This document shows, in pieces, positions 1 through 64,000 of a stretch of DNA of 64,000 bases (within the stretch, counting starts at the first letter, position 1; every line of letters begins with the position of its first letter). The stretch spans positions 307,001 through 371,000 of the forward strand of contig JAJGOT010000526.1 in NCBI GenBank assembly GCA_022457155.1. Direction: 5' to 3'. A program made the position numbers and the translations under genes. This stretch comes from Cladopsammia gracilis. Lineage: Eukaryota > Cnidaria > Anthozoa > Scleractinia > Dendrophylliidae. The notes under the pieces are model-generated. The model did no database searches, was not told where the DNA came from, and saw nothing but the letters and a program-made list of their open reading frames with translations.

Positions 1-2137
1 ACAGTGATATTGGTCAGTATAATAAAGGTTTAGTTCATACTTATACTTGTCATTTCAGGACCAAGCAGACTGTCTCTAGTTAGTAGAGAGGAATCTGCAG
101 TAAAGACGTCCAATAGAGCAGTTTTCAACTGAGTGTCTTTTGCAAAATTTTTGTTTTTGTTTTGCATTGCTATACAAGTATTTTGTAATTGGCTTAAAAA
201 AATTTGCTTCCTTTTCAACCAAATTAATTATAACCTACTCACCTGCATTTTCCCCTTCTTGGCACTGGCAACATGAAATTGCTTCAAGTTCTGATTGGTT
301 TAACAGATTACCTGCATCTGTTATGATTGACCAGTCGAAAGTGATTACGTTGATTTTAGTTTTTTGACACCCAATTGAAAGCTGTGCTAATAATAATAAT
401 TGATTTGGAAATAAACACATAAGGGTGAAGCGTCCTTTATAAGGTGGGGGGTAGCTTTAAAGTGCTACTACAGTGAAATTTTTTTCTTTTTTAGACTTTT
501 TTTCTTTAACATATTCAGTGGGTTCATTGCGTTCGACGTTAGGAGAACGCCATCCTAATTTCAACTGGATTTGGGCATCCTGTGGTCGATTGGATATCTG
601 TGCATGCCAGGCGTGAAGAATCGAGATTTTTTGGTTCGATGGACGGGCGATGTTCAAAATCTGCGCCATTTTGAATAATTATTATGCGCGCGCACCAATT
701 TTAAGCCCAAAAGCTGGCCAAAGAAATTGCGGGCTCCACCTTTTCAGCTGAAAAATACCTCGTGCGTCCGTAGCGTGGATATCTTTGGATTATTCGGTAA
801 GTGCAATCATTTTTCTCAAACTTCATGCGATGTTCCTTAAAAAGTTCATCGCTTCAACTTGTCAAAGCCTTACCATGAAAGTTTTTAGTACTCCAAGAGC
901 ATGTGGAAAGCGCGATGTCGGCGTCCCAACTACTGCAACTACAACAAACCGAAGACGTTCGCTGCTGTCCTTTGTCCTGCTTTGAATTGGTCCTCGAGTT
1001 TGCCGAACAACAAAGCAAATCAAACGATTACTCTGACCCAAAGTTGTCTCAAAGCAAATCAACTAAGTGATTGTGCTCTGACCCACAGCGGACACAAATA
1101 CAAACCAAACAAACCGAGTCATTGTACTTGGTGGCAAACCGAAGACCTTTGCTGCTGTCCTGCTTTAAATTGATGTCTTCGAGTTTGCCTAACAACAAAG
1201 CAAATCAACCGATTACTCTGACCCAAAGTTGTCTCAAAGCAAATCAACCAAGCCATTGTGCTTTGACCCATAGCGGTCACAAATACAAACCAAACAAACC
1301 GAGTCATTGTACTTGGTGGCCATTGTGCCAAATTTACATGTTTTGTTACATTTTCCCTTGCAACTATTCAAGTTACTATCATTCATGTTATTGTTACAAA
1401 ATTAGTCTCGCACAATCAGTATTATGAACTACATTGTAACTAAGTAGATAGACATGTTTTGTTACATTTTTTGGTTTCACTATTAAAATTACGGTTCATG
1501 TTGCTGTTTAAATACTTCGTGTTTCTTCTCAACTAATTTGCTCCTAAATTTTCCTATGATTTTAGTTAAATTCATTGATCTTCGAACGCACTTATTAATC
1601 TTTGATTACTGCTAGTAATATGCAAATTGCCATAATTTGAACAATATAAGCTTACTGAGCCTGGACATAGCTGGCTGAAAACTGTCAAAACCATGTCTGC
1701 CAATTTACTCTGTTTGCAAAACTCAAGCCCGCAATTATTCTAGAAAGTGGTCTCATGTGTGAGTGTCTTCTTCTATGCTTACAAAAACATCTTCGCTGTA
1801 TAAAAGCAGACCATAGAATCACTAAGATAAAAAAGGCCTTTTCCCACAACGAAGCAGCCATTTTTGTGTTGATTGGATGACGTCATATGAAGTCACCCAA
1901 TCATTCTTGGCCATTTGAATCAAGCAATGGCAGCAAACAGAAGCTGAAATTTTCGTTTGAAATGACTTGTCTTCCCTTTGGAATTTGAACTTAACATTTG
2001 GCGTGGAAAGTATGCAGCACTTGTACTTTCCAATGCTGAAGAGAAAGGGGAAGGAGAATTATGATCATAGTGGCATTGTATGATACATTTTACAGATTAA
2101 CATAAACCAATGTTTTTTCTTTTGTTGATGCTGTTAG
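1..2137. other. Host intron or intergenic DNA, no gene recognised
   Basis: This AT-rich stretch lies upstream of the first recognisable gamma-SNAP exon. All reading frames are short and none shows codon structure or similarity I recognise, so I read it as intron of the gamma-SNAP gene or as 5' flank. The only organised feature is the tandem duplication at 946-1319. The 5' exons of the gene are not recognisable here and probably lie left of the window. Confidence 0.6.
946..1319. repeat. Two-copy tandem repeat, about 187 bp period
   Basis: Two adjacent copies (about 946-1135 and 1136-1319) share the order: CCGAAGAC..GCTGCTGTCC, then GAGTTTGCC(G/T)AACAACAAAG, then GACCCAAAGTTGTCTC, then ACAAATACAAACCAAACAAA, then GTACTTGGTGGC. 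They differ at scattered bases, so the duplication is not very recent. The short reading frames in this area are produced by the repeat and do not look like genes. Confidence 0.85.
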
Positions 2138-3523
2138 GATGTGTGATTCAAGTGATCCAGCAAAAGCTGCTGAGTTATTCATCACCGCTAGTGAAATGAA
2201 TGTTGTATGTACCTTGTTGTTGTAAGTTGCTTTCATAAAAAAGAACTTTGATCCATTTCTTACAAAGAAAAAGATTTGTGAATTTCTGCTAATATTGTCA
2301 CTCAGCATTTATTATGCCACCATATTGCATAAAAACATTTCACAAAAAGGAGAAGACATGCTTTCAAAAAAGTGTTTCCTTCGTTTAAAAGACAATGTTA
2401 CATATGTTAATCTTCCAGTAACACACTTAAATTAAAAAAGAGTCAGACTCATGCACAGAAAAAAGAAACAAGCTAAAAATTAGACAAGAAAAGAATAATT
2501 AAACAAAACATTTAGTGTGTTGTACGTGAAATGCTACTAATTTTTATTTGTTAAAACATAAGTTGTTATTCCATTTGCAGGCTGAGGACAAGATTCGAGA
2601 GGCCATTGAACCTTTGTCAAAAGCTGCAAACCTTTATCTAAAGTTAAAAAGGTTATTAGGTTAATAATAATTATTTTAATTTGTCTATGGGAGCAGGGCT
2701 ATTTGTAACACTGTTTGTCAAAATGTATTTGCGTAGCAATAACAGAAAGCAAAACATGTTTTTCATTTAAAGTGGATATAACCCCAAAAAACGGTTTTTT
2801 GCTTTAAAAAAATCTTAACTATTTTTCTGAACAAAATGCCACAAAAATTTTTGATTTTGCTTAAAACCCCAATTTTTTATGGCCCGCCAAAGTTATGAAA
2901 AATTGCCATAATTCGTTCCATTACTGAGTATGAGGTCTGGGTCAAGTGACGTCACAGAAGGAGATAGATTTTTATCATCTCAAGGATTTCCAGCTCTGCA
3001 AAATGCCACAACTTGTGTTGCCTACGGCTGCAAAAATTTTTTCGAATCCCAAAGGCAGGTATTGGTATTGAAGCCAAAAAAGCAATGCAAGAAAATTAAT
3101 GGTTCGATTTTGTGTTATCTCAGTCAAGATACCCGGCAGTCTGAAATTTTTATCGTTTTTCCACGAAATATCTCGTTTAGAAATCTTGAGCGATTTCAAA
3201 CATTATCTTGGCTTCGAAGTTAAAGAAATTGTCGAGGTTGGGCACACTATAAAATCTGGATGGCTGTGACACTTAAGAAAAAATTCCTGCTGACTCACCG
3301 AGTCACTGAACTCTCACAGGAATATCTCCACAAAAATTATCACTGAAACCTCTCGAGAGTATTTTGATCTTTGTTCAGAAATGCCGAGCGATTCTAAATT
3401 ATGTTTTCGTTTTGTAAAGGATGAATTCTCCGGCACGGTTTTCAAAATACTAGATACCTGGCAGTCCTAAGAATAGTCGATCTTTGTTAAGAATCGCAAG
3501 CGATTAGTAATAGTAATTGGACT

Positions 3524-3564
<41 letters not shown>

Positions 3565-6500
3565 AAATCGGGCGAGCGCGTAGCGCGAGGACGATTTGAA
3601 ATTACGAGCACAATTACCCCTGAATGGTTCAAAACGAAGTTCAATTATTAATTAATCGCATCAATAACAAAATTTGAGATTAATGAGTCTATGTGGAGTT
3701 TCTTGCACCCAAAACGTCAAGGATATTTTGTCAGTATGAAAGCAGGAGGAAAACAGCGAAAAAAGGAATCCATTTAAGTGCACCTTATGGATGCGCGCAC
3801 AACGTAGGTGTCCAATTACAGCTATCCAATTACAAAAAGTTGTAATTGGACAGCTGTAATTGGACATCCACGTGACCGCGCATCCATAAGGTGCACTTAA
3901 ATGGATTCCTTTTTTCGCTGTTTTCCTCCTGCTTTCATACTGACAAAATATCCTTGACGCATACTGTTGTATTTATTATTTATAATATGTGTATCCATGT
4001 CAGGGCGAAGTGTACAATTCAATACAATTCAATGTTCAGAAGTCACTTGGTATTTATACACAGAAATCGAATACTCTCGGCAGATGCGAATGAAAATTTT
4101 CATGCAAAAACGGTAAGAATTTCAGACTGTAGGTATCTAGTATTTTGAAATCCATGCCCGTCAGTCGAGATTCTATAGTATGCCCAAGCTCGGAGAATTC
4201 ATCCGTTACAAAACGAAAACATCATTTAGAATTGCTTGGCATTTCTGGACAAAGATCTATACTGTCAAGAGGTTTCAGTTATAATTGAATCTACCAAGAG
4301 TTACTACAACCTCCTATGGATTACAATCGTTCAGATATGCTGCTCCTCAAGTATGGAATACGCCACCTGATAACATAAGAACTTCTGAATCTCTCATTGC
4401 TTTTAAGCATGCTATTCATAATTTATTATTACTATGAAGATATTTTTCTCATAAATATATATATTTATATCAATTTTGCTGTATTTCTTATATATTAGTA
4501 TACTCGGAGATACTAGCTCCTTCGAGCTATTCTAAATCCGAGTTTAAATAAAGTTATATGTACATGTATGTATGTGTGTATAATTTTTGTGGAGATTCCC
4601 ATGAGAGTTGACTCGGCCAGTCAGCACGAATTTTTTCTAAGTATCAAAACTATCAAGATTTTATAGTGTGCCCAAGCTTGACAATTTCTTTAACTTCGAA
4701 GCCGAGATAATATTTGAAATTGCTCGATATTTCTAAACAAAGATCGACTATTCTCAGAAGAATAAAACGAGATATTTTGTGTAAATTCGATAAGAATTTC
4801 AGACTGCCGGGTATCTTGACTGAGATAACACCAGACGATGCCACGGGGAACATACTTCCATGATGTCACTCGGTCCCAGCCTTTTTAAATGCCGCAGGAA
4901 TTTTGAAAAGCTGAACTTTGGCGGGCCATAAAAAATCAGGGTTTGAAGCAAAATCAAAAATTTTTGCGGAATTTTGTTCAGAAAAATAGTAAGATTTTTT
5001 TAAGCGAAAAAATTTTTCGGGGTTATATCCACTTTAAGGATGTTTGTGCAAAAATCTTCTGACATTAATTTTTTTTATGTAATGTTTGCTATAGCTAGGT
5101 GATGAGTTAGGGTTGGTACAAAACGTTGATCCCCCCTTGTGGACCCCTTCTTTTTCTTTCAAGAAATGGCCAAATGACAGTTTTGAATTAATACAGGTGT
5201 ACAAAGTGGGAAAAAATGTAAAAAAATATTTAAAATGAAATGAACAGAATATAAATTAAAACAACTGGGTGACTTCAATAGGAACTGGAGAGCGCTATAA
5301 AAAATTACAACATATTTCCCACCTTTACGACTGCACCCGTCAGCTCTTTACATAATTGTAACTACCGCTGACCAATTCTTACCTGGCTGTTAAAATGGAG
5401 GTGAGTGTTTTTCAGGTTTTATTATTTGATATAGAATCTGGTATTTTCGGAGACCATCATTATTTGTACTTGTTGTTACCAAGTGGGCAAATGAAAGCTG
5501 TTATCACATACATGTAGTCATCGTTGACAGCAAACGGATCTAACCGCTCATTTTTTGTTACATCCTTTGATGACATTAAAGAGTTAACAGAATGAAACAC
5601 TGAGTGGAAATAGTGTAGTATTACATGTTTTATAAACGGAAAGTGAAATGTGACAATTTTGTCGAACCAAGCTGAAAGCGTGCAACGGAAAAGAAAATAT
5701 GGCTTTTGCAAAGCACCTGCAGACTTTCTTTTCACAGTATGTATCCATAAATAACAGATTCTACATCAAATAATAAAGAAACCTGAAAAGCACTCACCTC
5801 CATTTTAACAGCCAGGTAAGAATTTGTCAGCGGTATTTATGTAAAGAGCTGATGGTGCAATCATAAAGGCAAGAAATATGTTGTTACATATAAGTTTTTA
5901 TAGTGCTCTTCAGTTCCTTTTTCAGTTGCTCAGTTGTCTTTATCTTTTGTTATTTCAATTAATATTATTTTTGTTTACATTTTTCCTACTTTGCACACAT
6001 GTATTAATTCAAAATCGTCATTTGGCCATTTCCTGGAAGAAAAAGAGGGGGTCCAGAAGGGGATCCAGATGGGGTCCTTTTGTATTGTGGGTTTTTTATT
6101 GCACAAATTAAGATATTTCTCTGTATTCATATTATATAAATGTTAGTGGATTATTTAACCACTGATCCAAATAGTTTGGGACAATGTTTCAGCCTGAAAA
6201 TCACTTTTCTAACTGTGTCGTTATTATTCAGCCATTTCTCACATATTCATTTTGACTAAAATAATCTTATAATGCTGCAGATTTCAGGAGGCTTTGAGTA
6301 CTTTCAAGCAACAGATGAAACTTTATGAACAAGAAGAAAATTTTCAAATGATGTACAAGGTATGCTTTCTTGCACACTAGATGAAAGTACACAGAATGAG
6401 GTAGAACTTTAAAATTGAAAACTTGCTGCCCACCATATGGTGGGTCAAATGACCAGAATTTTAGTTAGGTCTTTAACCACTATCTAGCACATAAACCATT

Positions 6501-8813
6501 AACAAGCCATCTTCCTTAAGCCCAGTTTTGAGCCATCTCTAAAAGCCCAATGGACTATTTCCAAGTTCCTTTATTCTTATTTACAAAGCTAGTTCCACTG
6601 CAAGCTTATTTTTTAATGTAAGCTTTTGCACCTGGCCTCACCTTGAAAACGAGGCTTGAGGCAGATTTACAGCTTGTTATAACATTGCTTCTTCCTCGAT
6701 TGTTCTTTTATTTGAAATTCTCTGTCTTCCCCTCTTTAGTTTTTTAGCTGTTGCAGCATTATGTGATGGTTCTTTTGTTTATTTGTGTATTTTTATGAAT
6801 TAAAAGATTATTTTAAAGAAGCTGATTTTGAAATGAAGCTTAATCATTTTGTTTGAGTCTCAACTTGTATCGAGAGTCACCGTCTTCTTTTGCCAATTTG
6901 TTTCTGGTTGTTCTTAGCATGGTAGTTGTTCATCTTCACGAAAGTGATTATGTAGCTGCAGATAGCTGTTACAAGAATTCCTTTGAGTATGTTAACTAAC
7001 TAAGATGGACAGTTGTGCACAGACATGTCAAGCTGTACAAATTGGAAGTAGCTTCCAGTGTTGATCATTCTAATGAGCTCCTTAGTGCTGTCTGTAGTGG
7101 CTCAGGAATCTAGAGTATGATTACACACTACGGTCTGGTTACCCCCAGAGTCAATTATACAGACATATAGTGTACTTTTAACTTTAGAGTCTGTCAACAA
7201 AATCCTGTGTCAGTACTTTTGCATGGTGCCACTTGTTTTTCAATATTTTACAAAATGAAATTTGAAATTTTTCTTTTATATTTTTGCACTCTTGAAAGTT
7301 AAAGGGTTAAGATCAAAACTATGAATATTTTGCGTTGCTCCATGTGCTATATTACAATGTTCATTGGTATGTTTGTGCTAAAATGGCTGCGCGCGTTGTT
7401 TGATTTATCGCCATTTCCCCTTTGTGATATCTCAGGGGATTTTCTATATTATTTATCAACCATCTTGATTTCTGTTTTTTCTCTTTGCGTTAATCAGACT
7501 TCGGTACCCCGCCCTCCTTCTCTCAGAGATGGAGACCTATATTCATGCAGCGCTTTTTCGCATGCACCATATCTTACTTCCTTCACGCGTTGCCATGGTG
7601 GTACAGCGGCCAATGAACAATCTTCCTACGTTTTCTTCCTGCTGAATGGGCATCGCCTCGTTGCCACGTGTTTACCAAAACAAAATTAAAAATGAACTTA
7701 AATTCACGCACTCTGTTTCTCTTGTCAGAATTCCTGGTTTCGGTGGTTCAGACGAAGCAGTAGCGGCAGAAAAAGTTCTGGATTGTTTTAATCAAGGCGA
7801 TGCTGAGGGAATGAAAACATGCACATCACAAGCACTTTTCACCTACTTGGACAATGAGGTTAGTCAAAAGGCACTACAATGCTAGCATTAAGCTAGTAAG
7901 AATACTCCAACATTGCTTGCCTCTAATAGATCATCTAGTAGATTGTATTTGTCGAGGAAGGATTCTTTACCTTTTAATGTCATACCTCAGTAGGTATAAA
8001 ACAGACGAATTTCAGCATCGGAAGTGCTTTGTACTTCCGTCCCATGAAATAATCTATATTTAGCACGTCCCCAAAGACAAATGTAATATAATAATAACTT
8101 GAGTGTCAAAGTCGTCTAGTCGGGCACAGGTACCCTACTAATCGGGTAGACTACCTACATGCCAGTTTTGTGCCCTTTTTGAGTCATATCCTGTTAGAGC
8201 AGCTCTTGTGTGTCGAGTCTTGAAACTAATTGGCGTAATTCTCTGGTTTTGCCTCGCTGTGCTTTGTGAATGGTAAAAAGAAAATTGCGCTTCTTTCTCA
8301 ACGAAAACGAAGTTAAACCAAAACCAATTGTAACTTGCTCACCTTTTTCCTGCGCTTGACGCCAGTTGTGTATTTGCTTCGAGTTCTGATTGGTTCATTA
8401 GATTGTTTGTTCTGATTGGTTCATTAGATTGTTTGTTCTGATTGGTTCATTAGATTGTTTGTTGTGATTGGCCAAAGTGATTTCTTTGCTTTTACGACAC
8501 TCAATTGAAACCCGCTCTTAGTCTCACGGTCACTCACGCCATCATGTTTTCTTCCCCGTCTCGCTGACAGAGCAAAGATGGTTTATTTGTAAGTATTTTT
8601 TCACTCCAGATTGCCAAGTTGTCCCGCAGCCTGCGTGTTCCAGGTGATACAGGAGTCGAAGGGACGACAGAGAGAAGGCCTGTTCAAAACCTGAATGACT
8701 TTGTCAAAACTGATGCACAAATTGCCAACCCAGTATCGACTGCAACAGATCAAACAGAGCGGCAGAATGAAGGACAACTCGAAGATGAGCTTGAAGAAGG
8801 CGGGCTTTGTTAA
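2138..8813 (+). CDS. NAPG: Gamma-soluble NSF attachment protein (gamma-SNAP), six 3' exons
   Basis: Six exons match consecutive parts of gamma-SNAP, the TPR-like helical adaptor that recruits NSF to SNARE complexes on membranes. Exons: 2138-2204 (DPAKAAELF), 2581-2651 (EAIEPLSKAANLYLKL), 6281-6359 (FQEALSTFKQQMKLYE), about 6907-6986 (VVVHLHESDYVAA), 7729-7858 (IPGFGGSDEA.. to FTYLDNE) and 8610-8813, which ends in the acidic tail and the family's terminal GGLC followed by TAA. Phases agree at every junction if the fourth exon starts at 6907. Donors include GTATGT (2205), GTTATT (2652), GTATGC (6360), GTATGT (6987) and GTTAGT (7859). The N-terminal half lies left of the window or was not recognised. 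The acceptor before 6907 reads TG instead of AG; the nearest AG (6916-6917) would break the frame. The introns hold several foldback elements. Identity is secure; the exact edge of the fourth exon is not. Confidence 0.88.
3717..3957. repeat. 241 bp palindromic element
   Basis: The arm starting TCAAGGATATTTTGTCAG at 3717 pairs with CTGACAAAATATCCTTGA, ending 3957. The stem is about 80 bp and almost perfect. The loop holds a smaller inverted repeat, TCCAATTACAGCT / AGCTGTAATTGGA. It resembles a MITE or foldback unit; no coding capacity is seen. Confidence 0.85.
4282..4577 (+). pseudogene. 5'-truncated non-LTR (LINE) retrotransposon, reverse transcriptase C-terminus and 3' UTR
   Basis: From 4285 to the TGA at 4435-4437 one frame reads VTTTSYGLQSFRYAAPQVWN followed by TPPDNIRTSESLIAFKHAI, the typical C-terminal end of a LINE reverse transcriptase ORF (the residues after the thumb in jockey/CR1-type elements). 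An AT-rich 3' UTR follows, with AATAAA near 4547 and a (TGTA)n-like tail to about 4577. It is truncated at the 5' side, as usual for LINE copies, and sits in the right arm of the 2767-5037 foldback. Confidence 0.8.
5139..6056. repeat. About 0.9 kb foldback element
   Basis: Several blocks pair in inverted order: TTCAAGAAATGGCCAAATGAC (5158-5178) with GTCATTTGGCCATTTCCTGGAA (6018-6039); AGAGCGCTATAAAAAATTACA (about 5290) with TATAAGTTTTTATAGTGCTCT (about 5890-5910); and ACCTGGCTGTTAAAATGGAGG (5381-5401) with CCTCCATTTTAACAGCCAGGT (5797-5817). The loop is about 330 bp. No coding sequence is recognised. Confidence 0.8.
8383..8460. repeat. Three 26 bp tandem repeats
   Basis: Three identical copies of GTTCTGATTGGTTCATTAGA plus TTGTTT lie in the last intron of the gamma-SNAP gene. 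A partial, diverged fourth copy (GTTGTGATTGGCC) follows. Confidence 0.9.
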
Positions 8814-9739
8814 GATTGTTGTAATAACAGTCTTGTCTGCATAAATCGGGAACAAGAACTTTTTACCTGGAATGTATCTCCGCGGTTCTGAGATTGGCGC
8901 ATCCTTATAGCGAAAACCAGTAACTTGGTAATTGTAAAAGTGCGCCTGTTAGTTGTGGTAAAATAATAAGAATTGGTTCATTTCCATGTAGCATTATTTC
9001 GACGCCTTTTAAGAGAAGACATTAATTGTTCCCCGCGCGGTTATTGAGAGTGATTATTTAAATGTGAAAATTCAAAATAGGCTGATTAGTAAGTAAGCTA
9101 GGCCTTATGAGCGCCGAATGCACAAGCGCGTGGTCGAAAGGAAGAGGAGAACTTGAATTTATTTTTTCTTTCTCATAGCATCTTACTTTTGAACAATGAT
9201 TGCCAAATTTAGTGAAGGCGGATTTTACTTTGTGCTAATGAGTCGTCGTAATCATACCAACGATAGACAGTTCAAAATTGGTCATATGATAAAATTTGTG
9301 TGACTGAGATAGGTAGAAGGCTCTAGGCGCAGGTGCCGTGCTGCGCATCGTCTGTATACCATTACCTCGAGCCAAATGCAAAAATGTTTTAACCATCCGC
9401 CCTCCCCTGCTTGATTTTAGTCAATCAAAAAAATATCACATTTATGTAAAGCCATAACTTTTGCAGTTTTCTATCAAACTTGAAGAAGTTTTATTAATCC
9501 ACAGTGATTTGGTGCAAACTAGATCGTTTGTTTTCGTTCTGTCGAAACAATGCACCTCTGTGTTACGTCGCTTCCACATGTAGAAGTCTAGTCTGTTGGA
9601 TAAAGGCGAATATTCGTTTACAATTTTTTCCTCTCCATTTGCGCCGCATTTTCCAATCTAGCTACAGAACATTGAAAGGGCATAGCATAATTAGCTTTCT
9701 CTAGAAATTTGAGCCCATTTGTTAGCTTAAAATCAGACT
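8814..9739. other. Gamma-SNAP 3' flank, no further gene seen
   Basis: This is presumably the 3' UTR and intergenic DNA downstream of the gamma-SNAP stop. I saw no clear AATAAA close to the stop and no coding frame with recognisable content. Confidence 0.5.
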
Positions 9740-9794
9740 TCTAGAACAGAAGCATCATGATCATCACCATAGTCCATTCCCACTGTTGGATAAT

Positions 9795-10130
9795 ATGTAC
9801 TTATTGCCTAAGAGGGAGGGCCGGATAGGAAAATATTTGGCTCAAGGTCATGGCGTATGGACCGAGCGCAGCGAGGTCCCGGCATGCGCCATGACCGAGA
9901 GCCAAATATTTTCCCATCCGGCCCGACCTAACTTAGTCGATAAGTATTTTATCATTGACCAATTTGGAGACAAAATTACTTGAAATTTTAACGCGCGAGG
10001 CCGTCCGCTTTTGTAGTAGGGCCGTACGCCTTTTTCCGGCCCGCTCGCGCAAATGCGTACGGCCCTCGTACGGGACTTTTCATGGATGATTTTGCAAAGA
10101 AAAGGTTCCCAGGGCCGTGCGGGTCATATG
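9795..10130. mobile_element. MITE-like insertion with an internal palindrome, flanked by ATAAT
   Basis: Two copies of a segment of about 113 bp (AGAACAGAAGCATCATGATC.. to ..ACAAATAATAAT) lie in tandem, from about 9740 and about 10194. The first copy is split by 336 bp bounded on both sides by ATAAT (9790-9794 and 10131-10135), consistent with a 5 bp target duplication. The insert holds a near-palindrome from about 9820 to 9926 (GGCCGGATAGGAAAATATTTGGCTC with its complement) and a GC-rich CGTACGGCCC inverted repeat. Confidence 0.7.
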
Positions 10131-10493
10131 ATAATTGGGCTTATTTTCTCGCCTTAACTAGCTTTGCTGTACAAATAATAATTATAATAATTTAGAACAG
10201 AAGCATCATGATCATCACCATAGTCCATTCCTACTGTTGGATAATTGGGCTTCTTTTTTAGCCTTAACTAGCTTTGCCGTACAAATAATAATGCTTATAA
10301 TAATTCATAAATGAGGGTCATCGGAAACGGCAAGATACCGGGCCGGTTAGTTAGTAACTTAGTAAACAAAAGAGAAAAAAAAAACGCACACAAATAAAAG
10401 TAAGGAAGTTTACCAACTTTACGCCTTGTTGAATTTTATCTGCTTCTTTTGTGCTCAGATCATTGATTACAAGAAAAGGCGTATACTTTTTTA

Positions 10494-10747
10494 CTAAGTG
10501 TGAATCGCTTGAAATGAAGGAGGTTCGTAGTAATTGAACCCTTTGTGGTCTTGAAGATCATGCGCCTTAGCTGTGGAACCGCTCACTTCACACTTCTTCA
10601 GCTGATGGCTGAAATTGAAGGACTTGCACTGCTCGGTTACCAAGCACAACTTCATGCACCCTGTGACGTCAGTTCCATACTTTGACAGTACCACGTGACC
10701 AACCAATGCCTTACCAAGGCCAATGGGCATAAATAATGCGTTCGGGC
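10494..10747 (-). CDS. PAN/apple-domain exon, apparently a terminal exon
   Basis: On -, an acceptor TTTTTATCCAG is followed by an open frame of about 83 codons to a TAG at 10496-10494. It includes GHVVLSKYGTDVTGCMKLC, then C-KSFNF, then KKCEVSGSTAKAHDL and GFNYYEPP. The cysteine spacing and the SFNF, CE and FNYYE elements match PAN/apple domains, which bind protein or carbohydrate in extracellular proteins and are abundant in cnidarians. Upstream exons, including any signal peptide, should lie at higher coordinates; I could not recognise them. The domain assignment is by eye. Confidence 0.6.
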
Positions 10748-10871
10748 CTGGATAAAAACGAAATACCTAACATAATGAATGTTAGTCTCGCTGTTTGTCA
10801 TAAATTACTTCATTAACGATCTGGCTGCTACTTACATGAACTTACATATTCCGACTTTATTATACAACTAA

Positions 10872-11032
10872 GGGCCGATTTACACGGTACAACTTTGTTG
10901 CATGCGACACGCTTACGGCATGCTTACGACATGACTTGAGTTGATTTACACGGAGTGATTCGTGTTGTAAGCATGTCGTAAGCATGTTTTAAGCGTGTCG
11001 CATGCGACAAAGTTGTATCGTGTAAACCGGCT
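10872..11032. repeat. 161 bp palindromic element (MITE-like)
   Basis: GGGCCGATTTACACGGTACA at the left pairs with TGTATCGTGTAAACCGGCTC at the right, with inner blocks GTTGCATGCGACACGCTTA and TAAGCGTGTCGCATGCGAC. A direct echo, GATTTACACGG, occurs in the loop. Confidence 0.85.
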
Positions 11033-13944
11033 CCAAAAGACAACTATACTGCTCAAGCACGTGTTCTTATATATATGCTAATGCATATTAATTTAATTAC
11101 GTTCTTGTCACATACGATTTCCGGATTACATAACACCTATGGGAAGAATAATTATCACTCCGAACAATTTTCCGTATAGGACTTATTTTACCGACCTTTC
11201 AGTTCAGTTGAATGCCTACCTAATCCGTTTACTTTGCCGTTTACGACAGTTAAAGGCCTACAGATATTTTGTATTTCATACACTTAATAAACGTGACCGC
11301 AGAGAAATTATATTTCGTTTCTCGCCACTTCAAGTAGCAATTCATTATGAAGGATATGAGACAAGTCCTAGAGGCTATTCACATGATACCGGAATGACTT
11401 TCATTCTGGAACGAGTTCATTCCATCTCCATATATTTCTCTGTATCTGTTTACATGATACCGAGACGAAATTTTGTTCCCGTACAGGTCATTCCGGAATG
11501 AGTTCACTTCGGTTTTCAATCCGAATGAAATTCTCGTTCAGGTATGACATTTTATTCTGGTATCATGTAAACTGAAAACGAACTTCGTTCCAAGATGAAA
11601 ACCGCAAACCGTGTAGTCTGGGGCGAGTGGCGCATGCGTATCGTTGCGCGAAACTTGCGCCATCTTTGTTTTCTGATCTGGCGCAAAAACCACGCAAGCG
11701 AGAACGCCTTAGGCTGAGTCGGTCGATTTTGTCATGTGAATACAGTACGTACTTCAGTTTGGAACGAAACTCATTCCGGTATCATGTGTACAGCCCCCTA
11801 GTAAGGCACGCCTTCAGAAGAAAACAATTTTTTTTTAAAAAAAAATTAAAAGCTTTAAAAATCTAATACAAAGCAAAAAGACGTATCCTGCACTAAGCGT
11901 CGATTTCCTTTTTCCCTAACTGCTTGGTCTGGCCTTGTTTTTCTTATTCCCAATTCGATAAGGACGGGAATAAACACGCAACACAGAGCGCAATGATTAA
12001 CATCTTGCATATTTATTTTTACTGACCTTCTGGCCAAGGTTGTCCGTAAATCTCCATTCTTGTACATGCCCAAACGTGCCATTTCAACGGATAAAGGCGG
12101 ATATACCGTGCGTAAATCACTGGAATGACATTTTTTTAACGTCACAGCAATTGGTATTTCCTGTAGTAATAACCTGTAAATTCGGGATAACAACACAAAG
12201 ACATTAGGCTGGGAATGTCATATATTTTTATTGTCGTGTTTCCTTCGTGTTACGTTCTTGAGAATTTCAGTGCAACAAGCACAACGCGTCCAAGATATCT
12301 ATTAATTTATACTTTTTACATAAAAAAATTAAAACTTTTTTGTTTGGTCGTGTTCAAATATTTTTGCACGTCCTTTACTGATTTAACGAAATAAATTTTT
12401 TTTAATCGATGTTGCAAAAAAAAAAATGATATGGTTCTCCCTATATAGGAAAATAGAGAGATTAAAGCAGTATATCATGGGGATTTTGAGGGTTTTTTGG
12501 ACTAGGTCATACATAAAATGCTTATAGAACAACAACAAGAAGATAACAGGTGAATTTTTGAAGAGACAATAAATCATTATCAGTTTTTAGCGAGTTTTCC
12601 AAGATAGAAGCCTGAGAACATGAAAATATTGGTTGCAAGTCAGGGGCTTTCCTGGCCAGTTTTTACCAGTAAGCCAGGGGGCACAAGTTGAAAAAAGAAA
12701 AGGGTTAACATAGCATAATATACGGAAAGACATTGCGTTTTTTGGCTTTTTAAAGTGATACTGTAAAAATCATAACCACGTACCGATTTTGCCCAGAAAG
12801 CGCCATGTGATCATTAATTTTCCCGCCATTTCATGCGCATGTGCCGTGCTGTTTTGTTGTTTGGCTGTTTTTGTGTTTGAAAACAACGTGAGTATTTGTT
12901 GTTAATATTTTGAATTGTTTTGCTGCGATAACTCTTTTATTCTATATTCTATATAAAACAACTGGTACAGAAATGTAAAGTGACACAAACAGAGCGATGG
13001 TAAAATTATTACACGGTAAAGTGGTTACATTTTCAGGAGATAAGTCTCTAAACGTCTTAAAATCGTAACAAACCACGCCTAACCGGGAACACTTTCGTTA
13101 GTTATATTCTACATTGAACGTCGTTAATGAGTTTCGTGAAGCTTACGCGGCGGACAATCTGTATACATTGCACGCTAAACCGACAACGGCAAGGTCGTGT
13201 TTGCATTCTGCTATGGGACGAGTGGTTTTCTCTATACCCAAAGTTAACCACTAAACCGACGCTTAAACCAATTACTGGAATTTTGCTTCACAAATAATGA
13301 GATAATTTGGAACACAAAAATACAGACTCAAATGACTCTTTAGCTCAAATAATGAAACGTGTACTTAAAACTCGAAAAATAAAAAAAATCGCTTGACAAA
13401 ATACAAAAAACGTTTTTAAAACCCGATTGGTTTTTCGATTGAATACACCTATTCGTTTCTAGCCCAAATGTGATGTGGTTGTAGATTCATTTTGTACTAA
13501 TATCTAATTATAGCTAATTATGATATTTACCAATATGGGAAATAACTTTTCTATAGTAGTTAAGTATGATTAGCTTTAGGTATTGCCTCCTGCTGGTTTG
13601 AAATACAAGCTGGTAAAGAAATACGTGTAGTTCAAGACTAAAGCCTTTTACCTCTGCGCTTGTTTCCCATTTGACATTATCGTTGGACCACCCCAGTTTG
13701 AATTCTTTCAAATAATCCTTCTTTCCACCTGGATTTCCTTATGTAGCTACAGCACATACTCGGTATAGTCGACCAAGATCAATCTGAATCAGTTATTAAA
13801 AAACTATGTTCGTTTATTGAAACACGAACTATTACGTAAAGTTGGATATGCCTTAAAATTACGCATTTGTAGTATTTGATTTTGTTGAACATCGTATTCC
13901 GTTCTTTCTTGACAGAAGTAAGGCCTAAACACTCATAACTTACT
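11033..13944. other. Host noncoding DNA with degenerate repeats
   Basis: From about 11380 to 11790 the motif (A)CATGATACCG(G)AATGA recurs in both orientations (11383, 11452, 11566 and 11778), suggesting a degraded inverted-repeat element. The rest is AT-rich with poly-A and poly-T runs and no recognisable exon. Confidence 0.5.
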
Positions 13945-15152
13945 TAAGAGCAGTTCTCTGTAAGAATCGAAAAAAGTGGGAAATGAAAATTTTTGACCCC
14001 CCTTCATATTTTGCATGCAGATAGGTCTTCAGGGGGGATGTTCAAAAATGACCTTTGTTAAGGTCGTTTCTTCTTTGTTGCCATGGTAACACTGGATGTT
14101 TGTTGGTGCCACTAAACCCAATTTGGACCTCAGAAACGTCCTTAAAAAGTGCAAAATGTAAGACGTCGTTTCTCCAGTCCATTAATACTGAACAAATCAA
14201 GACTTTCACCAGATGTAAAACCTTTATTCTAGTTTACATTTATGCATGTGGCATTTTGTAACATCAACTGCACATGAATTTAACGGTCAAACAACTTGAT
14301 GGTGTTTCAGCCATTTTAGTTGACGAGTAAAACTAGCAATACCTTTTCTTGAATTTTTCCAAAAGTACGCCGATTCTAGAACTCAAACTACGTGGCTAGT
14401 TTAAATAGATACTCTAGTTACTAAATCTATAAAAATCTCTGCGGGGCGGGTTAATTTTGGACTTTGGTTCACTGAGGAAAAACCTTCAAAAATCATTTGT
14501 TGTAAACTTTGGTGAAATTAACATTACGTTCATTCGACAGAAATCCTTTAAGAAAACTCAATCGATCTTCAGGCTTAAAGAATAGCATGCACTCTATCAA
14601 TGTCTGGTCAAATCGGCTGTTAATAGCCGTTATTTTTTGAACAATCTCAATCCAAATAAAGCTTACTTTACTGTTTTCTGCAGTTCTCAACTTTCGAAGA
14701 ACGAGTCGGTTCTTTCCGCACAGCATACATTTTCGGCACAAAATTCGGATATCTAAACCATTTCTTGTGGCTGAGCATGCTGTTTGTCTTCAGTGGAGGT
14801 CCATTAACTCATCACAGTGCGAATAACAACAGCTTTTGTAGTACCCGGAAGGTCATCGCAGCAAGCCATCATCGGAAACTTTGTTCGTCCACGTACAATT
14901 CTGCTCTGGATTTACCGCATATTTCTCCGTCACATGTCATCATTCGCTCCAAAAGAAGATAAAACGGTTTTCTGATTAATCTTTTACAGTAAATCACATT
15001 AAGCGAGGCATTTTACCCCTTTTTTCTCCGTTCTTTATACGTCTTTCGAAGTCCAGGCCACCAGTTCAGGCAAAGCCCTGCTGGTCAGCGGTAGAATCTA
15101 AAATACAAAGTTCCTTCGTAAAATGTTTAACGTGGCGTCCTCATCCTATTAC

Positions 15153-15675
15153 CTTATTATAGGAAATTAACAATGCACTTTATTAACGCGATTTTACAAA
15201 ATTCGCGTTAATTTAATGTATCTTAATTAATGTCGATGTAAATTTAATGCACGCTTTTTCACAACATGGTTATTTTAAAGCACCTTTATTTCATTACAAA
15301 ACCTTATTAGTTCACGACTTCTCTATTGGCTCTTCAGAGTCACATTTCACGGAGGCTTTGAAAAATCTTTTGAATTGATAGAGTCTAGTTGGGCTTCAAA
15401 ACCAAATTTTCGGCTTTAAAAAAAGCTTAGAAACATCCGTGCACTTGTCTTGGAAGGTTTTATTGACGGAAGCCAAAACGCAGTTTGGCGTTCAGAAATG
15501 TAAAGTGCGAGTTTGCAGAATTATGAAAATCGCAGTAAATAAAGCAAGATGCTTATCGAAAAATTCGCGTTAATTTAATGTATGTAAACCTAACTTTTGA
15601 AAAACTCGCGTTAATTTAGTGTAACGTAAATTTTCTTCGCGTTGTCAACGTGCATTGTTAATTTCCTATAATAAG
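15153..15675. mobile_element. About 520 bp MITE with terminal inverted repeats
   Basis: The left end CTTATTATAGGAAATTAACAATGCAC and right end GTGCATTGTTAATTTCCTATAATAAG are inverted copies. Inner repeats of CGCGTTAATTTA(A/G)TGTA occur at 15203, 15565 and 15608. The right end abuts the Penelope coding fragment directly, so this element appears to have inserted into it. Confidence 0.8.
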
Positions 15676-15857
15676 AGCATGACCGAGACATCCGATTCGC
15701 CCGTACCCAGACCTCCGCCGTTTCAGAGCACGCCAACAACACCGGACACCACCCGTTTTGGAATGAAGTAACGTTTATTGATCGTGATCCTCATTGGTAC
15801 ACACGCAGGGTCAAAGAGGCGATCCACATAAGACTTAACCCTAACAACATCAACAGG

Positions 15858-15910
<53 letters not shown>

Positions 15911-15998
15911 CAACAGAAAAGCCGTACGACTACGGACCGCCGAGGGAACAATTCGCCGAAACAACGAGGATCAAAAATGCGCCAGTCACAGCTGTTGA
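15675..15998 (+). pseudogene. Penelope-like retroelement, C-terminal (GIY-YIG side) ORF fragment
   Basis: A frame open from the MITE edge to TGA at 15996-15998 reads AVSEHANNTGHHPFWNEV, then FIDRDPHWYTRRVKEAIHI, then RDSGIEIPEAWMPTIKKHN. This is the C-terminal part of Penelope-like element proteins, following the GIY-YIG endonuclease. The 5' part, including the reverse transcriptase, is absent. The sequence to about 16200 is probably its 3' UTR. Confidence 0.8.
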
Positions 15999-16199
15999 AA
16001 AACCAACCAATCACAGCAGAGCGTCGTGCTTCATAAGGTGACGCGTAACCAGTCGACCCCATCGCCTGAAGAAGACTAGCAGTATGCAGTCCAAACGTCG
16101 CGATCCACATCGGAAGTGACTACATCGTGAGACAAACGAAAAATACTTCTTTACTAGTGTGTTCACCACGATGAACAACAACAACCCTTTTTACGATAA

Positions 16200-17966
16200 T
16201 AAGGTACATTGTCACTGACTGTCGATTCTATTCTGTTTACGTTGAGCAGCCTATGGGTACATATTCCCATTCTTTTGTTTTCTGATACGTAGACATGTGA
16301 ACAAAATAAAATACCAAACAATAGGCATGGGTATTGCCTTTAGTTTTTTTTTGGCGGTATCCATGCGATGGACTATTTCAGGAAGTCAGTATTTACTCTG
16401 AGCGATTCATGACGAGCGAATCATAGCCAGTGAATCATGTCTGACAAACCCCGGCCGGGTCTGCACAGTGAAATCGGCTGTAAGGGAATGACTAGTATTT
16501 CAGCCGCATATCTTAGAAGTCTACGCAATTAAAATTCGAGGAATCATGTGTCTGTTGAAAAAACATACGGAGACGCATAAAACTATCTTAAGTATTAGGA
16601 GACAATCAGCTCAAGAGCAACTACCGGCAAGAAAATGGTGGGAAATATAATAAACAGTTTGAAGAAAAGTTTGCCGTTTGGCGAGCGTTCTTTGTCCTTT
16701 GACAGCTATTTTTCAACGGAAGAAGCAAAGTTTCAGTCGCAAAAGTGATCATCAAATGACGTCAGAAAACAAAATTATAGCCGCAGACTGTATTCTACAG
16801 AGCTTTGCATTAATCAGAAAATGAGAAAACCACCTACAAATACGATATTCCTCATTTAACTGCATGAGCAAAGTTTACTTTTTCAGAGGTTCAAAAGTTC
16901 CCATCAAGTTAATTCGTCTGTTTTGTGGGTCTCCCGTTTATCTTATCGGTACCGATACATTTTTTTGCCGTACCAATCCGAGTACGAATTCATGATGAGA
17001 AACGCTCTGATGGTTACTATTTGGTAAAGCAAAAAAACTAGGAAGAAACAGACTAGAGTGTACTCTTCTTCCAGTTTTTCCATTTTCCGACATTGAGATC
17101 TGAGTGACATCCGTATCATAGAAATTAAGTTGTGGGAACCTATTGTAATTTTATGAGTATAAATAGAGTGGTGAACTGCTCAATCTCTCTCCCTCTCAGT
17201 CTATTAAGTATTTGGGGGGATGGGGCGTTTAACAGAGGATTTACGGTCCTTATCTCCTAGTGTAATACTTCAAATATATACTCTCCTTCCCCTAGAAAGT
17301 GTGTACAAATTTATTTTGTTGGATACTATGCGCTTCAGAAACACTGTAACTACGGCACTTACGTTAGTGACTGAAGCAAAGTTATTCGTGGCAAAAAGTT
17401 AGAAAGACAAACGAAACGCAACAGCTGCAGCTTTGAGCGGCGAGCGCGCTAGAACTAATTTGTTTTGATGGTCGAGTGGCCATTAACAGATGAAAGTAGA
17501 TTCAGCGAAAATGAAAAGTTCTTTCTTGAAGGCAAGTTTTTCCATAGAGAGAAATCAACTAAAAGAGGACGAGCGATCGAAGCGGTAACAAAGAAAATGC
17601 CAAGAAAAGTTAAAGACGCAAAAATTCGGTTGTTTACAGTTAAAGTATTCCTAAGGAGACGGCAAATCTGCTCGTACTTTCCTTGCTTTGCAGCAAAAGA
17701 AAAAATAAATAAATAAAAGAAGCAGCTCACCGAGTCACAGAACAGGCATTTACCAAAAACGAAAATATTGTTATAACTATCAGAAGAAAGCATCCAGTCA
17801 CCTTTTGTTCACGTTTTCGTTTTTATCAGCTAAGAAATGTACGGGAAATATGATCTACTGTAAATAGAAAGAAAATCTAACAAAAGAAGAGTTCTGGCAT
17901 TCCAATTCCAATACTTTCTGGCACCTCAATATGATGCGGACGCCATGTTGCATTTTATGAAGTCAA
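16200..17966. other. Loop of the large foldback, no recognised gene
   Basis: This DNA between the Penelope fragment and the right foldback arm contains a frame of about 80 codons (17465-17716, +). It begins MVEWPLTDESRF, but its basic, low-complexity content resembles no family I know, and I do not call it a gene. Confidence 0.4.
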
Positions 17967-19125
17967 ATCGTATTCTAGTTATACCGCTGACCAGATATGT
18001 TTTTGCCTGAACTGGTGGCCAGAACTACGAAAGAAAGGCGAAAGAAAGAAGGTAAAATGTTTAGCTAAATGTAATTGATCGTTAAACTATTAATCAGAAA
18101 ACCGTTTTATCTCCTTTTGGGGCGAATGATGACATGTGACGGAGAAATATACCGTAAATCCAGATTAGAAATGTTCGTGGACGAACAAAGCTTCCGATGA
18201 TGGCTTGCTGCGGTGACCTTCCTGGTACTACAAAAGCTGTTGTTATTTGAACTGTGATGGGTTAATGGACCTCCACTGAAGACAAACAGCATGCTCAGCC
18301 ACAAGAGATGGTTTAGATATCCGAATTTTGTGCCGAAAATGTATGCTGTGCGGAAAGAACCGACTCGTTCTTCAAAAGTTGAGAACTGCAGAAAACAGTA
18401 AAGTAAGCTTTATTTGGATTGAGATTGTTCAAAAAATAACGGCTATTAACAGCCGATTTGACCAGACATTGATAGAGTGCATGCTATTCTTTAAGCCTGA
18501 AGACCGATTGAGTTTTCTTAAAGGATTTCTGTCGAATGAACGTAATGTTAATTTCACCAAAGTTTACAACAAATGATTTTTGAAGGTTTTTCCTCAGTGA
18601 ACCAAAGTCCAAAATTAACCCGCCCCGCAGAGATTTTTATAGATTTAGTAACTAGAGTATCTATTTAAACTAGCCACGTAGTTTGAGTTCTAGAATCGGC
18701 GTACTTTTGGAAAAATTCAAGAAAAGGTATTGCTAGTTTTACTCGTCAACTAAAATGGCTGAAACACCATCAAGTTGTTTGACCGTTAAGTTCATGTGCA
18801 GTTGATGTTACAAAATGCCACATGCATAAATGTAAACTAGAATAAAGGTTTTACATCTGGTGAAAGTCTTGATTTGTTCAGTATTAATGGACTGGAGAAA
18901 CGACGTCTTACATTTTGCACTTTTTAAGGAAGTTTCTGAGGTCCAAATTGGGTTTAGTGGCACCAACAAACATCCAGTGTTACCATGGCAACAAAGAAGA
19001 AACGACCTTAACAAAGGTCATTTTTTAACATCCCCCCCTGGAGACCTATCTGCATGCAAAATATGAAGGGGGGTCAAAAATTTTCATTTCCCACTTTTCT
19101 CGATTCTTACGGAGAACTGCTCTTA

Positions 19126-20536
19126 AAACATAACAAAACTAGAAATCTAGTTTATCGATTCCCTGTTAACTTGTTCAAGCCTTAGTTAGGATACAGAAAC
19201 ATTAAAATCTTCAATGCAGTTGTACATGGCCATAAAATTTTAACCATGATTTGAATGCAATTTTAATGCACTGTGTATTATAAAAGCTGTACGTTCTTAC
19301 CTGAATCCACCCAGTTGCGTCATCAGGCCATGAAGTACACCAAGAACTCCGTCGGTGCGTTTAAACGAGCATTAGTTGCGGTGTGCCCATTTGTTGAAGC
19401 TGTTATTTGAGAGTCAAGAATTTCGCCAGCCTCCATGCCAACGGCCGGTGCGCCGCACTCTGAGAGTATATTAAATACTTAATATCAGTTGGAAGTATCG
19501 TGCAAGATTCTTTAGTACTCCGCGGCCGTTAAACGACATTAACTTCTTTCCACCCCCTCCTGTGTTCAAGCTTCGTTCGCATGATGGGATTAGTTGATAT
19601 ATACCCGTTTCCACTTCTCTCTTTAACTTTATGTGAAGCGCTGTGGCTTCATAGGCCACTTCGAAAAATACCATAATAATCTTTTATGTGCAGGCTCAGC
19701 CTCACCGGGGTGTAATTATTCAAGTCTCCTTTGTTAGAATGGCACAATGGAATTCAGAGTACATGTAGGAACGTTAGGACGTAGCATTGTGTGTTCGTAT
19801 ACAAATGTGCAAAGTATGCAAATTGCCAAGAAGTTGAAGCATAGCACGTGCAGTCCGTGCTGAAAACAAAAGAAATTTGAAAAATCAGGCTTACATCAAG
19901 CACTACTCAAACCTGCACTTTAAAGAGTATTATGGTATTTTTCGAAGTGGCCTATTTAACTTGTACGTTGGATTTATGACCTATTTACAGAAACGGAGCT
20001 CAACTGGCCAGTATTTGGGTGGTTTTGCGCTTAAAAAAAAGACGTAACTGCCTTAGTCTTAGTCTTAGTCTCTCTTAGTCTATTTCTTAGGTAGACCGAT
20101 GCTGAGTTGGGTGGATAGGGAAGTTGGTGTAACCTGCATTGAACTAGCTTTTTGTTAATTAAGAAAATAGCGCTTAAATCCATCATCTAAACATAGCACT
20201 CAGTAAGCAAGCCTTTTTTTTTAATGTTTTTACCCTATTTCTGGGTCAGAAACATTATTTATTTCTCCATGCCTTTGCTTTTACCTTGTTCTCCGTTTGA
20301 ACTCACAACCTGTAAATAAAAAAATCAGTTATAATAATTAAATGAAAATAAAAAAAAAAACACGGCAATAAGTTATAGATTTACTGACCGGTACTATCGA
20401 AAGGAGAGTTTCCTAAATCACACATTTTAAGACATGAATGTTATTTTGACGCTCGTTCGCTCTAAAAAGTAATCTGCTGTGTAAAAGGATGAAAACGCAC
20501 TCTACGCTGCTTCCCACGCAACAGACCCCCCCCCCC

Positions 20537-20567
<31 letters not shown>

Positions 20568-22930
20568 TTGCGGACTATTCTGGTGTCCATCTACTAATTG
20601 TTAACTTCAAACTCTAATTGTAACTGAAACTTCATTACATCTTCACAAATTCCCTCCATTCTTTTTTTTTCTCTCACATTCTTCGAAAAATCGCGAAACC
20701 AAATCACACAATATCACAGAACATCAACCTGCAAACTAATTGAGGCAATTTTGGATCCCTTCAAACGTTGGGATATTTAATTAATTTTGCTACCTAATTT
20801 AATTTCTGCTTGTCATATTTTGTTTCTTTAGTTAATATTTCTTTGCTTTCATGACTTTTGTCGATTTTTTCTTCGTATTTCAAGACAAAAATCAAGCTAA
20901 AGGCAACCTCCATAATCATGAAACATGATATAACTGTCCCTTTATAAGGACAGCACGTTATAATGGACACTTCGTTATTACGGAAAGGCGTCAAGTCCTG
21001 AAGAATAACATTTCATGAAAAGAACTCTCGTAAGTCCCGTTACTACGTATTTCTATCTATTATAAACACCCATCGTGGTCATTATGGTGTATGTTATATT
21101 ATAGCAACACTGGAACATGCTCGAACTCGTACAAAGGTCGTTTTGAACTGAAAGAGGATGATTATTTCATGCTTGCCAAAGTAAACGCCTGAATTGAAGT
21201 TACTTGAAGTTAACTATTAATTTTTGTAAAAAGGAACGTTTAGGGAGATTATAACCTGTTCCTCGACAAATCCGTTAAAAACCTTTCTTGTCCTGTTCTT
21301 CCAAACTTTCGTGAATGTTACAATACCTCTATGGAAACACAGAGGAAAAGATGTCTCTTGCTATAAAATAAACCGCAAAAAAGGAAGGACGAAAGAGTAA
21401 ACATCAACTTTGTCTTAAAGAAATATTCGTATGATTACGGATTCAATATAGCCAAACACAGCACCCTAGCGCCTTTGGTCGTTTCTTTTTCAACTTTCGA
21501 AAATTCACTTTCTCTATGGACGCTTAGCATACTGATTTGTTAACAAATGTGTGAAAACCTGAAACCAATTTTCGAGAATAGTGAAGGAACTACATTAAAA
21601 GCTCTTAAAAACGTTTACCGAGCATCATTTCCCACGACTACCACGGCTTGAACGCTGTCGATGGTCAGTGAAAAATATCATGTAAAAACAAGAGTAAAAA
21701 CCTTAATGTACCAGAGGTTTTATTTCCGGAGATGGCTTGGCCGAACGAGATAAATTTCAGAAACTATGACAACACCTTTCAATATAAACACATGAACATC
21801 GCTTCACAGCTTGAGTTGAGCTGAGGACAAGCAGAATTTCATTATAGCGGAGCACTTGCCAGGCCGAAGGCCTGGCTGCGCAGCTCCATACTCATAGAAC
21901 CGATGCTCTTCATTTTTCATGGTCATGGCTAGCGGAATGTTTCGCGGGCGCGCGTGTGCCCGACGCCGCCCTCCGCCGTCGCGCAGGACTAGCTTGCCTT
22001 CGCGCAGGACTAGGTCGCGGGCGCGTATGACGTCGGAAAACATGCGCGTACGACGTCATGTTGAAACCAAAGCGAGGCTTTGTTTTTCGCGCGGTTACAC
22101 GGCCGAATGTCACGTCAGCTAGAAAAACACTTTGATGTTTTACTGTGAATTTACTAAGCGGAGAAAACCGTTTAAATTAAAGGCGTTATTTCCCTGAATA
22201 TTTCGCGGTTTGCTACTCAAGACAAGGATACTAATTAAGGGATACTCAGAAGCCGCTTTAGTGTAAAAAGACGAGCTTTCAGGGATAAAATCTTGTTTTT
22301 TATCAATGCGGGAGATGTTTGTTTTCTACGGATTTCAGAACCAGAAGCGGAGATTTGAATTTCCAAGCAAGCGAGGGACTAAAGGTAAAACAGATTACTG
22401 TTTTCGATGAGAATTTATGTTGATATCAATCTGTGAGTGACTTTTTATTGGTGTTATTGTTAGTTTTGGAGAATTGATTTTAAAACGTGCTTGAATTCAG
22501 TTGTATCGATCTCTTGAATTTCATCGAAGAAAGCTTGAACTCGATGAGCTATAATTAAGCTTAAATGGTACGCGTTTTGCCTTTAAACGTAAACTAATGG
22601 AGATTTCAATAAATTTTTTCGAAAGAAGATTGTGTTGTCCATTTTTATGTGTTTGTTCATTCATTAGATGGATTTAAAAGCGATTTTATATAAACAATAC
22701 AAGACTGATTTTATAGTACAGTTCCATCTTCACTTGCATCGCCTTATGCAAATATGTTTGTGTATTTTTGCAATTTCTGATTTTCAAATCAGTTTCTCGA
22801 GCAATTTTTGACAAACAAAAACTGTATTTTATTCGGAAAGTAGTGGTACTAGTTATTCCAGACAGAGAAAAGTTGTTTTTGTGAACTTTTGTACGGTCTA
22901 TAAAAATGTACTGTGCAGACGGTCGCGTAA
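19126..22930. other. Host intergenic or intronic DNA, no gene recognised
   Basis: AT-rich sequence holding a poly-C/(AC)n microsatellite at 20526-20562, a short inverted repeat GCCAGGCCGAAGGCCTGGC near 21859, and a GC- and CpG-rich patch at about 21930-22110. That patch yields overlapping arginine-rich frames on both strands, which I read as base composition and not as genes. Confidence 0.5.
20526..20562. repeat. Poly-C/(AC)n microsatellite
   Basis: A run of C is followed directly by about 13 AC dinucleotides. Confidence 0.95.
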
Positions 22931-24873
22931 TCACAGGTGAACCAAGCACAATATGCGTGTAGGGAAACTGGGTACTAGAATTGAGCTTTGTCTAGCTTTG
23001 TTTTGCTTTGCAATGATTTGCGAAAATTTCTGCACGAAATTTATAACTTTTCTCTTAAAAAGTGCAAATAAAGTTTGAAATAAAGTGTTAACATGTAACC
23101 TGGTGTATTTGTTTGTTCATTGGGTCCCTCCATGGCCTGTATTTGAGTATTTGCTTCCATGCGCAACATCATGTATAAATATAAGACAAGGTTGGAAAGT
23201 ATTTTGGTGGAGTCGACGAGGCCGCGCAAGAAAACGCGGTCGATGAAATGCAAGAAAAACACACATTGTCCCTCTATCCCCGTATTAAACAAGATCGATA
23301 GTTGTGCCAACTTTTTCCGTAGTTTTATTGCCAAGAACTCACATTTCCGAGACGCAGCCCAACGCCGAACTTCACCATCTCGCTCGACGATGGCGGCCAT
23401 TAGCCGTTTCTCCCCCACTACCGGTACGCACCGCCGACCATTTCAGCACGCGCCTCCACCGGGTAAGTAAACTTTTCGCAGCAGTGAAAACCCCTTGAAT
23501 AAAAATGGCGGGTCTTCAAAGGTTTACACGGAGAATGCTAAGTTGAAGTTTGATCCGTTGCTTTCGTTTACCGAAACTTTCCTCTCTGGGTAAGTAAGGT
23601 ATTGTCTTAAACTTGTTCTGGAAGAAATAGGAAGCCGGCAGACATCTCAGGGGGGCTGTAAAAAATAATGTTCTGGCCATCTTATCTTATAAATATGCGA
23701 TCGATCGCCGCTAAACTACAGATGCAGATGTTTGCATGAAAACAAAATTATTTCTGATTATTTTCAGCCTCTACCGCAAATTTGAAGCCCCTAAATCTCA
23801 ATATCTTCATCTTTTGATATGTTTCGAAAAGTCGGCTATCGACTATAATTCTTAAAAGAAATATAAACAAGCGATTTCTGACATTGAGTTTCCTCTGAAA
23901 ACTTTGAATTTTCGCCATGTTTTGCCCCAATATCAGTGATGCACTATTTTGCTTAACGTAGCTTATTCAAAACAGCCAATGTTTTCGTGAACAGTGGATG
24001 ACCTTATCAGTTAATAATAAATAGGATGAGCTAATTATAACAACTCTATTGAGCACGTAAGTTTTTACCTCGCTATATCGATCTCTTCGAAGGAAGGAAC
24101 TGATGTGAAGAAAACGCTGTACTGTTAAAAACCACACAACATAACCTTTATTTTGATCCAACTCTGCTTTATCAAAAAACCTTCGCTAAAACCTTCGGCC
24201 TGACAACCGGAAAAAACAATACACAAAGCTGAGTTGCAAAAATTATCGTCGCAACTTCGCCATTTCAAGGGGTTTTCACTGCTGCGAAAAGTTTACTTAC
24301 CCGGTGGAGGCGCGTGCTGAAATGGTCGGCGGTGCGTACCGGTAGTGGGGGAGAAAATCTTCTCGCGGGATCGAGGTTGTAGCCACTTTTCGTCCTCACG
24401 GGTAATGGCCGCCATCGTCGAGCGAGATGGTGAAGTTCGGCGTTGGACTGCGTCTCGGAAATGTGAGTTCTTGGCAATAAAACTACGGAAAAAGTTGGCA
24501 CAACTATCGATCTTGTTTAATACGGGGATAGAGGGACAATGTGTGTTTTTCTTGCATTTCATCGACCGCGTTTTCTTGCGCGGCCTCGTCGACTCGACCA
24601 AAATACTTTCCAACCTTGTCTTATATTTATACATGATGTAGCGCATGGAAGCAAATACTCAAATACAGGCCATGGAGGGACCCAATGAACAAACAAATAC
24701 ACCAGGTTACATGTTAACACTTTATTTCAAACTTTATTTGCACTTTTTAAGAGAAAAGTTATAAATTTCGTGCAGAAATTTTCGCAAATGTTGCAAAGCA
24801 AAACAAAGCTAAACAAAGCTCAATTCTAGTACCCAGTTTCCCTACTCGCATATTGTGCTTGGTTCACCTGTGG
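22931..24873. repeat. 1.94 kb foldback element with arms of about 0.6 kb
   Basis: The left arm (about 22931-23512) and right arm (about 24258-24873) pair almost throughout. For example CACAGGTGAACCAAGCACAA pairs with TTGTGCTTGGTTCACCTGTG, and GCAGTGAAAACCCCTTGAA with TTCAAGGGGTTTTCACTGC. The right arm has an extra segment of about 60 bp (24355-24410) that the left arm lacks. Frames of 98-125 codons repeated in both arms are mirror images of the same DNA and show no recognised domain. Confidence 0.85.
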
Positions 24874-26217
24874 CGTAATACTGTTTTTGAGAATTGCTAA
24901 AATTGAAAATAGCCCGTTCGTCAATCTTAATTCTTGTGCTTCCAACCTTTCACCTTAGTTAAGCTTGTTCAAAGTGCGACGCTGTTAGGCTTGGGCTATC
25001 TATATATATTACAGTAGCCCTTTTAAGTACTGTTGTTTAATTACAATTGTCGCAATTCTTATGACCTTTGTTTATTCTTATTTCTTTAAAATAACTTTAC
25101 TGTTGAAAACTCTATAACAGCTCAATCCCGAACTTAGCTATTTTTGTTTAACAACACAACTTTTGGCCATTAACTTATTCAGTCAAATTTCTCACATTGT
25201 TTTTCTTAAAATGTTATTTGTAGGATGCTGTGATGACAGAGTTAAGCCTACGGAACAATTTTCTATATCCTCACAGAGTGATCGTCAATGGTTTTGATTC
25301 AATGACAGTGTGCGTGGTATCTTGTTTATTATTTTTGTAATTATAAATGCCACATGCCCACATATTGTAATTGATTATTTTTGTTTTGAACTTGAGCAGG
25401 CATAATTAATCCTGGGCCAGTTGGATAAACACTTAAGTTACTTTAAATTATGTCCGTGTCGAAGATCGCCTCAGTCTAAACATCGATCGAAAAAAAAAAT
25501 TCAACTGAGACGTTGCAAATGCACAGACTGAAAGAAACTTAGATAAACGTAGATTGTAAATTTTAGCGTGTGGCGTTAGTGGTTCAGTTAACCTTCGGTC
25601 TAACAGGCAACTGTTTCTTTTAATCGTTCATTTACACAGCGAAACCAATTTGTAAGCGAATGATATTTGAATAGCTTTCAGTAAATAGTGCATTAAGCGC
25701 TTTCTTCGATGAATATTTCAGTTTTGGTAATGTTTTGAGTGGTTTGTTTTACTGATCTAGTTGACTCCCGCGATGAAGTCAACTTACTTGATAATCGAAA
25801 TTCATGACTATACAAAAATACTGAAAAAAGTAGAATAAAAACACGGAATTGAGGTAAGGAATACGTTTAAACTAGCACTTGATTACCGTATGTTTTGTCC
25901 AAAACGTGAATTATTTTTGTAAAGGATCCGTTTCCTCGCTATCTAATATATCATTACTGTTCTTGGCCACTTTTACACAGCAAAGGATCCAGCAAAGTTT
26001 AAAATCAGTGAATCTGCTCCCAAACTATTTACTTACCAGGAATATAAGGACGAGCCACCATGATCTTAGTCGCATTTCGTTCTCTTGGAGTTCACAAGAG
26101 ATTATGACAGGTTAGTTTTGAAATTATTTCAGTGCATATGTAAGGGACAATAAGGTTTCATATTTTCAATAAGGTTTCAGTTTGTTATTTAGGCACCTAG
26201 CTGATTGTGTGGATAGA
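24874..26217. other. Host DNA, no gene recognised
   Basis: AT-rich sequence between the foldback and the DIRS-type element. No exon, RNA gene or repeat of note was seen. Confidence 0.5.
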
Positions 26218-26616
26218 AACTAATTCCCACTGGAGCCCTTACTCACAATCACCCCGGATACTGTTAAGTTATGGGAGCGAGGCGACTCCGGAGGTGAGAG
26301 GGAGCAAGAGCTCCAAGAAAGCAGGCGTGAAAGTCATCGCTGCGGGGAGGAGGGAGGGTCGCTGACACGAGAGTCCTCCAGCAATTCACGAAAGAACAGA
26401 GTATACGCGCACTGAGCTGAGCTGAGAGGGTTAATATATATACGCACAAGGTCAGCGGCATACAGCATGTGATCGCCAAAAATAACTGGGTCCGTGGAAT
26501 AGAAAATTAGGGTGATTGTTAGCGCGGGCCCCGGTGAGAATAGTAACTAATTCCCACTGGAGCCCTTACTCACAATCACCCCGGATACTGTTAAGTTATG
26601 GGAACGAGGCGACTCC
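26218..26616. repeat. Split direct repeats A1-B1-A2 at the 3' end of the DIRS-type element
   Basis: A1 is 26218-26289, B1 26361-26542 and A2 26545-26616. A1 and A2 differ at about one base (GGGAGCGAGG or GGGAACGAGG). The block between A1 and B1 (26290-26360) is not repeated at A2. Confidence 0.85.
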
Positions 26617-26875
26617 TACGGTGGCCACTCACCTAAGCCCCAATAGTCAAAAACGGCTGACGCCATATGCGTCACATAATTCAACAAGATGCGGAGAGGA
26701 AATATAGGTCCTCCTCCCAAAACTCAGAAGATATACGAGCACGGCATGAGTGTTAACAACTCAGAGAAAAACGGCTATCGAAGAACAGCGAAACGCGTGA
26801 GAACCAAACGGGCAAATTGTGCAATTTATTACATGTTACAAGATATCAGGGACGCCACGGACTGTAAATGTACAG

Positions 26876-28065
26876 TTAACCAAACACTTGGTGGAAACCC
26901 GAGAGGTCATTAAACTGTTTATAGCTAGCAACGCATTCCTCGGACATCTTTTCCCCGGTAGGGAGTTTACCCGCAGCGAGGGTGGAGGCTGGACTTGCAA
27001 CCAGTAAGGCTTCGTGCAAATGGTTATAATGGTCTACCATGGCAGGCGTTCGCCAACCAACATGCCGTGCTATGTCGTGTTTGGGAACTCCAAGTAACTT
27101 TAACGTGATAAAGCATCCGGAGCGCAGACTATGGGGGGTTTCACATTCATAAATGCCCAGATGGTTAAGATACCCCATAAGGCGATTATAGGGCGCAGAA
27201 AGGTTGTTCTGATATTGCACCGTGCCTCGTAAAGAGCGAAATAAAAACCCAGAAGAGATGTCCAGCTTGATCAATAGGCAAATGTCCAAATAAAGCTTAA
27301 AACTGGAAACAGGACATACGATGGAATGGCGGGAAATCCGCACGCAAAATGAATGGGTCGAACCGTCTCTAAGAGTTTTCCGAAAGTATGATTAAAATGC
27401 AGTCCCGAAAAATGGTAGGTATAATACCTCCCTGGATTTGGCGCGCCCTAAATCTGACGAACTGTCCCCAGCATAAAAATCAATGCAAAAGAAGGCCAAA
27501 TCTCTACTAAGCGCATGCAACAGGTTAAGAGGAGTGTTGCGATTCCGAAGCTTTGACAAAATATGGTTCGCTATTCTAACAAGTTTGTCCTAAAAAGGGG
27601 GACAGCTTTGTGGGGTTGTACCCGCGCTTGCGCCTGTTCTTCACTGACACTTTTAACGTACTCTTTAATGGACGGATGCGAGGCTGGATTCCAATTCCTA
27701 GACGATCGTCCCATTCGCCTCCTGGCCCCTTCCTGGGTAAAAATAGCGCGGAACTTTCTCACAAGACTGTCCACAGTCCCGGCAGCTAAACGATTAGGGC
27801 AACGACAAGACTCCGGTCGACGGTGTCCCAGCTCAGGGCATGCGGAATCCTGAACGACGGTCTTTCCGAACTTGTCTTTCCAAACCAAGAACTTTAGAAT
27901 GTCAAAAGGGGACGCCGAAACCAAAGTCTTAGTAACTAGAAGCGACGCCAAAAAAGTAGAGAGCAACTTGCGTAGGGCCGGTTTCTGACGCTCGTAACTT
28001 TTCTGTGACTTTTGTTGCTGCAAATGATCCAACCTACGATCGATAGAGGCGAAATCGATATCCAA
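26876..28065 (-). pseudogene. Tyrosine recombinase of the DIRS-type element
   Basis: The C-terminal frame (27343-26876) has the catalytic signatures HSLRSG (H-x-x-R), HVGW and DHYNHL with the nucleophilic tyrosine, diagnostic of phage-integrase-type recombinases. The N-terminal frame (28065-27571) continues in frame to about 27413 and has a zinc-ribbon-like C-P-E-L-G-H..C-R-C-P stretch. The frames join only through a frameshift near 27410. In such elements this enzyme inserts a circular cDNA. Confidence 0.75.
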
Positions 28066-28474
28066 TTTTGTCTGGAAACGAGGATCTACTAAGGGTTCGC
28101 TACGAAATCCGCACCTCTGGCAGAAAATAAAGCCAACGTCATTTAAATACGCACACTTCGGGCAAGACGCGGCGGGCTTCCAAATCCTTGGGCGTGGAGC
28201 CTAGGAGGTAACAAAGTCGGGGTCAGGGACAATTCTGAAAGCCATAAGTCCCACTGCAAAGGTCGGTTACGGAAGGAACCTTGAGTGCCAGGAAAAAGTA
28301 ACACTCTCAAATCACCTTTGCGACCCAAAGTAACGCAGAGAGTAGCTCTAGCTTGCAGTACTGGCCACCAATACGGGAGGAGTGAGCTTAGACACAACAA
28401 TTGTAAACGCAACTTCCCTGAGAAAGCGGAGCACCGGTCCGACTATAACAAACGGGGGGAACACATACGCGTTT

Positions 28475-30463
28475 TCAGCACGAGAAATATTCTGTGCGAA
28501 GGGATTGACATCTAGCTTGCGAAGCGGGTGAGGCGAACGAGGTGAAGTGCTTTAGAGGGGCTCCAGAGGAGTCACGCTGAGCGTTAACATCAAGAGCCAT
28601 CAGGTCGACGGAGTGGGGTCTGGAAAATGATTCGAGCACGACCCAGCTATCCGAGGCCAGCATACAATCCTTATTAGAGAGAGCTCTTGACAGGGCGTCA
28701 GCAGGGTTATGCGCCGAAGGTATGTACTTGAGGTCCAAAGAAATGTTTTGCTTGAGCAAGATACGATGTAAAAGCTTTAGCGCGTCGTTCAACTCTTTGC
28801 TTCTCCCACCTTGCCTTTCCTAGGAATGAATGAGGACCATGGAATCAACGTGCGCATCAAGACGGCAGTTCCTAACGATGACGCTTACCGATTAAATAGT
28901 GAAGGCCAAAGCGAGGGCTTCTTTAGTAGCAATGGACTTGTCCTTGACGTTGTCGCCCCACAGACCGTGACATTCCAAGGGTGGATCACTGGAGTTCTCC
29001 ACAACGCCGCCCCACGCGAACAGAGAAGCATCACTACTCAATTTGACCACCATGTGCCGCTCACCTAACCAAGGCAAGGCTTGATTCCAGGAGTCGAGCA
29101 AACGCCAATATTCGATTTCAGCTTTAAGATCGCCCACTATTTGAATAGGACGAGAGGAACGCGTTGCCTTGGCGATAGCACGGTAAATTTCACGCGCATA
29201 AAGCTTGGCCGCTGGGGCAGCAATGCAGAAGGAAATGATCTTTCCTGCTAAGCGTTGGAGTGATTTAATAGAGGCACTACCGTGACAAAAGATTGACTCA
29301 CACAGGCTCGCAAACTTTTCCTTTTGCCATTTGGAAGAACAAAAGCCTACAGATCTGAATCACAAAGGTAACCCCCAAAACGAACTACCCTTTGGGGTAA
29401 AATAACGCATTTGTCTAGGCTTATAAAATACCCAAGAGAAACCAGAAAAGTACAGGCTATTAAGCAGCGGCTGTGCCAGATGGAGATCGGACCATTGAGG
29501 ACGCGAGCCTCGAGGTAACCGAAGTTGGCCTACGTGACGGTCGACAACATACTGGCTGCAAGATACTTGTGGCTGCGAAGCCTACGTTGTGAAAGATATA
29601 AGCACTGGCCTTCCATCCGAATGGAAGAGTCCTATATGTAAAAAACCAGCCCTTCCACGCCAGGCCAAAATACGTTGTACTCTGGGGCGATAACAGAACG
29701 TGATCGCATCCGCTCTTGTCGTCAAAAACTGATTGGAAATGCCCCTTGAACACATAACGAGGAAGGTCGGAAATGTAGTCGAGCGAAAGAGGGAGGTCCT
29801 TAATCCATAGATTTAGGAAGCGCTCATCATGGCACATCCGCGGTTTAGTAGGTTCAACGGTAATCGGCATTACAAGATGCGGCAGTGACACTTCACCAAT
29901 TTTGCCCCAAATAGAGAGGGATCCATTAGAAATGCGCTCCAAAATAGTCGCACGAATAAAGTCTTCAAATTGCTCGCAAACCTTGCTATTAGGGAAGATT
30001 GCAACCGGGTCAGAAGGGAGGTTGTAAAATTTAATCTGAAAATCTCCCTTGAGGTGGGCGAAAAAGCCAGACACTTCAACATCATATGAAATATAATGGA
30101 AAATCTCCTGACGCTAGGATAATCCGCAAGAACCCAATCCCACTGCGGCAAGTGGCGGTGGATTTCCCCAGCCACGAATGTTTTTGGATAGCGGAACCGA
30201 ACCTGCGCGTGGGATGCGAAAACAGAACTACACAAAACCATATAAAGCGAAGGGTTGGGGCCCGCCATGCAGGGTTTTTCCCCTTTCCAGACACACCAAT
30301 TGAGCTTAGTAGGCACCACTTTCTCGGGATCAAACTCTAAACGAGGTCTTTTGAATCCACTAAGTCCCTGGTTAAAAACACGAAAACTAGACTGAGGACA
30401 CTGATAGCAACTAGGAAAGGGAAAAAACCAACCGCACGGCAAGCCCCCAAATACCCCGTCCAA
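28475..30463 (-). pseudogene. Reverse transcriptase/RNase H of the DIRS-type element
   Basis: Four successive minus-strand frames carry parts of one polyprotein. RT (30463-29460) has KPRMCHDERFLNLWI, LDYISDLPRYVFKGHF, the region expected for the catalytic dyad (FDDKSG) and TYRTLPFGWKASAYIF. RNase H (29137-28892) has KLSSDASLFAWGGVV, and its C-terminus (28792-28475) has YIPSAHNPADALSR. At least three frame changes separate these pieces. The RT type groups with DIRS elements by its LPFGWKASAY block and by the neighbouring tyrosine recombinase. Confidence 0.8.
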
Positions 30464-30689
30464 GACAGAGTGAAGGTTTTAGATAACCCCTTCGGGACCA
30501 GCCGGGGCTGGTAGAAAAAACGAACCAAGAAATATGCGCAAGAGACAAGAAAGCAGTTTATTGGTCATGAAAAACTAACAGGATACAGATACCAACAATG
30601 CGAAAAGTTACATACAACGCAATAAATTATAGCGAGAACCCAATGGGCAAGTTGCTAACTTTGTTGCACGAAAAACAACGCCTCCCGTC

Positions 30690-31200
30690 AAAATCTTCCT
30701 TCCAATTTCCCTTTTTCGCTTCTTTCTTCCCTTGTCTTCTCCTTCTTTCTTTCCTTCTTTGCTTCTTTCCCCTATTCCTTCCTCTTTTTTTTTCTTTTTT
30801 CACGTGGCCTTTTTTCTTCCAATTTTTCCTTCTTTCCCTCTTTCTTTCCTTGTCTTCTCCTTCTTTCTCTCCTTTTTTTTTCTCTTTTCTTTTTCTTTTT
30901 CTTTTTCTTTCTTTTTCTTTTTTTTTTCACGTGGCCTCCTTTCACTTCTTTCTTCTTATTTTTCCTTCTTTCCCTCTTTCTTTCCTTGTCTTCTCCTTCT
31001 TCCTTTCTTTTTTCATTTTTTTTTTTCACGTGGCCTCCTTTCACTTTTTTCTTCTAATTTTTCCTTCTTTCTCTCTTTCTTTCCTTGTCTTCTCCTTCTT
31101 TCTCTCCTTTTTTTCCTTTCCGTCCTTTCTTCCTTTCTTCCTTTCTTTCTTTCTTTCTTTTATTTTCTTTCCTTTTTTTTTTTTTGCTTTCCGTCCTTTG
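30690..31200. repeat. About 500 bp polypyrimidine tract with a degenerate minisatellite
   Basis: The + strand is almost all C and T. It contains at least three diverged copies of a unit of about 100-130 bp starting TTTCACGTGGCC(T/C)(T/C) (about 30800, 30929 and 31027) and containing TTTCTTTCCTTGTCTTCTCC. Long frames on both strands here are Phe/Ser-rich or Lys/Arg/Glu-rich by composition and are not genes. The tract sits where the DIRS-type element's Gag would be expected. Confidence 0.9.
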
Positions 31201-31830
31201 CCACTCTAAACTTACCTTTAAAACATAAAAATCCACGACAAATAACAAACTAAATAAAAAATTACGTAACGCAAAGGTGCGACAAACACGAGCAAGGGAG
31301 AACAATAGCTGATGAAAACACCAAAATAACAATGGCTGAGCAAACAAAGGGTGCGGTACAAAATAAGCAACAAGGACAAACAATAAACGCAATGAAAAAG
31401 ATATGGACTAAAGCTAAAAATAAAGTAAAGAACGAAGCATTCCGACCAAATAAAGTAACAGGAAAAACTAAAAAGAATGCTGATGGCAAATTTTTGTGGG
31501 GGAGAAGTAAACACGCGGCGCGGCAAACAATGCAAACTAGCGAAAAATAGAGGACAAAACCTATAACACCCGAAGCAAGAGAGCGGCTATGAACGGAATA
31601 CCAAAGCACTAAACGAGTAACGAAGCTAATAAACAAACGGAGGGATACTAGTAATCCGGACAAACAGCGCTAACGAGAAAGGAACAAGCTATGTAATAAC
31701 ACGCCAGTACAAACGACATGCGAACCAAGGACACAACCCCATAAAATAGGTGTTTTCATAAGTAGGGGCACACTTAAAACCGAGCAAAAGCCAAAACTGG
31801 CAGGAAATGCAAAAACAAGGGGGCGAAATA

Positions 31831-32034
31831 CTAGCGAAGACCAAGAGACAGAAAACGAACCTCTGGACCTTGTTGAACCTCTTGCGCTTGCCCTTGAGCA
31901 GGTTGGTCTGGATTCGCAGCTTGAGGTTCTTGAACCGCCGGTGCGAGCGCCATAGGGCCAACATTCGCATCTTGAACGTCGTTTAAACGGGCAGCCAAAG
32001 GTCTGGCGTCTGGGGCAGCAGGAACTTGACCCAT
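31831..32034 (-). pseudogene. Possible Gag N-terminus of the DIRS-type element
   Basis: A frame starting MGQVPAAPDARPLAARL directly after repeat B2 on the coding strand is rich in Ala, Pro and Gln (QEPQAANPDQPAQGQAQEV). Its position and composition fit the start of a Gag ORF. No zinc knuckle or other Gag motif is visible and it stops after 67 codons. Confidence 0.35.
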
Positions 32035-32078
32035 GGTATAGATAAAGGAAGGCGCAGCGATGACCACGAAGAAACAAA

Positions 32079-32260
32079 GCTGACACGAGAGTCCTCCAGC
32101 AATTCACGAAAGAACAGAGTATACGCGCACTGAGCTGAGCTGAGAGGGTTAATATATATACGCACAAGGTCAGCGGCATACAGCATGTGATCGCCAAAAA
32201 TAACTGGGTCCGTGGAATAGAAAATTAGGGTGATTGTTAGCGCGGGCCCCCTGTGAGAAT
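32079..32260. repeat. Split direct repeat B2 at the 5' end of the DIRS-type element
   Basis: This 182 bp segment matches B1 (26361-26542) nearly base for base, in the same orientation. It includes CAGCATGTGATCGCCAAAAA and GATTGTTAGCGCGGGCCCC. Confidence 0.9.
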
Positions 32261-32412
32261 AACAACAAGTCTTCTGCGTCAAAAAGCGCTATGGCACCGT
32301 TATTTATTTCAAGTCCCGACGAATAAGATTTCACGAAAAGAACTCTCGCTATTATGGATTATCCCTATTATGGACACCTAATAGAATTTGATATAAACAC
32401 CAGTGTTAATTA

Positions 32413-32561
32413 ACAATTATTGGATGAGGTTGAGCATGATAGCGATAATTATCAAGGCCAAAGTTTGTGTTATCTGCCGAAGCCGAAGGCTGAGGCGGAT
32501 AACACAAACTGAGGCCTTGATAATTATCGCTATCATGCGAAAACCGAATCCAATAATTGTT
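32413..32561. repeat. Palindromic element
   Basis: AACAATTATTGGATGAGGTT..GCATGATAGCGATAATTATC pairs with GATAATTATCGCTATCATGC..CGAATCCAATAATTGTT. The hairpin tip is GCCGAAGCCGAAGGCTGAGGC. Confidence 0.85.
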
Positions 32562-32655
32562 TTATTATGCATATTCCTGAGCTGCACTTGTAAAGACAAG
32601 AGCGCGCACAAAAAAGTGATCAATGCACAGCAGTCAACTTGTAAGTAAACAACTT

Positions 32656-32737
32656 ACGTCACTTCTGCATGCATAAAACTATTGTCTGTAGGTATGACGT
32701 CACTTCTGCATGCATAAAACTATTGTCTGTAGGTATG
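32656..32737. repeat. Two identical 41 bp tandem copies
   Basis: The unit begins ACGTCACTTCTGCATGCATA and ends TGTCTGTAGGTATG. The copies are identical. Confidence 0.92.
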
Positions 32738-33019
32738 ACGTAACAGAAACAGCAAGCAATAATTAGCTGCGTGCTTATAGCCAATCAAAATCGAGCTAGT
32801 GACACCAATGTATAATAACTACAAATGAATGTTTGTTGGCCGTGTTGTGAAAATAACGAAGGTACTTTAATTAATTTTGGCAAAAATATGAGCGTTTATG
32901 GTGAATAATGCATGGTATATAATAATATGAGTAACAAAACCAGTGGCGGATCTAGGTAGGGGGAACCGGTAGGGCGCCCTCCCGCCCCCCCCCCCCCAAC
33001 CTTAGTCTAAAGGGCTTAA

Positions 33020-33197
33020 AATAGGCCATTTCCGAGTTGCTTTTTGTCTCGTTATCAAAGCGAGGCTTGGTGCAAAACCTTTCATATGGAAATTAGTTTT
33101 CATTCATATGTAAATAAAACCAATTTTCACATGAAAGGTTGTGCACCAAGCCTCACTCTGATAACGAGACAAAAAACAACTCGGAAATTGCCTATTG
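33020..33197. repeat. Palindromic element
   Basis: AATAGGCCATTTCCGAGTTG pairs with CAACTCGGAAATTGCCTATT; inner blocks such as TTGTCTCGTTATCA and CGAGGCTTGGTGC also pair. It lies just after a poly-C run (32987-32998). Confidence 0.85.
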
Positions 33198-33643
33198 GTT
33201 TCAGTCGCTTACAATTTCCCTCCGCCTGTCTCCTCCCCTATTCACTCTGCCCCCACCCTACCCCACTCCCCCATTTCGATGTAGTCTGGATCCGCCATCG
33301 AAAACTCATATAGTTCCGCTTGAAACTTGGAATGAAGACAAAGGGAAACGAACTTAGTGTGATAACATTAAAAACGTAAAAAAGCATGATTTGTAAGGAT
33401 ATCCAAAATTGGAAAAATGGGTTGAAAAAGTGATTTGCATTGGCAATTTTTGTATCGTAGTCAAAATGAAAGTGTCAAAGATGTTGTCTGAAGCACTTCC
33501 TGAAACAATAAAGAAGGAAACAAACAAATGAATAAGATAATTACCGGCCATACTACATTCAGTTGTTGGGCTTGAACCAAGTCGGAAGACAGAAGAATCT
33601 TGGCCGGGACAACTCACAGGTGCATTTTTATAACGCACAAAAT

Positions 33644-33742
33644 AAAGAGTAAATGTTAAAATGCGAATACAGCGGTCTCTCATCGCTCCTGTCCGGCCGG
33701 GAGTGGAGAGACGGCTGTATTCGCAAGTTAACATTTACTCTT
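33644..33742. repeat. Palindromic element
   Basis: AAGAGTAAATGTTAA..GCGAATACAGC pairs with GCTGTATTCGC..TTAACATTTACTCTT around a GGCCGG-containing tip. Confidence 0.85.
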
Positions 33743-34116
33743 AGTATACCTTGGCTTGACACGGAAATAATATACACTTAATGACTGGTCCCGAGGGAAA
33801 CAATAAGTTTTGTTTTCCGGAGCCGATCGATATTCGAGGGAAAACATAACTAACTTGTTCCCGAGAGACCAGTCATTTTAGTGACTGAAAAGTGTTTTGT
33901 TATATACCAACAATCATACCAGAGAAGACAATATCTGAGAAAAACACGCCAAAGGTTTTTTAAATGAATGCGCACTGCAAACATACAAATCTAAATTAAA
34001 AAGCTTTTTCAACAACAACTTGGCTCATTTGCCCTGGAAAACGCTCCTGAATTGAAACGATTTGTTTCTTTTTTTTTTCCACCCCGGGAAAGTATGAGTT
34101 TTGTATTCTCTATTTT

Positions 34117-34271
34117 CGAATTGCCCATAATACACTTTGTTTGCCCCCCAAATTTTGCATAAACTATTGTTTGTAAATGCTCTTGGAAGGACTGCATATT
34201 CCCAAGAGCATTTCAAAACAATAGTTTATGCAAAATTTGGGGGGCAAACAAAGTGTATTATGGGCAATTCA
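34117..34271. repeat. Palindromic element
   Basis: CGAATTGCCCATAATACACT at the left pairs with AGTGTATTATGGGCAATTC at the right, with a stem of about 70 bp containing CCCCCCAAATTTTGCATAAA. Confidence 0.9.
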
Positions 34272-34585
34272 AAAAAAGAGAATTGCAGCGCGGGCTGCGC
34301 GGGCTACATTTGAAATTAGCCTATACCACGTGACCAAAAACCAACCAATCAAAGCGCGCGTCAGTTCAACGAAACTCCAGCTACATAACAATACAATGTA
34401 ATATGTATATAATATACTCAACAAAATGTGCCGTTTCTGATTGGTCAATGATGAATGCATAAATAGACAAGAAGCTGTACACAGCTTGAACTCGTGGCGC
34501 CTTTAACTCATTGCAGCATTGATTCCCAAGTGATTTGAGTGCTTTTACAGAGAAACAAAAGCTTAAAATTATGTCTAATCAAAGG

Positions 34586-34675
34586 CAACCTCGTCCCCAG
34601 GGCCTTCTCCGCTTTTACAAATTCAAAATCCATTTTGAATTTGTAAAAGCGGAGAAGGCCCTGGGGACGAGGTTG
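34586..34675. repeat. 90 bp nearly perfect palindrome
   Basis: CAACCTCGTCCCCAGGGCCT pairs with AGGCCCTGGGGACGAGGTTG; the whole 90 bp folds on itself with almost no loop. This is a very short MITE-like unit. Confidence 0.92.
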
Positions 34676-34984
34676 GGGCCGTCCGGGAGTAAGCCACAAA
34701 CTCAGTCACTGCGCTGTCCAAGAGCACATACTACTTACGAACTAAATTTTATTATTTTAAGCTACAGATACACATCAGAACGCGTGTTTAGGTTGCAAAA
34801 TCCTTTTAGATCGATTTTAATGTTGCACTAAAAACTCCGAATGCGAAACATCTGTAAGGTTATTGTTGTCTATATTCGTTTACATCAAATTAATTATTGT
34901 TATCGTTGGATTCACGTTGAATTCCTGTTACGAAACGTGTTCGTAACAAAGCATTTGCTCACTAAGTTTACAGCTGATGGAAGG

Positions 34985-35013
34985 AGCGAGTGAGTGAGTG
35001 AGTGAGTGAGAGA
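34985..35013. repeat. (GAGT)n microsatellite
   Basis: GAGC followed by about five GAGT units and GAGA. Confidence 0.85.
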
Positions 35014-35435
35014 GTGAATTTTATTTAAACACCCTTACCGATAACCTGTTCATCATGCTTTCACGCATACACGGGTTTAAAAGTAAGACTACACTGCATT
35101 CACTAGATTCAGTAGCTGACTCTTAAGCTCGACCCGGAGCTCGATCGCTAAGCAAATGGCAAGTTTAATATATAAAACACAGAACTTGCCAGAGCAAAAA
35201 TCCCACAGGAATAAGCGGCGAACACAATATGAAACGGTCCTATCCATCCATGAACGCCTTGAATTGTCTTGAAAGTGTGCAGTTGTACGCAGTAGTTCTT
35301 TATCTTGCTTCTCGAGTACACAAACGGAGAGATTTTACGGTATGTATTTCATGGCCGAAACCCATATAGTCGTCTATATAGACTTAAATATGCGTGCATA
35401 AATTTGCATGCGCTAATGTGACACGAAAAAAAACA

Positions 35436-35615
35436 AGTAGTGGTTGGGGAGGCGGTCAAATACGGTTTTTAGATCCCTAAATAAACCGCCAAACGCCCGA
35501 GTTACCGGGGCCCCAGGTCTCATTGCATTCGCCCTGGGGGCCCGGTAACTCGGGCGTTTGGCGGCTTATTTAGGGATCTAAAAACCGTATTTGACGCGCC
35601 TCCCCAACCACTACT
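35436..35615. repeat. Terminal palindrome (left end) of element A
   Basis: AGTAGTGGTTGGGGAGGCG pairs with CGCCTCCCCAACCACTACT. The stem is about 77 bp and includes CCGCCAAACGCCCGAGTTAC. The tip has about 26 bases and contains a small inverted repeat of its own (CCAGG/CCTGG), so a branched hairpin can form. Both outer arms read AGTAGT from the outside, the same start as element B. Confidence 0.88.
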
Positions 35616-35665
35616 ATGTACCCCTCCCTCAAACCCTGTGAGAGGGGTAACCAATTGAAGAAAGC

Positions 35666-35686
35666 TAAAATCCTTGTATATACGCA
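35666..35686 (+). promoter_or_regulatory. TATATA start-proximal motif of the element A polymerase gene
   Basis: TTGTATATACGCA directly precedes the polymerase ATG. Equivalent TATATA-containing motifs precede nearly all element A start codons (listed in the findings). I infer a core promoter with a very short leader. Confidence 0.5.
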
Positions 35687-38600
35687 ATGGCGCAACCCCG
35701 ACAACGAAGACGGTGTGATGACGATCAACGCGAGCTGATTGCCTGGCTAGACGAACAGGCACGAAATCTTGAGCGGTTCGAGCCTGCCGACGACAATAAT
35801 GCTGAGGTCGAGCCTCAAAACAACCCACAGGATTTAGATTTTGAACAATTTGTTCAAGTCTATGATCGGGTTGACCGATGGGTTGAACACGGCAGACGAA
35901 TAATCCGGTTTCATTTTGTCAACGATCTCGAAAAGCCTCTTGTCGCCAGAATTTTGAACAAAATCAAGCAAAATGTTCAAACACGGCATGCAATCAATTT
36001 ACGGTTCACAGTCGAGTTACGAAACACTGAAACCGAGGAGTTGAGACAGTTTTATCAAAACAACCATTACAGTCGTTGGCTAGCCACTCTCTCCGAGACA
36101 CGACAGTGGTTGCAAGTCCAGGAAGAGCTTCGTCTTCAAAACGCAAGACTCAACAGGCCTGACACCAAATGGGTTTACGAACGCACTGTCCTGCTTGATC
36201 TTAAAGTCGTGCTTGATCGACAACCACTGCAAATAGGCCTCGGGCGGCTTCCTGATTGGATACGCAACAAAAGAGAAGTCATTTCCCTTGACAATTTCAA
36301 CGACAATCTTTGTCTCTTTCGTTGCTTGGCTGTCCATCGAGGAGCTCGAAGAGATTACAACACTCGCAGAACCAGGGAACTCGCGGAAAGCTTCTTCGCC
36401 TTTTATCCGGGGCTTCGAGACCAGCTAACTTTGCGGCACTTCTCCAAAATCGAAAAGCATTTCAAGCAAGGCATTGCCGCCTACCTTGTTCTCGCTAATG
36501 GTGATTTCATTTTATCTCACACCCCTGCGAATTACGACAAGGTTGGCGTTTCAACCATGACCATCGGCATCTATGCAGGTCATGCCTTCTTGATCACCAA
36601 TCTCAATAAAGTCACAAACAATTACACTTGTGGCGAGTGCGGCGGGAGATTCACAAGGGTTGATAACTTGAAGCGCCACACCAAGACGTGTACTCGAGGT
36701 CAAACAAAAATCGACTGCCCCGGGAAACGTGTCCTCCCTCCGGAGTCAGCTTTTGAGAAAGCCTTTTACCCAGAAGGCGGTTTCGGCGTCAAGGCAGTGT
36801 GCTGGCTCGAGTGGGTGGCGAAACAGGCCGGCATTCACATTCACCATCACAGATGCGGCCATGGCGGTGAGAGCTATATTTGTGGGGCTCCAGTCGACGG
36901 CTATCACCCAGAAAGCAAGACAGTTTTTCAGTTTCACGATTGTTTCTGGCACGGCTGCGAGGAGTGTTACCCCGAGGGCACGAGGGACGAAGTTATGTAT
37001 GTTGACCGAAAGGGCAACACAATCACAAGGAGGGTTGCTTACCAAAAGACTCTGCAACGAACTCAGTTGCTTCGAGACGCCGGGTACACCGTGGTTGAAA
37101 GGTGGGAGCACGAAAAGCCTTACCCCTGGAGAGATGTCCGTTGACAACAGAAAAGAAACAAAACATTTCCCCACGCGATCGTCTACGACTTCGAAGCGTA
37201 TCAGGACAAGACCAAGGCAGCTCGTCCGACATACGGGCTCTCTTATGAAAGCGAACATGTGCCCATCTCAGTCTCCATTGCCGACACGCTGAACCCTGAG
37301 CCTGAGTACATTTGCTCCAAAGACCCTGACGAGCTTATCAGGCTGTTTTATGCCTCCCGTGAGTGGCGAGCCGAAGCCATCCGAGAGGCTGTGGCTGACC
37401 AATATATGCCTCCAGACCTTGAGAATCTCCCTGAGAAGCAACTCAAGCTCATCGACAAATGGTGCAACCAAGTTCCTGTGGTTGGCTTCAACTCAGGCCA
37501 TTACGATCTCAAGCTTATCCGCAAGTACTTTGTTTCTCACTTTGCTCAAGAGAACGAGGTCTTCGCCGCTGAGAAAGAGGGGCGCATCATGTTCATCAAC
37601 ACTCCCAGATACAAGTTATTGGACATCGTGAATTATTTGGCCCCAGGCATTACGTACGATAGGTGGGTCAAGATGTATGGAGCGACACAGACTAAGTCCT
37701 GGCTCCCATACGAGTGGTTTGACAGTGCTGACAAGCTTGGTTACCCTGGGCTTCCCCCATACGAGTGCTGGTACTCACAACTCAAAAATGCCTTTGTTCT
37801 TTCTCCTCAGGAGCACGAGGAATGCAATCTCATCTTTCACGAGAAAGGTATGCAGACATTCGGAGACTGGCTGGAGTATTACAACAATCTAGACGTGTCT
37901 CCCTTCCTCGAAGCTCTCCAAACGATGAAGGGCTTTTACACGAGCCTAGGGGTTGACATCTTCAAAGACGCGGCCTCCTTGCCAGGAGTATCAATGCAAT
38001 ACGTCTTGCGAGGCTCATTGAGAGGGGGACGGGGCCGCAGGGCTCCAGAACTATACGCCCCCGGCCCAGAAGCATACGCCATGCTGAAGGGGGCTGTGGT
38101 TGGAGGGCCAAGCCTGGTCTTCACCCGCAAACACGTGCGCGGTGAAACCCGCATCCGCTCTCACAAATACGCCTTAAATACGCCGTTCGATGCGAATTCT
38201 CTTTACCCCAGCACGATGCCGCAGGAGATGCCCTGTGGTAAAGAGAAGGTTGTGCATTACAATGACCCGGTGCAGGCGGCTAGAAAGCTTTCCCTGCCCT
38301 TTCTCATAGGCAGGTGGTTTGGGTTTGCGGAGGTGGACATCGAAGTCCCTCGAGAGTTGTGGGAGCAGTTCGAAGAGTTTCCCCCGTTATTCATCAACCA
38401 ACCAGTGCCTAACGAATGTGTGCCCCAGCATATGCACGATTACCTCCAAGAAAGTGGCCGAACCCGCTTTCCCGACCAGAAAAAGCTTCTGGGTGTGTTG
38501 TCAGCGAAAAAGATGCTTATCTACGCACCCCTCTTGAAATGGTACCTCAACAGTGGGTTCAAGATCACGGCAGTCTACCGCACGATCGATTATAGACCCC

Positions 38601-39457
38601 CAAAACTCTTCGACTGGTTCGTTCGCGAGCTCGCCGAAAACCGAAGGAAAGGCGACGCTGACAAGGATAAGGCACTGCTTGCCGAAGTGTTCAAGCTCCT
38701 TGGCAACAGCGCTTACGGCAAGTTCATCGAAGCCGTGGAGCGCCAAACAAGAACGTTGTACACAACTGACGAGGACGAGGTCGACAAGAATCTCCGCTCA
38801 CCTTTGTTCGAAGACCTCGAAGAGATCGGAGAGGTCTACAAGATCGAGCTGCGCAAGCAAAAGATCACAATCGACCGCCCCTTTCAAGTCGGCATTGTTG
38901 TGTATCAACTTGCCAAGCTCCGCATGCTGGAGTTCTATTACGACTTCCTTGATTGCTTCATCGACAGGCGCGACTTCGAGCTTATCCAGATGGACACAGA
39001 CAGCATGTACTTCGCTCTTGCTCACGACACTCTCGAAGAAGCAGTTCGCCCAGAACTTCGCGCCCAGTTCGAGGCGGAGAAGAAGAATTGGTTGGCGTGG
39101 GACAAATGGAGTGGTAGAGAGCCGGGTTTATTCAAGCTTGAGAAGGAAGGTACACGGGCCATCGCCCTGTGCAGCAAGTGTTATTACGTAGAAAACGAGG
39201 CTGGCGGAGGGGCCAAGATGTCCTCCAAGGGCGTCAACAAGAAGCAGAACGAGCTTCGCTGGGAAAGGTACGAAAGAGCCCTGCAAGGGGGTAGGGACAT
39301 GGCCACCAACAGGGGCTTTCGAATGCACAACGGGTCCATGTTCACATATCAGCAGCACAAGCTGGGCCTCAGCGCCTACTACGACAAGCGTTGGGTGCTG
39401 CCAGACGGCATCCACACAGAACCGATCGAGTTTCACAGCCCAGCGGGTGGCAACTGA
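35687..39457 (+). pseudogene. Family B DNA polymerase (Polinton/adintovirus type) of element A, one in-frame TGA
   Basis: A frame of 1257 codons is broken only by TGA at 37142-37144. The N-terminal part has an OTU-protease-like block (NLCLFRCLAVH and GHAFLITNLNKV) and a C2H2-type finger (CGECGGRFTRVDNLKRHTKTC at about residues 313-333). It also has the HGCEECYP block common in these polymerases. The exonuclease I motif YDFEAY lies just after the TGA (about 37177); Exo II is FNSGHYDLKL. Polymerase motifs are A (DANSLYPSTM), B (LLGNSAYGKFIEAVE) and C (MDTDSMYFAL). Family members copy the element, probably by protein priming. The TGA, if not read through, separates exonuclease and polymerase from the N-terminus. 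The gene converges on the integrase, overlapping it by about 25 bp. Confidence 0.85.
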
Positions 39458-40365
39458 GTACCCGGCGGCACAACCATCAACTCCTCACGCACAAACCCGC
39501 GCTTGGGTCCGTCGAACAGATAATACACGACAGGCGTATCTGACTTGGTGACAACCTTCTCGATGTTGTAGACCTTCAAAGACCAGATCGGATCAGTTGC
39601 CCGTCGACTACCCCTTCAAGCTCACCGGGGTAATACAGATATCTCACACTAACACGAGGTGGGAGCTTCTTTTCATTCACCCCAACAGGCCTAGCATATG
39701 GGGTCGCGGGCTTGGCCGAGGTTGCTTTCTCTTTGATTGCTTGTGCAGGCTTCTTGCCAGTTAATCTGGTTACTTCATTGTTCAAAGCCGACACAACATC
39801 TGGCAATCTTTTAACCCAAGCAGTCGAACGGCCAGAGGGTAGATTCATTTCAACTGCGTACTGATAACCAAACAATCGTTCAGCCAGGGTTCTGTTGAAT
39901 CTTTCAACAATCCCTTGGTCTCTGTGGATATCAACGCGCCCACGGCGAATGGTTGTTTTATGGGCCCCAGTCTCTTTAGTCACAACTCCCATAAACTCTG
40001 TCCCCGGATCGACTTGCAACAGTTGTGGCCTCTTTCGAAGTCAATGGCTCTGCTGCTTTGTAACGGCTTGCTACATCAACAACTGTCAAAGCATATTTGT
40101 AAATTTTCCTCCCATGAGGCAGTTTGTCGTGTGGTAAAAAAAGTAGATCTGCTTGATGCACTGCATTAGGAGTTTGAACATCAAACTTAGGCCGAGGGAT
40201 ATGTCGTGGTGCAGGGAGATATACTTGCCAAAGGGCTTGTTTGACGAGCCACTTTTTAGCCACCTCTTCAGAGACCTTGGCTGCTGCAGCTAGCTTTTTG
40301 ACTGCGGCAAGTCCTTTCCAGTAGCCTTTGGGGCCGTAATAGATCTTTGAGAGTTTCGCCTCCAT
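39433..40365 (-). pseudogene. Retrovirus-type (rve) integrase of element A, two frameshifts
   Basis: The start is taken at the ATG (40365) that follows TATATG directly. The reading order is MEAKLSKIYYGPKGYW, HQADLLFLP (first catalytic Asp), DPGTEFMG (second Asp), IVERFNRTLAERL (Glu), then a C-terminal DPIWSLKVYNIEKVV and KRGFVREELMVVPP segment ending at 39433-39435. One frame change lies near 40017-40028 (GTTGCAAGTCG), between the two Asp blocks, and another near 39600. The DDE integrase normally joins the linear element to host DNA with 6 bp duplications. The C-terminal segment resembles the chromodomain-like tail of Polinton integrases. Confidence 0.8.
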
Positions 40366-40378
40366 ATACATATGTGTT

Positions 40379-40807
40379 TTACAGAAAGCGAAACGCTGCA
40401 TATCCAAGGGCGAGTGCGCCAGTGCCGATAAACAAGAGTTCGCCTTGTTTCTGCTGTGGGCCTGGTTTATAGAAGTCAGAGAACTCGGGCTCTTTGGGGA
40501 GTGTTATTTGCTGCTCCCGATGTGTTTGGTTGTAGAGCACCAGAGCTTGGTCAGTGTCTTGAAAGTTGTGTTTCGCTTGATCTTTGATCCGATCATTGCT
40601 GGCAATCCAGTCGAGGAGCTTTGTGCGGTCTTTTTGATATTTAGCGTAGGCCGCTTGATAGGCCTCTAACGCCTTGTCGTGTCTGGTCTTCTCATCCAGA
40701 GCGGCTTTTCCGTTGTCGCCGGAAAGATATTTTGCGAGATAATTGCCACCCGTAAAAGCGGCAGCATTCAAAATTGCTCCGCCAACCATAATAGCGATTG
40801 AGGCCAT
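40379..40807 (-). CDS. Small membrane-associated protein of element A, unknown function
   Basis: 142 residues. A hydrophobic N-terminus (ASIAIMVGGAILNAAAFTGG) and a hydrophobic C-terminus (LLFIGTGALALGYAAFRFL) flank a charged, helical middle (HDKALEAYQAAYAKYQKDR). That suggests two membrane anchors with a coiled middle exposed. It starts at ATG 40807 behind CATATATATAGCA and ends 14 bp before the integrase start. I believe proteins of this shape recur in cnidarian Polinton-like elements, but no function is known to me. A minor capsid or membrane-remodelling role would be a guess. Confidence 0.65.
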   Translation of the reverse strand: MASIAIMVGGAILNAAAFTGGNYLAKYLSGDNGKAALDEKTRHDKALEAYQAAYAKYQKDRTKLLDWIASNDRIKDQAKHNFQDTDQALVLYNQTHREQQITLPKEPEFSDFYKPGPQQKQGELLFIGTGALALGYAAFRFL

Positions 40808-40822
40808 TGCTATATATATGAT

Positions 40823-41044
40823 TTACATTGAGGCAGGGAGGATCTTCTGGTCCTCGAGGTATTTCTTGAGAGCTATGCTCCCAGCCATGACGGCAGTGAA
40901 CTTCACATAGTTCATGAGATTCGAGCTGGGGTCGGCCGTGAGATTTTCCTTGACGACCTTTTTGCCAACCCAGCCAATACTTGCGACAAGGCCAGTTATT
41001 GTGGCCGCATCAAGAACAGCTTTCACGAGCTTGTTGTCAGACAT
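40823..41044 (-). CDS. 73-residue membrane protein of element A
   Basis: It starts at MSDNKLVKAVLDAATIT (ATG 41044), chosen because CATATATATACACC sits directly upstream, as for its neighbours; an upstream in-frame extension would run into the next gene. There are two moderately hydrophobic segments (AATITGLVASIGWVG and KFTAVMAGSIALKKYL). Function unknown. It ends 15 bp before the next gene's start, in a co-directional row of late-type genes. Confidence 0.6.
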   Translation of the reverse strand: MSDNKLVKAVLDAATITGLVASIGWVGKKVVKENLTADPSSNLMNYVKFTAVMAGSIALKKYLEDQKILPASM

Positions 41045-41063
41045 GGTGTATATATATGTTTTT

Positions 41064-41505
41064 TTACTCCATCTCGCGAATTCTTCGTCTCGGTGGTGGG
41101 GGAGTTTGAACTTCATTCACCTCTGCTGCCGGCGCAGGGGTCGGAGCTTTGCGTCTAAGTGAATTCATAATGGCCTCGCATTGGTAATAGACGCCCCAAG
41201 CGGATATAATTACCCCGACAACTGTTATAATCCAGAAACCAGAGTTGCTGCTAGCTTCTTCATTTGTCGAGTTTTGGGGTGCCGAGTTTGGGGTAGGCTC
41301 TTTTGTTGCTTTAGAAGCTTGTGCTTGTTTTTTTTGCCTCTCTTGCCAGGCGGTTGCGCTCAGCAAGCCTTTTGCCAGAAGCAACACGACCAGGGTTTTT
41401 GGCTGGAGCAGTCTTTGGGGTATCAGAGGTAACGTGCGTGTTGGTTGTGTTTGCTGCTGGCGCGGCTGTTTCTTCAGGCACCGTCTCGAGTGGTTGAGCC
41501 ATCAT
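41064..41505 (-). CDS. Single-pass membrane protein of element A, frameshifted at an A8 run
   Basis: The N-terminal frame starts at 41505 (MMAQPLETVPEETAAPAAN) behind TATACATATAC and is Thr-, Ala- and Pro-rich, then basic. The C-terminal frame reads RQKKQAQASKATKEPTPNSA and carries a transmembrane helix (FWIITVVGVIISAWGVYY) and a basic, proline-rich tail (TPPPPRRRIREME). The two frames meet at GGCAAAAAAAACAAG (about 41331-41342), where a +1 change is needed. Together they give roughly 147 residues. Function unknown. Confidence 0.6.
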
Positions 41506-41597
41506 GTGTGTATATGTATATTTTTATTTTAAACCTTCGTGGTTCCTGCCAGTTTCCTACAAGATTCCTACAAGATTCCTGTCAGGTTCCTGTCAGA

Positions 41598-42188
41598 TTA
41601 TGTATCAACAACTTCATCAAAACATGTGTCAACTTCATCAAAACCCTCGAGTGGATAACCTTCCCCATCTCTGCTTGGGTGTACAGGTGGAGAAGGTTCA
41701 GGGGGCAACTCTTCTGGCTCCTTTGTGAAGTCGATGTGTTTTGTAGTGATCAAAACAGCATTGGCCAAGGCCAAGAATCGCCCACATCGCAGTGCAAGGT
41801 TTCCAGCAAGAGATGACAGTTCATGGTGAATCATGTAGTCATTTTTGAGTTCTTTCTGCAGTGCCTCCACATCGTCAATCTTAACAACCATGCCGGCGCC
41901 TTTGGTTGCGAACATTATAACGCTGTCAATCAGAGACTCGGTCGTCTTGTTGCCGACATATGCGTCATACCTTTTGTAGTACTTTTCAACCTCTTTATCC
42001 GTCAGGCGCTTCAGCTGCTCGTGTGTGAGCTGGACACCTATGGCCTCTTTTGATTTGCCGGTTGAAACAAGGACTGCCAGTTTCTCGCGTTGAGCTGGAG
42101 TGTCATTACCTGTTAAGACTTCAGGAATCGCTGATGGCAAGGAGCTATCAGGGACTGTTTCTAGCTGCTGCATGATTTCATTCATCAT
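41598..42188 (-). CDS. Uncharacterised element A protein, about 196 residues
   Basis: The start at MMNEIMQQLETVPDSSLP (42188) is tentative. The body has a conserved-looking core, EVLTGNDTPAQREKLAVLV.., SKEAIGVQLTHEQLKRL, EVEKYYKRYDAYVG, followed by long amphipathic helices and a proline-rich tail (ELPPEPSPPVHP). No catalytic motif is visible. Its 5' side abuts the truncated ATPase, so a deletion may have removed its own promoter and perhaps its N-terminus. No TATATA motif lies upstream, unlike its neighbours. Confidence 0.55.
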   Translation of the reverse strand: MMNEIMQQLETVPDSSLPSAIPEVLTGNDTPAQREKLAVLVSTGKSKEAIGVQLTHEQLKRLTDKEVEKYYKRYDAYVGNKTTESLIDSVIMFATKGAGMVVKIDDVEALQKELKNDYMIHHELSSLAGNLALRCGRFLALANAVLITTKHIDFTKEPEELPPEPSPPVHPSRDGEGYPLEGFDEVDTCFDEVVDT

Positions 42189-42201
42189 GGCCACGTCGTC
42201 A

Positions 42202-42360
42202 TTAGGTCTTGTTGTGGACAAATGTTGGGCAGAAGAGAACAATATAGTCAAACGTGCCCCTGAAGGGACCGCGCAGCTGATTCAGAAGATATTGTGTTTT
42301 GCCAGAGTTAGTTGGCCCGATAATTAGGGCATTGAATGGCAGCTTTCGTGGGTCCATTCT
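42202..42360 (-). pseudogene. Packaging ATPase N-terminal fragment (Walker A) of element A
   Basis: A 52-codon frame starts at ATG 42360 behind CGTATATAGAGA. It reads MDPRKLPFNALIIGPTNSGK then TQYLLNQL, with the Walker A motif GPTNSGKT, and then YIVLFCPTFVHNKT and TAA. FtsK/HerA-type (A32-like) packaging ATPases start this way but run to roughly 200-250 residues with a Walker B motif. That part is missing and the next gene begins within 14 bp, so an internal deletion is likely. Confidence 0.7.
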
Positions 42361-42374
42361 CTATATACGTGTGT

Positions 42375-42551
42375 TTAATACTGAACAGCCTGCAGCTGCC
42401 TGTCCATGATGTTCATCTGTGAGTCGCTGATGGTGTATATGTGGCAGTGCACTTTTCCCGAGCCGGAGGTTGTCCTTTCGATCTCAAGATGTACGCCATC
42501 CTTTGTGTTGACGAGGCGTTGACCGTTGCTGTGTAGGGTTGTATCAGCCAT
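42375..42551 (-). pseudogene. 3' part of the element A capsid gene, left of the element B insertion
   Basis: 58 codons, from the codon directly after the TGATCT duplication (42552-42557) to the TAA at 42377-42375. They include LVNTKDGVHLEIERTTSGSG and HIYTISDSQMN. The frame is that of the 5' part at 61669-62730; the 6 bp duplication encodes exactly two codons, so removing B would leave one open gene. The ATG directly after the duplication looks coincidental. Confidence 0.8.
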
Positions 42552-42557
42552 TGATCT

Positions 42558-42884
42558 AGTAGTTAATAATAGATTATTCACGGACAAAACATCATTTCTC
42601 ACGCTCTCCCAAACGTAAGAAAATCATATCAAGCATTAAGCTAAAAATCCACAAAACCATTTTGAGAAACAAATCGCTATATTCTGCAGTTATTTCAAAT
42701 TTGATTTTAAGTTCTAATCAACGAACCAAATTCACCCCCAGTGTTAGCATAAGTAAATAAATTTATTTCAAGTTACCATTACCTTGCATTTTAGCTTATT
42801 GCTTGATATGATTTCTTACGTTTGGGAGAACGTGAGAAATGATGTTTTGTCCGTAAATAATCTATTATTAACTACCGCTGAAAT
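42558..42884. repeat. Left terminal repeat of element B (palindromic, 318 bp plus inverted flank)
   Basis: Positions 42558-42875 form an imperfect palindrome: AGTAGTTAATAATAGATTATTCACGG pairs with CCGTAAATAATCTATTATTAACTAC, with a stem of about 85 bp and a loop of about 150 bases. The arms differ at several sites, so orientation can be read. Bases 42875-42884 (CCGCTGAAAT) are the inverse of 61342-61351. Confidence 0.93.
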
Positions 42885-42902
42885 CCAGCAGAAAATTCTG
42901 GC

Positions 42903-43014
42903 AGCGGAAAATCTCTTCCAAAATTCTGGTAGCGGAAAATCTCTCCCAAAATTCTAGCAGCGGAAAATCTCTCCCAAAATTCTGGCAGCGGTAAAATCTC
43001 TCCTAAAATTCTGG
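42903..43014. repeat. Four 28 bp tandem repeats beside the left terminus of element B
   Basis: The unit is AGCGGAAAATCTCTCCCAAA plus ATTCTGGC, with one or two changes per copy (starts at 42903, 42931, 42959 and 42987). A partial copy lies at 42887-42902. They sit between the terminal palindrome and the first gene. Confidence 0.9.
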
Positions 43015-43061
43015 AGACGGCGGCGACGGTGGCGGCGGGAAAAGTTTCTCCCGGAAAGAAA

Positions 43062-43618
43062 ATGTCTGATTCCGAAGAAGAAGAAATTGATGGCACTCCT
43101 GAAATTATTCAAGAAACATATACAACAGGGCATTCTCGCAAAAATTCCAGACTGAAACATTTCAAAGATATCATCCGCAAAAATCAGGGAAAGAACCAAA
43201 TTCCACTCAAAGATCTCGAATTTTATCAAAAAGAAATTCTCTCCCAAATTCCCCGTGACGAAATCACCAAAAAAAAGTCAGGGAGTTTGTCAAAGCTTTC
43301 AAATGGAAAAAAGTCAATGGCAACGATCATGAAATTTTTAATCACATAACAGGTCACGACGGGAATGACTATGAGCACCTGGAAAAATTTCTCATTGACG
43401 ATTTTAAATATTTCTCACTGACATATGATGATCTTCATCCTAACAGAAAAAAGTTTCTCAATTTCAATCAAGTTCTTTTCGCCCTGTTGAAGAAGAACGG
43501 TTTCAATCCAAATGAAGATGATTTCAAGCTTCTTATTCTCCCATCAAAAAGGGCAGAACAAGAAAAAATAATCCAAACCATCTTCAAAAAATTAAATTGG
43601 AAAGAAAATGGACCTTGA
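43062..43618 (+). CDS. VLTF3-like viral late transcription factor, -1 frameshift at an A8 run
   Basis: The start is ATG 43062 (MSDSEEEEIDGTPEII) and the end TGA 43616-43618. The N-terminal frame runs through IPLKDLEFYQKEILSQI to the A8 run at 43269-43276. Continuing one base back gives EFVKAFKWKKVNGND, then HPNRKKFLNFNQVLFALL, and LLILPSKRAEQEKIIQTIF near the C-terminus. The order of a helical N-terminal module, an NRKKFLNFNQVL-type block and a C-terminal LPSKRAEQEK block matches poxvirus late transcription factor VLTF3-like proteins found in nucleocytoplasmic viruses and Polinton-like elements; this is recognition by eye. VLTF3-type factors activate late promoters. It lacks the TAAAATG start context of the structural genes. 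The gene after it starts inside its last codons (ATGGACCTTGA). Confidence 0.7.
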
Positions 43619-43967
43619 AAAAGCATCTTCCAACGAAGCTGAGCGAAGCGAAGCTGAGCGAAGCGAAGCGAAGCTGAGCGAAGCGAAGCCAGTGACCATG
43701 AAGATTGTTCCACATGCTCAGAGGAAGAAACAAGAAGCGAAGATGAAACCCCAACAACATCTGACGAGGAATTCATTGTCTCTGATTCGGAGATGAAGGA
43801 AGAAAGCGAAGCTGAGCGAAGCGAAGACACAATAGAACTCCTCTTTGAGTCATTCATCAATCTCCAAGAGGAACATAAGATTCTCAAAAATGAACTCCAA
43901 AAGCAAAGTTGCCTCCTCTGGGAAATCCACCGGGAATTGAAAGAAAGCGGAGCAAAGCGAAGCTGAG
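43608..43967 (+). CDS. Acidic, coiled-coil protein interrupted by GAAGCTGAGC repeats
   Basis: The ATG at 43608 overlaps the VLTF3-like stop. The first frame (MDLEKASSNE then AERSEAERSEAKLSEAKP) is built from the repeat and runs into basic sequence that ends at 43796. Another frame, open from about 43653 to TGA 43967, reads EDCSTCSEEETRSEDE, then TSDEEFIVSDSEMKEE, then TIELLFESFINLQEEHKILK and SCLLWEIHRELKESG, a plausible acidic then coiled-coil protein. I infer that the acidic frame is the original gene, that the repeat units (43633-43690 and 43805-43827) expanded inside it, and that one expansion shifted the frame. No family recognised. Confidence 0.45.
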
Positions 43968-43974
43968 CGAAGCG
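43633..43974. repeat. Interspersed GAAGCTGAGCGAAGC repeats
   Basis: The core GCGAAGCTGAGCGAAGCG occurs three times in tandem at 43633-43690, once at 43805-43827 and once at about 43944-43974. It occurs again in reverse orientation at 46199-46226, inside the pX/protease overlap. The core is partly self-complementary around GCTNAGC. Confidence 0.85.
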
Positions 43975-44008
43975 GTGTTTTGAAATCCTGAATATGAATG
44001 TAAAACAT

Positions 44009-44965
44009 TTATATTCTGTCTAGTTTTTCCACATCGCTCAATGGAACCCAAGAATTGAATTTATCGGGATATCCTTTCCATTTAACGAATGCTTTCTTTT
44101 TCTTCTGGTCCCGGCGAATAACCTTTTCAATGCGGAAAACATCCTGCGTAGTAGGCGACAATTCTGCTTCATAAAACGATCCGGTGATTTTTTCTCCCAG
44201 CAGATCAACTAATTTATACGTTACAGGATTTGTGTTCAATATTTCGTCAATCACAAATATCTCCTCTGTCCAGTTCGGGGTGAAACCTTTGTCGAATATC
44301 TTTCGCTTGTATTTTGAAATTCTAACCCTGTCGCCAACTTTGAATTTTGCTGGGGCATGTTTAGCATAAATCATGTCGCCGTATAAATTAGCGAAAACCT
44401 TTTTCTCATTTTCCTGTTTGCTCGCCTCTGCGGGAGTCATCCGAATGCTCGAATGAAAACGATGATTATATTGATCCACTAACTTGTCTAGTTTGTCAAA
44501 ATAAATCGTATTATTGTTAGCAGAAAACATCCGGAAGAGTTTCTCCTTCATCGTCTTGTTCCAGCGCTCGACAACAGACGACTTTTCTTCATTTTCCGTT
44601 GTATACAATTTTATCCCATTCTTATTCAGGAGATCCTTCATTGTTCCATTGAAAAATTCACTTCCTTTATCAGTCCAAAGCATCTTCGGTTTTCGCGCTT
44701 TCGCAAATATGGAACGGAAAGCATCAGCCACTGTTTGACCTCGCTTGTCTTTCAGGGGGCGAATCCAACAGAACTTTGAGAAAACATCGATCACCATCAG
44801 GAGATATTTGATCCCTTTGTTCCACTTCGAAAATTTCCCCATCTCGACCAGATCAGCCGCCCAGATGTTGTCAACGCCATATGAAATGACTCTTCGTTTT
44901 GGGAAGCGCCGCCTGATTGGCTGGTGAAGTTCATTTGCCAGATTTTGAGCCCAGCCTTCACTCAA
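44009..44965 (-). CDS. Retrovirus-type integrase with C-terminal chromodomain (element B)
   Basis: About 318 residues, open throughout. The catalytic core shows AADLVEM (first Asp), LWTDKGSEFFNG (second Asp) and SSVVERWNKTMKEKL (Glu), with the expected spacing. An SH3-like KVGDRVRISKYKRK segment follows, then a chromodomain, VFRIEKVIRRDQKKKKAFV plus KWKGYPDKFNSWVPLSDVE. Chromodomains are known on Polinton integrases and may steer integration. There is no in-frame ATG at the 5' end: the frame opens at KKILSEGW inside the last codons of the PLA2-like gene, and a short N-terminal piece may be missing or depend on frameshifting. It would catalyse the 6 bp staggered insertion seen here. Confidence 0.88.
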   Translation of the reverse strand: MSEGWAQNLANELHQPIRRRFPKRRVISYGVDNIWAADLVEMGKFSKWNKGIKYLLMVIDVFSKFCWIRPLKDKRGQTVADAFRSIFAKARKPKMLWTDKGSEFFNGTMKDLLNKNGIKLYTTENEEKSSVVERWNKTMKEKLFRMFSANNNTIYFDKLDKLVDQYNHRFHSSIRMTPAEASKQENEKKVFANLYGDMIYAKHAPAKFKVGDRVRISKYKRKIFDKGFTPNWTEEIFVIDEILNTNPVTYKLVDLLGEKITGSFYEAELSPTTQDVFRIEKVIRRDQKKKKAFVKWKGYPDKFNSWVPLSDVEKLDRI

Positions 44966-45697
44966 AATCTTCTTCCGTTTTTTGGGGCACCCAAACCCAG
45001 TTTTTGTTTTGCATCAATCACGTTTCTTGCCAAAGCATGTCCCCACTGTCTTTCTTTCCAGGGAATCGCATCCAAAGCGGCAACCATTTTCCTGTCTGCT
45101 TTATTTTTACATTTGCGTGGATCCGCTTTTTTTGCGCAGACTGAATAATCAACATCGTGCTGCATAGCAACTGCGTCTGTTTTTCCCGTGGGTTGCTGCA
45201 TAATTTCGAGAATCTTTCCCTTTTCATCGAATCGGACTTGTTTTTCGAGTGGGTTATAAGGGCCTGTATAGTTATGCCCTGGGAGGGTGAAACCTTTCTT
45301 TGGTCTTGGTAGTTTTCCAATTAATTTATGAACATCCAACCCACCGCCATCCAAATCTGCTCGATCTGTCTTATATTTTCTGTTTGGCCTAATCGCCGTA
45401 CTCAGTTGATTGAGCATATCGGAAGAGGTTTTGGCAAGAAATGGTTTCATCTTGTCCAGGGTAAAATCCAATGCTTTCTTTTGAGCCTTTTTGTTTCGCA
45501 ATAATTCACTAGCTCCATAACGGCCCATTTGAACTGTTTTTTTTCCTAACCAAGGCAGTGCATGAGCCACGCCAGTCAGCGCAAGTTCACCAAAGCCCCC
45601 ACCTTGTGAGGGCAGATTCAGTTTCCCGAACTTTTCACAAATCTTGTTTTTTTGATTCCACAGGAAGCGCAATGGCAAAACCACATCTTTCTGTCAT
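44962..45697 (-). CDS. PLA2-like protein (element B)
   Basis: The long frame carries SQGGGFGELALTGVAHALPW near the N-terminus. The C-terminal half has a phospholipase-A2-type calcium loop (NYTGPYNPL) and the His-Asp dyad motif AMQHDVDYSVC. A similar module in parvovirus VP1 proteins breaches endosomal membranes, so an entry or virion role is inferred. The best ATG (45697-45695, MTERCGF) is in another frame and meets the long frame within GGTTTTGCC (about 45676-45684), so there is probably a one-base lesion near the start; otherwise initiation is non-ATG. It ends at 44962, overlapping the integrase frame by 4 bases. Confidence 0.7.
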
Positions 45698-45771
45698 TTT
45701 TTGCGGTCATATATCCAGTTGGTTTCACGCATTCAGTTTGTTTTTTTCCTTCACGCAATATGACTTCATTT

Positions 45772-46191
45772 TCAATCGAAATATTCTTTTATGAATTTTT
45801 CATTTTGCGTCGTATCAGTCAGACTGAGAGGCTTGAGAATATCATAGAAATCTTTCCCCTGCGACCATTGATGGAGGAAATAAAGGCAATAATACCCGCA
45901 AAGGACACTGTTGATGTTTTGATACTGACTGCTGTTCCAAATCACCGGTTTCGCGCTTTTGAATTCTTGGGGGAATCCCATTCCAAAACTATCGAAATAC
46001 CACGTGAATTTCCCAGAGGGAGCGCAGCACACCCAATGAGTTCCTGCATTTTTGAGTGAATCAAGATTGATGATGCAGGGGCTGTGTTTTTGGGGCATGA
46101 ATTGATCTCTCGCAAAGATGCCTTTGAAATTGGGAATTTTCAGAAAATCAATCCACTTCATGAGATCAACATTGTTCAGGGGTTTGTTCAC
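45772..46191 (-). CDS. Adenain/Ulp1-type cysteine protease (element B)
   Basis: The catalytic residues are clear: His in NAGTHWVCCAP, Asp in WYFDSFGMGFP and Cys in NSVLCGYYCLYFLHQW. This is the adenovirus-type maturation protease family that Polintons encode to process capsid precursors. The conserved region begins at NKPLNNVDLMKWIDFLKIP. The nearest possible start is GTG 46191; no ATG precedes that block in frame, and upstream codons are the shadow of the pX-like gene. A GAAGCTGAGC repeat lies exactly at this junction and may have displaced the original start. About 139 residues from the GTG. Confidence 0.8.
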   Translation of the reverse strand: MNKPLNNVDLMKWIDFLKIPNFKGIFARDQFMPQKHSPCIINLDSLKNAGTHWVCCAPSGKFTWYFDSFGMGFPQEFKSAKPVIWNSSQYQNINSVLCGYYCLYFLHQWSQGKDFYDILKPLSLTDTTQNEKFIKEYFD

Positions 46192-47060
46192 GAATTTGGG
46201 TTTCGCTTCGCTCAGCTTTCGCTTCAAAGAATCGCCCCGAGAATTGGGATGTTGTTGAATGGACTTTTCGATCCCAGCAGAAGTCCCTCTCCTTTTTTTG
46301 ATTTTTTTTACCCATCCCAACAGTTTTTCGTCCCCAGTTTCCAATAAATGGGGGTGGTTGAAACGGATGCGCCCCCAATCTTGGCGCTCCCTTTCCTTTT
46401 GGGCGTCCAACTCTTGGCGCTCCTTGCCCTTTTGGTCGGCCAACGCGTGGCGCTCCCTTCCCAAACATGTTTTTAACCATGTCAAGTGCCAGTGGAATTC
46501 CGATGGAAGCCAGCACAGTTCCCAACAATCCACCAGATTGTTTTGTTGATGGTTTCATCACCAACTGTCCTCCTGATTTCAGGGCAACCAAAATGTCATG
46601 TTTCTGTTTATTTGTCAACAGATGTTTATTGTCAATCAGTTTCTGAATTTTATCTTGGGGAATGAGAAACCCACCTGTTTGTCCCCCTTTTCCACTTATC
46701 TTTTTCACAACTTGACTCGCTCCTTCACTCGCCAAACCAGCCAATGCTGACAGCCCAAGTGTTTTAGCCAGGGTAGGCGCTAGGGAACGAGCCAGGGGAA
46801 CAATAGCAGAGAAAAGATTTCCACCTTGTTTCATCACTTTTCTGATTTGCATTTTCGATATCTTTAGCTCAACTCCCTTTCCCAAAGCTGCAGCCTTGGC
46901 AATTCGTTTCTTTTGATTGGCTGTTAGCATCAGTTCATCACTTCCGCTTGTTTGATTTTTTTTAACCTCAGGGTGACAGGAGTGTTTGTTCTGAATGCTT
47001 TTCCAAGCTTCTTTTTTTGCCCTTCCGACAGATTTACTTTATATGGGTGATATGTTGTCA
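46166..47060 (-). CDS. pX-like core/minor capsid protein (element B), -1 frameshift at an A8 run
   Basis: A first short frame starts at ATG 47060 in TTTAAAATG (MTTYHPYKVNLSEGQKKKLG) and stops after 43 codons. A one-base backward shift in the A8 run (T-run 46956-46963 on +) continues it as QTSGSDELMLTANQKKRIAK into the frame ending at 46166. The remainder holds KISKMQIRKVMKQGG and hydrophobic SAIVPLARSLAPTLAKTLG. Then come IPQDKIQKLIDNKHLLT, a region of GAPRVGRPKG repeats, and PFQPPPFIGNW. The basic, repeat-bearing build and position before the major capsid gene match the pX/pVII-like proteins of adintoviruses and Polintons, thought to be virion core proteins. The C-terminal 20 residues include the GAAGCTGAGC repeat. 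Confidence 0.65.
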
Positions 47061-47090
47061 TTTTAAATGACAACATATGTTTTCAGCCTC

Positions 47091-48383
47091 TTACACGATA
47101 ACCAGTTCATTTCCAATCTTATCAATTTTCACTTCTTCTTCATAGAGAACCACTGCATGTACATTGAAGTTTGCAGCTGCATCTGCGTTCAATCGATATC
47201 TGAATATCAACTGCTTGGGATCTCTTGTTGGTTTTTCGCTTTGGAAGGAGAGATCGAAGTAGATCAACGGGAAATCTCGGTCGAAATTGGACAGATGCAA
47301 TTGTGTCCCAGTGTTGTAGTCATTTTTCCTCATTGCATAAGCCATGACATCCTGGAAAATCCGCACTTTGCTTTCACTGTCATACTCTGTTTCCGGGTAG
47401 AAAACTCCGTTTCCATATTCCAATCGACAGTTCAACAAGGATGAGTTTGCATCTGCCTCATTCAGCTTGAAAGTGTCCATCAGATAGGGATTGTCTTCTG
47501 CAGGGTCGTCATTAGGTGGAGCGGTTCTTTTCAGCCAGACAAAAATATGCCGCACATTGTCAATGCTCGCTGAGATCTGGAAGAATCCTGATGATGTTGC
47601 GGGAGCAGATTGCTGATACATTTCCCTCAGATATTTCCATTGCGTTTCTTTTAGGAATGAGCTGACAAATTTGTCATAAAGTGAATCTATGGGAGTCAGT
47701 CTTGGCACCCAAAGCAGAAATCGATTCACAACAACTCTTCCAGCATCAACGCCGTTTGCCATATGAATGAGTTCCCCATCACTTTGAAGCTCAATCTCGA
47801 ATTGCAGCTGCATGGGAACCAACATCTTATCCTCCAACTCTTCGAAAAAGGAAAAACGATTCAGAGGAATGATCGTGTTGACGTTCCGAGGACCACCGTT
47901 TCCATTGTTTTGAACTGCTTGAGTTAGCGCCCGGCGAGATTCAAATCCAGCATTCGCAGCAGCATCATTTATTGCACGCCCCGTATCCAAATACCAGAAG
48001 CTGTTCTTGGCGACTGATCTGCTGAAGTCGTCAGAGTATTCTAACAAATTCTTGACGAAACAGACCTTGTGAAGATTATCACTATCATAAACAATCTTTC
48101 CTGCAGATTTAATCGTCAGGTGTTTAATCAGGGAATGAGCCCCATTGATCACTGTGATTCTGTCAGCTGCGGCATATCCGTTACCATCTGCTATTTTCTG
48201 GAGTTGAAATTGCACCTCGAAATAAGCATTATACCAATCATAGAATGCCGATCTGTCATTTATTGTGAATTTATACCCATTTTTCATTTGGTGCTGGGCA
48301 TTGGCTGGAGCCCTGATTGTGTCATCCAGCTGGAAGCGCACTAATTCATTTATTTGAAGATATTCATTCGATCGAAAAGCCAT
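47091..48383 (-). CDS. Major capsid protein, double-jelly-roll type (element B)
   Basis: A 430-codon intact frame starts at ATG 48383 within CTAAAATGG. It contains MAFRSNEYLQINELVRFQLD, a middle block FSFFEELEDKMLVPMQLQF, and a C-terminal IYFDLSFQSEKPTRDPKQL then FRYRLNADAAANFNVHAVV. Its length, beta-rich character and place between the pX-like and minor capsid genes fit the Polinton major capsid. The assignment comes from family resemblance and synteny; a structure prediction would settle it. It is one of the few genes in B with no lesion. Confidence 0.75.
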   Translation of the reverse strand: MAFRSNEYLQINELVRFQLDDTIRAPANAQHQMKNGYKFTINDRSAFYDWYNAYFEVQFQLQKIADGNGYAAADRITVINGAHSLIKHLTIKSAGKIVYDSDNLHKVCFVKNLLEYSDDFSRSVAKNSFWYLDTGRAINDAAANAGFESRRALTQAVQNNGNGGPRNVNTIIPLNRFSFFEELEDKMLVPMQLQFEIELQSDGELIHMANGVDAGRVVVNRFLLWVPRLTPIDSLYDKFVSSFLKETQWKYLREMYQQSAPATSSGFFQISASIDNVRHIFVWLKRTAPPNDDPAEDNPYLMDTFKLNEADANSSLLNCRLEYGNGVFYPETEYDSESKVRIFQDVMAYAMRKNDYNTGTQLHLSNFDRDFPLIYFDLSFQSEKPTRDPKQLIFRYRLNADAAANFNVHAVVLYEEEVKIDKIGNELVIV

Positions 48384-48389
48384 TTTAGA

Positions 48390-48777
48390 TTATTTTTTTC
48401 TTTTCCGAGGCATCTTCGCTCCCTGTCCAGCGATCAACCTGCTCACTATATCATTAGCAGTTTCTTCGGTGGGTTGGTTGGGGCCGAGCGGGTTGTTTTT
48501 TGGAGGAGGGTTTCCCCTTTCTCATATTTCCCAGTTTTTTCATGATCAAATCACCAGATTTTTCAACTGCTTTTTTGCCCAGTTTTTCTCCAGCGTGAGA
48601 AATTCCTGATCTTAATGCTTTTTTCGCAATGGGTTTTGCGAATTTCTTGAAGACGGCTGATGCCACTGCTCTCATTGGTTTGAAAATATTGTCCACAATG
48701 ACACCTGTTCCTTTATGCCGATAAACAAACCGTCCTAATTTGGGGTTATAATAACGAGTAAATTCATAACTTTTCAT
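48390..48777 (-). CDS. Small basic virion-type protein (element B), frameshifted at an A6 run
   Basis: It starts at ATG 48777 in AATAAAATG (MKSYEFTRYYNPKLGRFVYR), followed by KGTGVIVDNIFKPMRAVASA and a basic amphipathic helix region with SGISHAGEKLGKKAVEKSG. The frame stops at 48454, but a +1 change in CCAAAAAACAACC (about 48496-48501) continues through NPLGPNQPTEETANDIVS to a basic end, KMPRKRKK, and TAA at 48390. That stop is 7 bp upstream of the capsid ATG. Probably a minor capsid or core protein; function not known. Confidence 0.55.
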
Positions 48778-48781
48778 TTTA

Positions 48782-49539
48782 TTACCTTTTCAAGATAAGC
48801 GAGAACGCTGTATCAGCTCCATTCAAATCAACAACCCTTCTTTTCCCATCTGTGATATAAATCCGAATGGTGCTTATTGTGTTTTTATTCACAGGGCTGA
48901 ATGTTACTCTCATGGGTTCCAGAGTAAAACTATATGATGGTCGCAGAACAGATGTTGAAAAGGAATAAATGATATCACTCTCTTCTCCATCAACAAGCGA
49001 ATCACTTGTCAGATCACAATGAACGTTTAACATATCAGTATCTTGACTAAGGTTTGGAAATCTGGGGCCAATGTTGACTTTATCTTTCAGAATCTTTTTC
49101 TCAAAACCAATGAGATCGTTGAAATTGGATTGGTTGAGATCAAGCTGATAATTTTCTGCCAGTGTGATTGTTACTCTGAAGGTTGTGGGAGAGAAAGCAA
49201 GATTGATTGGGAAAATGTCAGCTTTTCAAAATTCTTTCACCACTGTTGCTTTTTGAATAAAGTTATTCATCCCCTCATATTCCCAAACTCCAGCTGGGAA
49301 GGCGATATCGGAAAATGTTTTCCCACCGTCAGAGCTGAACCTGATCAGTTGATTCTGGCGGTCAGCATTGATGTTATACCACTAAAACTCATATTGATGA
49401 CTCGACTCAACCCAACAACATATTGGGAATTTGGATCCAAAACAATGGGCCGCTTGTATTTTGTTGTGAAATTTTCTGGTTTGTTTCCACCAGTCTTGGC
49501 GGAAAAGGATGATAGGCGAATTTCTCTTTCGATTTCCAT
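48782..49539 (-). pseudogene. Candidate penton/minor capsid protein (element B), one frameshift and one TGA
   Basis: It starts at ATG 49539 in CTAAAATGG (MEIEREIRLSSFSAKTGG), overlapping nothing and one base after the upstream stop. A one-base lesion near 49379-49386 (TTTTAGTGG) leads into NQLIRFSSDGGKTFSDIAFP. An in-frame TGA lies at 49226-49228, and the frame resumes as KADIFPINLAFSPTTFRVTI through to a C-terminal TDGKRRVVDLNGADTAFSLIL ending at 48782. The three pieces add up to about 250 codons of beta-rich sequence, the size of a single-jelly-roll penton. Penton identity is inferred from size, composition and position next to the major capsid gene. Confidence 0.55.
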
Positions 49540-49540
49540 T

Positions 49541-50532
49541 TTAGAGTTTGAAATAGTTTTTAAAGAGCTTGTCATGCTGGGATCTGTTGATGGCCCCCTC
49601 TTTCAGGAGAAGATCGAGAATGCCAACTCCAGTATTTCTGATGTTGATGTTTGTATTCCCAGCAAGAATGGAGTCAACGATGACTTCAAGTTTCTGGAGA
49701 AGATCTGTGGGGTTGGCGAAAAAACGAACATTTCCACCTTTTTTTCTTATTCCCGAGCCTTGAAATAATGCGTCTGCTTTCTTTCTATAATGATGTATGT
49801 AAGCAGTTAATGCTTTACTTGAACGATCTATTCCTTGATGTTGTATCTTCCTTTGCTTTGAAGTTATTTCACCTTTCATGAACTTTTTGGTCCAAGCAGC
49901 TTTGTAACCTTTTAATTGATTTCTTCTATGGATTGCCTCAGCTATAACGTTTTTCCGAAGATATTTTTGTTTCTGGGCTGACGATAACGCTGAAGAACCA
50001 AGGGTTATGTGTGTGTGGATATTCAAGTTAGCTAGCAATTTATCAGCTTCCTTTTCATCCTCTCCGCTTTCTTCCTCCTCTTCATCACCCGGTGCCAGAG
50101 CATAATCAGGAGATGGATCTTCTTCATATTCAGGTGGGGCGTCAGCGGAGCTGGATTCACCTCCTATCTCTTTCATTATTTCTTCATATGTTGGCGGTCT
50201 TGCTGGGATTTGTTTAGCTGCTTGCGGCGCAACAATCTCATCATCAAACAAACCACCCACATCCATATCTTCAAATGGGTCGACTTCGGGGAGATAATCA
50301 ATTTCTGCTGGTTTGGCTTTTCCAACTTTCTTTTTCCGGAATTTTAGGCAGTGGCCCCAAATTCGACGCAATCATCCAGTTTCGATGTGACTGGCTTGAA
50401 CATTTTTTCAAACCCGATTTGATTTGTTTCTTCACCCAACTTTTTCCGGGTGATGGTATCATGAACAAAGTTGATTTTTTTACCCAAAGCAGATTTGCTT
50501 TTGGCCATTTCTTGCCATTTCAATAAACTCAT
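49541..50532 (-). CDS. PPxY-bearing virion-type protein (element B), frame disturbed near 50340-50390
   Basis: It starts at ATG 50532 in ATATAAAATGAG (MSLLKWQEMAKSKSALGKK), followed by INFVHDTITRKKLGEETNQI. The first frame stops at 50344 and the next frame takes over near 50360-50400, so one or two small indels lie there. The body has two PPxY motifs, RPPTYEEIMKE and DAPPEYEED, in an acidic linker (GDEEEEESGEDEKEAD). The C-terminal region is basic and helical and includes FMKGEITSKQRKIQHQGIDR, GNVRFFANPTDLLQKLEVIV and NTGVGILDLLLKEGAINRSQ. PPxY motifs recruit host Nedd4-type ubiquitin ligases, as in adenovirus protein VI. Minor capsid function is inferred. Confidence 0.6.
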
Positions 50533-50598
50533 TTTATATCCCAGAAACACAAATTTGGGATGTAGAACAAGATGTAGAACATGATGTTCATAAATAAA
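50533..50598. promoter_or_regulatory. Divergent late-type promoter region between the PPxY gene and the ATPase gene
   Basis: A 66 bp gap separates two divergent starts, each in a TAAAATG context: TATAAAATGAG on - at 50532 and AATAAAATGAAG on + at 50599. It also contains a near-repeat, GGGATGTAGAACAAGATGTAGAACATGATG. The TAAAATG context recurs at eight starts in the element. Confidence 0.45.
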
Positions 50599-51231
50599 AT
50601 GAAGATCCCAAATTATGATTGCCATGATCCAATCACAAATTTCCAACAACTTCACCCTTTCATGCCGGATCGAACTTTCAGAATGTTGATCTGTGGCCCT
50701 TCAGGATCGGGGAAAACAAATGTTCTCCTGGATATGATTTTCCGCTTGCTCGTCTACGATAAAATCTATCTCTATGCGAAAAATCTTGACCAATCCAAAT
50801 ATCAGCATCTGCTGAAAACGTTTCGCCCGATCAGCAAAGAAGCTGGGTATGACGTCGTGGAAGCATCCTCAGATGAAATCATCCCAGTTTCGGCATTGAC
50901 AGGGGAGAATCAAAAGCTGGTTGTTTTCGATGATTTTGTTTCCGAAAAGAATCAAAAGCCATTGATTGATTATTTTATCCAGGGCAGACACAACAATTAC
51001 TCTGTGATTTATCTTTCGCAAAGTTATTTCGGAACACCAAAAGATATCCGCCTGAATTGTTCGCATTTTTGCATTTTTGAATTCCCAAGCAACAAAGAAA
51101 TTACGGCGATCTGTAGGGAAAACAATGTCAGCAAAGAAGATTATGTGAAGGCAACGCATGATCCGTTCTCTTTCCTGTATGTGGATAAGCCGAGGAAATT
51201 CATTGCCAAAAATTTTGATGAAAGCATTTAA
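50599..51231 (+). CDS. FtsK/HerA-type (A32-like) genome-packaging ATPase (element B)
   Basis: The start at ATG 50599 (MKIPNYDCHDPITNF) fits the TAAAATG context better than the ATG at 50581. Walker A is ICGPSGSGKTN and Walker B is KLVVFDDFVSE. The sensor-type region is FIQGRHNNYSVIYLSQSYF, with a final FLYVDKPRKFIAKNF. At about 210 residues it has the usual size for Polinton and adintovirus packaging ATPases, which pump DNA into the capsid. Intact. One base separates its TAA from the fibre-like gene's ATG. Confidence 0.88.
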   Translation: MKIPNYDCHDPITNFQQLHPFMPDRTFRMLICGPSGSGKTNVLLDMIFRLLVYDKIYLYAKNLDQSKYQHLLKTFRPISKEAGYDVVEASSDEIIPVSALTGENQKLVVFDDFVSEKNQKPLIDYFIQGRHNNYSVIYLSQSYFGTPKDIRLNCSHFCIFEFPSNKEITAICRENNVSKEDYVKATHDPFSFLYVDKPRKFIAKNFDESI

Positions 51232-51232
51232 A

Positions 51233-53039
51233 ATGAGCTATTCAAATGGACTGCTTTCTGAAACAAGCACCTACCAAGGGGGCCGAGATGGAAAAGATGG
51301 ATTGCCAGGCGTTGGTTTCAAGCTGACGCCTTCAGGGGATTATGATCTTCAAAACAAAAAAATGACCAATGTCGCCGAAGGAACAGCGAATGACGACGCA
51401 GTCACAAAACACCAAGTTGACACGCTTGCAACGCAATTGCGGGCAGATTCACTTCAAGTTGATGGTTCCTCGCATATGACTGGGGATCTTGATCTCAGGG
51501 GACAGAAGTTGGTCAACCCCGGGGAAATAGAAATGAATCGCAAATTGATCACAAATCTGGACACTGATGAAAACCAGGATTTGTCAGCGGTGAATATGAT
51601 CACTCTGAAAAAAATTCCACCCTGCTGCTCCGGCTCACACTCATGAAGTCACGAAGGATATCGATTTGAAAGAACTTTTCAACGTGAAAAACTCAAAACA
51701 GCAGACGTATCATGATTTGGGAGCGCATTATAACAACCTGGTTTCTTATAATGACGTCAAGAATGTCTTTCTCAGCCGCAAAGAGACGTTTCCAATGGAG
51801 ACGGCTTTGGATATGGGAAATCACACCATTTTCAATGTGAAAGACCCAACTGTCGATGACCAAGGCGCAAACAAAAGATATGTGGACGACCAATCCGCGA
51901 AAAAGCTTTCGTTGGAAGGTGGAACAATGACTGGAAACCTGGATATGAACTCGCAACAAATTAACAATATTGCAGCGCCAACTCTGGAGCATCAACCCAC
52001 GCCAAAATCTTATGTGGATAGAGAACTTAATCTCAAGATAAGCAATGTGGTAGTCCACACGATAGAATTAGAAGAGAAGCTCAAAAAATACGTAAATGAA
52101 TCGCATATCACGTCAACCTCGCATCCAAAGGACGAATTCCGCTATCTGATGGAAGACATCGATGAATCCAGCTCTGAACATAATATGACAGTAACGGCAA
52201 TCAGTGATTTTCCAGATTCGCCGCATCTTTTCAACAAGAAGGCGTATGATTTGAAAATAACCAAAGATCATTTTAATGAATACTCTGGGAGACTTGGATT
52301 CAATATGTTCAAACTCCCAGAGGGAGAATACACTATTTGCATTGAATTCTTCCCCGCGTCAATGGATGGTGCGAGCGTTAATGTCGTGAGCACCAGCCTG
52401 AATATCAATCAACAATCAACAAAGAAGTTTTCGGGTTACAGCAGATCCATTATCCACATGCATAAATGGCAGATCACTCCACCTGAATTTATTTTCCTGG
52501 ATCTGAAGTGGCGGGGAACTGCCGAATCAACTCCAGAAGGAGATGCAAATCTGATCATATATGGCGTGGCAGGTTCTCAACCTGATGTTGAAAGCAGCGT
52601 TTATGATTCCCCTTTCGTTTTTGAGGAAGGGAAGATGGTCATGGAGACAGACTTGGATTTGAATGGGCATATTTTGTCGGGAGGGAGATTCGTGGCGACA
52701 GGGCACTATCATCGTCTGGATAATCAGGATTTGTTTTTGTTCTTTGGGAAGGTAGCGAAGTTTTTTTTCTTGCCAATGAAAGCCAAGTTGGTTGGAGCAG
52801 CGATTATGTTTGGAGGAGTTCAAAACCCACCAAAATTAGATCTGACCTTGTCAATGACAGTTAAGGGGCAGCCATGGAGCAGGACTTGGCTGGGACAGGC
52901 TGGAAGATCTGCTTTCAAATATGACCTGGGGGATGGGGTGGAAATTGATGAAATGACGTCCATGACTTTCTCACCTCAGAAGTGGCTTCCAATCGGTAGT
53001 ACCGGTGTGGTTTTGTTGTGTTTGATCTTCGAAATATGA
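51233..53039 (+). CDS. Fibre-like protein with collagen-type and tail-fibre repeats (element B), +1 frameshift at an A7 run
   Basis: It starts at ATG 51233 in TTTAAAATGAG. Near the N-terminus a short Gly-X-Y stretch (GGRDGKDGLPGVGF) leads into phage-tail-fibre-like repeats: GDYDLQNKKMTNVAEGTAND followed by DAVTKHQVD, and again MTGDLDLRGQKLVNPGE. After the A7 run (51608-51614) a +1 change continues into ALDMGNHTIFNVKDPTVDD then GANKRYVDDQSAKK, and MTGNLDMNSQQINNIAAPT. The C-terminal half (about 300 residues) is beta-rich, ending near GRSAFKYDLGDGVEIDEMTS, and would be the receptor-facing head. An attachment role is inferred from this architecture. The stop overlaps the next ATG (ATGA). Confidence 0.65.
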
Positions 53040-53545
53040 TCTTCTCCCAAAAAAATGAAAGCGAGTCGAAAAAAAGCATCTTTGGTTTCAATCACATTGA
53101 CCCATGCATTGGGGAAGAAAAACTGGAAGAGATCAAGCAACTCTTCCGATTTTACTACAAAAGATTCTGGTGCCTGAAACGAGCTCATTGCCATCTCAAA
53201 CGCATGAATCTTTTGGTGAACATGACATCGTCAGCGCTGGTTGCAACTGGAGCAATCGCAGGAGCAGCAACAATGAATCCCATCATTTTGGGAGTGATTT
53301 CAGGTGCAGGATTGGTCGTCAAAACAGTGAATGAAATGAAAAACTGGCAAAGCAAAATCGAAATGACAAAGTTTGCTTTCACAACCTACGAGAAAACATT
53401 GACTGATTTGCGTTTTGCCTTGAGGAGTGGAAAATTCGAAAGAAGTGAATTCCTTCCTGCAATGGAGGCGGTGGATGGGATTGTGATTGATTTGGGGTTG
53501 GATTTGGAGAAATTTGAGAAAAAGTATGATTTGCTGTTTGAGTGA
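53036..53545 (+). CDS. Membrane protein of unknown function (element B)
   Basis: It starts at ATG 53036, overlapping the fibre-like gene's TGA (ATGA), which suggests coupled translation or a shared transcript. 169 residues: a charged N-terminus (GEEKLEEIKQLFRFYYKRF), then a hydrophobic, Ala/Gly-rich hairpin (TSSALVATGAIAGAATMNP, IILGVISGAGLVVKTV), then a long helical C-terminus. Two closely spaced membrane helices recall holin- or apolipoprotein-L-like pore formers, but I cannot assign a family. Confidence 0.6.
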   Translation: MIFSQKNESESKKSIFGFNHIDPCIGEEKLEEIKQLFRFYYKRFWCLKRAHCHLKRMNLLVNMTSSALVATGAIAGAATMNPIILGVISGAGLVVKTVNEMKNWQSKIEMTKFAFTTYEKTLTDLRFALRSGKFERSEFLPAMEAVDGIVIDLGLDLEKFEKKYDLLFE

Positions 53546-53646
53546 TTTTTCATTTCTGGGAAATGAAAGATAACTCAGTCGTTCTTGATGAATAAGACTC
53601 GCACCCAGTCTTGCTGGCTCGCCCAACGATCGGGTTTTACTTTAAA

Positions 53647-54867
53647 CTACCATTGCCCTGCTGGGAGATAATGATTAAATGATTGTTTATTGGGAAAATA
53701 TTCATAACAGCGATTGTAAAAGAACTGAGCAAATTCCTCATAATCTTTCACAATGCCATAGTCAAATGTGTCTCTATTGAATATCACTTGCTTGTCGTTT
53801 TCTCCAGCAAATCTGTCCACACCTTCATCTTCCCATGGAATGAATCCACTGAAGGTGTCTAGCACGCTTTTCCAAACAGCTATGCGATTGCGCCTCCAAT
53901 CTTTCTCTGCTGCAGCCTCTTCTGCATTTTCTTCTGCAATCCTCCTCGCCAGATTTTCATCTATTTCCTTTTCTCGTCTTTCTGGTTCGAGAGTTGATTG
54001 GTTCAAGTTCATCGCCGATTGACAAAGAATTTCTGCAAAAGATTCCTCCTCTGCTTCTGGAGAAGGAGACAGAATTCGCTCTTCTTTTGGTTTGCGTGGA
54101 TAGGGAATGGGTGGAATTCGCGCTTCTTTTGGTTTTCGCGGTTGGGGAATGGGTGGTTGGGGAATTGACACTTTTCGTTTTTGCGGTTGGGGAATGGGTG
54201 GTTGGGATTTTCGTGGTTGGGGAATGGGTGGTTTTCGTGGTTGGGGGATGGGTTTGGGAGGAAGAGATGGTGGTGTTGGTTTTTCCACTTTTTCCACTTG
54301 GAATTTTTCTCCATCGCTTCTCCGGCGGAAACTGTTTCTCCCACTTTTCAACGCATTTTGAATAGTTCTTGCATCAATGCCCAGCTTATTTGTAGCTGCT
54401 GACATGCTGGGGAAAGTTTTTGTTGTTGAAGATGAAATGATACGGACAGGAATGGACTGAATCTTCTTTGGAATGGGCGTTTCATCTTCCTCCCAAGGAT
54501 CTGTGAAACCTCCTTTTTCGAAGTTTCTGAACAGGAAGAATTTCTTTCCATCTTTCTTGACAAAACGATCTTCCCTGTTGAAAGCGGCATAGATTGCCTG
54601 ACGACTCACTCCAATCCACTTGGCCATTTCAGCCTGTGTTTCAAAGCTTTTCAGCGGTGGACCTTTGGGAGAATCACGAACGTCAAATCGAGCAGCAGTT
54701 TGATTCGCAACTCGGATTTCTTTGCCTTGGAAAGTGAAAACGTTTCTCTCTTCGTTGATTGCTTTGTTGAGACATTTGGGAGAGAATTTCATGAATCTGG
54801 CAAGAGCCGACTGTGAAGGAAATCTTTCACTGAGACGCTGTTGCGTGAAAGCATCAATCAAACCCAC
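53647..54867 (-). CDS. DNA-binding protein with three NUMOD1-like helix-turn-helix repeats and a proline-rich linker (element B)
   Basis: About 406 residues. Three modules share a serine/threonine-Q/A-x-x-A pattern followed by a second helix and an aromatic wing: FPSQSALARFMKFSPKCLNK (about residues 16-35), FETQAEMAKWIGVSRQAIYA (about 74-93) and FPSMSAATNKLGIDARTIQN (about 152-171). This is the pattern of NUMOD1-type modules seen with homing endonucleases and phage regulators. A linker repeats PIPQPRKP-type motifs at least five times; then come an acidic helix (REKEIDENLARRIAEENAEE) and a C-terminal domain with FSGFIPWEDEGVDRF and FAQFFYNRCYEYFPN. No nuclease motif is visible. The frame opens without an ATG (GTG at 54867); the N-terminus may be truncated by the tandem duplication upstream. 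Probably a replication or transcription regulator. Confidence 0.6.
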   Translation of the reverse strand: MGLIDAFTQQRLSERFPSQSALARFMKFSPKCLNKAINEERNVFTFQGKEIRVANQTAARFDVRDSPKGPPLKSFETQAEMAKWIGVSRQAIYAAFNREDRFVKKDGKKFFLFRNFEKGGFTDPWEEDETPIPKKIQSIPVRIISSSTTKTFPSMSAATNKLGIDARTIQNALKSGRNSFRRRSDGEKFQVEKVEKPTPPSLPPKPIPQPRKPPIPQPRKSQPPIPQPQKRKVSIPQPPIPQPRKPKEARIPPIPYPRKPKEERILSPSPEAEEESFAEILCQSAMNLNQSTLEPERREKEIDENLARRIAEENAEEAAAEKDWRRNRIAVWKSVLDTFSGFIPWEDEGVDRFAGENDKQVIFNRDTFDYGIVKDYEEFAQFFYNRCYEYFPNKQSFNHYLPAGQW

Positions 54868-54879
54868 ATTTTCTTGGGT

Positions 54880-55871
54880 GACAATTTTTTTGGATTTTTC
54901 TGGAGATTTCTTCTCCAGAATTTTTTTTGGAAATGAATTTTATTTCAAAACTTATTTTTGGGGTTGTGATTTTGATTCCGGAAAAATCTGAAACCGTCTT
55001 TTTTGGAAAACGATTTTTTTCCCAAAGTTTTACTGGAAAATAAAACCTCTGAAGAGTTCTATCCAGGAAAGAAGTTTTGAAATTTCAAAACAAAAAAAAC
55101 AAGAAATGAAAACAGGGATGAGATAAAAGGTTTTTTGAGGAGAGTGGAAAAGTTCAAAACTGTCAAAGAATGAATTGAAATTTGCTGGGAAATCGAGGGG
55201 AAAATGCGGCAACTCCCAACCTCCCTGTGCGCCAAATGACAACAATCAGTGAAAAGTGACAATCCCCACTGGGTTGAGAATATCCACCAGTGGTAAATGA
55301 CAAAAATCAACCTCCCTGGGTGACAAATGACAAATCCTGGAAAAACAGACTTGCACGCGTCCTGAGAGTGAAAATCCAAATTTCATTTCCCCCAATTTGG
55401 ACAGATTTTTGTTTTTCAGATTTTCAGATTTTTTCTGGAGATCTCTTCTCCAGAATTTTTTTTTGGAAATGAATTTTGTTTCAAAAATATTATTTGGGGT
55501 TATGATTTTGACACCGGAAAATTCTGAAATCGTCTTTTCTGAAAAACGATTTTTCTCCCAAAGTTTGCTGAAAAAATAAACCTCTGAAGAGTTCTATCCG
55601 GGAAAGAAGTTTTAAAAATTCAAAATCAAAAAACAAGAAATGAAAACAGGGATGAGATAAAAAGATTTTTGAGAAGAGTGGAAAAGTTCAAAACTGTCAA
55701 AGAATGAATTGAAATTTTCTGGGAAAAATGCAGTAATCCCAGTGACAAAACAACCTCCCTGTGTGCTAAATGTCAAAAACCAGTGAAAAGTGACAATTCC
55801 CACTCGGTGGCAAATGACAATTGACAACCCAAGTGGCAAATGACAAATGATTTCACATCCAAGATGTCAAA
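54880..55871. repeat. Tandem duplication of about 530 bp between two element B genes
   Basis: A block starting TTTTCTGGAGAT(T/C)TCTTCTCCAGAA (54897 and 55431) recurs about 535 bp later. Shared elements include CCTCTGAAGAGTTCTATCC, AATGAAAACAGGGATGAGATAAA and TTCAAAACTGTCAAAGAATGAATTG. Both copies end in short motifs built on (G)TGACAAATGACAA and CAACCTCCCTG. The copies have diverged by roughly 10%. No gene is evident in either strand. Confidence 0.85.
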
Positions 55872-56630
55872 TCAAACTTCGTCTTCATCTTCGTTTTCAT
55901 CCCTGTCCTCATACTCATCAAAAGCTGAGGCAGTTTGAACCATTTCCTCCACTAAAACCTCATCCACAATGGATGTGATGGATTTGACGTTTCCGCAGAA
56001 AAGGTGCTTGATTGAGAAAACTACTTGCCCGCGAAGTGGAATTCCAATGAGTTCTTTCTGTTTCAGAATAGGTTTTTTCTTCCCATTAACTAACTCCCAA
56101 AAACGGCAAGAGAAATCCGTCTTGGGGAGTTTGGAGGGATAAATCTTTGCATAAATCTTCTCCTGCTCAGATTTATCCACTTTTAAGAGAGCGAAATCTC
56201 CCTCACGGAATTTGGCACAAGATGGAGCAAGCTTTTTCACTTCCGCTTGTTTTTCCATTGCAGCTGAATTGAGATGTGTTTCCAATTCATGGAAAAAGGG
56301 GATGTTTTCTTCGGGGAGGTTGATTCCCAAAGAGAAAGAATTTCCTTCATGAGCAAATACTTTGAATTTTGTTTGAAGTTTCAGTTGAAGTCGTTGGTCA
56401 TTGTGGGAACATGGGAGCAGGTAAAAGGTGATCTTTCCAGCTGATCGCTTCACGGGATCTTGGAGAGTGATATCGGGAATGGAAATTTTTTCGGGATTCA
56501 TTTTCTTGGGTGAGATAAAAAATGATTTAAAACGCAAAAATCCATTTATCCATGAACTTGCGATCCTCTTCCGTTTTAACTGGGAGAAAACCAGTGGCCA
56601 TGTCAACAGCTTTTTGAAAGTTTCTTTCAT
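55872..56630 (-). CDS. Acidic-tailed protein, candidate single-strand DNA-binding protein (element B)
   Basis: The TTTAAAATG at 56630 follows the polymerase stop by one base; an internal ATG at 56501 (MNPEKISIPDITLQDP) may be the true start of the conserved part. The central region has a beta-barrel-like pattern (AGKITFYLLPCSHNDQRL, KFREGDFALLKVDKSEQEK, IGIPLRGQVVFSIKHLF). The protein ends in a strongly acidic tail (EYEDRDENEDEDEV). OB-fold-like strands with an acidic C-terminus are typical of viral and phage single-strand-binding proteins, and the gene sits directly after PolB. Family assignment is a hypothesis. Confidence 0.5.
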   Translation of the reverse strand: MKETFKKLLTWPLVFSQLKRKRIASSWINGFLRFKSFFISPKKMNPEKISIPDITLQDPVKRSAGKITFYLLPCSHNDQRLQLKLQTKFKVFAHEGNSFSLGINLPEENIPFFHELETHLNSAAMEKQAEVKKLAPSCAKFREGDFALLKVDKSEQEKIYAKIYPSKLPKTDFSCRFWELVNGKKKPILKQKELIGIPLRGQVVFSIKHLFCGNVKSITSIVDEVLVEEMVQTASAFDEYEDRDENEDEDEV

Positions 56631-56631
56631 T

Positions 56632-59600
56632 TTAAACCCCTTTCATCCATGCGATGTCTTCATCCGTCAACCCGCATTCTTTGTGAAATTTGGGATGAAT
56701 CCAAGTTGCATGATTTTTCATTTCGTGGAGTGGGATTCCTGTTTCCTCCACGGAAAAGAAATCTTTGTCTCCGATTGTGAAAAGTTTTTCTTTGACAATC
56801 ATTTTATTTAGCTTTTTTTCTTCTTCTTCAATTCTCCAATGGCCCCAAGCAAAAGTGCTAATTTTATCTGGAAGGATAAATCGCTTGTCATCATCCGCAG
56901 ATAAGGCAGTTTTATTGACTGTTTCTGAGAACATCTCGTGGTGATGGCTACGGATGAGATTCATGGTTCTCATTTGGCTTCTCCCGCTGAGAAGGCATTC
57001 TTTGAAGTCCTCATGGGTGATATGTTTCTTTATTGTTTGTTTTTTCACTCCCTTGCATTTCTTGTCTCCTCCAGAGCCAAACAACTTATATGAATAGAGC
57101 TTTGCTCGCAATCCAACAAATTCTTCAATTATTTTCCCCCCAGCTTCATCTTTCATGAGGCCGTTCACTTTTTTGTTTATGATTGGCATTCCTGAGCGAT
57201 GATCCGGGGGATAATTGGATGTGTCAAACATCTCCTTCACATCTGGTTTCAGATCCTGATAGACGTCTTTCGTTTCGATTTCATAGCACAATGAATCAGT
57301 ATCTGTGAACAACAGCTTGGCTTTCTCCCCGTATTTAGGCTTCATATATTCATAGTGAAACCTGAACATAAGTTCCTTTGATATTTCAAGGATTGACATT
57401 CCGCAGGGAATTGGTTTGTTGAATGTCATTTTCTTCCGCTTCATATGCATAGCGATGAGATTCTCGTCAAAGATTGTATGGTGTTGATAGGTGGGTTTAG
57501 CCGCAAGCTTTTCCGCAATCTTTCTTTCATTGACAAGTCTAATATCAACTCTCTTGCGGATATTTTCCATTGTTTTGCCGAATATTGCGTTATTCATGAG
57601 CTTGAAAAAGTCTTTCTCGAAGTCATTCTTCCCTGTTTGGCGGTGCTTGATGTTGAGTTGGATATATGATTTCAGCCACGGCTCTTCAGTGAATGATATT
57701 CCCCTGTGGATCTTAGTTAATTTTAATCCATGTTTCAGAGCTTGTTTCAGTGCTCTCCGATGCATGATGATGTGTTTCTTATCTCGCAGATTGGGGATTA
57801 ATTTCTCAACTTTCTCACAGATCACTCTCTCAGGGGCAAAGGGATAATCATTATGCGCATCATGAAGTTCTTTACGATATTCCAGATCCACTTCAAGCAC
57901 ACAGGGAATTCGGCGCCATCTCCTGAAGTTTTTCATCCAGCGAAAGTTTCCCGTTGGAAGTGGTTGAATCATCCCCCAAGAATATAAGGAGTTCTTATCG
58001 AGATAGAGAATGTATTTCGTGGGTTGCGTTGGGTCATATTTATCTCCCATATATGGATTGTTCGCTTTACCGTGGCGGTTGGATATCATTGAAATGCCAC
58101 CACGGATTCCCTTCTCGAAGAACAGGAGCATATCTGGATCATTCAACAATTCAAGCTTTGCCCCTGATTTTTTCAGACCCGCGTCGAATGACAAACCAGA
58201 GGCAGTATAATACCACGCTGGATCTAGTTGATAATTCTCCAGGCAGACATTGCGGAATTCTTCGAAAACATCTGCAAGGAGCATCACATCCGTTTTCAAA
58301 TAGAGATCGTGATATTCTCCTAAGTTGTTTATCTTCATTTTATCCCAAACATTTTTAACATGTTGATAGTCTTCATCGGATATTCCCGATTCATTAATTT
58401 GAGAATAGAATGCCTCCTTTGGCGGCAGTTGTGTTTCCTTGAATTTTTCAATTGAATCCATATAATCATAGGGATAGACTCCTTTTCTGGAAAGAAGCTC
58501 GGCTTTGTATCCAAATTCGTTCCTGGTTTCCTTCAGTTTATCCATGCCTGACTTTTTCAAATTAGCTGCCAGACTCTCCAGGGAAGAACCCATGAATTTC
58601 ATAGAATCGATGAATCTCAGTTCATGATTCATGTCTATGTTTTTACCCTTTTTGTTGATCCATTCTCCAATCTTGATCGTCTTTGAGAAGGATATATATT
58701 TTTCCTCATTGTTGGGGATGCATTTAATATTCCCAGGTATTTTGCCAAGGTTTTTAATGAAGAGATGAGCATCATATCCCGCAAGATTATGGAAAATGAC
58801 TGGGGTGAACTTTGGTTTCCGGAACTGCAGATTGCAACTATTATGTGCTGCGCCACGATATTTTCCTGTGAAGTGGCAATGATCCCGCACCTTTTTATCA
58901 GATTCTTCACCAAATTCTCCTTTGCATATCCAACAAACTGTGGTTGCTTCATATTCTTTCTTATCTTCCTTGGTGAAGATCATCTTCTTTCTGAAGTCAA
59001 ATTTCTTGTGAATATGTTTAATTGTTTCAATTAACTTCTCCACAAATATTTGTGCAACGTCATCATCCGCTGTTTTTACCCGAAAGAGCACTGGGGGTAA
59101 ATTCAAATCAACCCCATCCATGCCAACAACCTTGAAACAAAAGCCACATGGCGTGTGTTTTTGAAATTGATTTGTAAAACTGAGATTATTCCCTGGGGTA
59201 CAACCACTGATCGGTTCAGTGCATGCTTCAAAATCAGCGTAAATTACAAATGGAACTTTGATAAATCTAGTGTGATTTTCAAATTCCAAAATCGCGCCCT
59301 TTTTGGGCATTTCGACTTTTATCTCTTCAGTTCTGCAACACAGTTCTTCATGCTTAGCTAGGGTTGCTTCATCATAAAAACGATTGAGACAGTGTAGGCA
59401 AAAATGTTTGCGACTGACGTGATGATTAACTTGAGCTGAGAGAAGACGGCTTAAACTGTTAACAACAGCATAATGTTGGATTCCATCTTTCTCAAAAATC
59501 AGCAGGGTTATATGGCGTTGACGTTTTTTATGTTTTGAAATTCTCAGGGGATGAACCACTGATTCATACCCGAGAACATTAACAGCAATGTTTGGATTAT

Positions 59601-60557
59601 TTCTTTCAAAATGATCTATTTCCTTCAGGGGTGTTGGAAATGAAATTTTACCTCAATTTAAATCATCGGCTTGGGCTTTTAATTTTCCTGTGACTCTTTC
59701 AGGATGAATTTCACATGGATTAAGTGCCCTTGTTCCTGCCCATTTAAAGCATTGATTATCGTTATTCTGCATATTAGTGAGCGCTTTCTTCTTGGCAAGG
59801 AATGGAGGAAGAGGAATGTGAGTGCTCCCGCCGAGAGGTTTGAATTCAACCAGATGCAGTTCTAAATGATTTACGCGAACAAATTGCCAATTCGAGCCTC
59901 TCATTTGGAAAGTGGCAATGCGTTCAAGGATGACTGCTATCATGTCATTTAAAAGAGCAACGAGATCAGTCGCTGCGAGATTCATTTCTATTTCCGAATG
60001 GAATGGAGCATCGATCTCAATTATTTCCCCAGTTTGTAAATTCTGGCGTTTCATTCGACAGGATAGAATCACTTTGATTTTAGTGCCTCGATTAGCCTTG
60101 AGGATAGTCAGAAGTTTATCAGAAACTCGCTGAAAATAATCTCTTGGAGAAGTTCCTTTCACACCTTCAAAGTTGAACTGACGGGCAAACTTTTCTAACG
60201 CTGATATGGTTTCGTGAACTCCTATTTGTTGTTGACATAAACTGGTAACTTTGCGTTGAAAATCCGTGATCATATTTGAAGCCTTTTTCGCAAGAGTTTG
60301 AGGCGCGGCTTTTAACCAATTCCACCATGACAGGAAAGTATTGGAGGCTGTGGAGGAGGAGGTTGATATGGGGTTGGAGAGAGAACTGGTGTTGGAATAG
60401 GCGGCGTGGGTGAATCAATATTGACGGATGAAGTTGCAGTAATTAAACGTATTAAATCAGCCTTTTTTCTAGCGCGAGAGCGGCCGGGGATATTTCTTTC
60501 CCTGGCAATTTGTCTTAGTTCCTTAACTTTCATGCGTTCCATTTCTAATGAAAACAT
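56632..60557 (-). pseudogene. Protein-primed-type DNA polymerase B with N-terminal SAP-like domain (element B), one frameshift and one TGA
   Basis: The N-terminal frame (60557-60312) carries a SAP-like DNA-binding helix pair (MKVKELRQIARERNIPGRSR) and a proline-rich linker. A one-base change near 60325-60335 joins WWNWLKAAPQTL and the frame starting at about 60300. An in-frame TGA lies at 59653-59655. The main frame (59559-56632, 975 codons) has a zinc-binding FCLHCLNRF..H..LCC, Exo I (VIYADFEAC), an endonuclease VII-type insert (VCWICKGEF, RDHCHFTGKYRGAAHNSCN), Exo II (HNLAGYDAHLF), motif A (YLDKNSLYSWGM), motif B (LMNNAIFGKTMEN) and motif C (LFTDTDSLCYEI). This is the classic Polinton polymerase. 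The catalytic part is intact, but the upstream lesions probably prevent a full-length product. Confidence 0.85.
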
Positions 60558-61341
60558 AAAATAATTTTTTATTTTATGTTCTTAACTTCCTCACTCAACA
60601 TAACAGATCAATAAAAAAAGCAAAACTGTTGGCCAACAGAACCTCTCAAGGGAACACTCTCCTTCCACCACTTCTCCCACTCAGTTCCCTTGAGAGGTTT
60701 TTTTCATTTTTTTTCATTTTGTTTTTCATTTTTTTTCATTTTTTTATGCCACTTAGGGCTTGAGGCTGAACCAGCACTCCTGCCGTGAACTCCCCGTCAA
60801 CATCTGTCAACCTTCTTTCGAAGCGGTCATCGAACATGACTTAGCTCTACTCAACAACCCGACACCCTTTCTCAGGCCTGCAGTATATATATCATAGCCG
60901 CGGGGGTTTTTAGCTATGATATATATACCGGGTGATTGATAGGGATGAAACAGAAAGCGCCCGCTTTTTCTAACTGTTTCATATCCTATCCGCCACCGAT
61001 ATAATATATGATGCGAAAAACTATTATATAGAGATCAAAACCGCCACGCTTTCACATGTGGTAACTCTTTTACGTCCGCGTCTGCGCAAAACACAAGAAT
61101 GGTTAATAATTTTATGCAAGCAGGTGGCAGGTGCAAGCAGGTGTTTTACGCTTTCTTTTGTTTCTGTGAATTTCACTCCCTGCTTTCATCCTTCCTCGGC
61201 AGGATTCTACGCGAAAACAAAAACCCAAAACCCCGTGAAATTTTCGCGTGAACTCACATAAAGCGAACCCATTAGAACGAAATGAAACGACTCAGTGAAA
61301 CCGCTTCAAATTAACGGTAAGTCGCTTAAAGTCTAACGCTA
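60558..61341. promoter_or_regulatory. Right subterminal noncoding region of element B with two hairpins
   Basis: No gene is seen. Hairpin 1: AACCTCTCAAGGGAAC (60640-60655) pairs with GTTCCCTTGAGAGGTT (60684-60699), followed by T-rich TTTTTTCATTTTTTTTC, so it is terminator-like on +. Hairpin 2: GTATATATATCATAGC (60883-60898) pairs with GCTATGATATATATAC (60913-60928). The repeated words CTGTTTCATATC and (GA)TATAATATATGATG follow. This region faces the polymerase start and could hold its promoter and replication signals. Confidence 0.5.
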
Positions 61342-61668
61342 ATTTCAGCGGTAGTTAATAATAGATTATTCACGGACAAAACATCATTTCTCACGCTCTC
61401 CCAAACGTAAGAAAATCATATCAAGCATTAAGCTAAAAATCCACAAAACCATTTTGAGAAATAAATCGCTATATTCTGCAGTTATTTCAAATTTGATTTT
61501 AAGTTCTAATCAACGAACCAAATTCACCCCCAGTGTTAGCATAAGTAAATAAATTTATTTCAAGTTACCATTACCTTGCATTTTAGCTTATTGCTTGATA
61601 TGATTTCTTACGTTTGGGAGAACGTGAGAAATGATGTTTTGTCCGTAAATAATCTATTATTAACTACT
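61342..61668. repeat. Right terminal repeat of element B, interior in the same orientation as the left copy
   Basis: ATTTCAGCGG (61342-61351) is the inverse of the left inner flank, as in an ordinary terminal inverted repeat. The 318 bp palindrome that follows, however, matches the left copy in direct orientation, with one difference (GAGAAATAAATC against GAGAAACAAATC). The stem arms (CACGCTCTCC against its partner GGAGAACGTG) and the loop (CCCCCAGTGTTAGCATAAG) both show this. Confidence 0.93.
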
Positions 61669-62730
61669 TGATCTAAGGTCGATAAGGAGGCCGAACTTGT
61701 TGCCTGTGAGATATTTGGTTAGATTCATGTTGGGCCTGCCATCACCCCTCTTTTTGAAGAGGCGACTGACCTCACGCCACATGTCGGTCCCGTTGTAAAT
61801 CCTGTTGGGAGAGCCGTTTATGGTGACATTAACTTTGGTTATGTTTGGGTTGAAGTATTTTTCTGAGTCCCTGGCTCCTGCCGTGTAGGGTTCGATGAAT
61901 AGCAGAAGGATGGCTTTCAGTGACCTGCGCTGAGGGTTCACCCTGAGATTCAGCCTTGCGGCTGAACCTTTCGAGAAGGGGACCACTTCCTCTCGCATGA
62001 TATGGTCGTAGGCAAACTCCTTTCCACTAGAGTATACACTTGCTGCCTCGTCAGCCAGCTGCTTACTTCGGATTGTCTCATACTCAAGCTGGATATTTGT
62101 CAACTTGTAGACAAGCTTGCTTGTATCCGAACCCTTGACAACTTGAGAAGCCGGGGCGGGCGTAATCTCGAATGTCAAATCGTTGTAGAGTGCCTGTGGG
62201 TACATGACGCCGTGGTCTGTTATAATCTGGTGGTCAAGATTCATGCGATATTTGTTTTTGTAAATTGTCTCCAGCTTGTTTTCCGCATCCACGCCAGAGG
62301 TCTTCTTGTCGCCGGCATTAGAGCGAATCTTGCTCAAGTCTACACTCTGGATGCCCCCAGGGAGCATGTTGTCTCTCTTGTCAACAGAAAGGAAAAGGTC
62401 CTCAAAGATTTTGTAAATATCATACCCAACGGTGTCCTGGACAGTGGTTGCGGCAAACTTGACAACAAGCCTGTCAACTAGTGCTCTGGAGACATTTTGT
62501 ACAAGATAGTTGTTTGCGTGGCCGCCGGCAAGGTCGATGTTAAAGAGCAAGGCAAGCGAGCCCGACACGATAACCTCATGTTCGTTGAGCTTGGGCACCG
62601 AAACGTACAGGGTCTCGCCGGGATTGGCTGTAGGGCGCTCAAATGTGATGCGCTTTACGGTGCGCTCTGCTTTCATAGCACCAAGAATCTTCTCGGCATT
62701 CGTTGGGAGGAGGTTGGGTTGCACGGCCAT
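61669..62730 (-). pseudogene. Major-capsid-type gene of element A, 5' part, split by element B
   Basis: 354 codons from ATG 62730 (behind TGTATATACTCTGGCT) down to the two codons of the TGATCT duplication. The sequence holds TVKRITFERPTANPGETLYV then VSVPKLNEHEVIVSGSLALL, GHANNYLVQNVSRALVDRL, ITDHGVMYPQALYNDLTFEI and VNPQRRSLKAILLLFIEPYT, in a beta-rich frame. I assign it as the capsid protein of this Polinton-like lineage from its size, its place and its family resemblance; it is clearly a different lineage from element B's capsid. Past the duplication the frame runs three codons into B's end and stops; the real continuation is at 42551-42375 in the same frame, for about 412 codons in all. 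Confidence 0.72.
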
Positions 62731-62768
62731 AGCCAGAGTATATACATAAATTTATATTTATATACATC
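62731..62768. promoter_or_regulatory. Divergent promoter of element A with two TATATA motifs
   Basis: Only 38 bp separate two divergent start codons (62730 on - and 62769 on +). Each strand has its own motif next to its ATG: TGTATATACTCTGGCT on - and TTTATATACATC on +. This is the cleanest example of the element A start-proximal TATATA signature. Confidence 0.55.
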
Positions 62769-64000
62769 ATGGCAGAAGGTGGATTTGATATACCTGGCGA
62801 GAACGAAAACACCGGGCTTGACTGGGGCATTGACCACGATGACGACGACGAAGAAGAAGTTGACACAACAACCCCCTTTCAACCGGGCGGCACATCCACC
62901 CCATATCATGGCGGTGAAGAGCATGAAATGCATACACTACCTCGCGAACAGAGCAGCTTAGATGACACCGACCCTCTGCTTGCGGGTGATGACTTAAGCC
63001 AGCGGCTTCAACGAACAAGACAAGCTTCGCCTTGGGCAGACCTCACAGACATGTACCCAAATGCAAATAAAGCCGCTATCAAAACATTTTACAAAACAGA
63101 TAGAACAGGCAAAAACTCAAGGCTGTACGTTAAAATGGTTGGCTGTGGAAAAAAGGCATATTCTGTGTTTACAAAAAGCGCTGTAACACGCCAACTTAGG
63201 GAAAACCCGCAGCTTTCACAAGAAATCAAACGTTATCTCGGAAAGTCAATGTTTGATCAGATGAAAGACTATCAAGCAGAACAAAAGCAAAAACAACAAG
63301 AACTGAAAGCAAAACAAAATCAAAAACAACAAATGGAAAAAACGATCGTAGATAGAGACAAGCTTCGTCAAGACATAGACGAACTTGAAAATCAAATAAA
63401 ACAGACTGATGACCAGATTCAGGAGCTTAAAAACCAGCATGGGACACTGAATGAAGAAGAAATACAAAGGCGGGAAGATGAAAAGAAAAAGCTTGAATCT
63501 GAGTATCAAAATAAAAGAAAACAACTGCTACAGGTTCAGAAAACAGTAAAACAAGCAGAAAAAATACAAGAAGACATCAATAAACTCACGACCGACACTA
63601 ATAACATAAACAGTAACATAAATAAACTTAGAGCAAAAATAGACGCAAAAAAACCGCTTGATGAGCTTGAACAACTAAGCGCTGAAGACAGACGCGTGAT
63701 GGAGGATGAAAACACTTCTCCCTCTGACAGAGAAGCTGCAGCAGCACGAGTTGCAGAACGTGACGGAGAGCTGGCAAGAGTCAATACAGAAATCGAGGAG
63801 AGAGAAAGGGGCATGCCTTTGAGAGAGAGGGTCAAAGAGATATTCAAGAAATATGGCTGGACCCTTCAAGCAGTTGTTCTGGCTGCAGGTCTAGTCATAG
63901 GCGCTGTGACGATTGCCGCAATGAATGGCTTAAAGGCCGGCACCAAGGCTATTGGCAATGGGCTCAAAGCCCTAGGAAATAAGGTTGCCTCCATCCTGCC
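62769..64000 (+). CDS. Coiled-coil membrane protein of element A, runs off the window
   Basis: The frame is open from ATG 62769 to the window edge (410 codons), with no stop. The N-terminus is acidic (MAEGGFDIPGENENTGLDWG, then a run of Asp/Glu). A middle domain (about residues 90-160, with FYKTDRTGKNSRLYVKMVG) leads to a long coiled coil of about 200 residues (QAEQKQKQQELKAKQNQKQQ; KTVKQAEKIQEDINKLTT). Near the end a hydrophobic helix (TLQAVVLAAGLVIGAVTIAA) precedes a Gly/Ala/Lys-rich amphipathic stretch (GTKAIGNGLKALGNKVASIL). I believe proteins of this build recur in cnidarian Polinton-like elements; the function is unknown. It is transcribed away from the capsid gene. Confidence 0.7.
   Translation, partial: MAEGGFDIPGENENTGLDWGIDHDDDDEEEVDTTTPFQPGGTSTPYHGGEEHEMHTLPREQSSLDDTDPLLAGDDLSQRLQRTRQASPWADLTDMYPNANKAAIKTFYKTDRTGKNSRLYVKMVGCGKKAYSVFTKSAVTRQLRENPQLSQEIKRYLGKSMFDQMKDYQAEQKQKQQELKAKQNQKQQMEKTIVDRDKLRQDIDELENQIKQTDDQIQELKNQHGTLNEEEIQRREDEKKKLESEYQNKRKQLLQVQKTVKQAEKIQEDINKLTTDTNNINSNINKLRAKIDAKKPLDELEQLSAEDRRVMEDENTSPSDREAAAARVAERDGELARVNTEIEERERGMPLRERVKEIFKKYGWTLQAVVLAAGLVIGAVTIAAMNGLKAGTKAIGNGLKALGNKVASIL

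Follow-up and report, generated by a model that had tools for sequence, protein, structure and literature searches.

The replication of Polintons is assumed to be protein-primed and to proceed on linear molecules whose ends are inverted. The terminal palindromes of adeno-associated virus (AAV) have an arm-loop-arm-inner flank geometry, and in its 'double-D' junction a single palindrome lies between two inner flanks. LTR retrotransposons carry direct terminal repeats that are alike within an element, and solo copies of these repeats occur with an intact target-site duplication (TSD). In vertebrate Mavericks the ends are terminal inverted repeats of 46-1,447 bp, and the accessible sections of the paper describing them make no mention of hairpin, circular, palindrom- or direct repeat (PMC8097293). 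Human bocavirus, which belongs to a class of viruses with palindromic ends, forms head-to-tail junctions that are said, in the accessible part of the account, not to fit rolling-hairpin replication (PMC3087758). The accessible portions of the open-access literature surveyed, outside which the founding Polinton papers lie, describe no Polinton with direct terminal repeats or with palindromic ends.

The window (the whole stretch of DNA that was analysed, 64,000 nucleotides from the scleractinian Cladopsammia gracilis) contains a Polinton/Maverick-type element, element B, inserted inside another Polinton-like element, element A. Each end of B is a palindrome, X, followed inward by a short flank, L on the left and R on the right. 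B shares the arm-loop-arm-inner flank geometry with AAV and other parvoviruses, and the AAV double-D junction equals a single-X junction, R-X-L, found in the B family; however, B shows no flip/flop and is a double-stranded DNA element with an integrase and a relative of the family B polymerases (PolB). With LTR retrotransposons it has in common the within-element likeness of direct repeats and solo copies with a TSD, but it differs in being a DNA element whose repeats are palindromic. As far as the accessible sections on vertebrate Mavericks extend (PMC8097293), B and those elements share an integrase, a PolB-related ORF, an ATPase, the (AGT)2//(ACT)2 motif, a 6-bp TSD, a length of about 19 kb and inverted termini; whereas the vertebrate elements end in terminal inverted repeats, B has a direct repeat of 317 bp, and inversion is confined to the arms of this repeat and to 9-10 inner bp. 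The head-to-tail junction is also shared with human bocavirus, which, according to the accessible part of its description, differs in being single-stranded, in having unrelated genes and in its short linking sequence of 54 bp (PMC3087758). Within the same genome the family of element A has, as B does, terminal palindromes, covarying stems and a fixed loop orientation, but its palindromes are truly inverted and its terminal repeat includes 77 bp of inner flank, in contrast to the direct X of B. The presence of B, with direct, LTR-like palindromic ends, beside A, with inverted ones, in one genome offers a natural contrast for the copying of Polinton ends, and bears on how the ends stay alike and on whether a circular or concatemeric stage exists.

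Boundaries and gene content of element B

The limits of B and its 6-bp TSD were set by means of the Maverick end motif (AGT)2//(ACT)2, as given in the accessible part of PMC8097293. The features of the two elements are as follows.

35436..35615, + strand: left terminal palindrome of element A (AGTAGT...ACTACT)
42552..42557, + strand: left TSD of element B, TGATCT
42558..61668, no strand assigned: element B, Polinton/Maverick-type, 19.1 kb (integrase with chromodomain, Pox_A32-type ATPase, phospholipase A2-like domain, polymerase relative, end motif and 6-bp TSD)
42559..42875, + strand: left terminal palindrome X, 317 bp
42876..42884, + strand: left inner flank (L), inverted counterpart of 61342-61350
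44009..44965, - strand: integrase (rve, E 4e-14) with chromodomain
44962-45684: phospholipase A2-like domain (PF08398), adjoining the B integrase
50581..51231, + strand: packaging ATPase (Pox_A32, E 5.3e-15)
56632..59559, - strand: family B polymerase-related ORF of 975 aa (homologues, and profile match to the element A PolB profile)
58825..58974, - strand: endonuclease VII-like domain, residues 196-245 of the 975-aa ORF (PF02945, E 1.6e-5, 25.2 bits, cut-off 23.6)
61342..61350, + strand: right inner flank (R)
61351..61667, + strand: right terminal palindrome X, 317 bp, direct relative to left X
61669..61674, + strand: right TSD of element B, TGATCT
C588:378423-378594: right end of element A

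Compared directly, the left and right X differ at 1 of 317 positions; with one of them reverse-complemented, the ungapped comparison gives 137 of 317. Both are palindromes, with 64-nt arms that are 97% complementary and lie 189 nt apart; pairing of the arms extends beyond a 1-nt bulge to ~88 bp, and the folding energies of the two copies have z-scores of -19.5 and -18.6 (100 shuffles each). A preliminary description of this DNA had the terminal palindromes matching directly with one mismatch, the inner flanks inverted and the orientation of X unambiguous. All of this holds for the 317-bp stretches and for the flanks at 42876-42884 and 61342-61350, and the arm mismatches, at offsets 20 and 45, occupy identical sites in both copies. 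The terminal 20-mer of B occurs four times in the window, against a mean of 0.00 in 100 shuffles. Between the two ends of B the outer arms match in inverted orientation over ~94 bp (94.7% alike), as do the inner flanks over 9-10 bp. In its outer arms B thereby has the terminal inverted repeats of a Polinton/Maverick, and the departure consists in the longer 317-bp repeat, which is direct. Searches for inverted terminal repeats only would report the short arms and overlook this longer repeat.

Element A spans window positions 35436-42557 and continues from 61675 on, with B interrupting it. When the flanks of B are joined by script, the empty site is an open reading frame across the junction, and the insertion is therefore exact. 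The PolB of element A lies at 37145-39457 (DNA_pol_B_2, E 2.6e-14), and PF03175 is given for its relatives.

A Pfam scan of the 975-aa ORF of B found no PolB match; comparison with the profile of the element A PolB gave a probability of 99.7% at 15% identity. Relatives of this ORF reach 64-65% identity and make up at least 7997 of the best 8000 candidates scored, and none of the 120 matches listed bears a name. The homologues are mostly longer than 975 aa. Four of four homologues scanned have the endonuclease VII match (three above the cut-off), so this domain is not specific to the direct-X arrangement. In a test for an adenovirus-like protease, 45772-46533 gave a weak match to Peptidase_C5 (E 0.014; 15.5 bits, below the cut-off of 21.3), and a jelly-roll capsid candidate of 430 aa picked by eye at 47091-48383 had no Pfam or PDB sequence match. 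Neither a parvovirus-type replication protein nor a reverse transcriptase was found by Pfam scan among the 16 element-B ORFs. Viral contigs searched with PolB, a PolB alignment, a capsid-candidate ORF and the terminal 20-mer yielded no relatives, and a scan of genome contigs placed PolB relatives on two short contigs (5.8 and 3.1 kb).

Orientation of X among copies of the B family

Copies of B were sought in the genome of the window (878 Mb, 1469 contigs) with three queries, scoring the best 40 of 235 candidates for the left end, the best 40 of 328 for the junction locus and the best 40 of 238 for a diverged left end. The 46 fetched places comprise 21 left ends (X-L), 20 right ends (R-X), one junction and four places without inner flank, three of which are solo X with matching 6-bp TSDs and one of which is truncated. 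Together with the window's two ends and C1045, this brings the ends whose inner flank is readable to 44, of which 23 are left and 21 right, and not one is flipped. X is direct in 13 of 13 elements that have both a left and a right end (the window element, C964, C1443, C396, C757, C181, C1000, C1236, C261, C379, C1041, C1391 and C422). A 6-bp TSD was read by eye in all 13 (CAAACA in C261), and an 8-bp TSD was rejected because the 6-bp rule fits every one of them.

The direct orientation of X is hence a fixed trait of the B copies examined, and looks like a heritable family design rather than a random flip of one end. The preliminary description had proposed that one terminus was flipped, either by hairpin transfer or by recombination of the palindrome arms after insertion; both proposals run against the 44 unflipped ends and 13 direct elements. 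Instead of four end combinations at similar frequency, a single combination is found. Nor are all other copies truly inverted, the outcome set down there as counting against a flip, as X is direct in the remaining left-right copies as well. An isolated local inversion of the window copy was likewise rejected, since 12 other left-right elements are arranged alike.

Partners sought ~19 kb from nine left ends yielded one (C261), the partners in C379 and C1391 lying farther away; the ends of C1391 are 62 kb apart, and in C1041 ~400 bp separates X from the left flank. The unpaired ends number eight left and eight right, plus C1030, and two right ends (L040 and L041) that are a local tandem duplicate both stand in the count. 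In C1030:497129-514646 (L048, L073, L106-L108) two left ends face each other with the TSD AATAAT on both sides, and since the element has two left ends its X copies are inverted. Its right part consists of B 1-1460, then ~130 unmatched bp, then B 15652, and it looks as though a copy of the left end has taken the place of the right one.

Likeness of paired X copies and single-X loci

The left and right X of one element differ by a mean distance of 1.49% (1 to 9 differences in 13 pairs), against 5.0-5.3% between elements, and 20,000 random pairings never matched the closeness of the true pairs. The true partner ranks first of 13 for 11 of the 13 left and 12 of the 13 right copies, and two pairs have a single difference in 316-317 bp. 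On the X tree nine of 13 pairs are sisters, two (C964, C261) are unresolved, and the members of two (C181, C1000) fall in different clades. Given that the X pairs are mostly closest to each other, in most elements the left and right X share a recent ancestor, in direct orientation. To judge from these sequences, the two X of an element are renewed from one template in direct orientation, in the manner of LTRs. By an argument from geometry, an end that is repaired by annealing to the opposite end of its own strand acquires inverted X, and direct X copies require homologous pairing of the normal kind, such as a circle or concatemer would allow. The A family shows inverted ends of the kind that panhandle repair on the other end would geometrically give, and no left-right B element examined does.

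Solo X with a 6-bp TSD occurs at three of the 46 places (L038, L044, L046), which belong to no single supported clade. A single-X head-to-tail junction, R-X-L, is present at L025 on C1179, the one such case among the 40 scored of 328 candidates. Read from B 13971, this copy descends to the left end, with B 13290-11037 (~2.2 kb) unmatched, crosses one X and goes on from B 18793 to 14416. After B 14416 there follows an inverted right arm that starts from ~B 14038, has a 0.9-kb gap and ends in R-X and host DNA; this second, inverted right arm is 99.0-99.6% alike, and the far end is truncated. Solo X and R-X-L correspond to the pair of products that recombining direct repeats should leave. In its order of segments C1179 resembles a circularly permuted unit, although it is one case and a complex one; the junction can also be explained by rearrangement after insertion, and the solo X can come from recombination in the chromosome.

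Terminal hairpins in the A and B families

Stem pairs of B were counted in 34 of 48 X copies (the 46 places and the window's two). Of 2858 cells 96.7% pair, and 12 cells are changed on both sides, versus 2.8 in shuffles, 500 of which gave no count that high, and 0-3 when the partners were slid. Four stem pairs show change on both sides, a number reached by 46 of 500 shuffles, and support for covariation in B is therefore moderate. The A-family stem, with a structure predicted from one row, gave by raw counts over 21 rows 1753 of 1762 cells pairing over 84 pairs, eight of which show two Watson-Crick types. The stems covary, moderately in B and clearly in A, and for this reason hairpins probably form.

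In the A-family search the best 40 of 1042 and the best 40 of 2268 candidates were scored, and 20 and 12 places were fetched. Including the window element's own two, 34 A ends were examined, of which 31 (23 left, 6 right and 2 without a side call) have an intact loop. In all 31 the loop has the same orientation relative to the inner flank, with none flipped; two of the left ends (C927) share one flank and are probably duplicates. As regards the AAV-like ends of the preliminary description, the palindrome geometry is real and the stem covariation suggests hairpins, which probably form without flipping. Three A ends, L063 (C588:378594), L100 (C1041:615.87 kb) and L094 (C1074:35.2 kb), are without the outer arm and break near the tip of the hairpin, which would suit a cut or deletion at that point. 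The A end sequence is very abundant in the genome, with 1042 first-look candidates.

Maintenance of direct palindromic ends

We give a probability of about one half to the reading that X combines two functions: through its arms it would be an inverted end for the integrase, and as a direct terminal repeat it would serve a stage, which we infer, of head-to-tail circles or concatemers. The layout of the B family, with one 317-bp imperfect palindrome at both ends in fixed direct orientation (X-L ... R-X), would present inverted ends to the integrase and, as a direct repeat, would permit a head-to-tail circular or concatemeric phase of the element in which each junction holds one X, so that both ends could be renewed from a single junction X. 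A possible route is that the extruded cruciform is cut at its base and both sides are refilled; a cut along either diagonal would yield X-L and R-X. For this cut the polymerase's endonuclease VII-like domain would be a candidate, a speculative one. The more specific proposal that the B lineage replicates via circles or concatemers that hold a single palindrome at each junction and are resolved by the polymerase-fused endonuclease VII-like domain, X being inverted for the integrase and direct for circularisation, is a doubtful one; the stage and the role of the domain are both drawn from integrated genomic copies. Against the circle model stand the single, complex junction copy and the two pairs (C181, C1000) whose L and R copies fall in different clades.

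The main rival to the circle or concatemer stage is gene conversion among X copies that are already integrated. One ancestral flip would have been followed by linear replication, with X kept alike by conversion after insertion and with solo X and the junction produced by chromosomal recombination. This account dispenses with a circle and explains the solo X and the chimeric pairs C1000 and C181; however, conversion must then operate in the majority of copies, the two pairs with one difference in 316-317 bp among them, and the nearby break points of C1179 (B 13971 versus 14416 and 14038) suggest one permuted unit. We regard it as possible, if rather unlikely.

Distinctly less probable is that hairpin ends are always resolved on the same strand, which would keep the loop from ever flipping, and that the two termini of a linear molecule are copied end to end from one another. 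Such resolution would explain why the stems of both families covary although their loops stay unflipped, and C1030 looks like a case of one end replaced by a copy of the other; but the geometry set out above stands in its way, as an end copied from the opposite end of its own strand carries inverted X and direct copies need ordinary homologous pairing. We consider it very improbable that X is an independent, short MITE-like element, mobilised by the integrase and flanking B like the arms of a composite transposon. The three solo X with TSDs, and the presence of both inverted ends in X, would suit such an element, but solo copies are few and belong to no one supported clade, and the inner flanks beside X are inverted repeats at both ends and not inner TSDs.

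Parvovirus-like flip/flop, with hairpin transfer inverting either end at random and the window copy caught in a mixed state, is scarcely credible in spite of the AAV-like geometry, stable hairpins and stem covariation, as its random form is refuted by 0 of 44 B-family and 0 of 31 intact-loop A-family ends flipped and by 13 of 13 elements direct. Palindromes are hard to assemble, but an assembly error is the least credible explanation of all for 13 loci arranged alike, with distinct TSDs and with variants shared within pairs.

Additional observations

A 28-bp tandem repeat occupies 42892-43014, immediately inside the left end of B. At C1023:2200000-2203400 (L051) a B-family right end and its flank are tandemly duplicated as a ~2 kb unit, the copies being 99% alike. 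To the left of A, window positions 32412-34675 hold a cluster of near-perfect short palindromes of 90-180 bp, which are probably MITE-like repeats; the palindromes at 32.4-34.7 kb were rejected as element ends because they have no AGTAGT motif, the one at 35.4 kb being the end of A. At 26876-30113 the ORFs of the - strand resemble, by eye, a tyrosine-recombinase (DIRS-like) retroelement.
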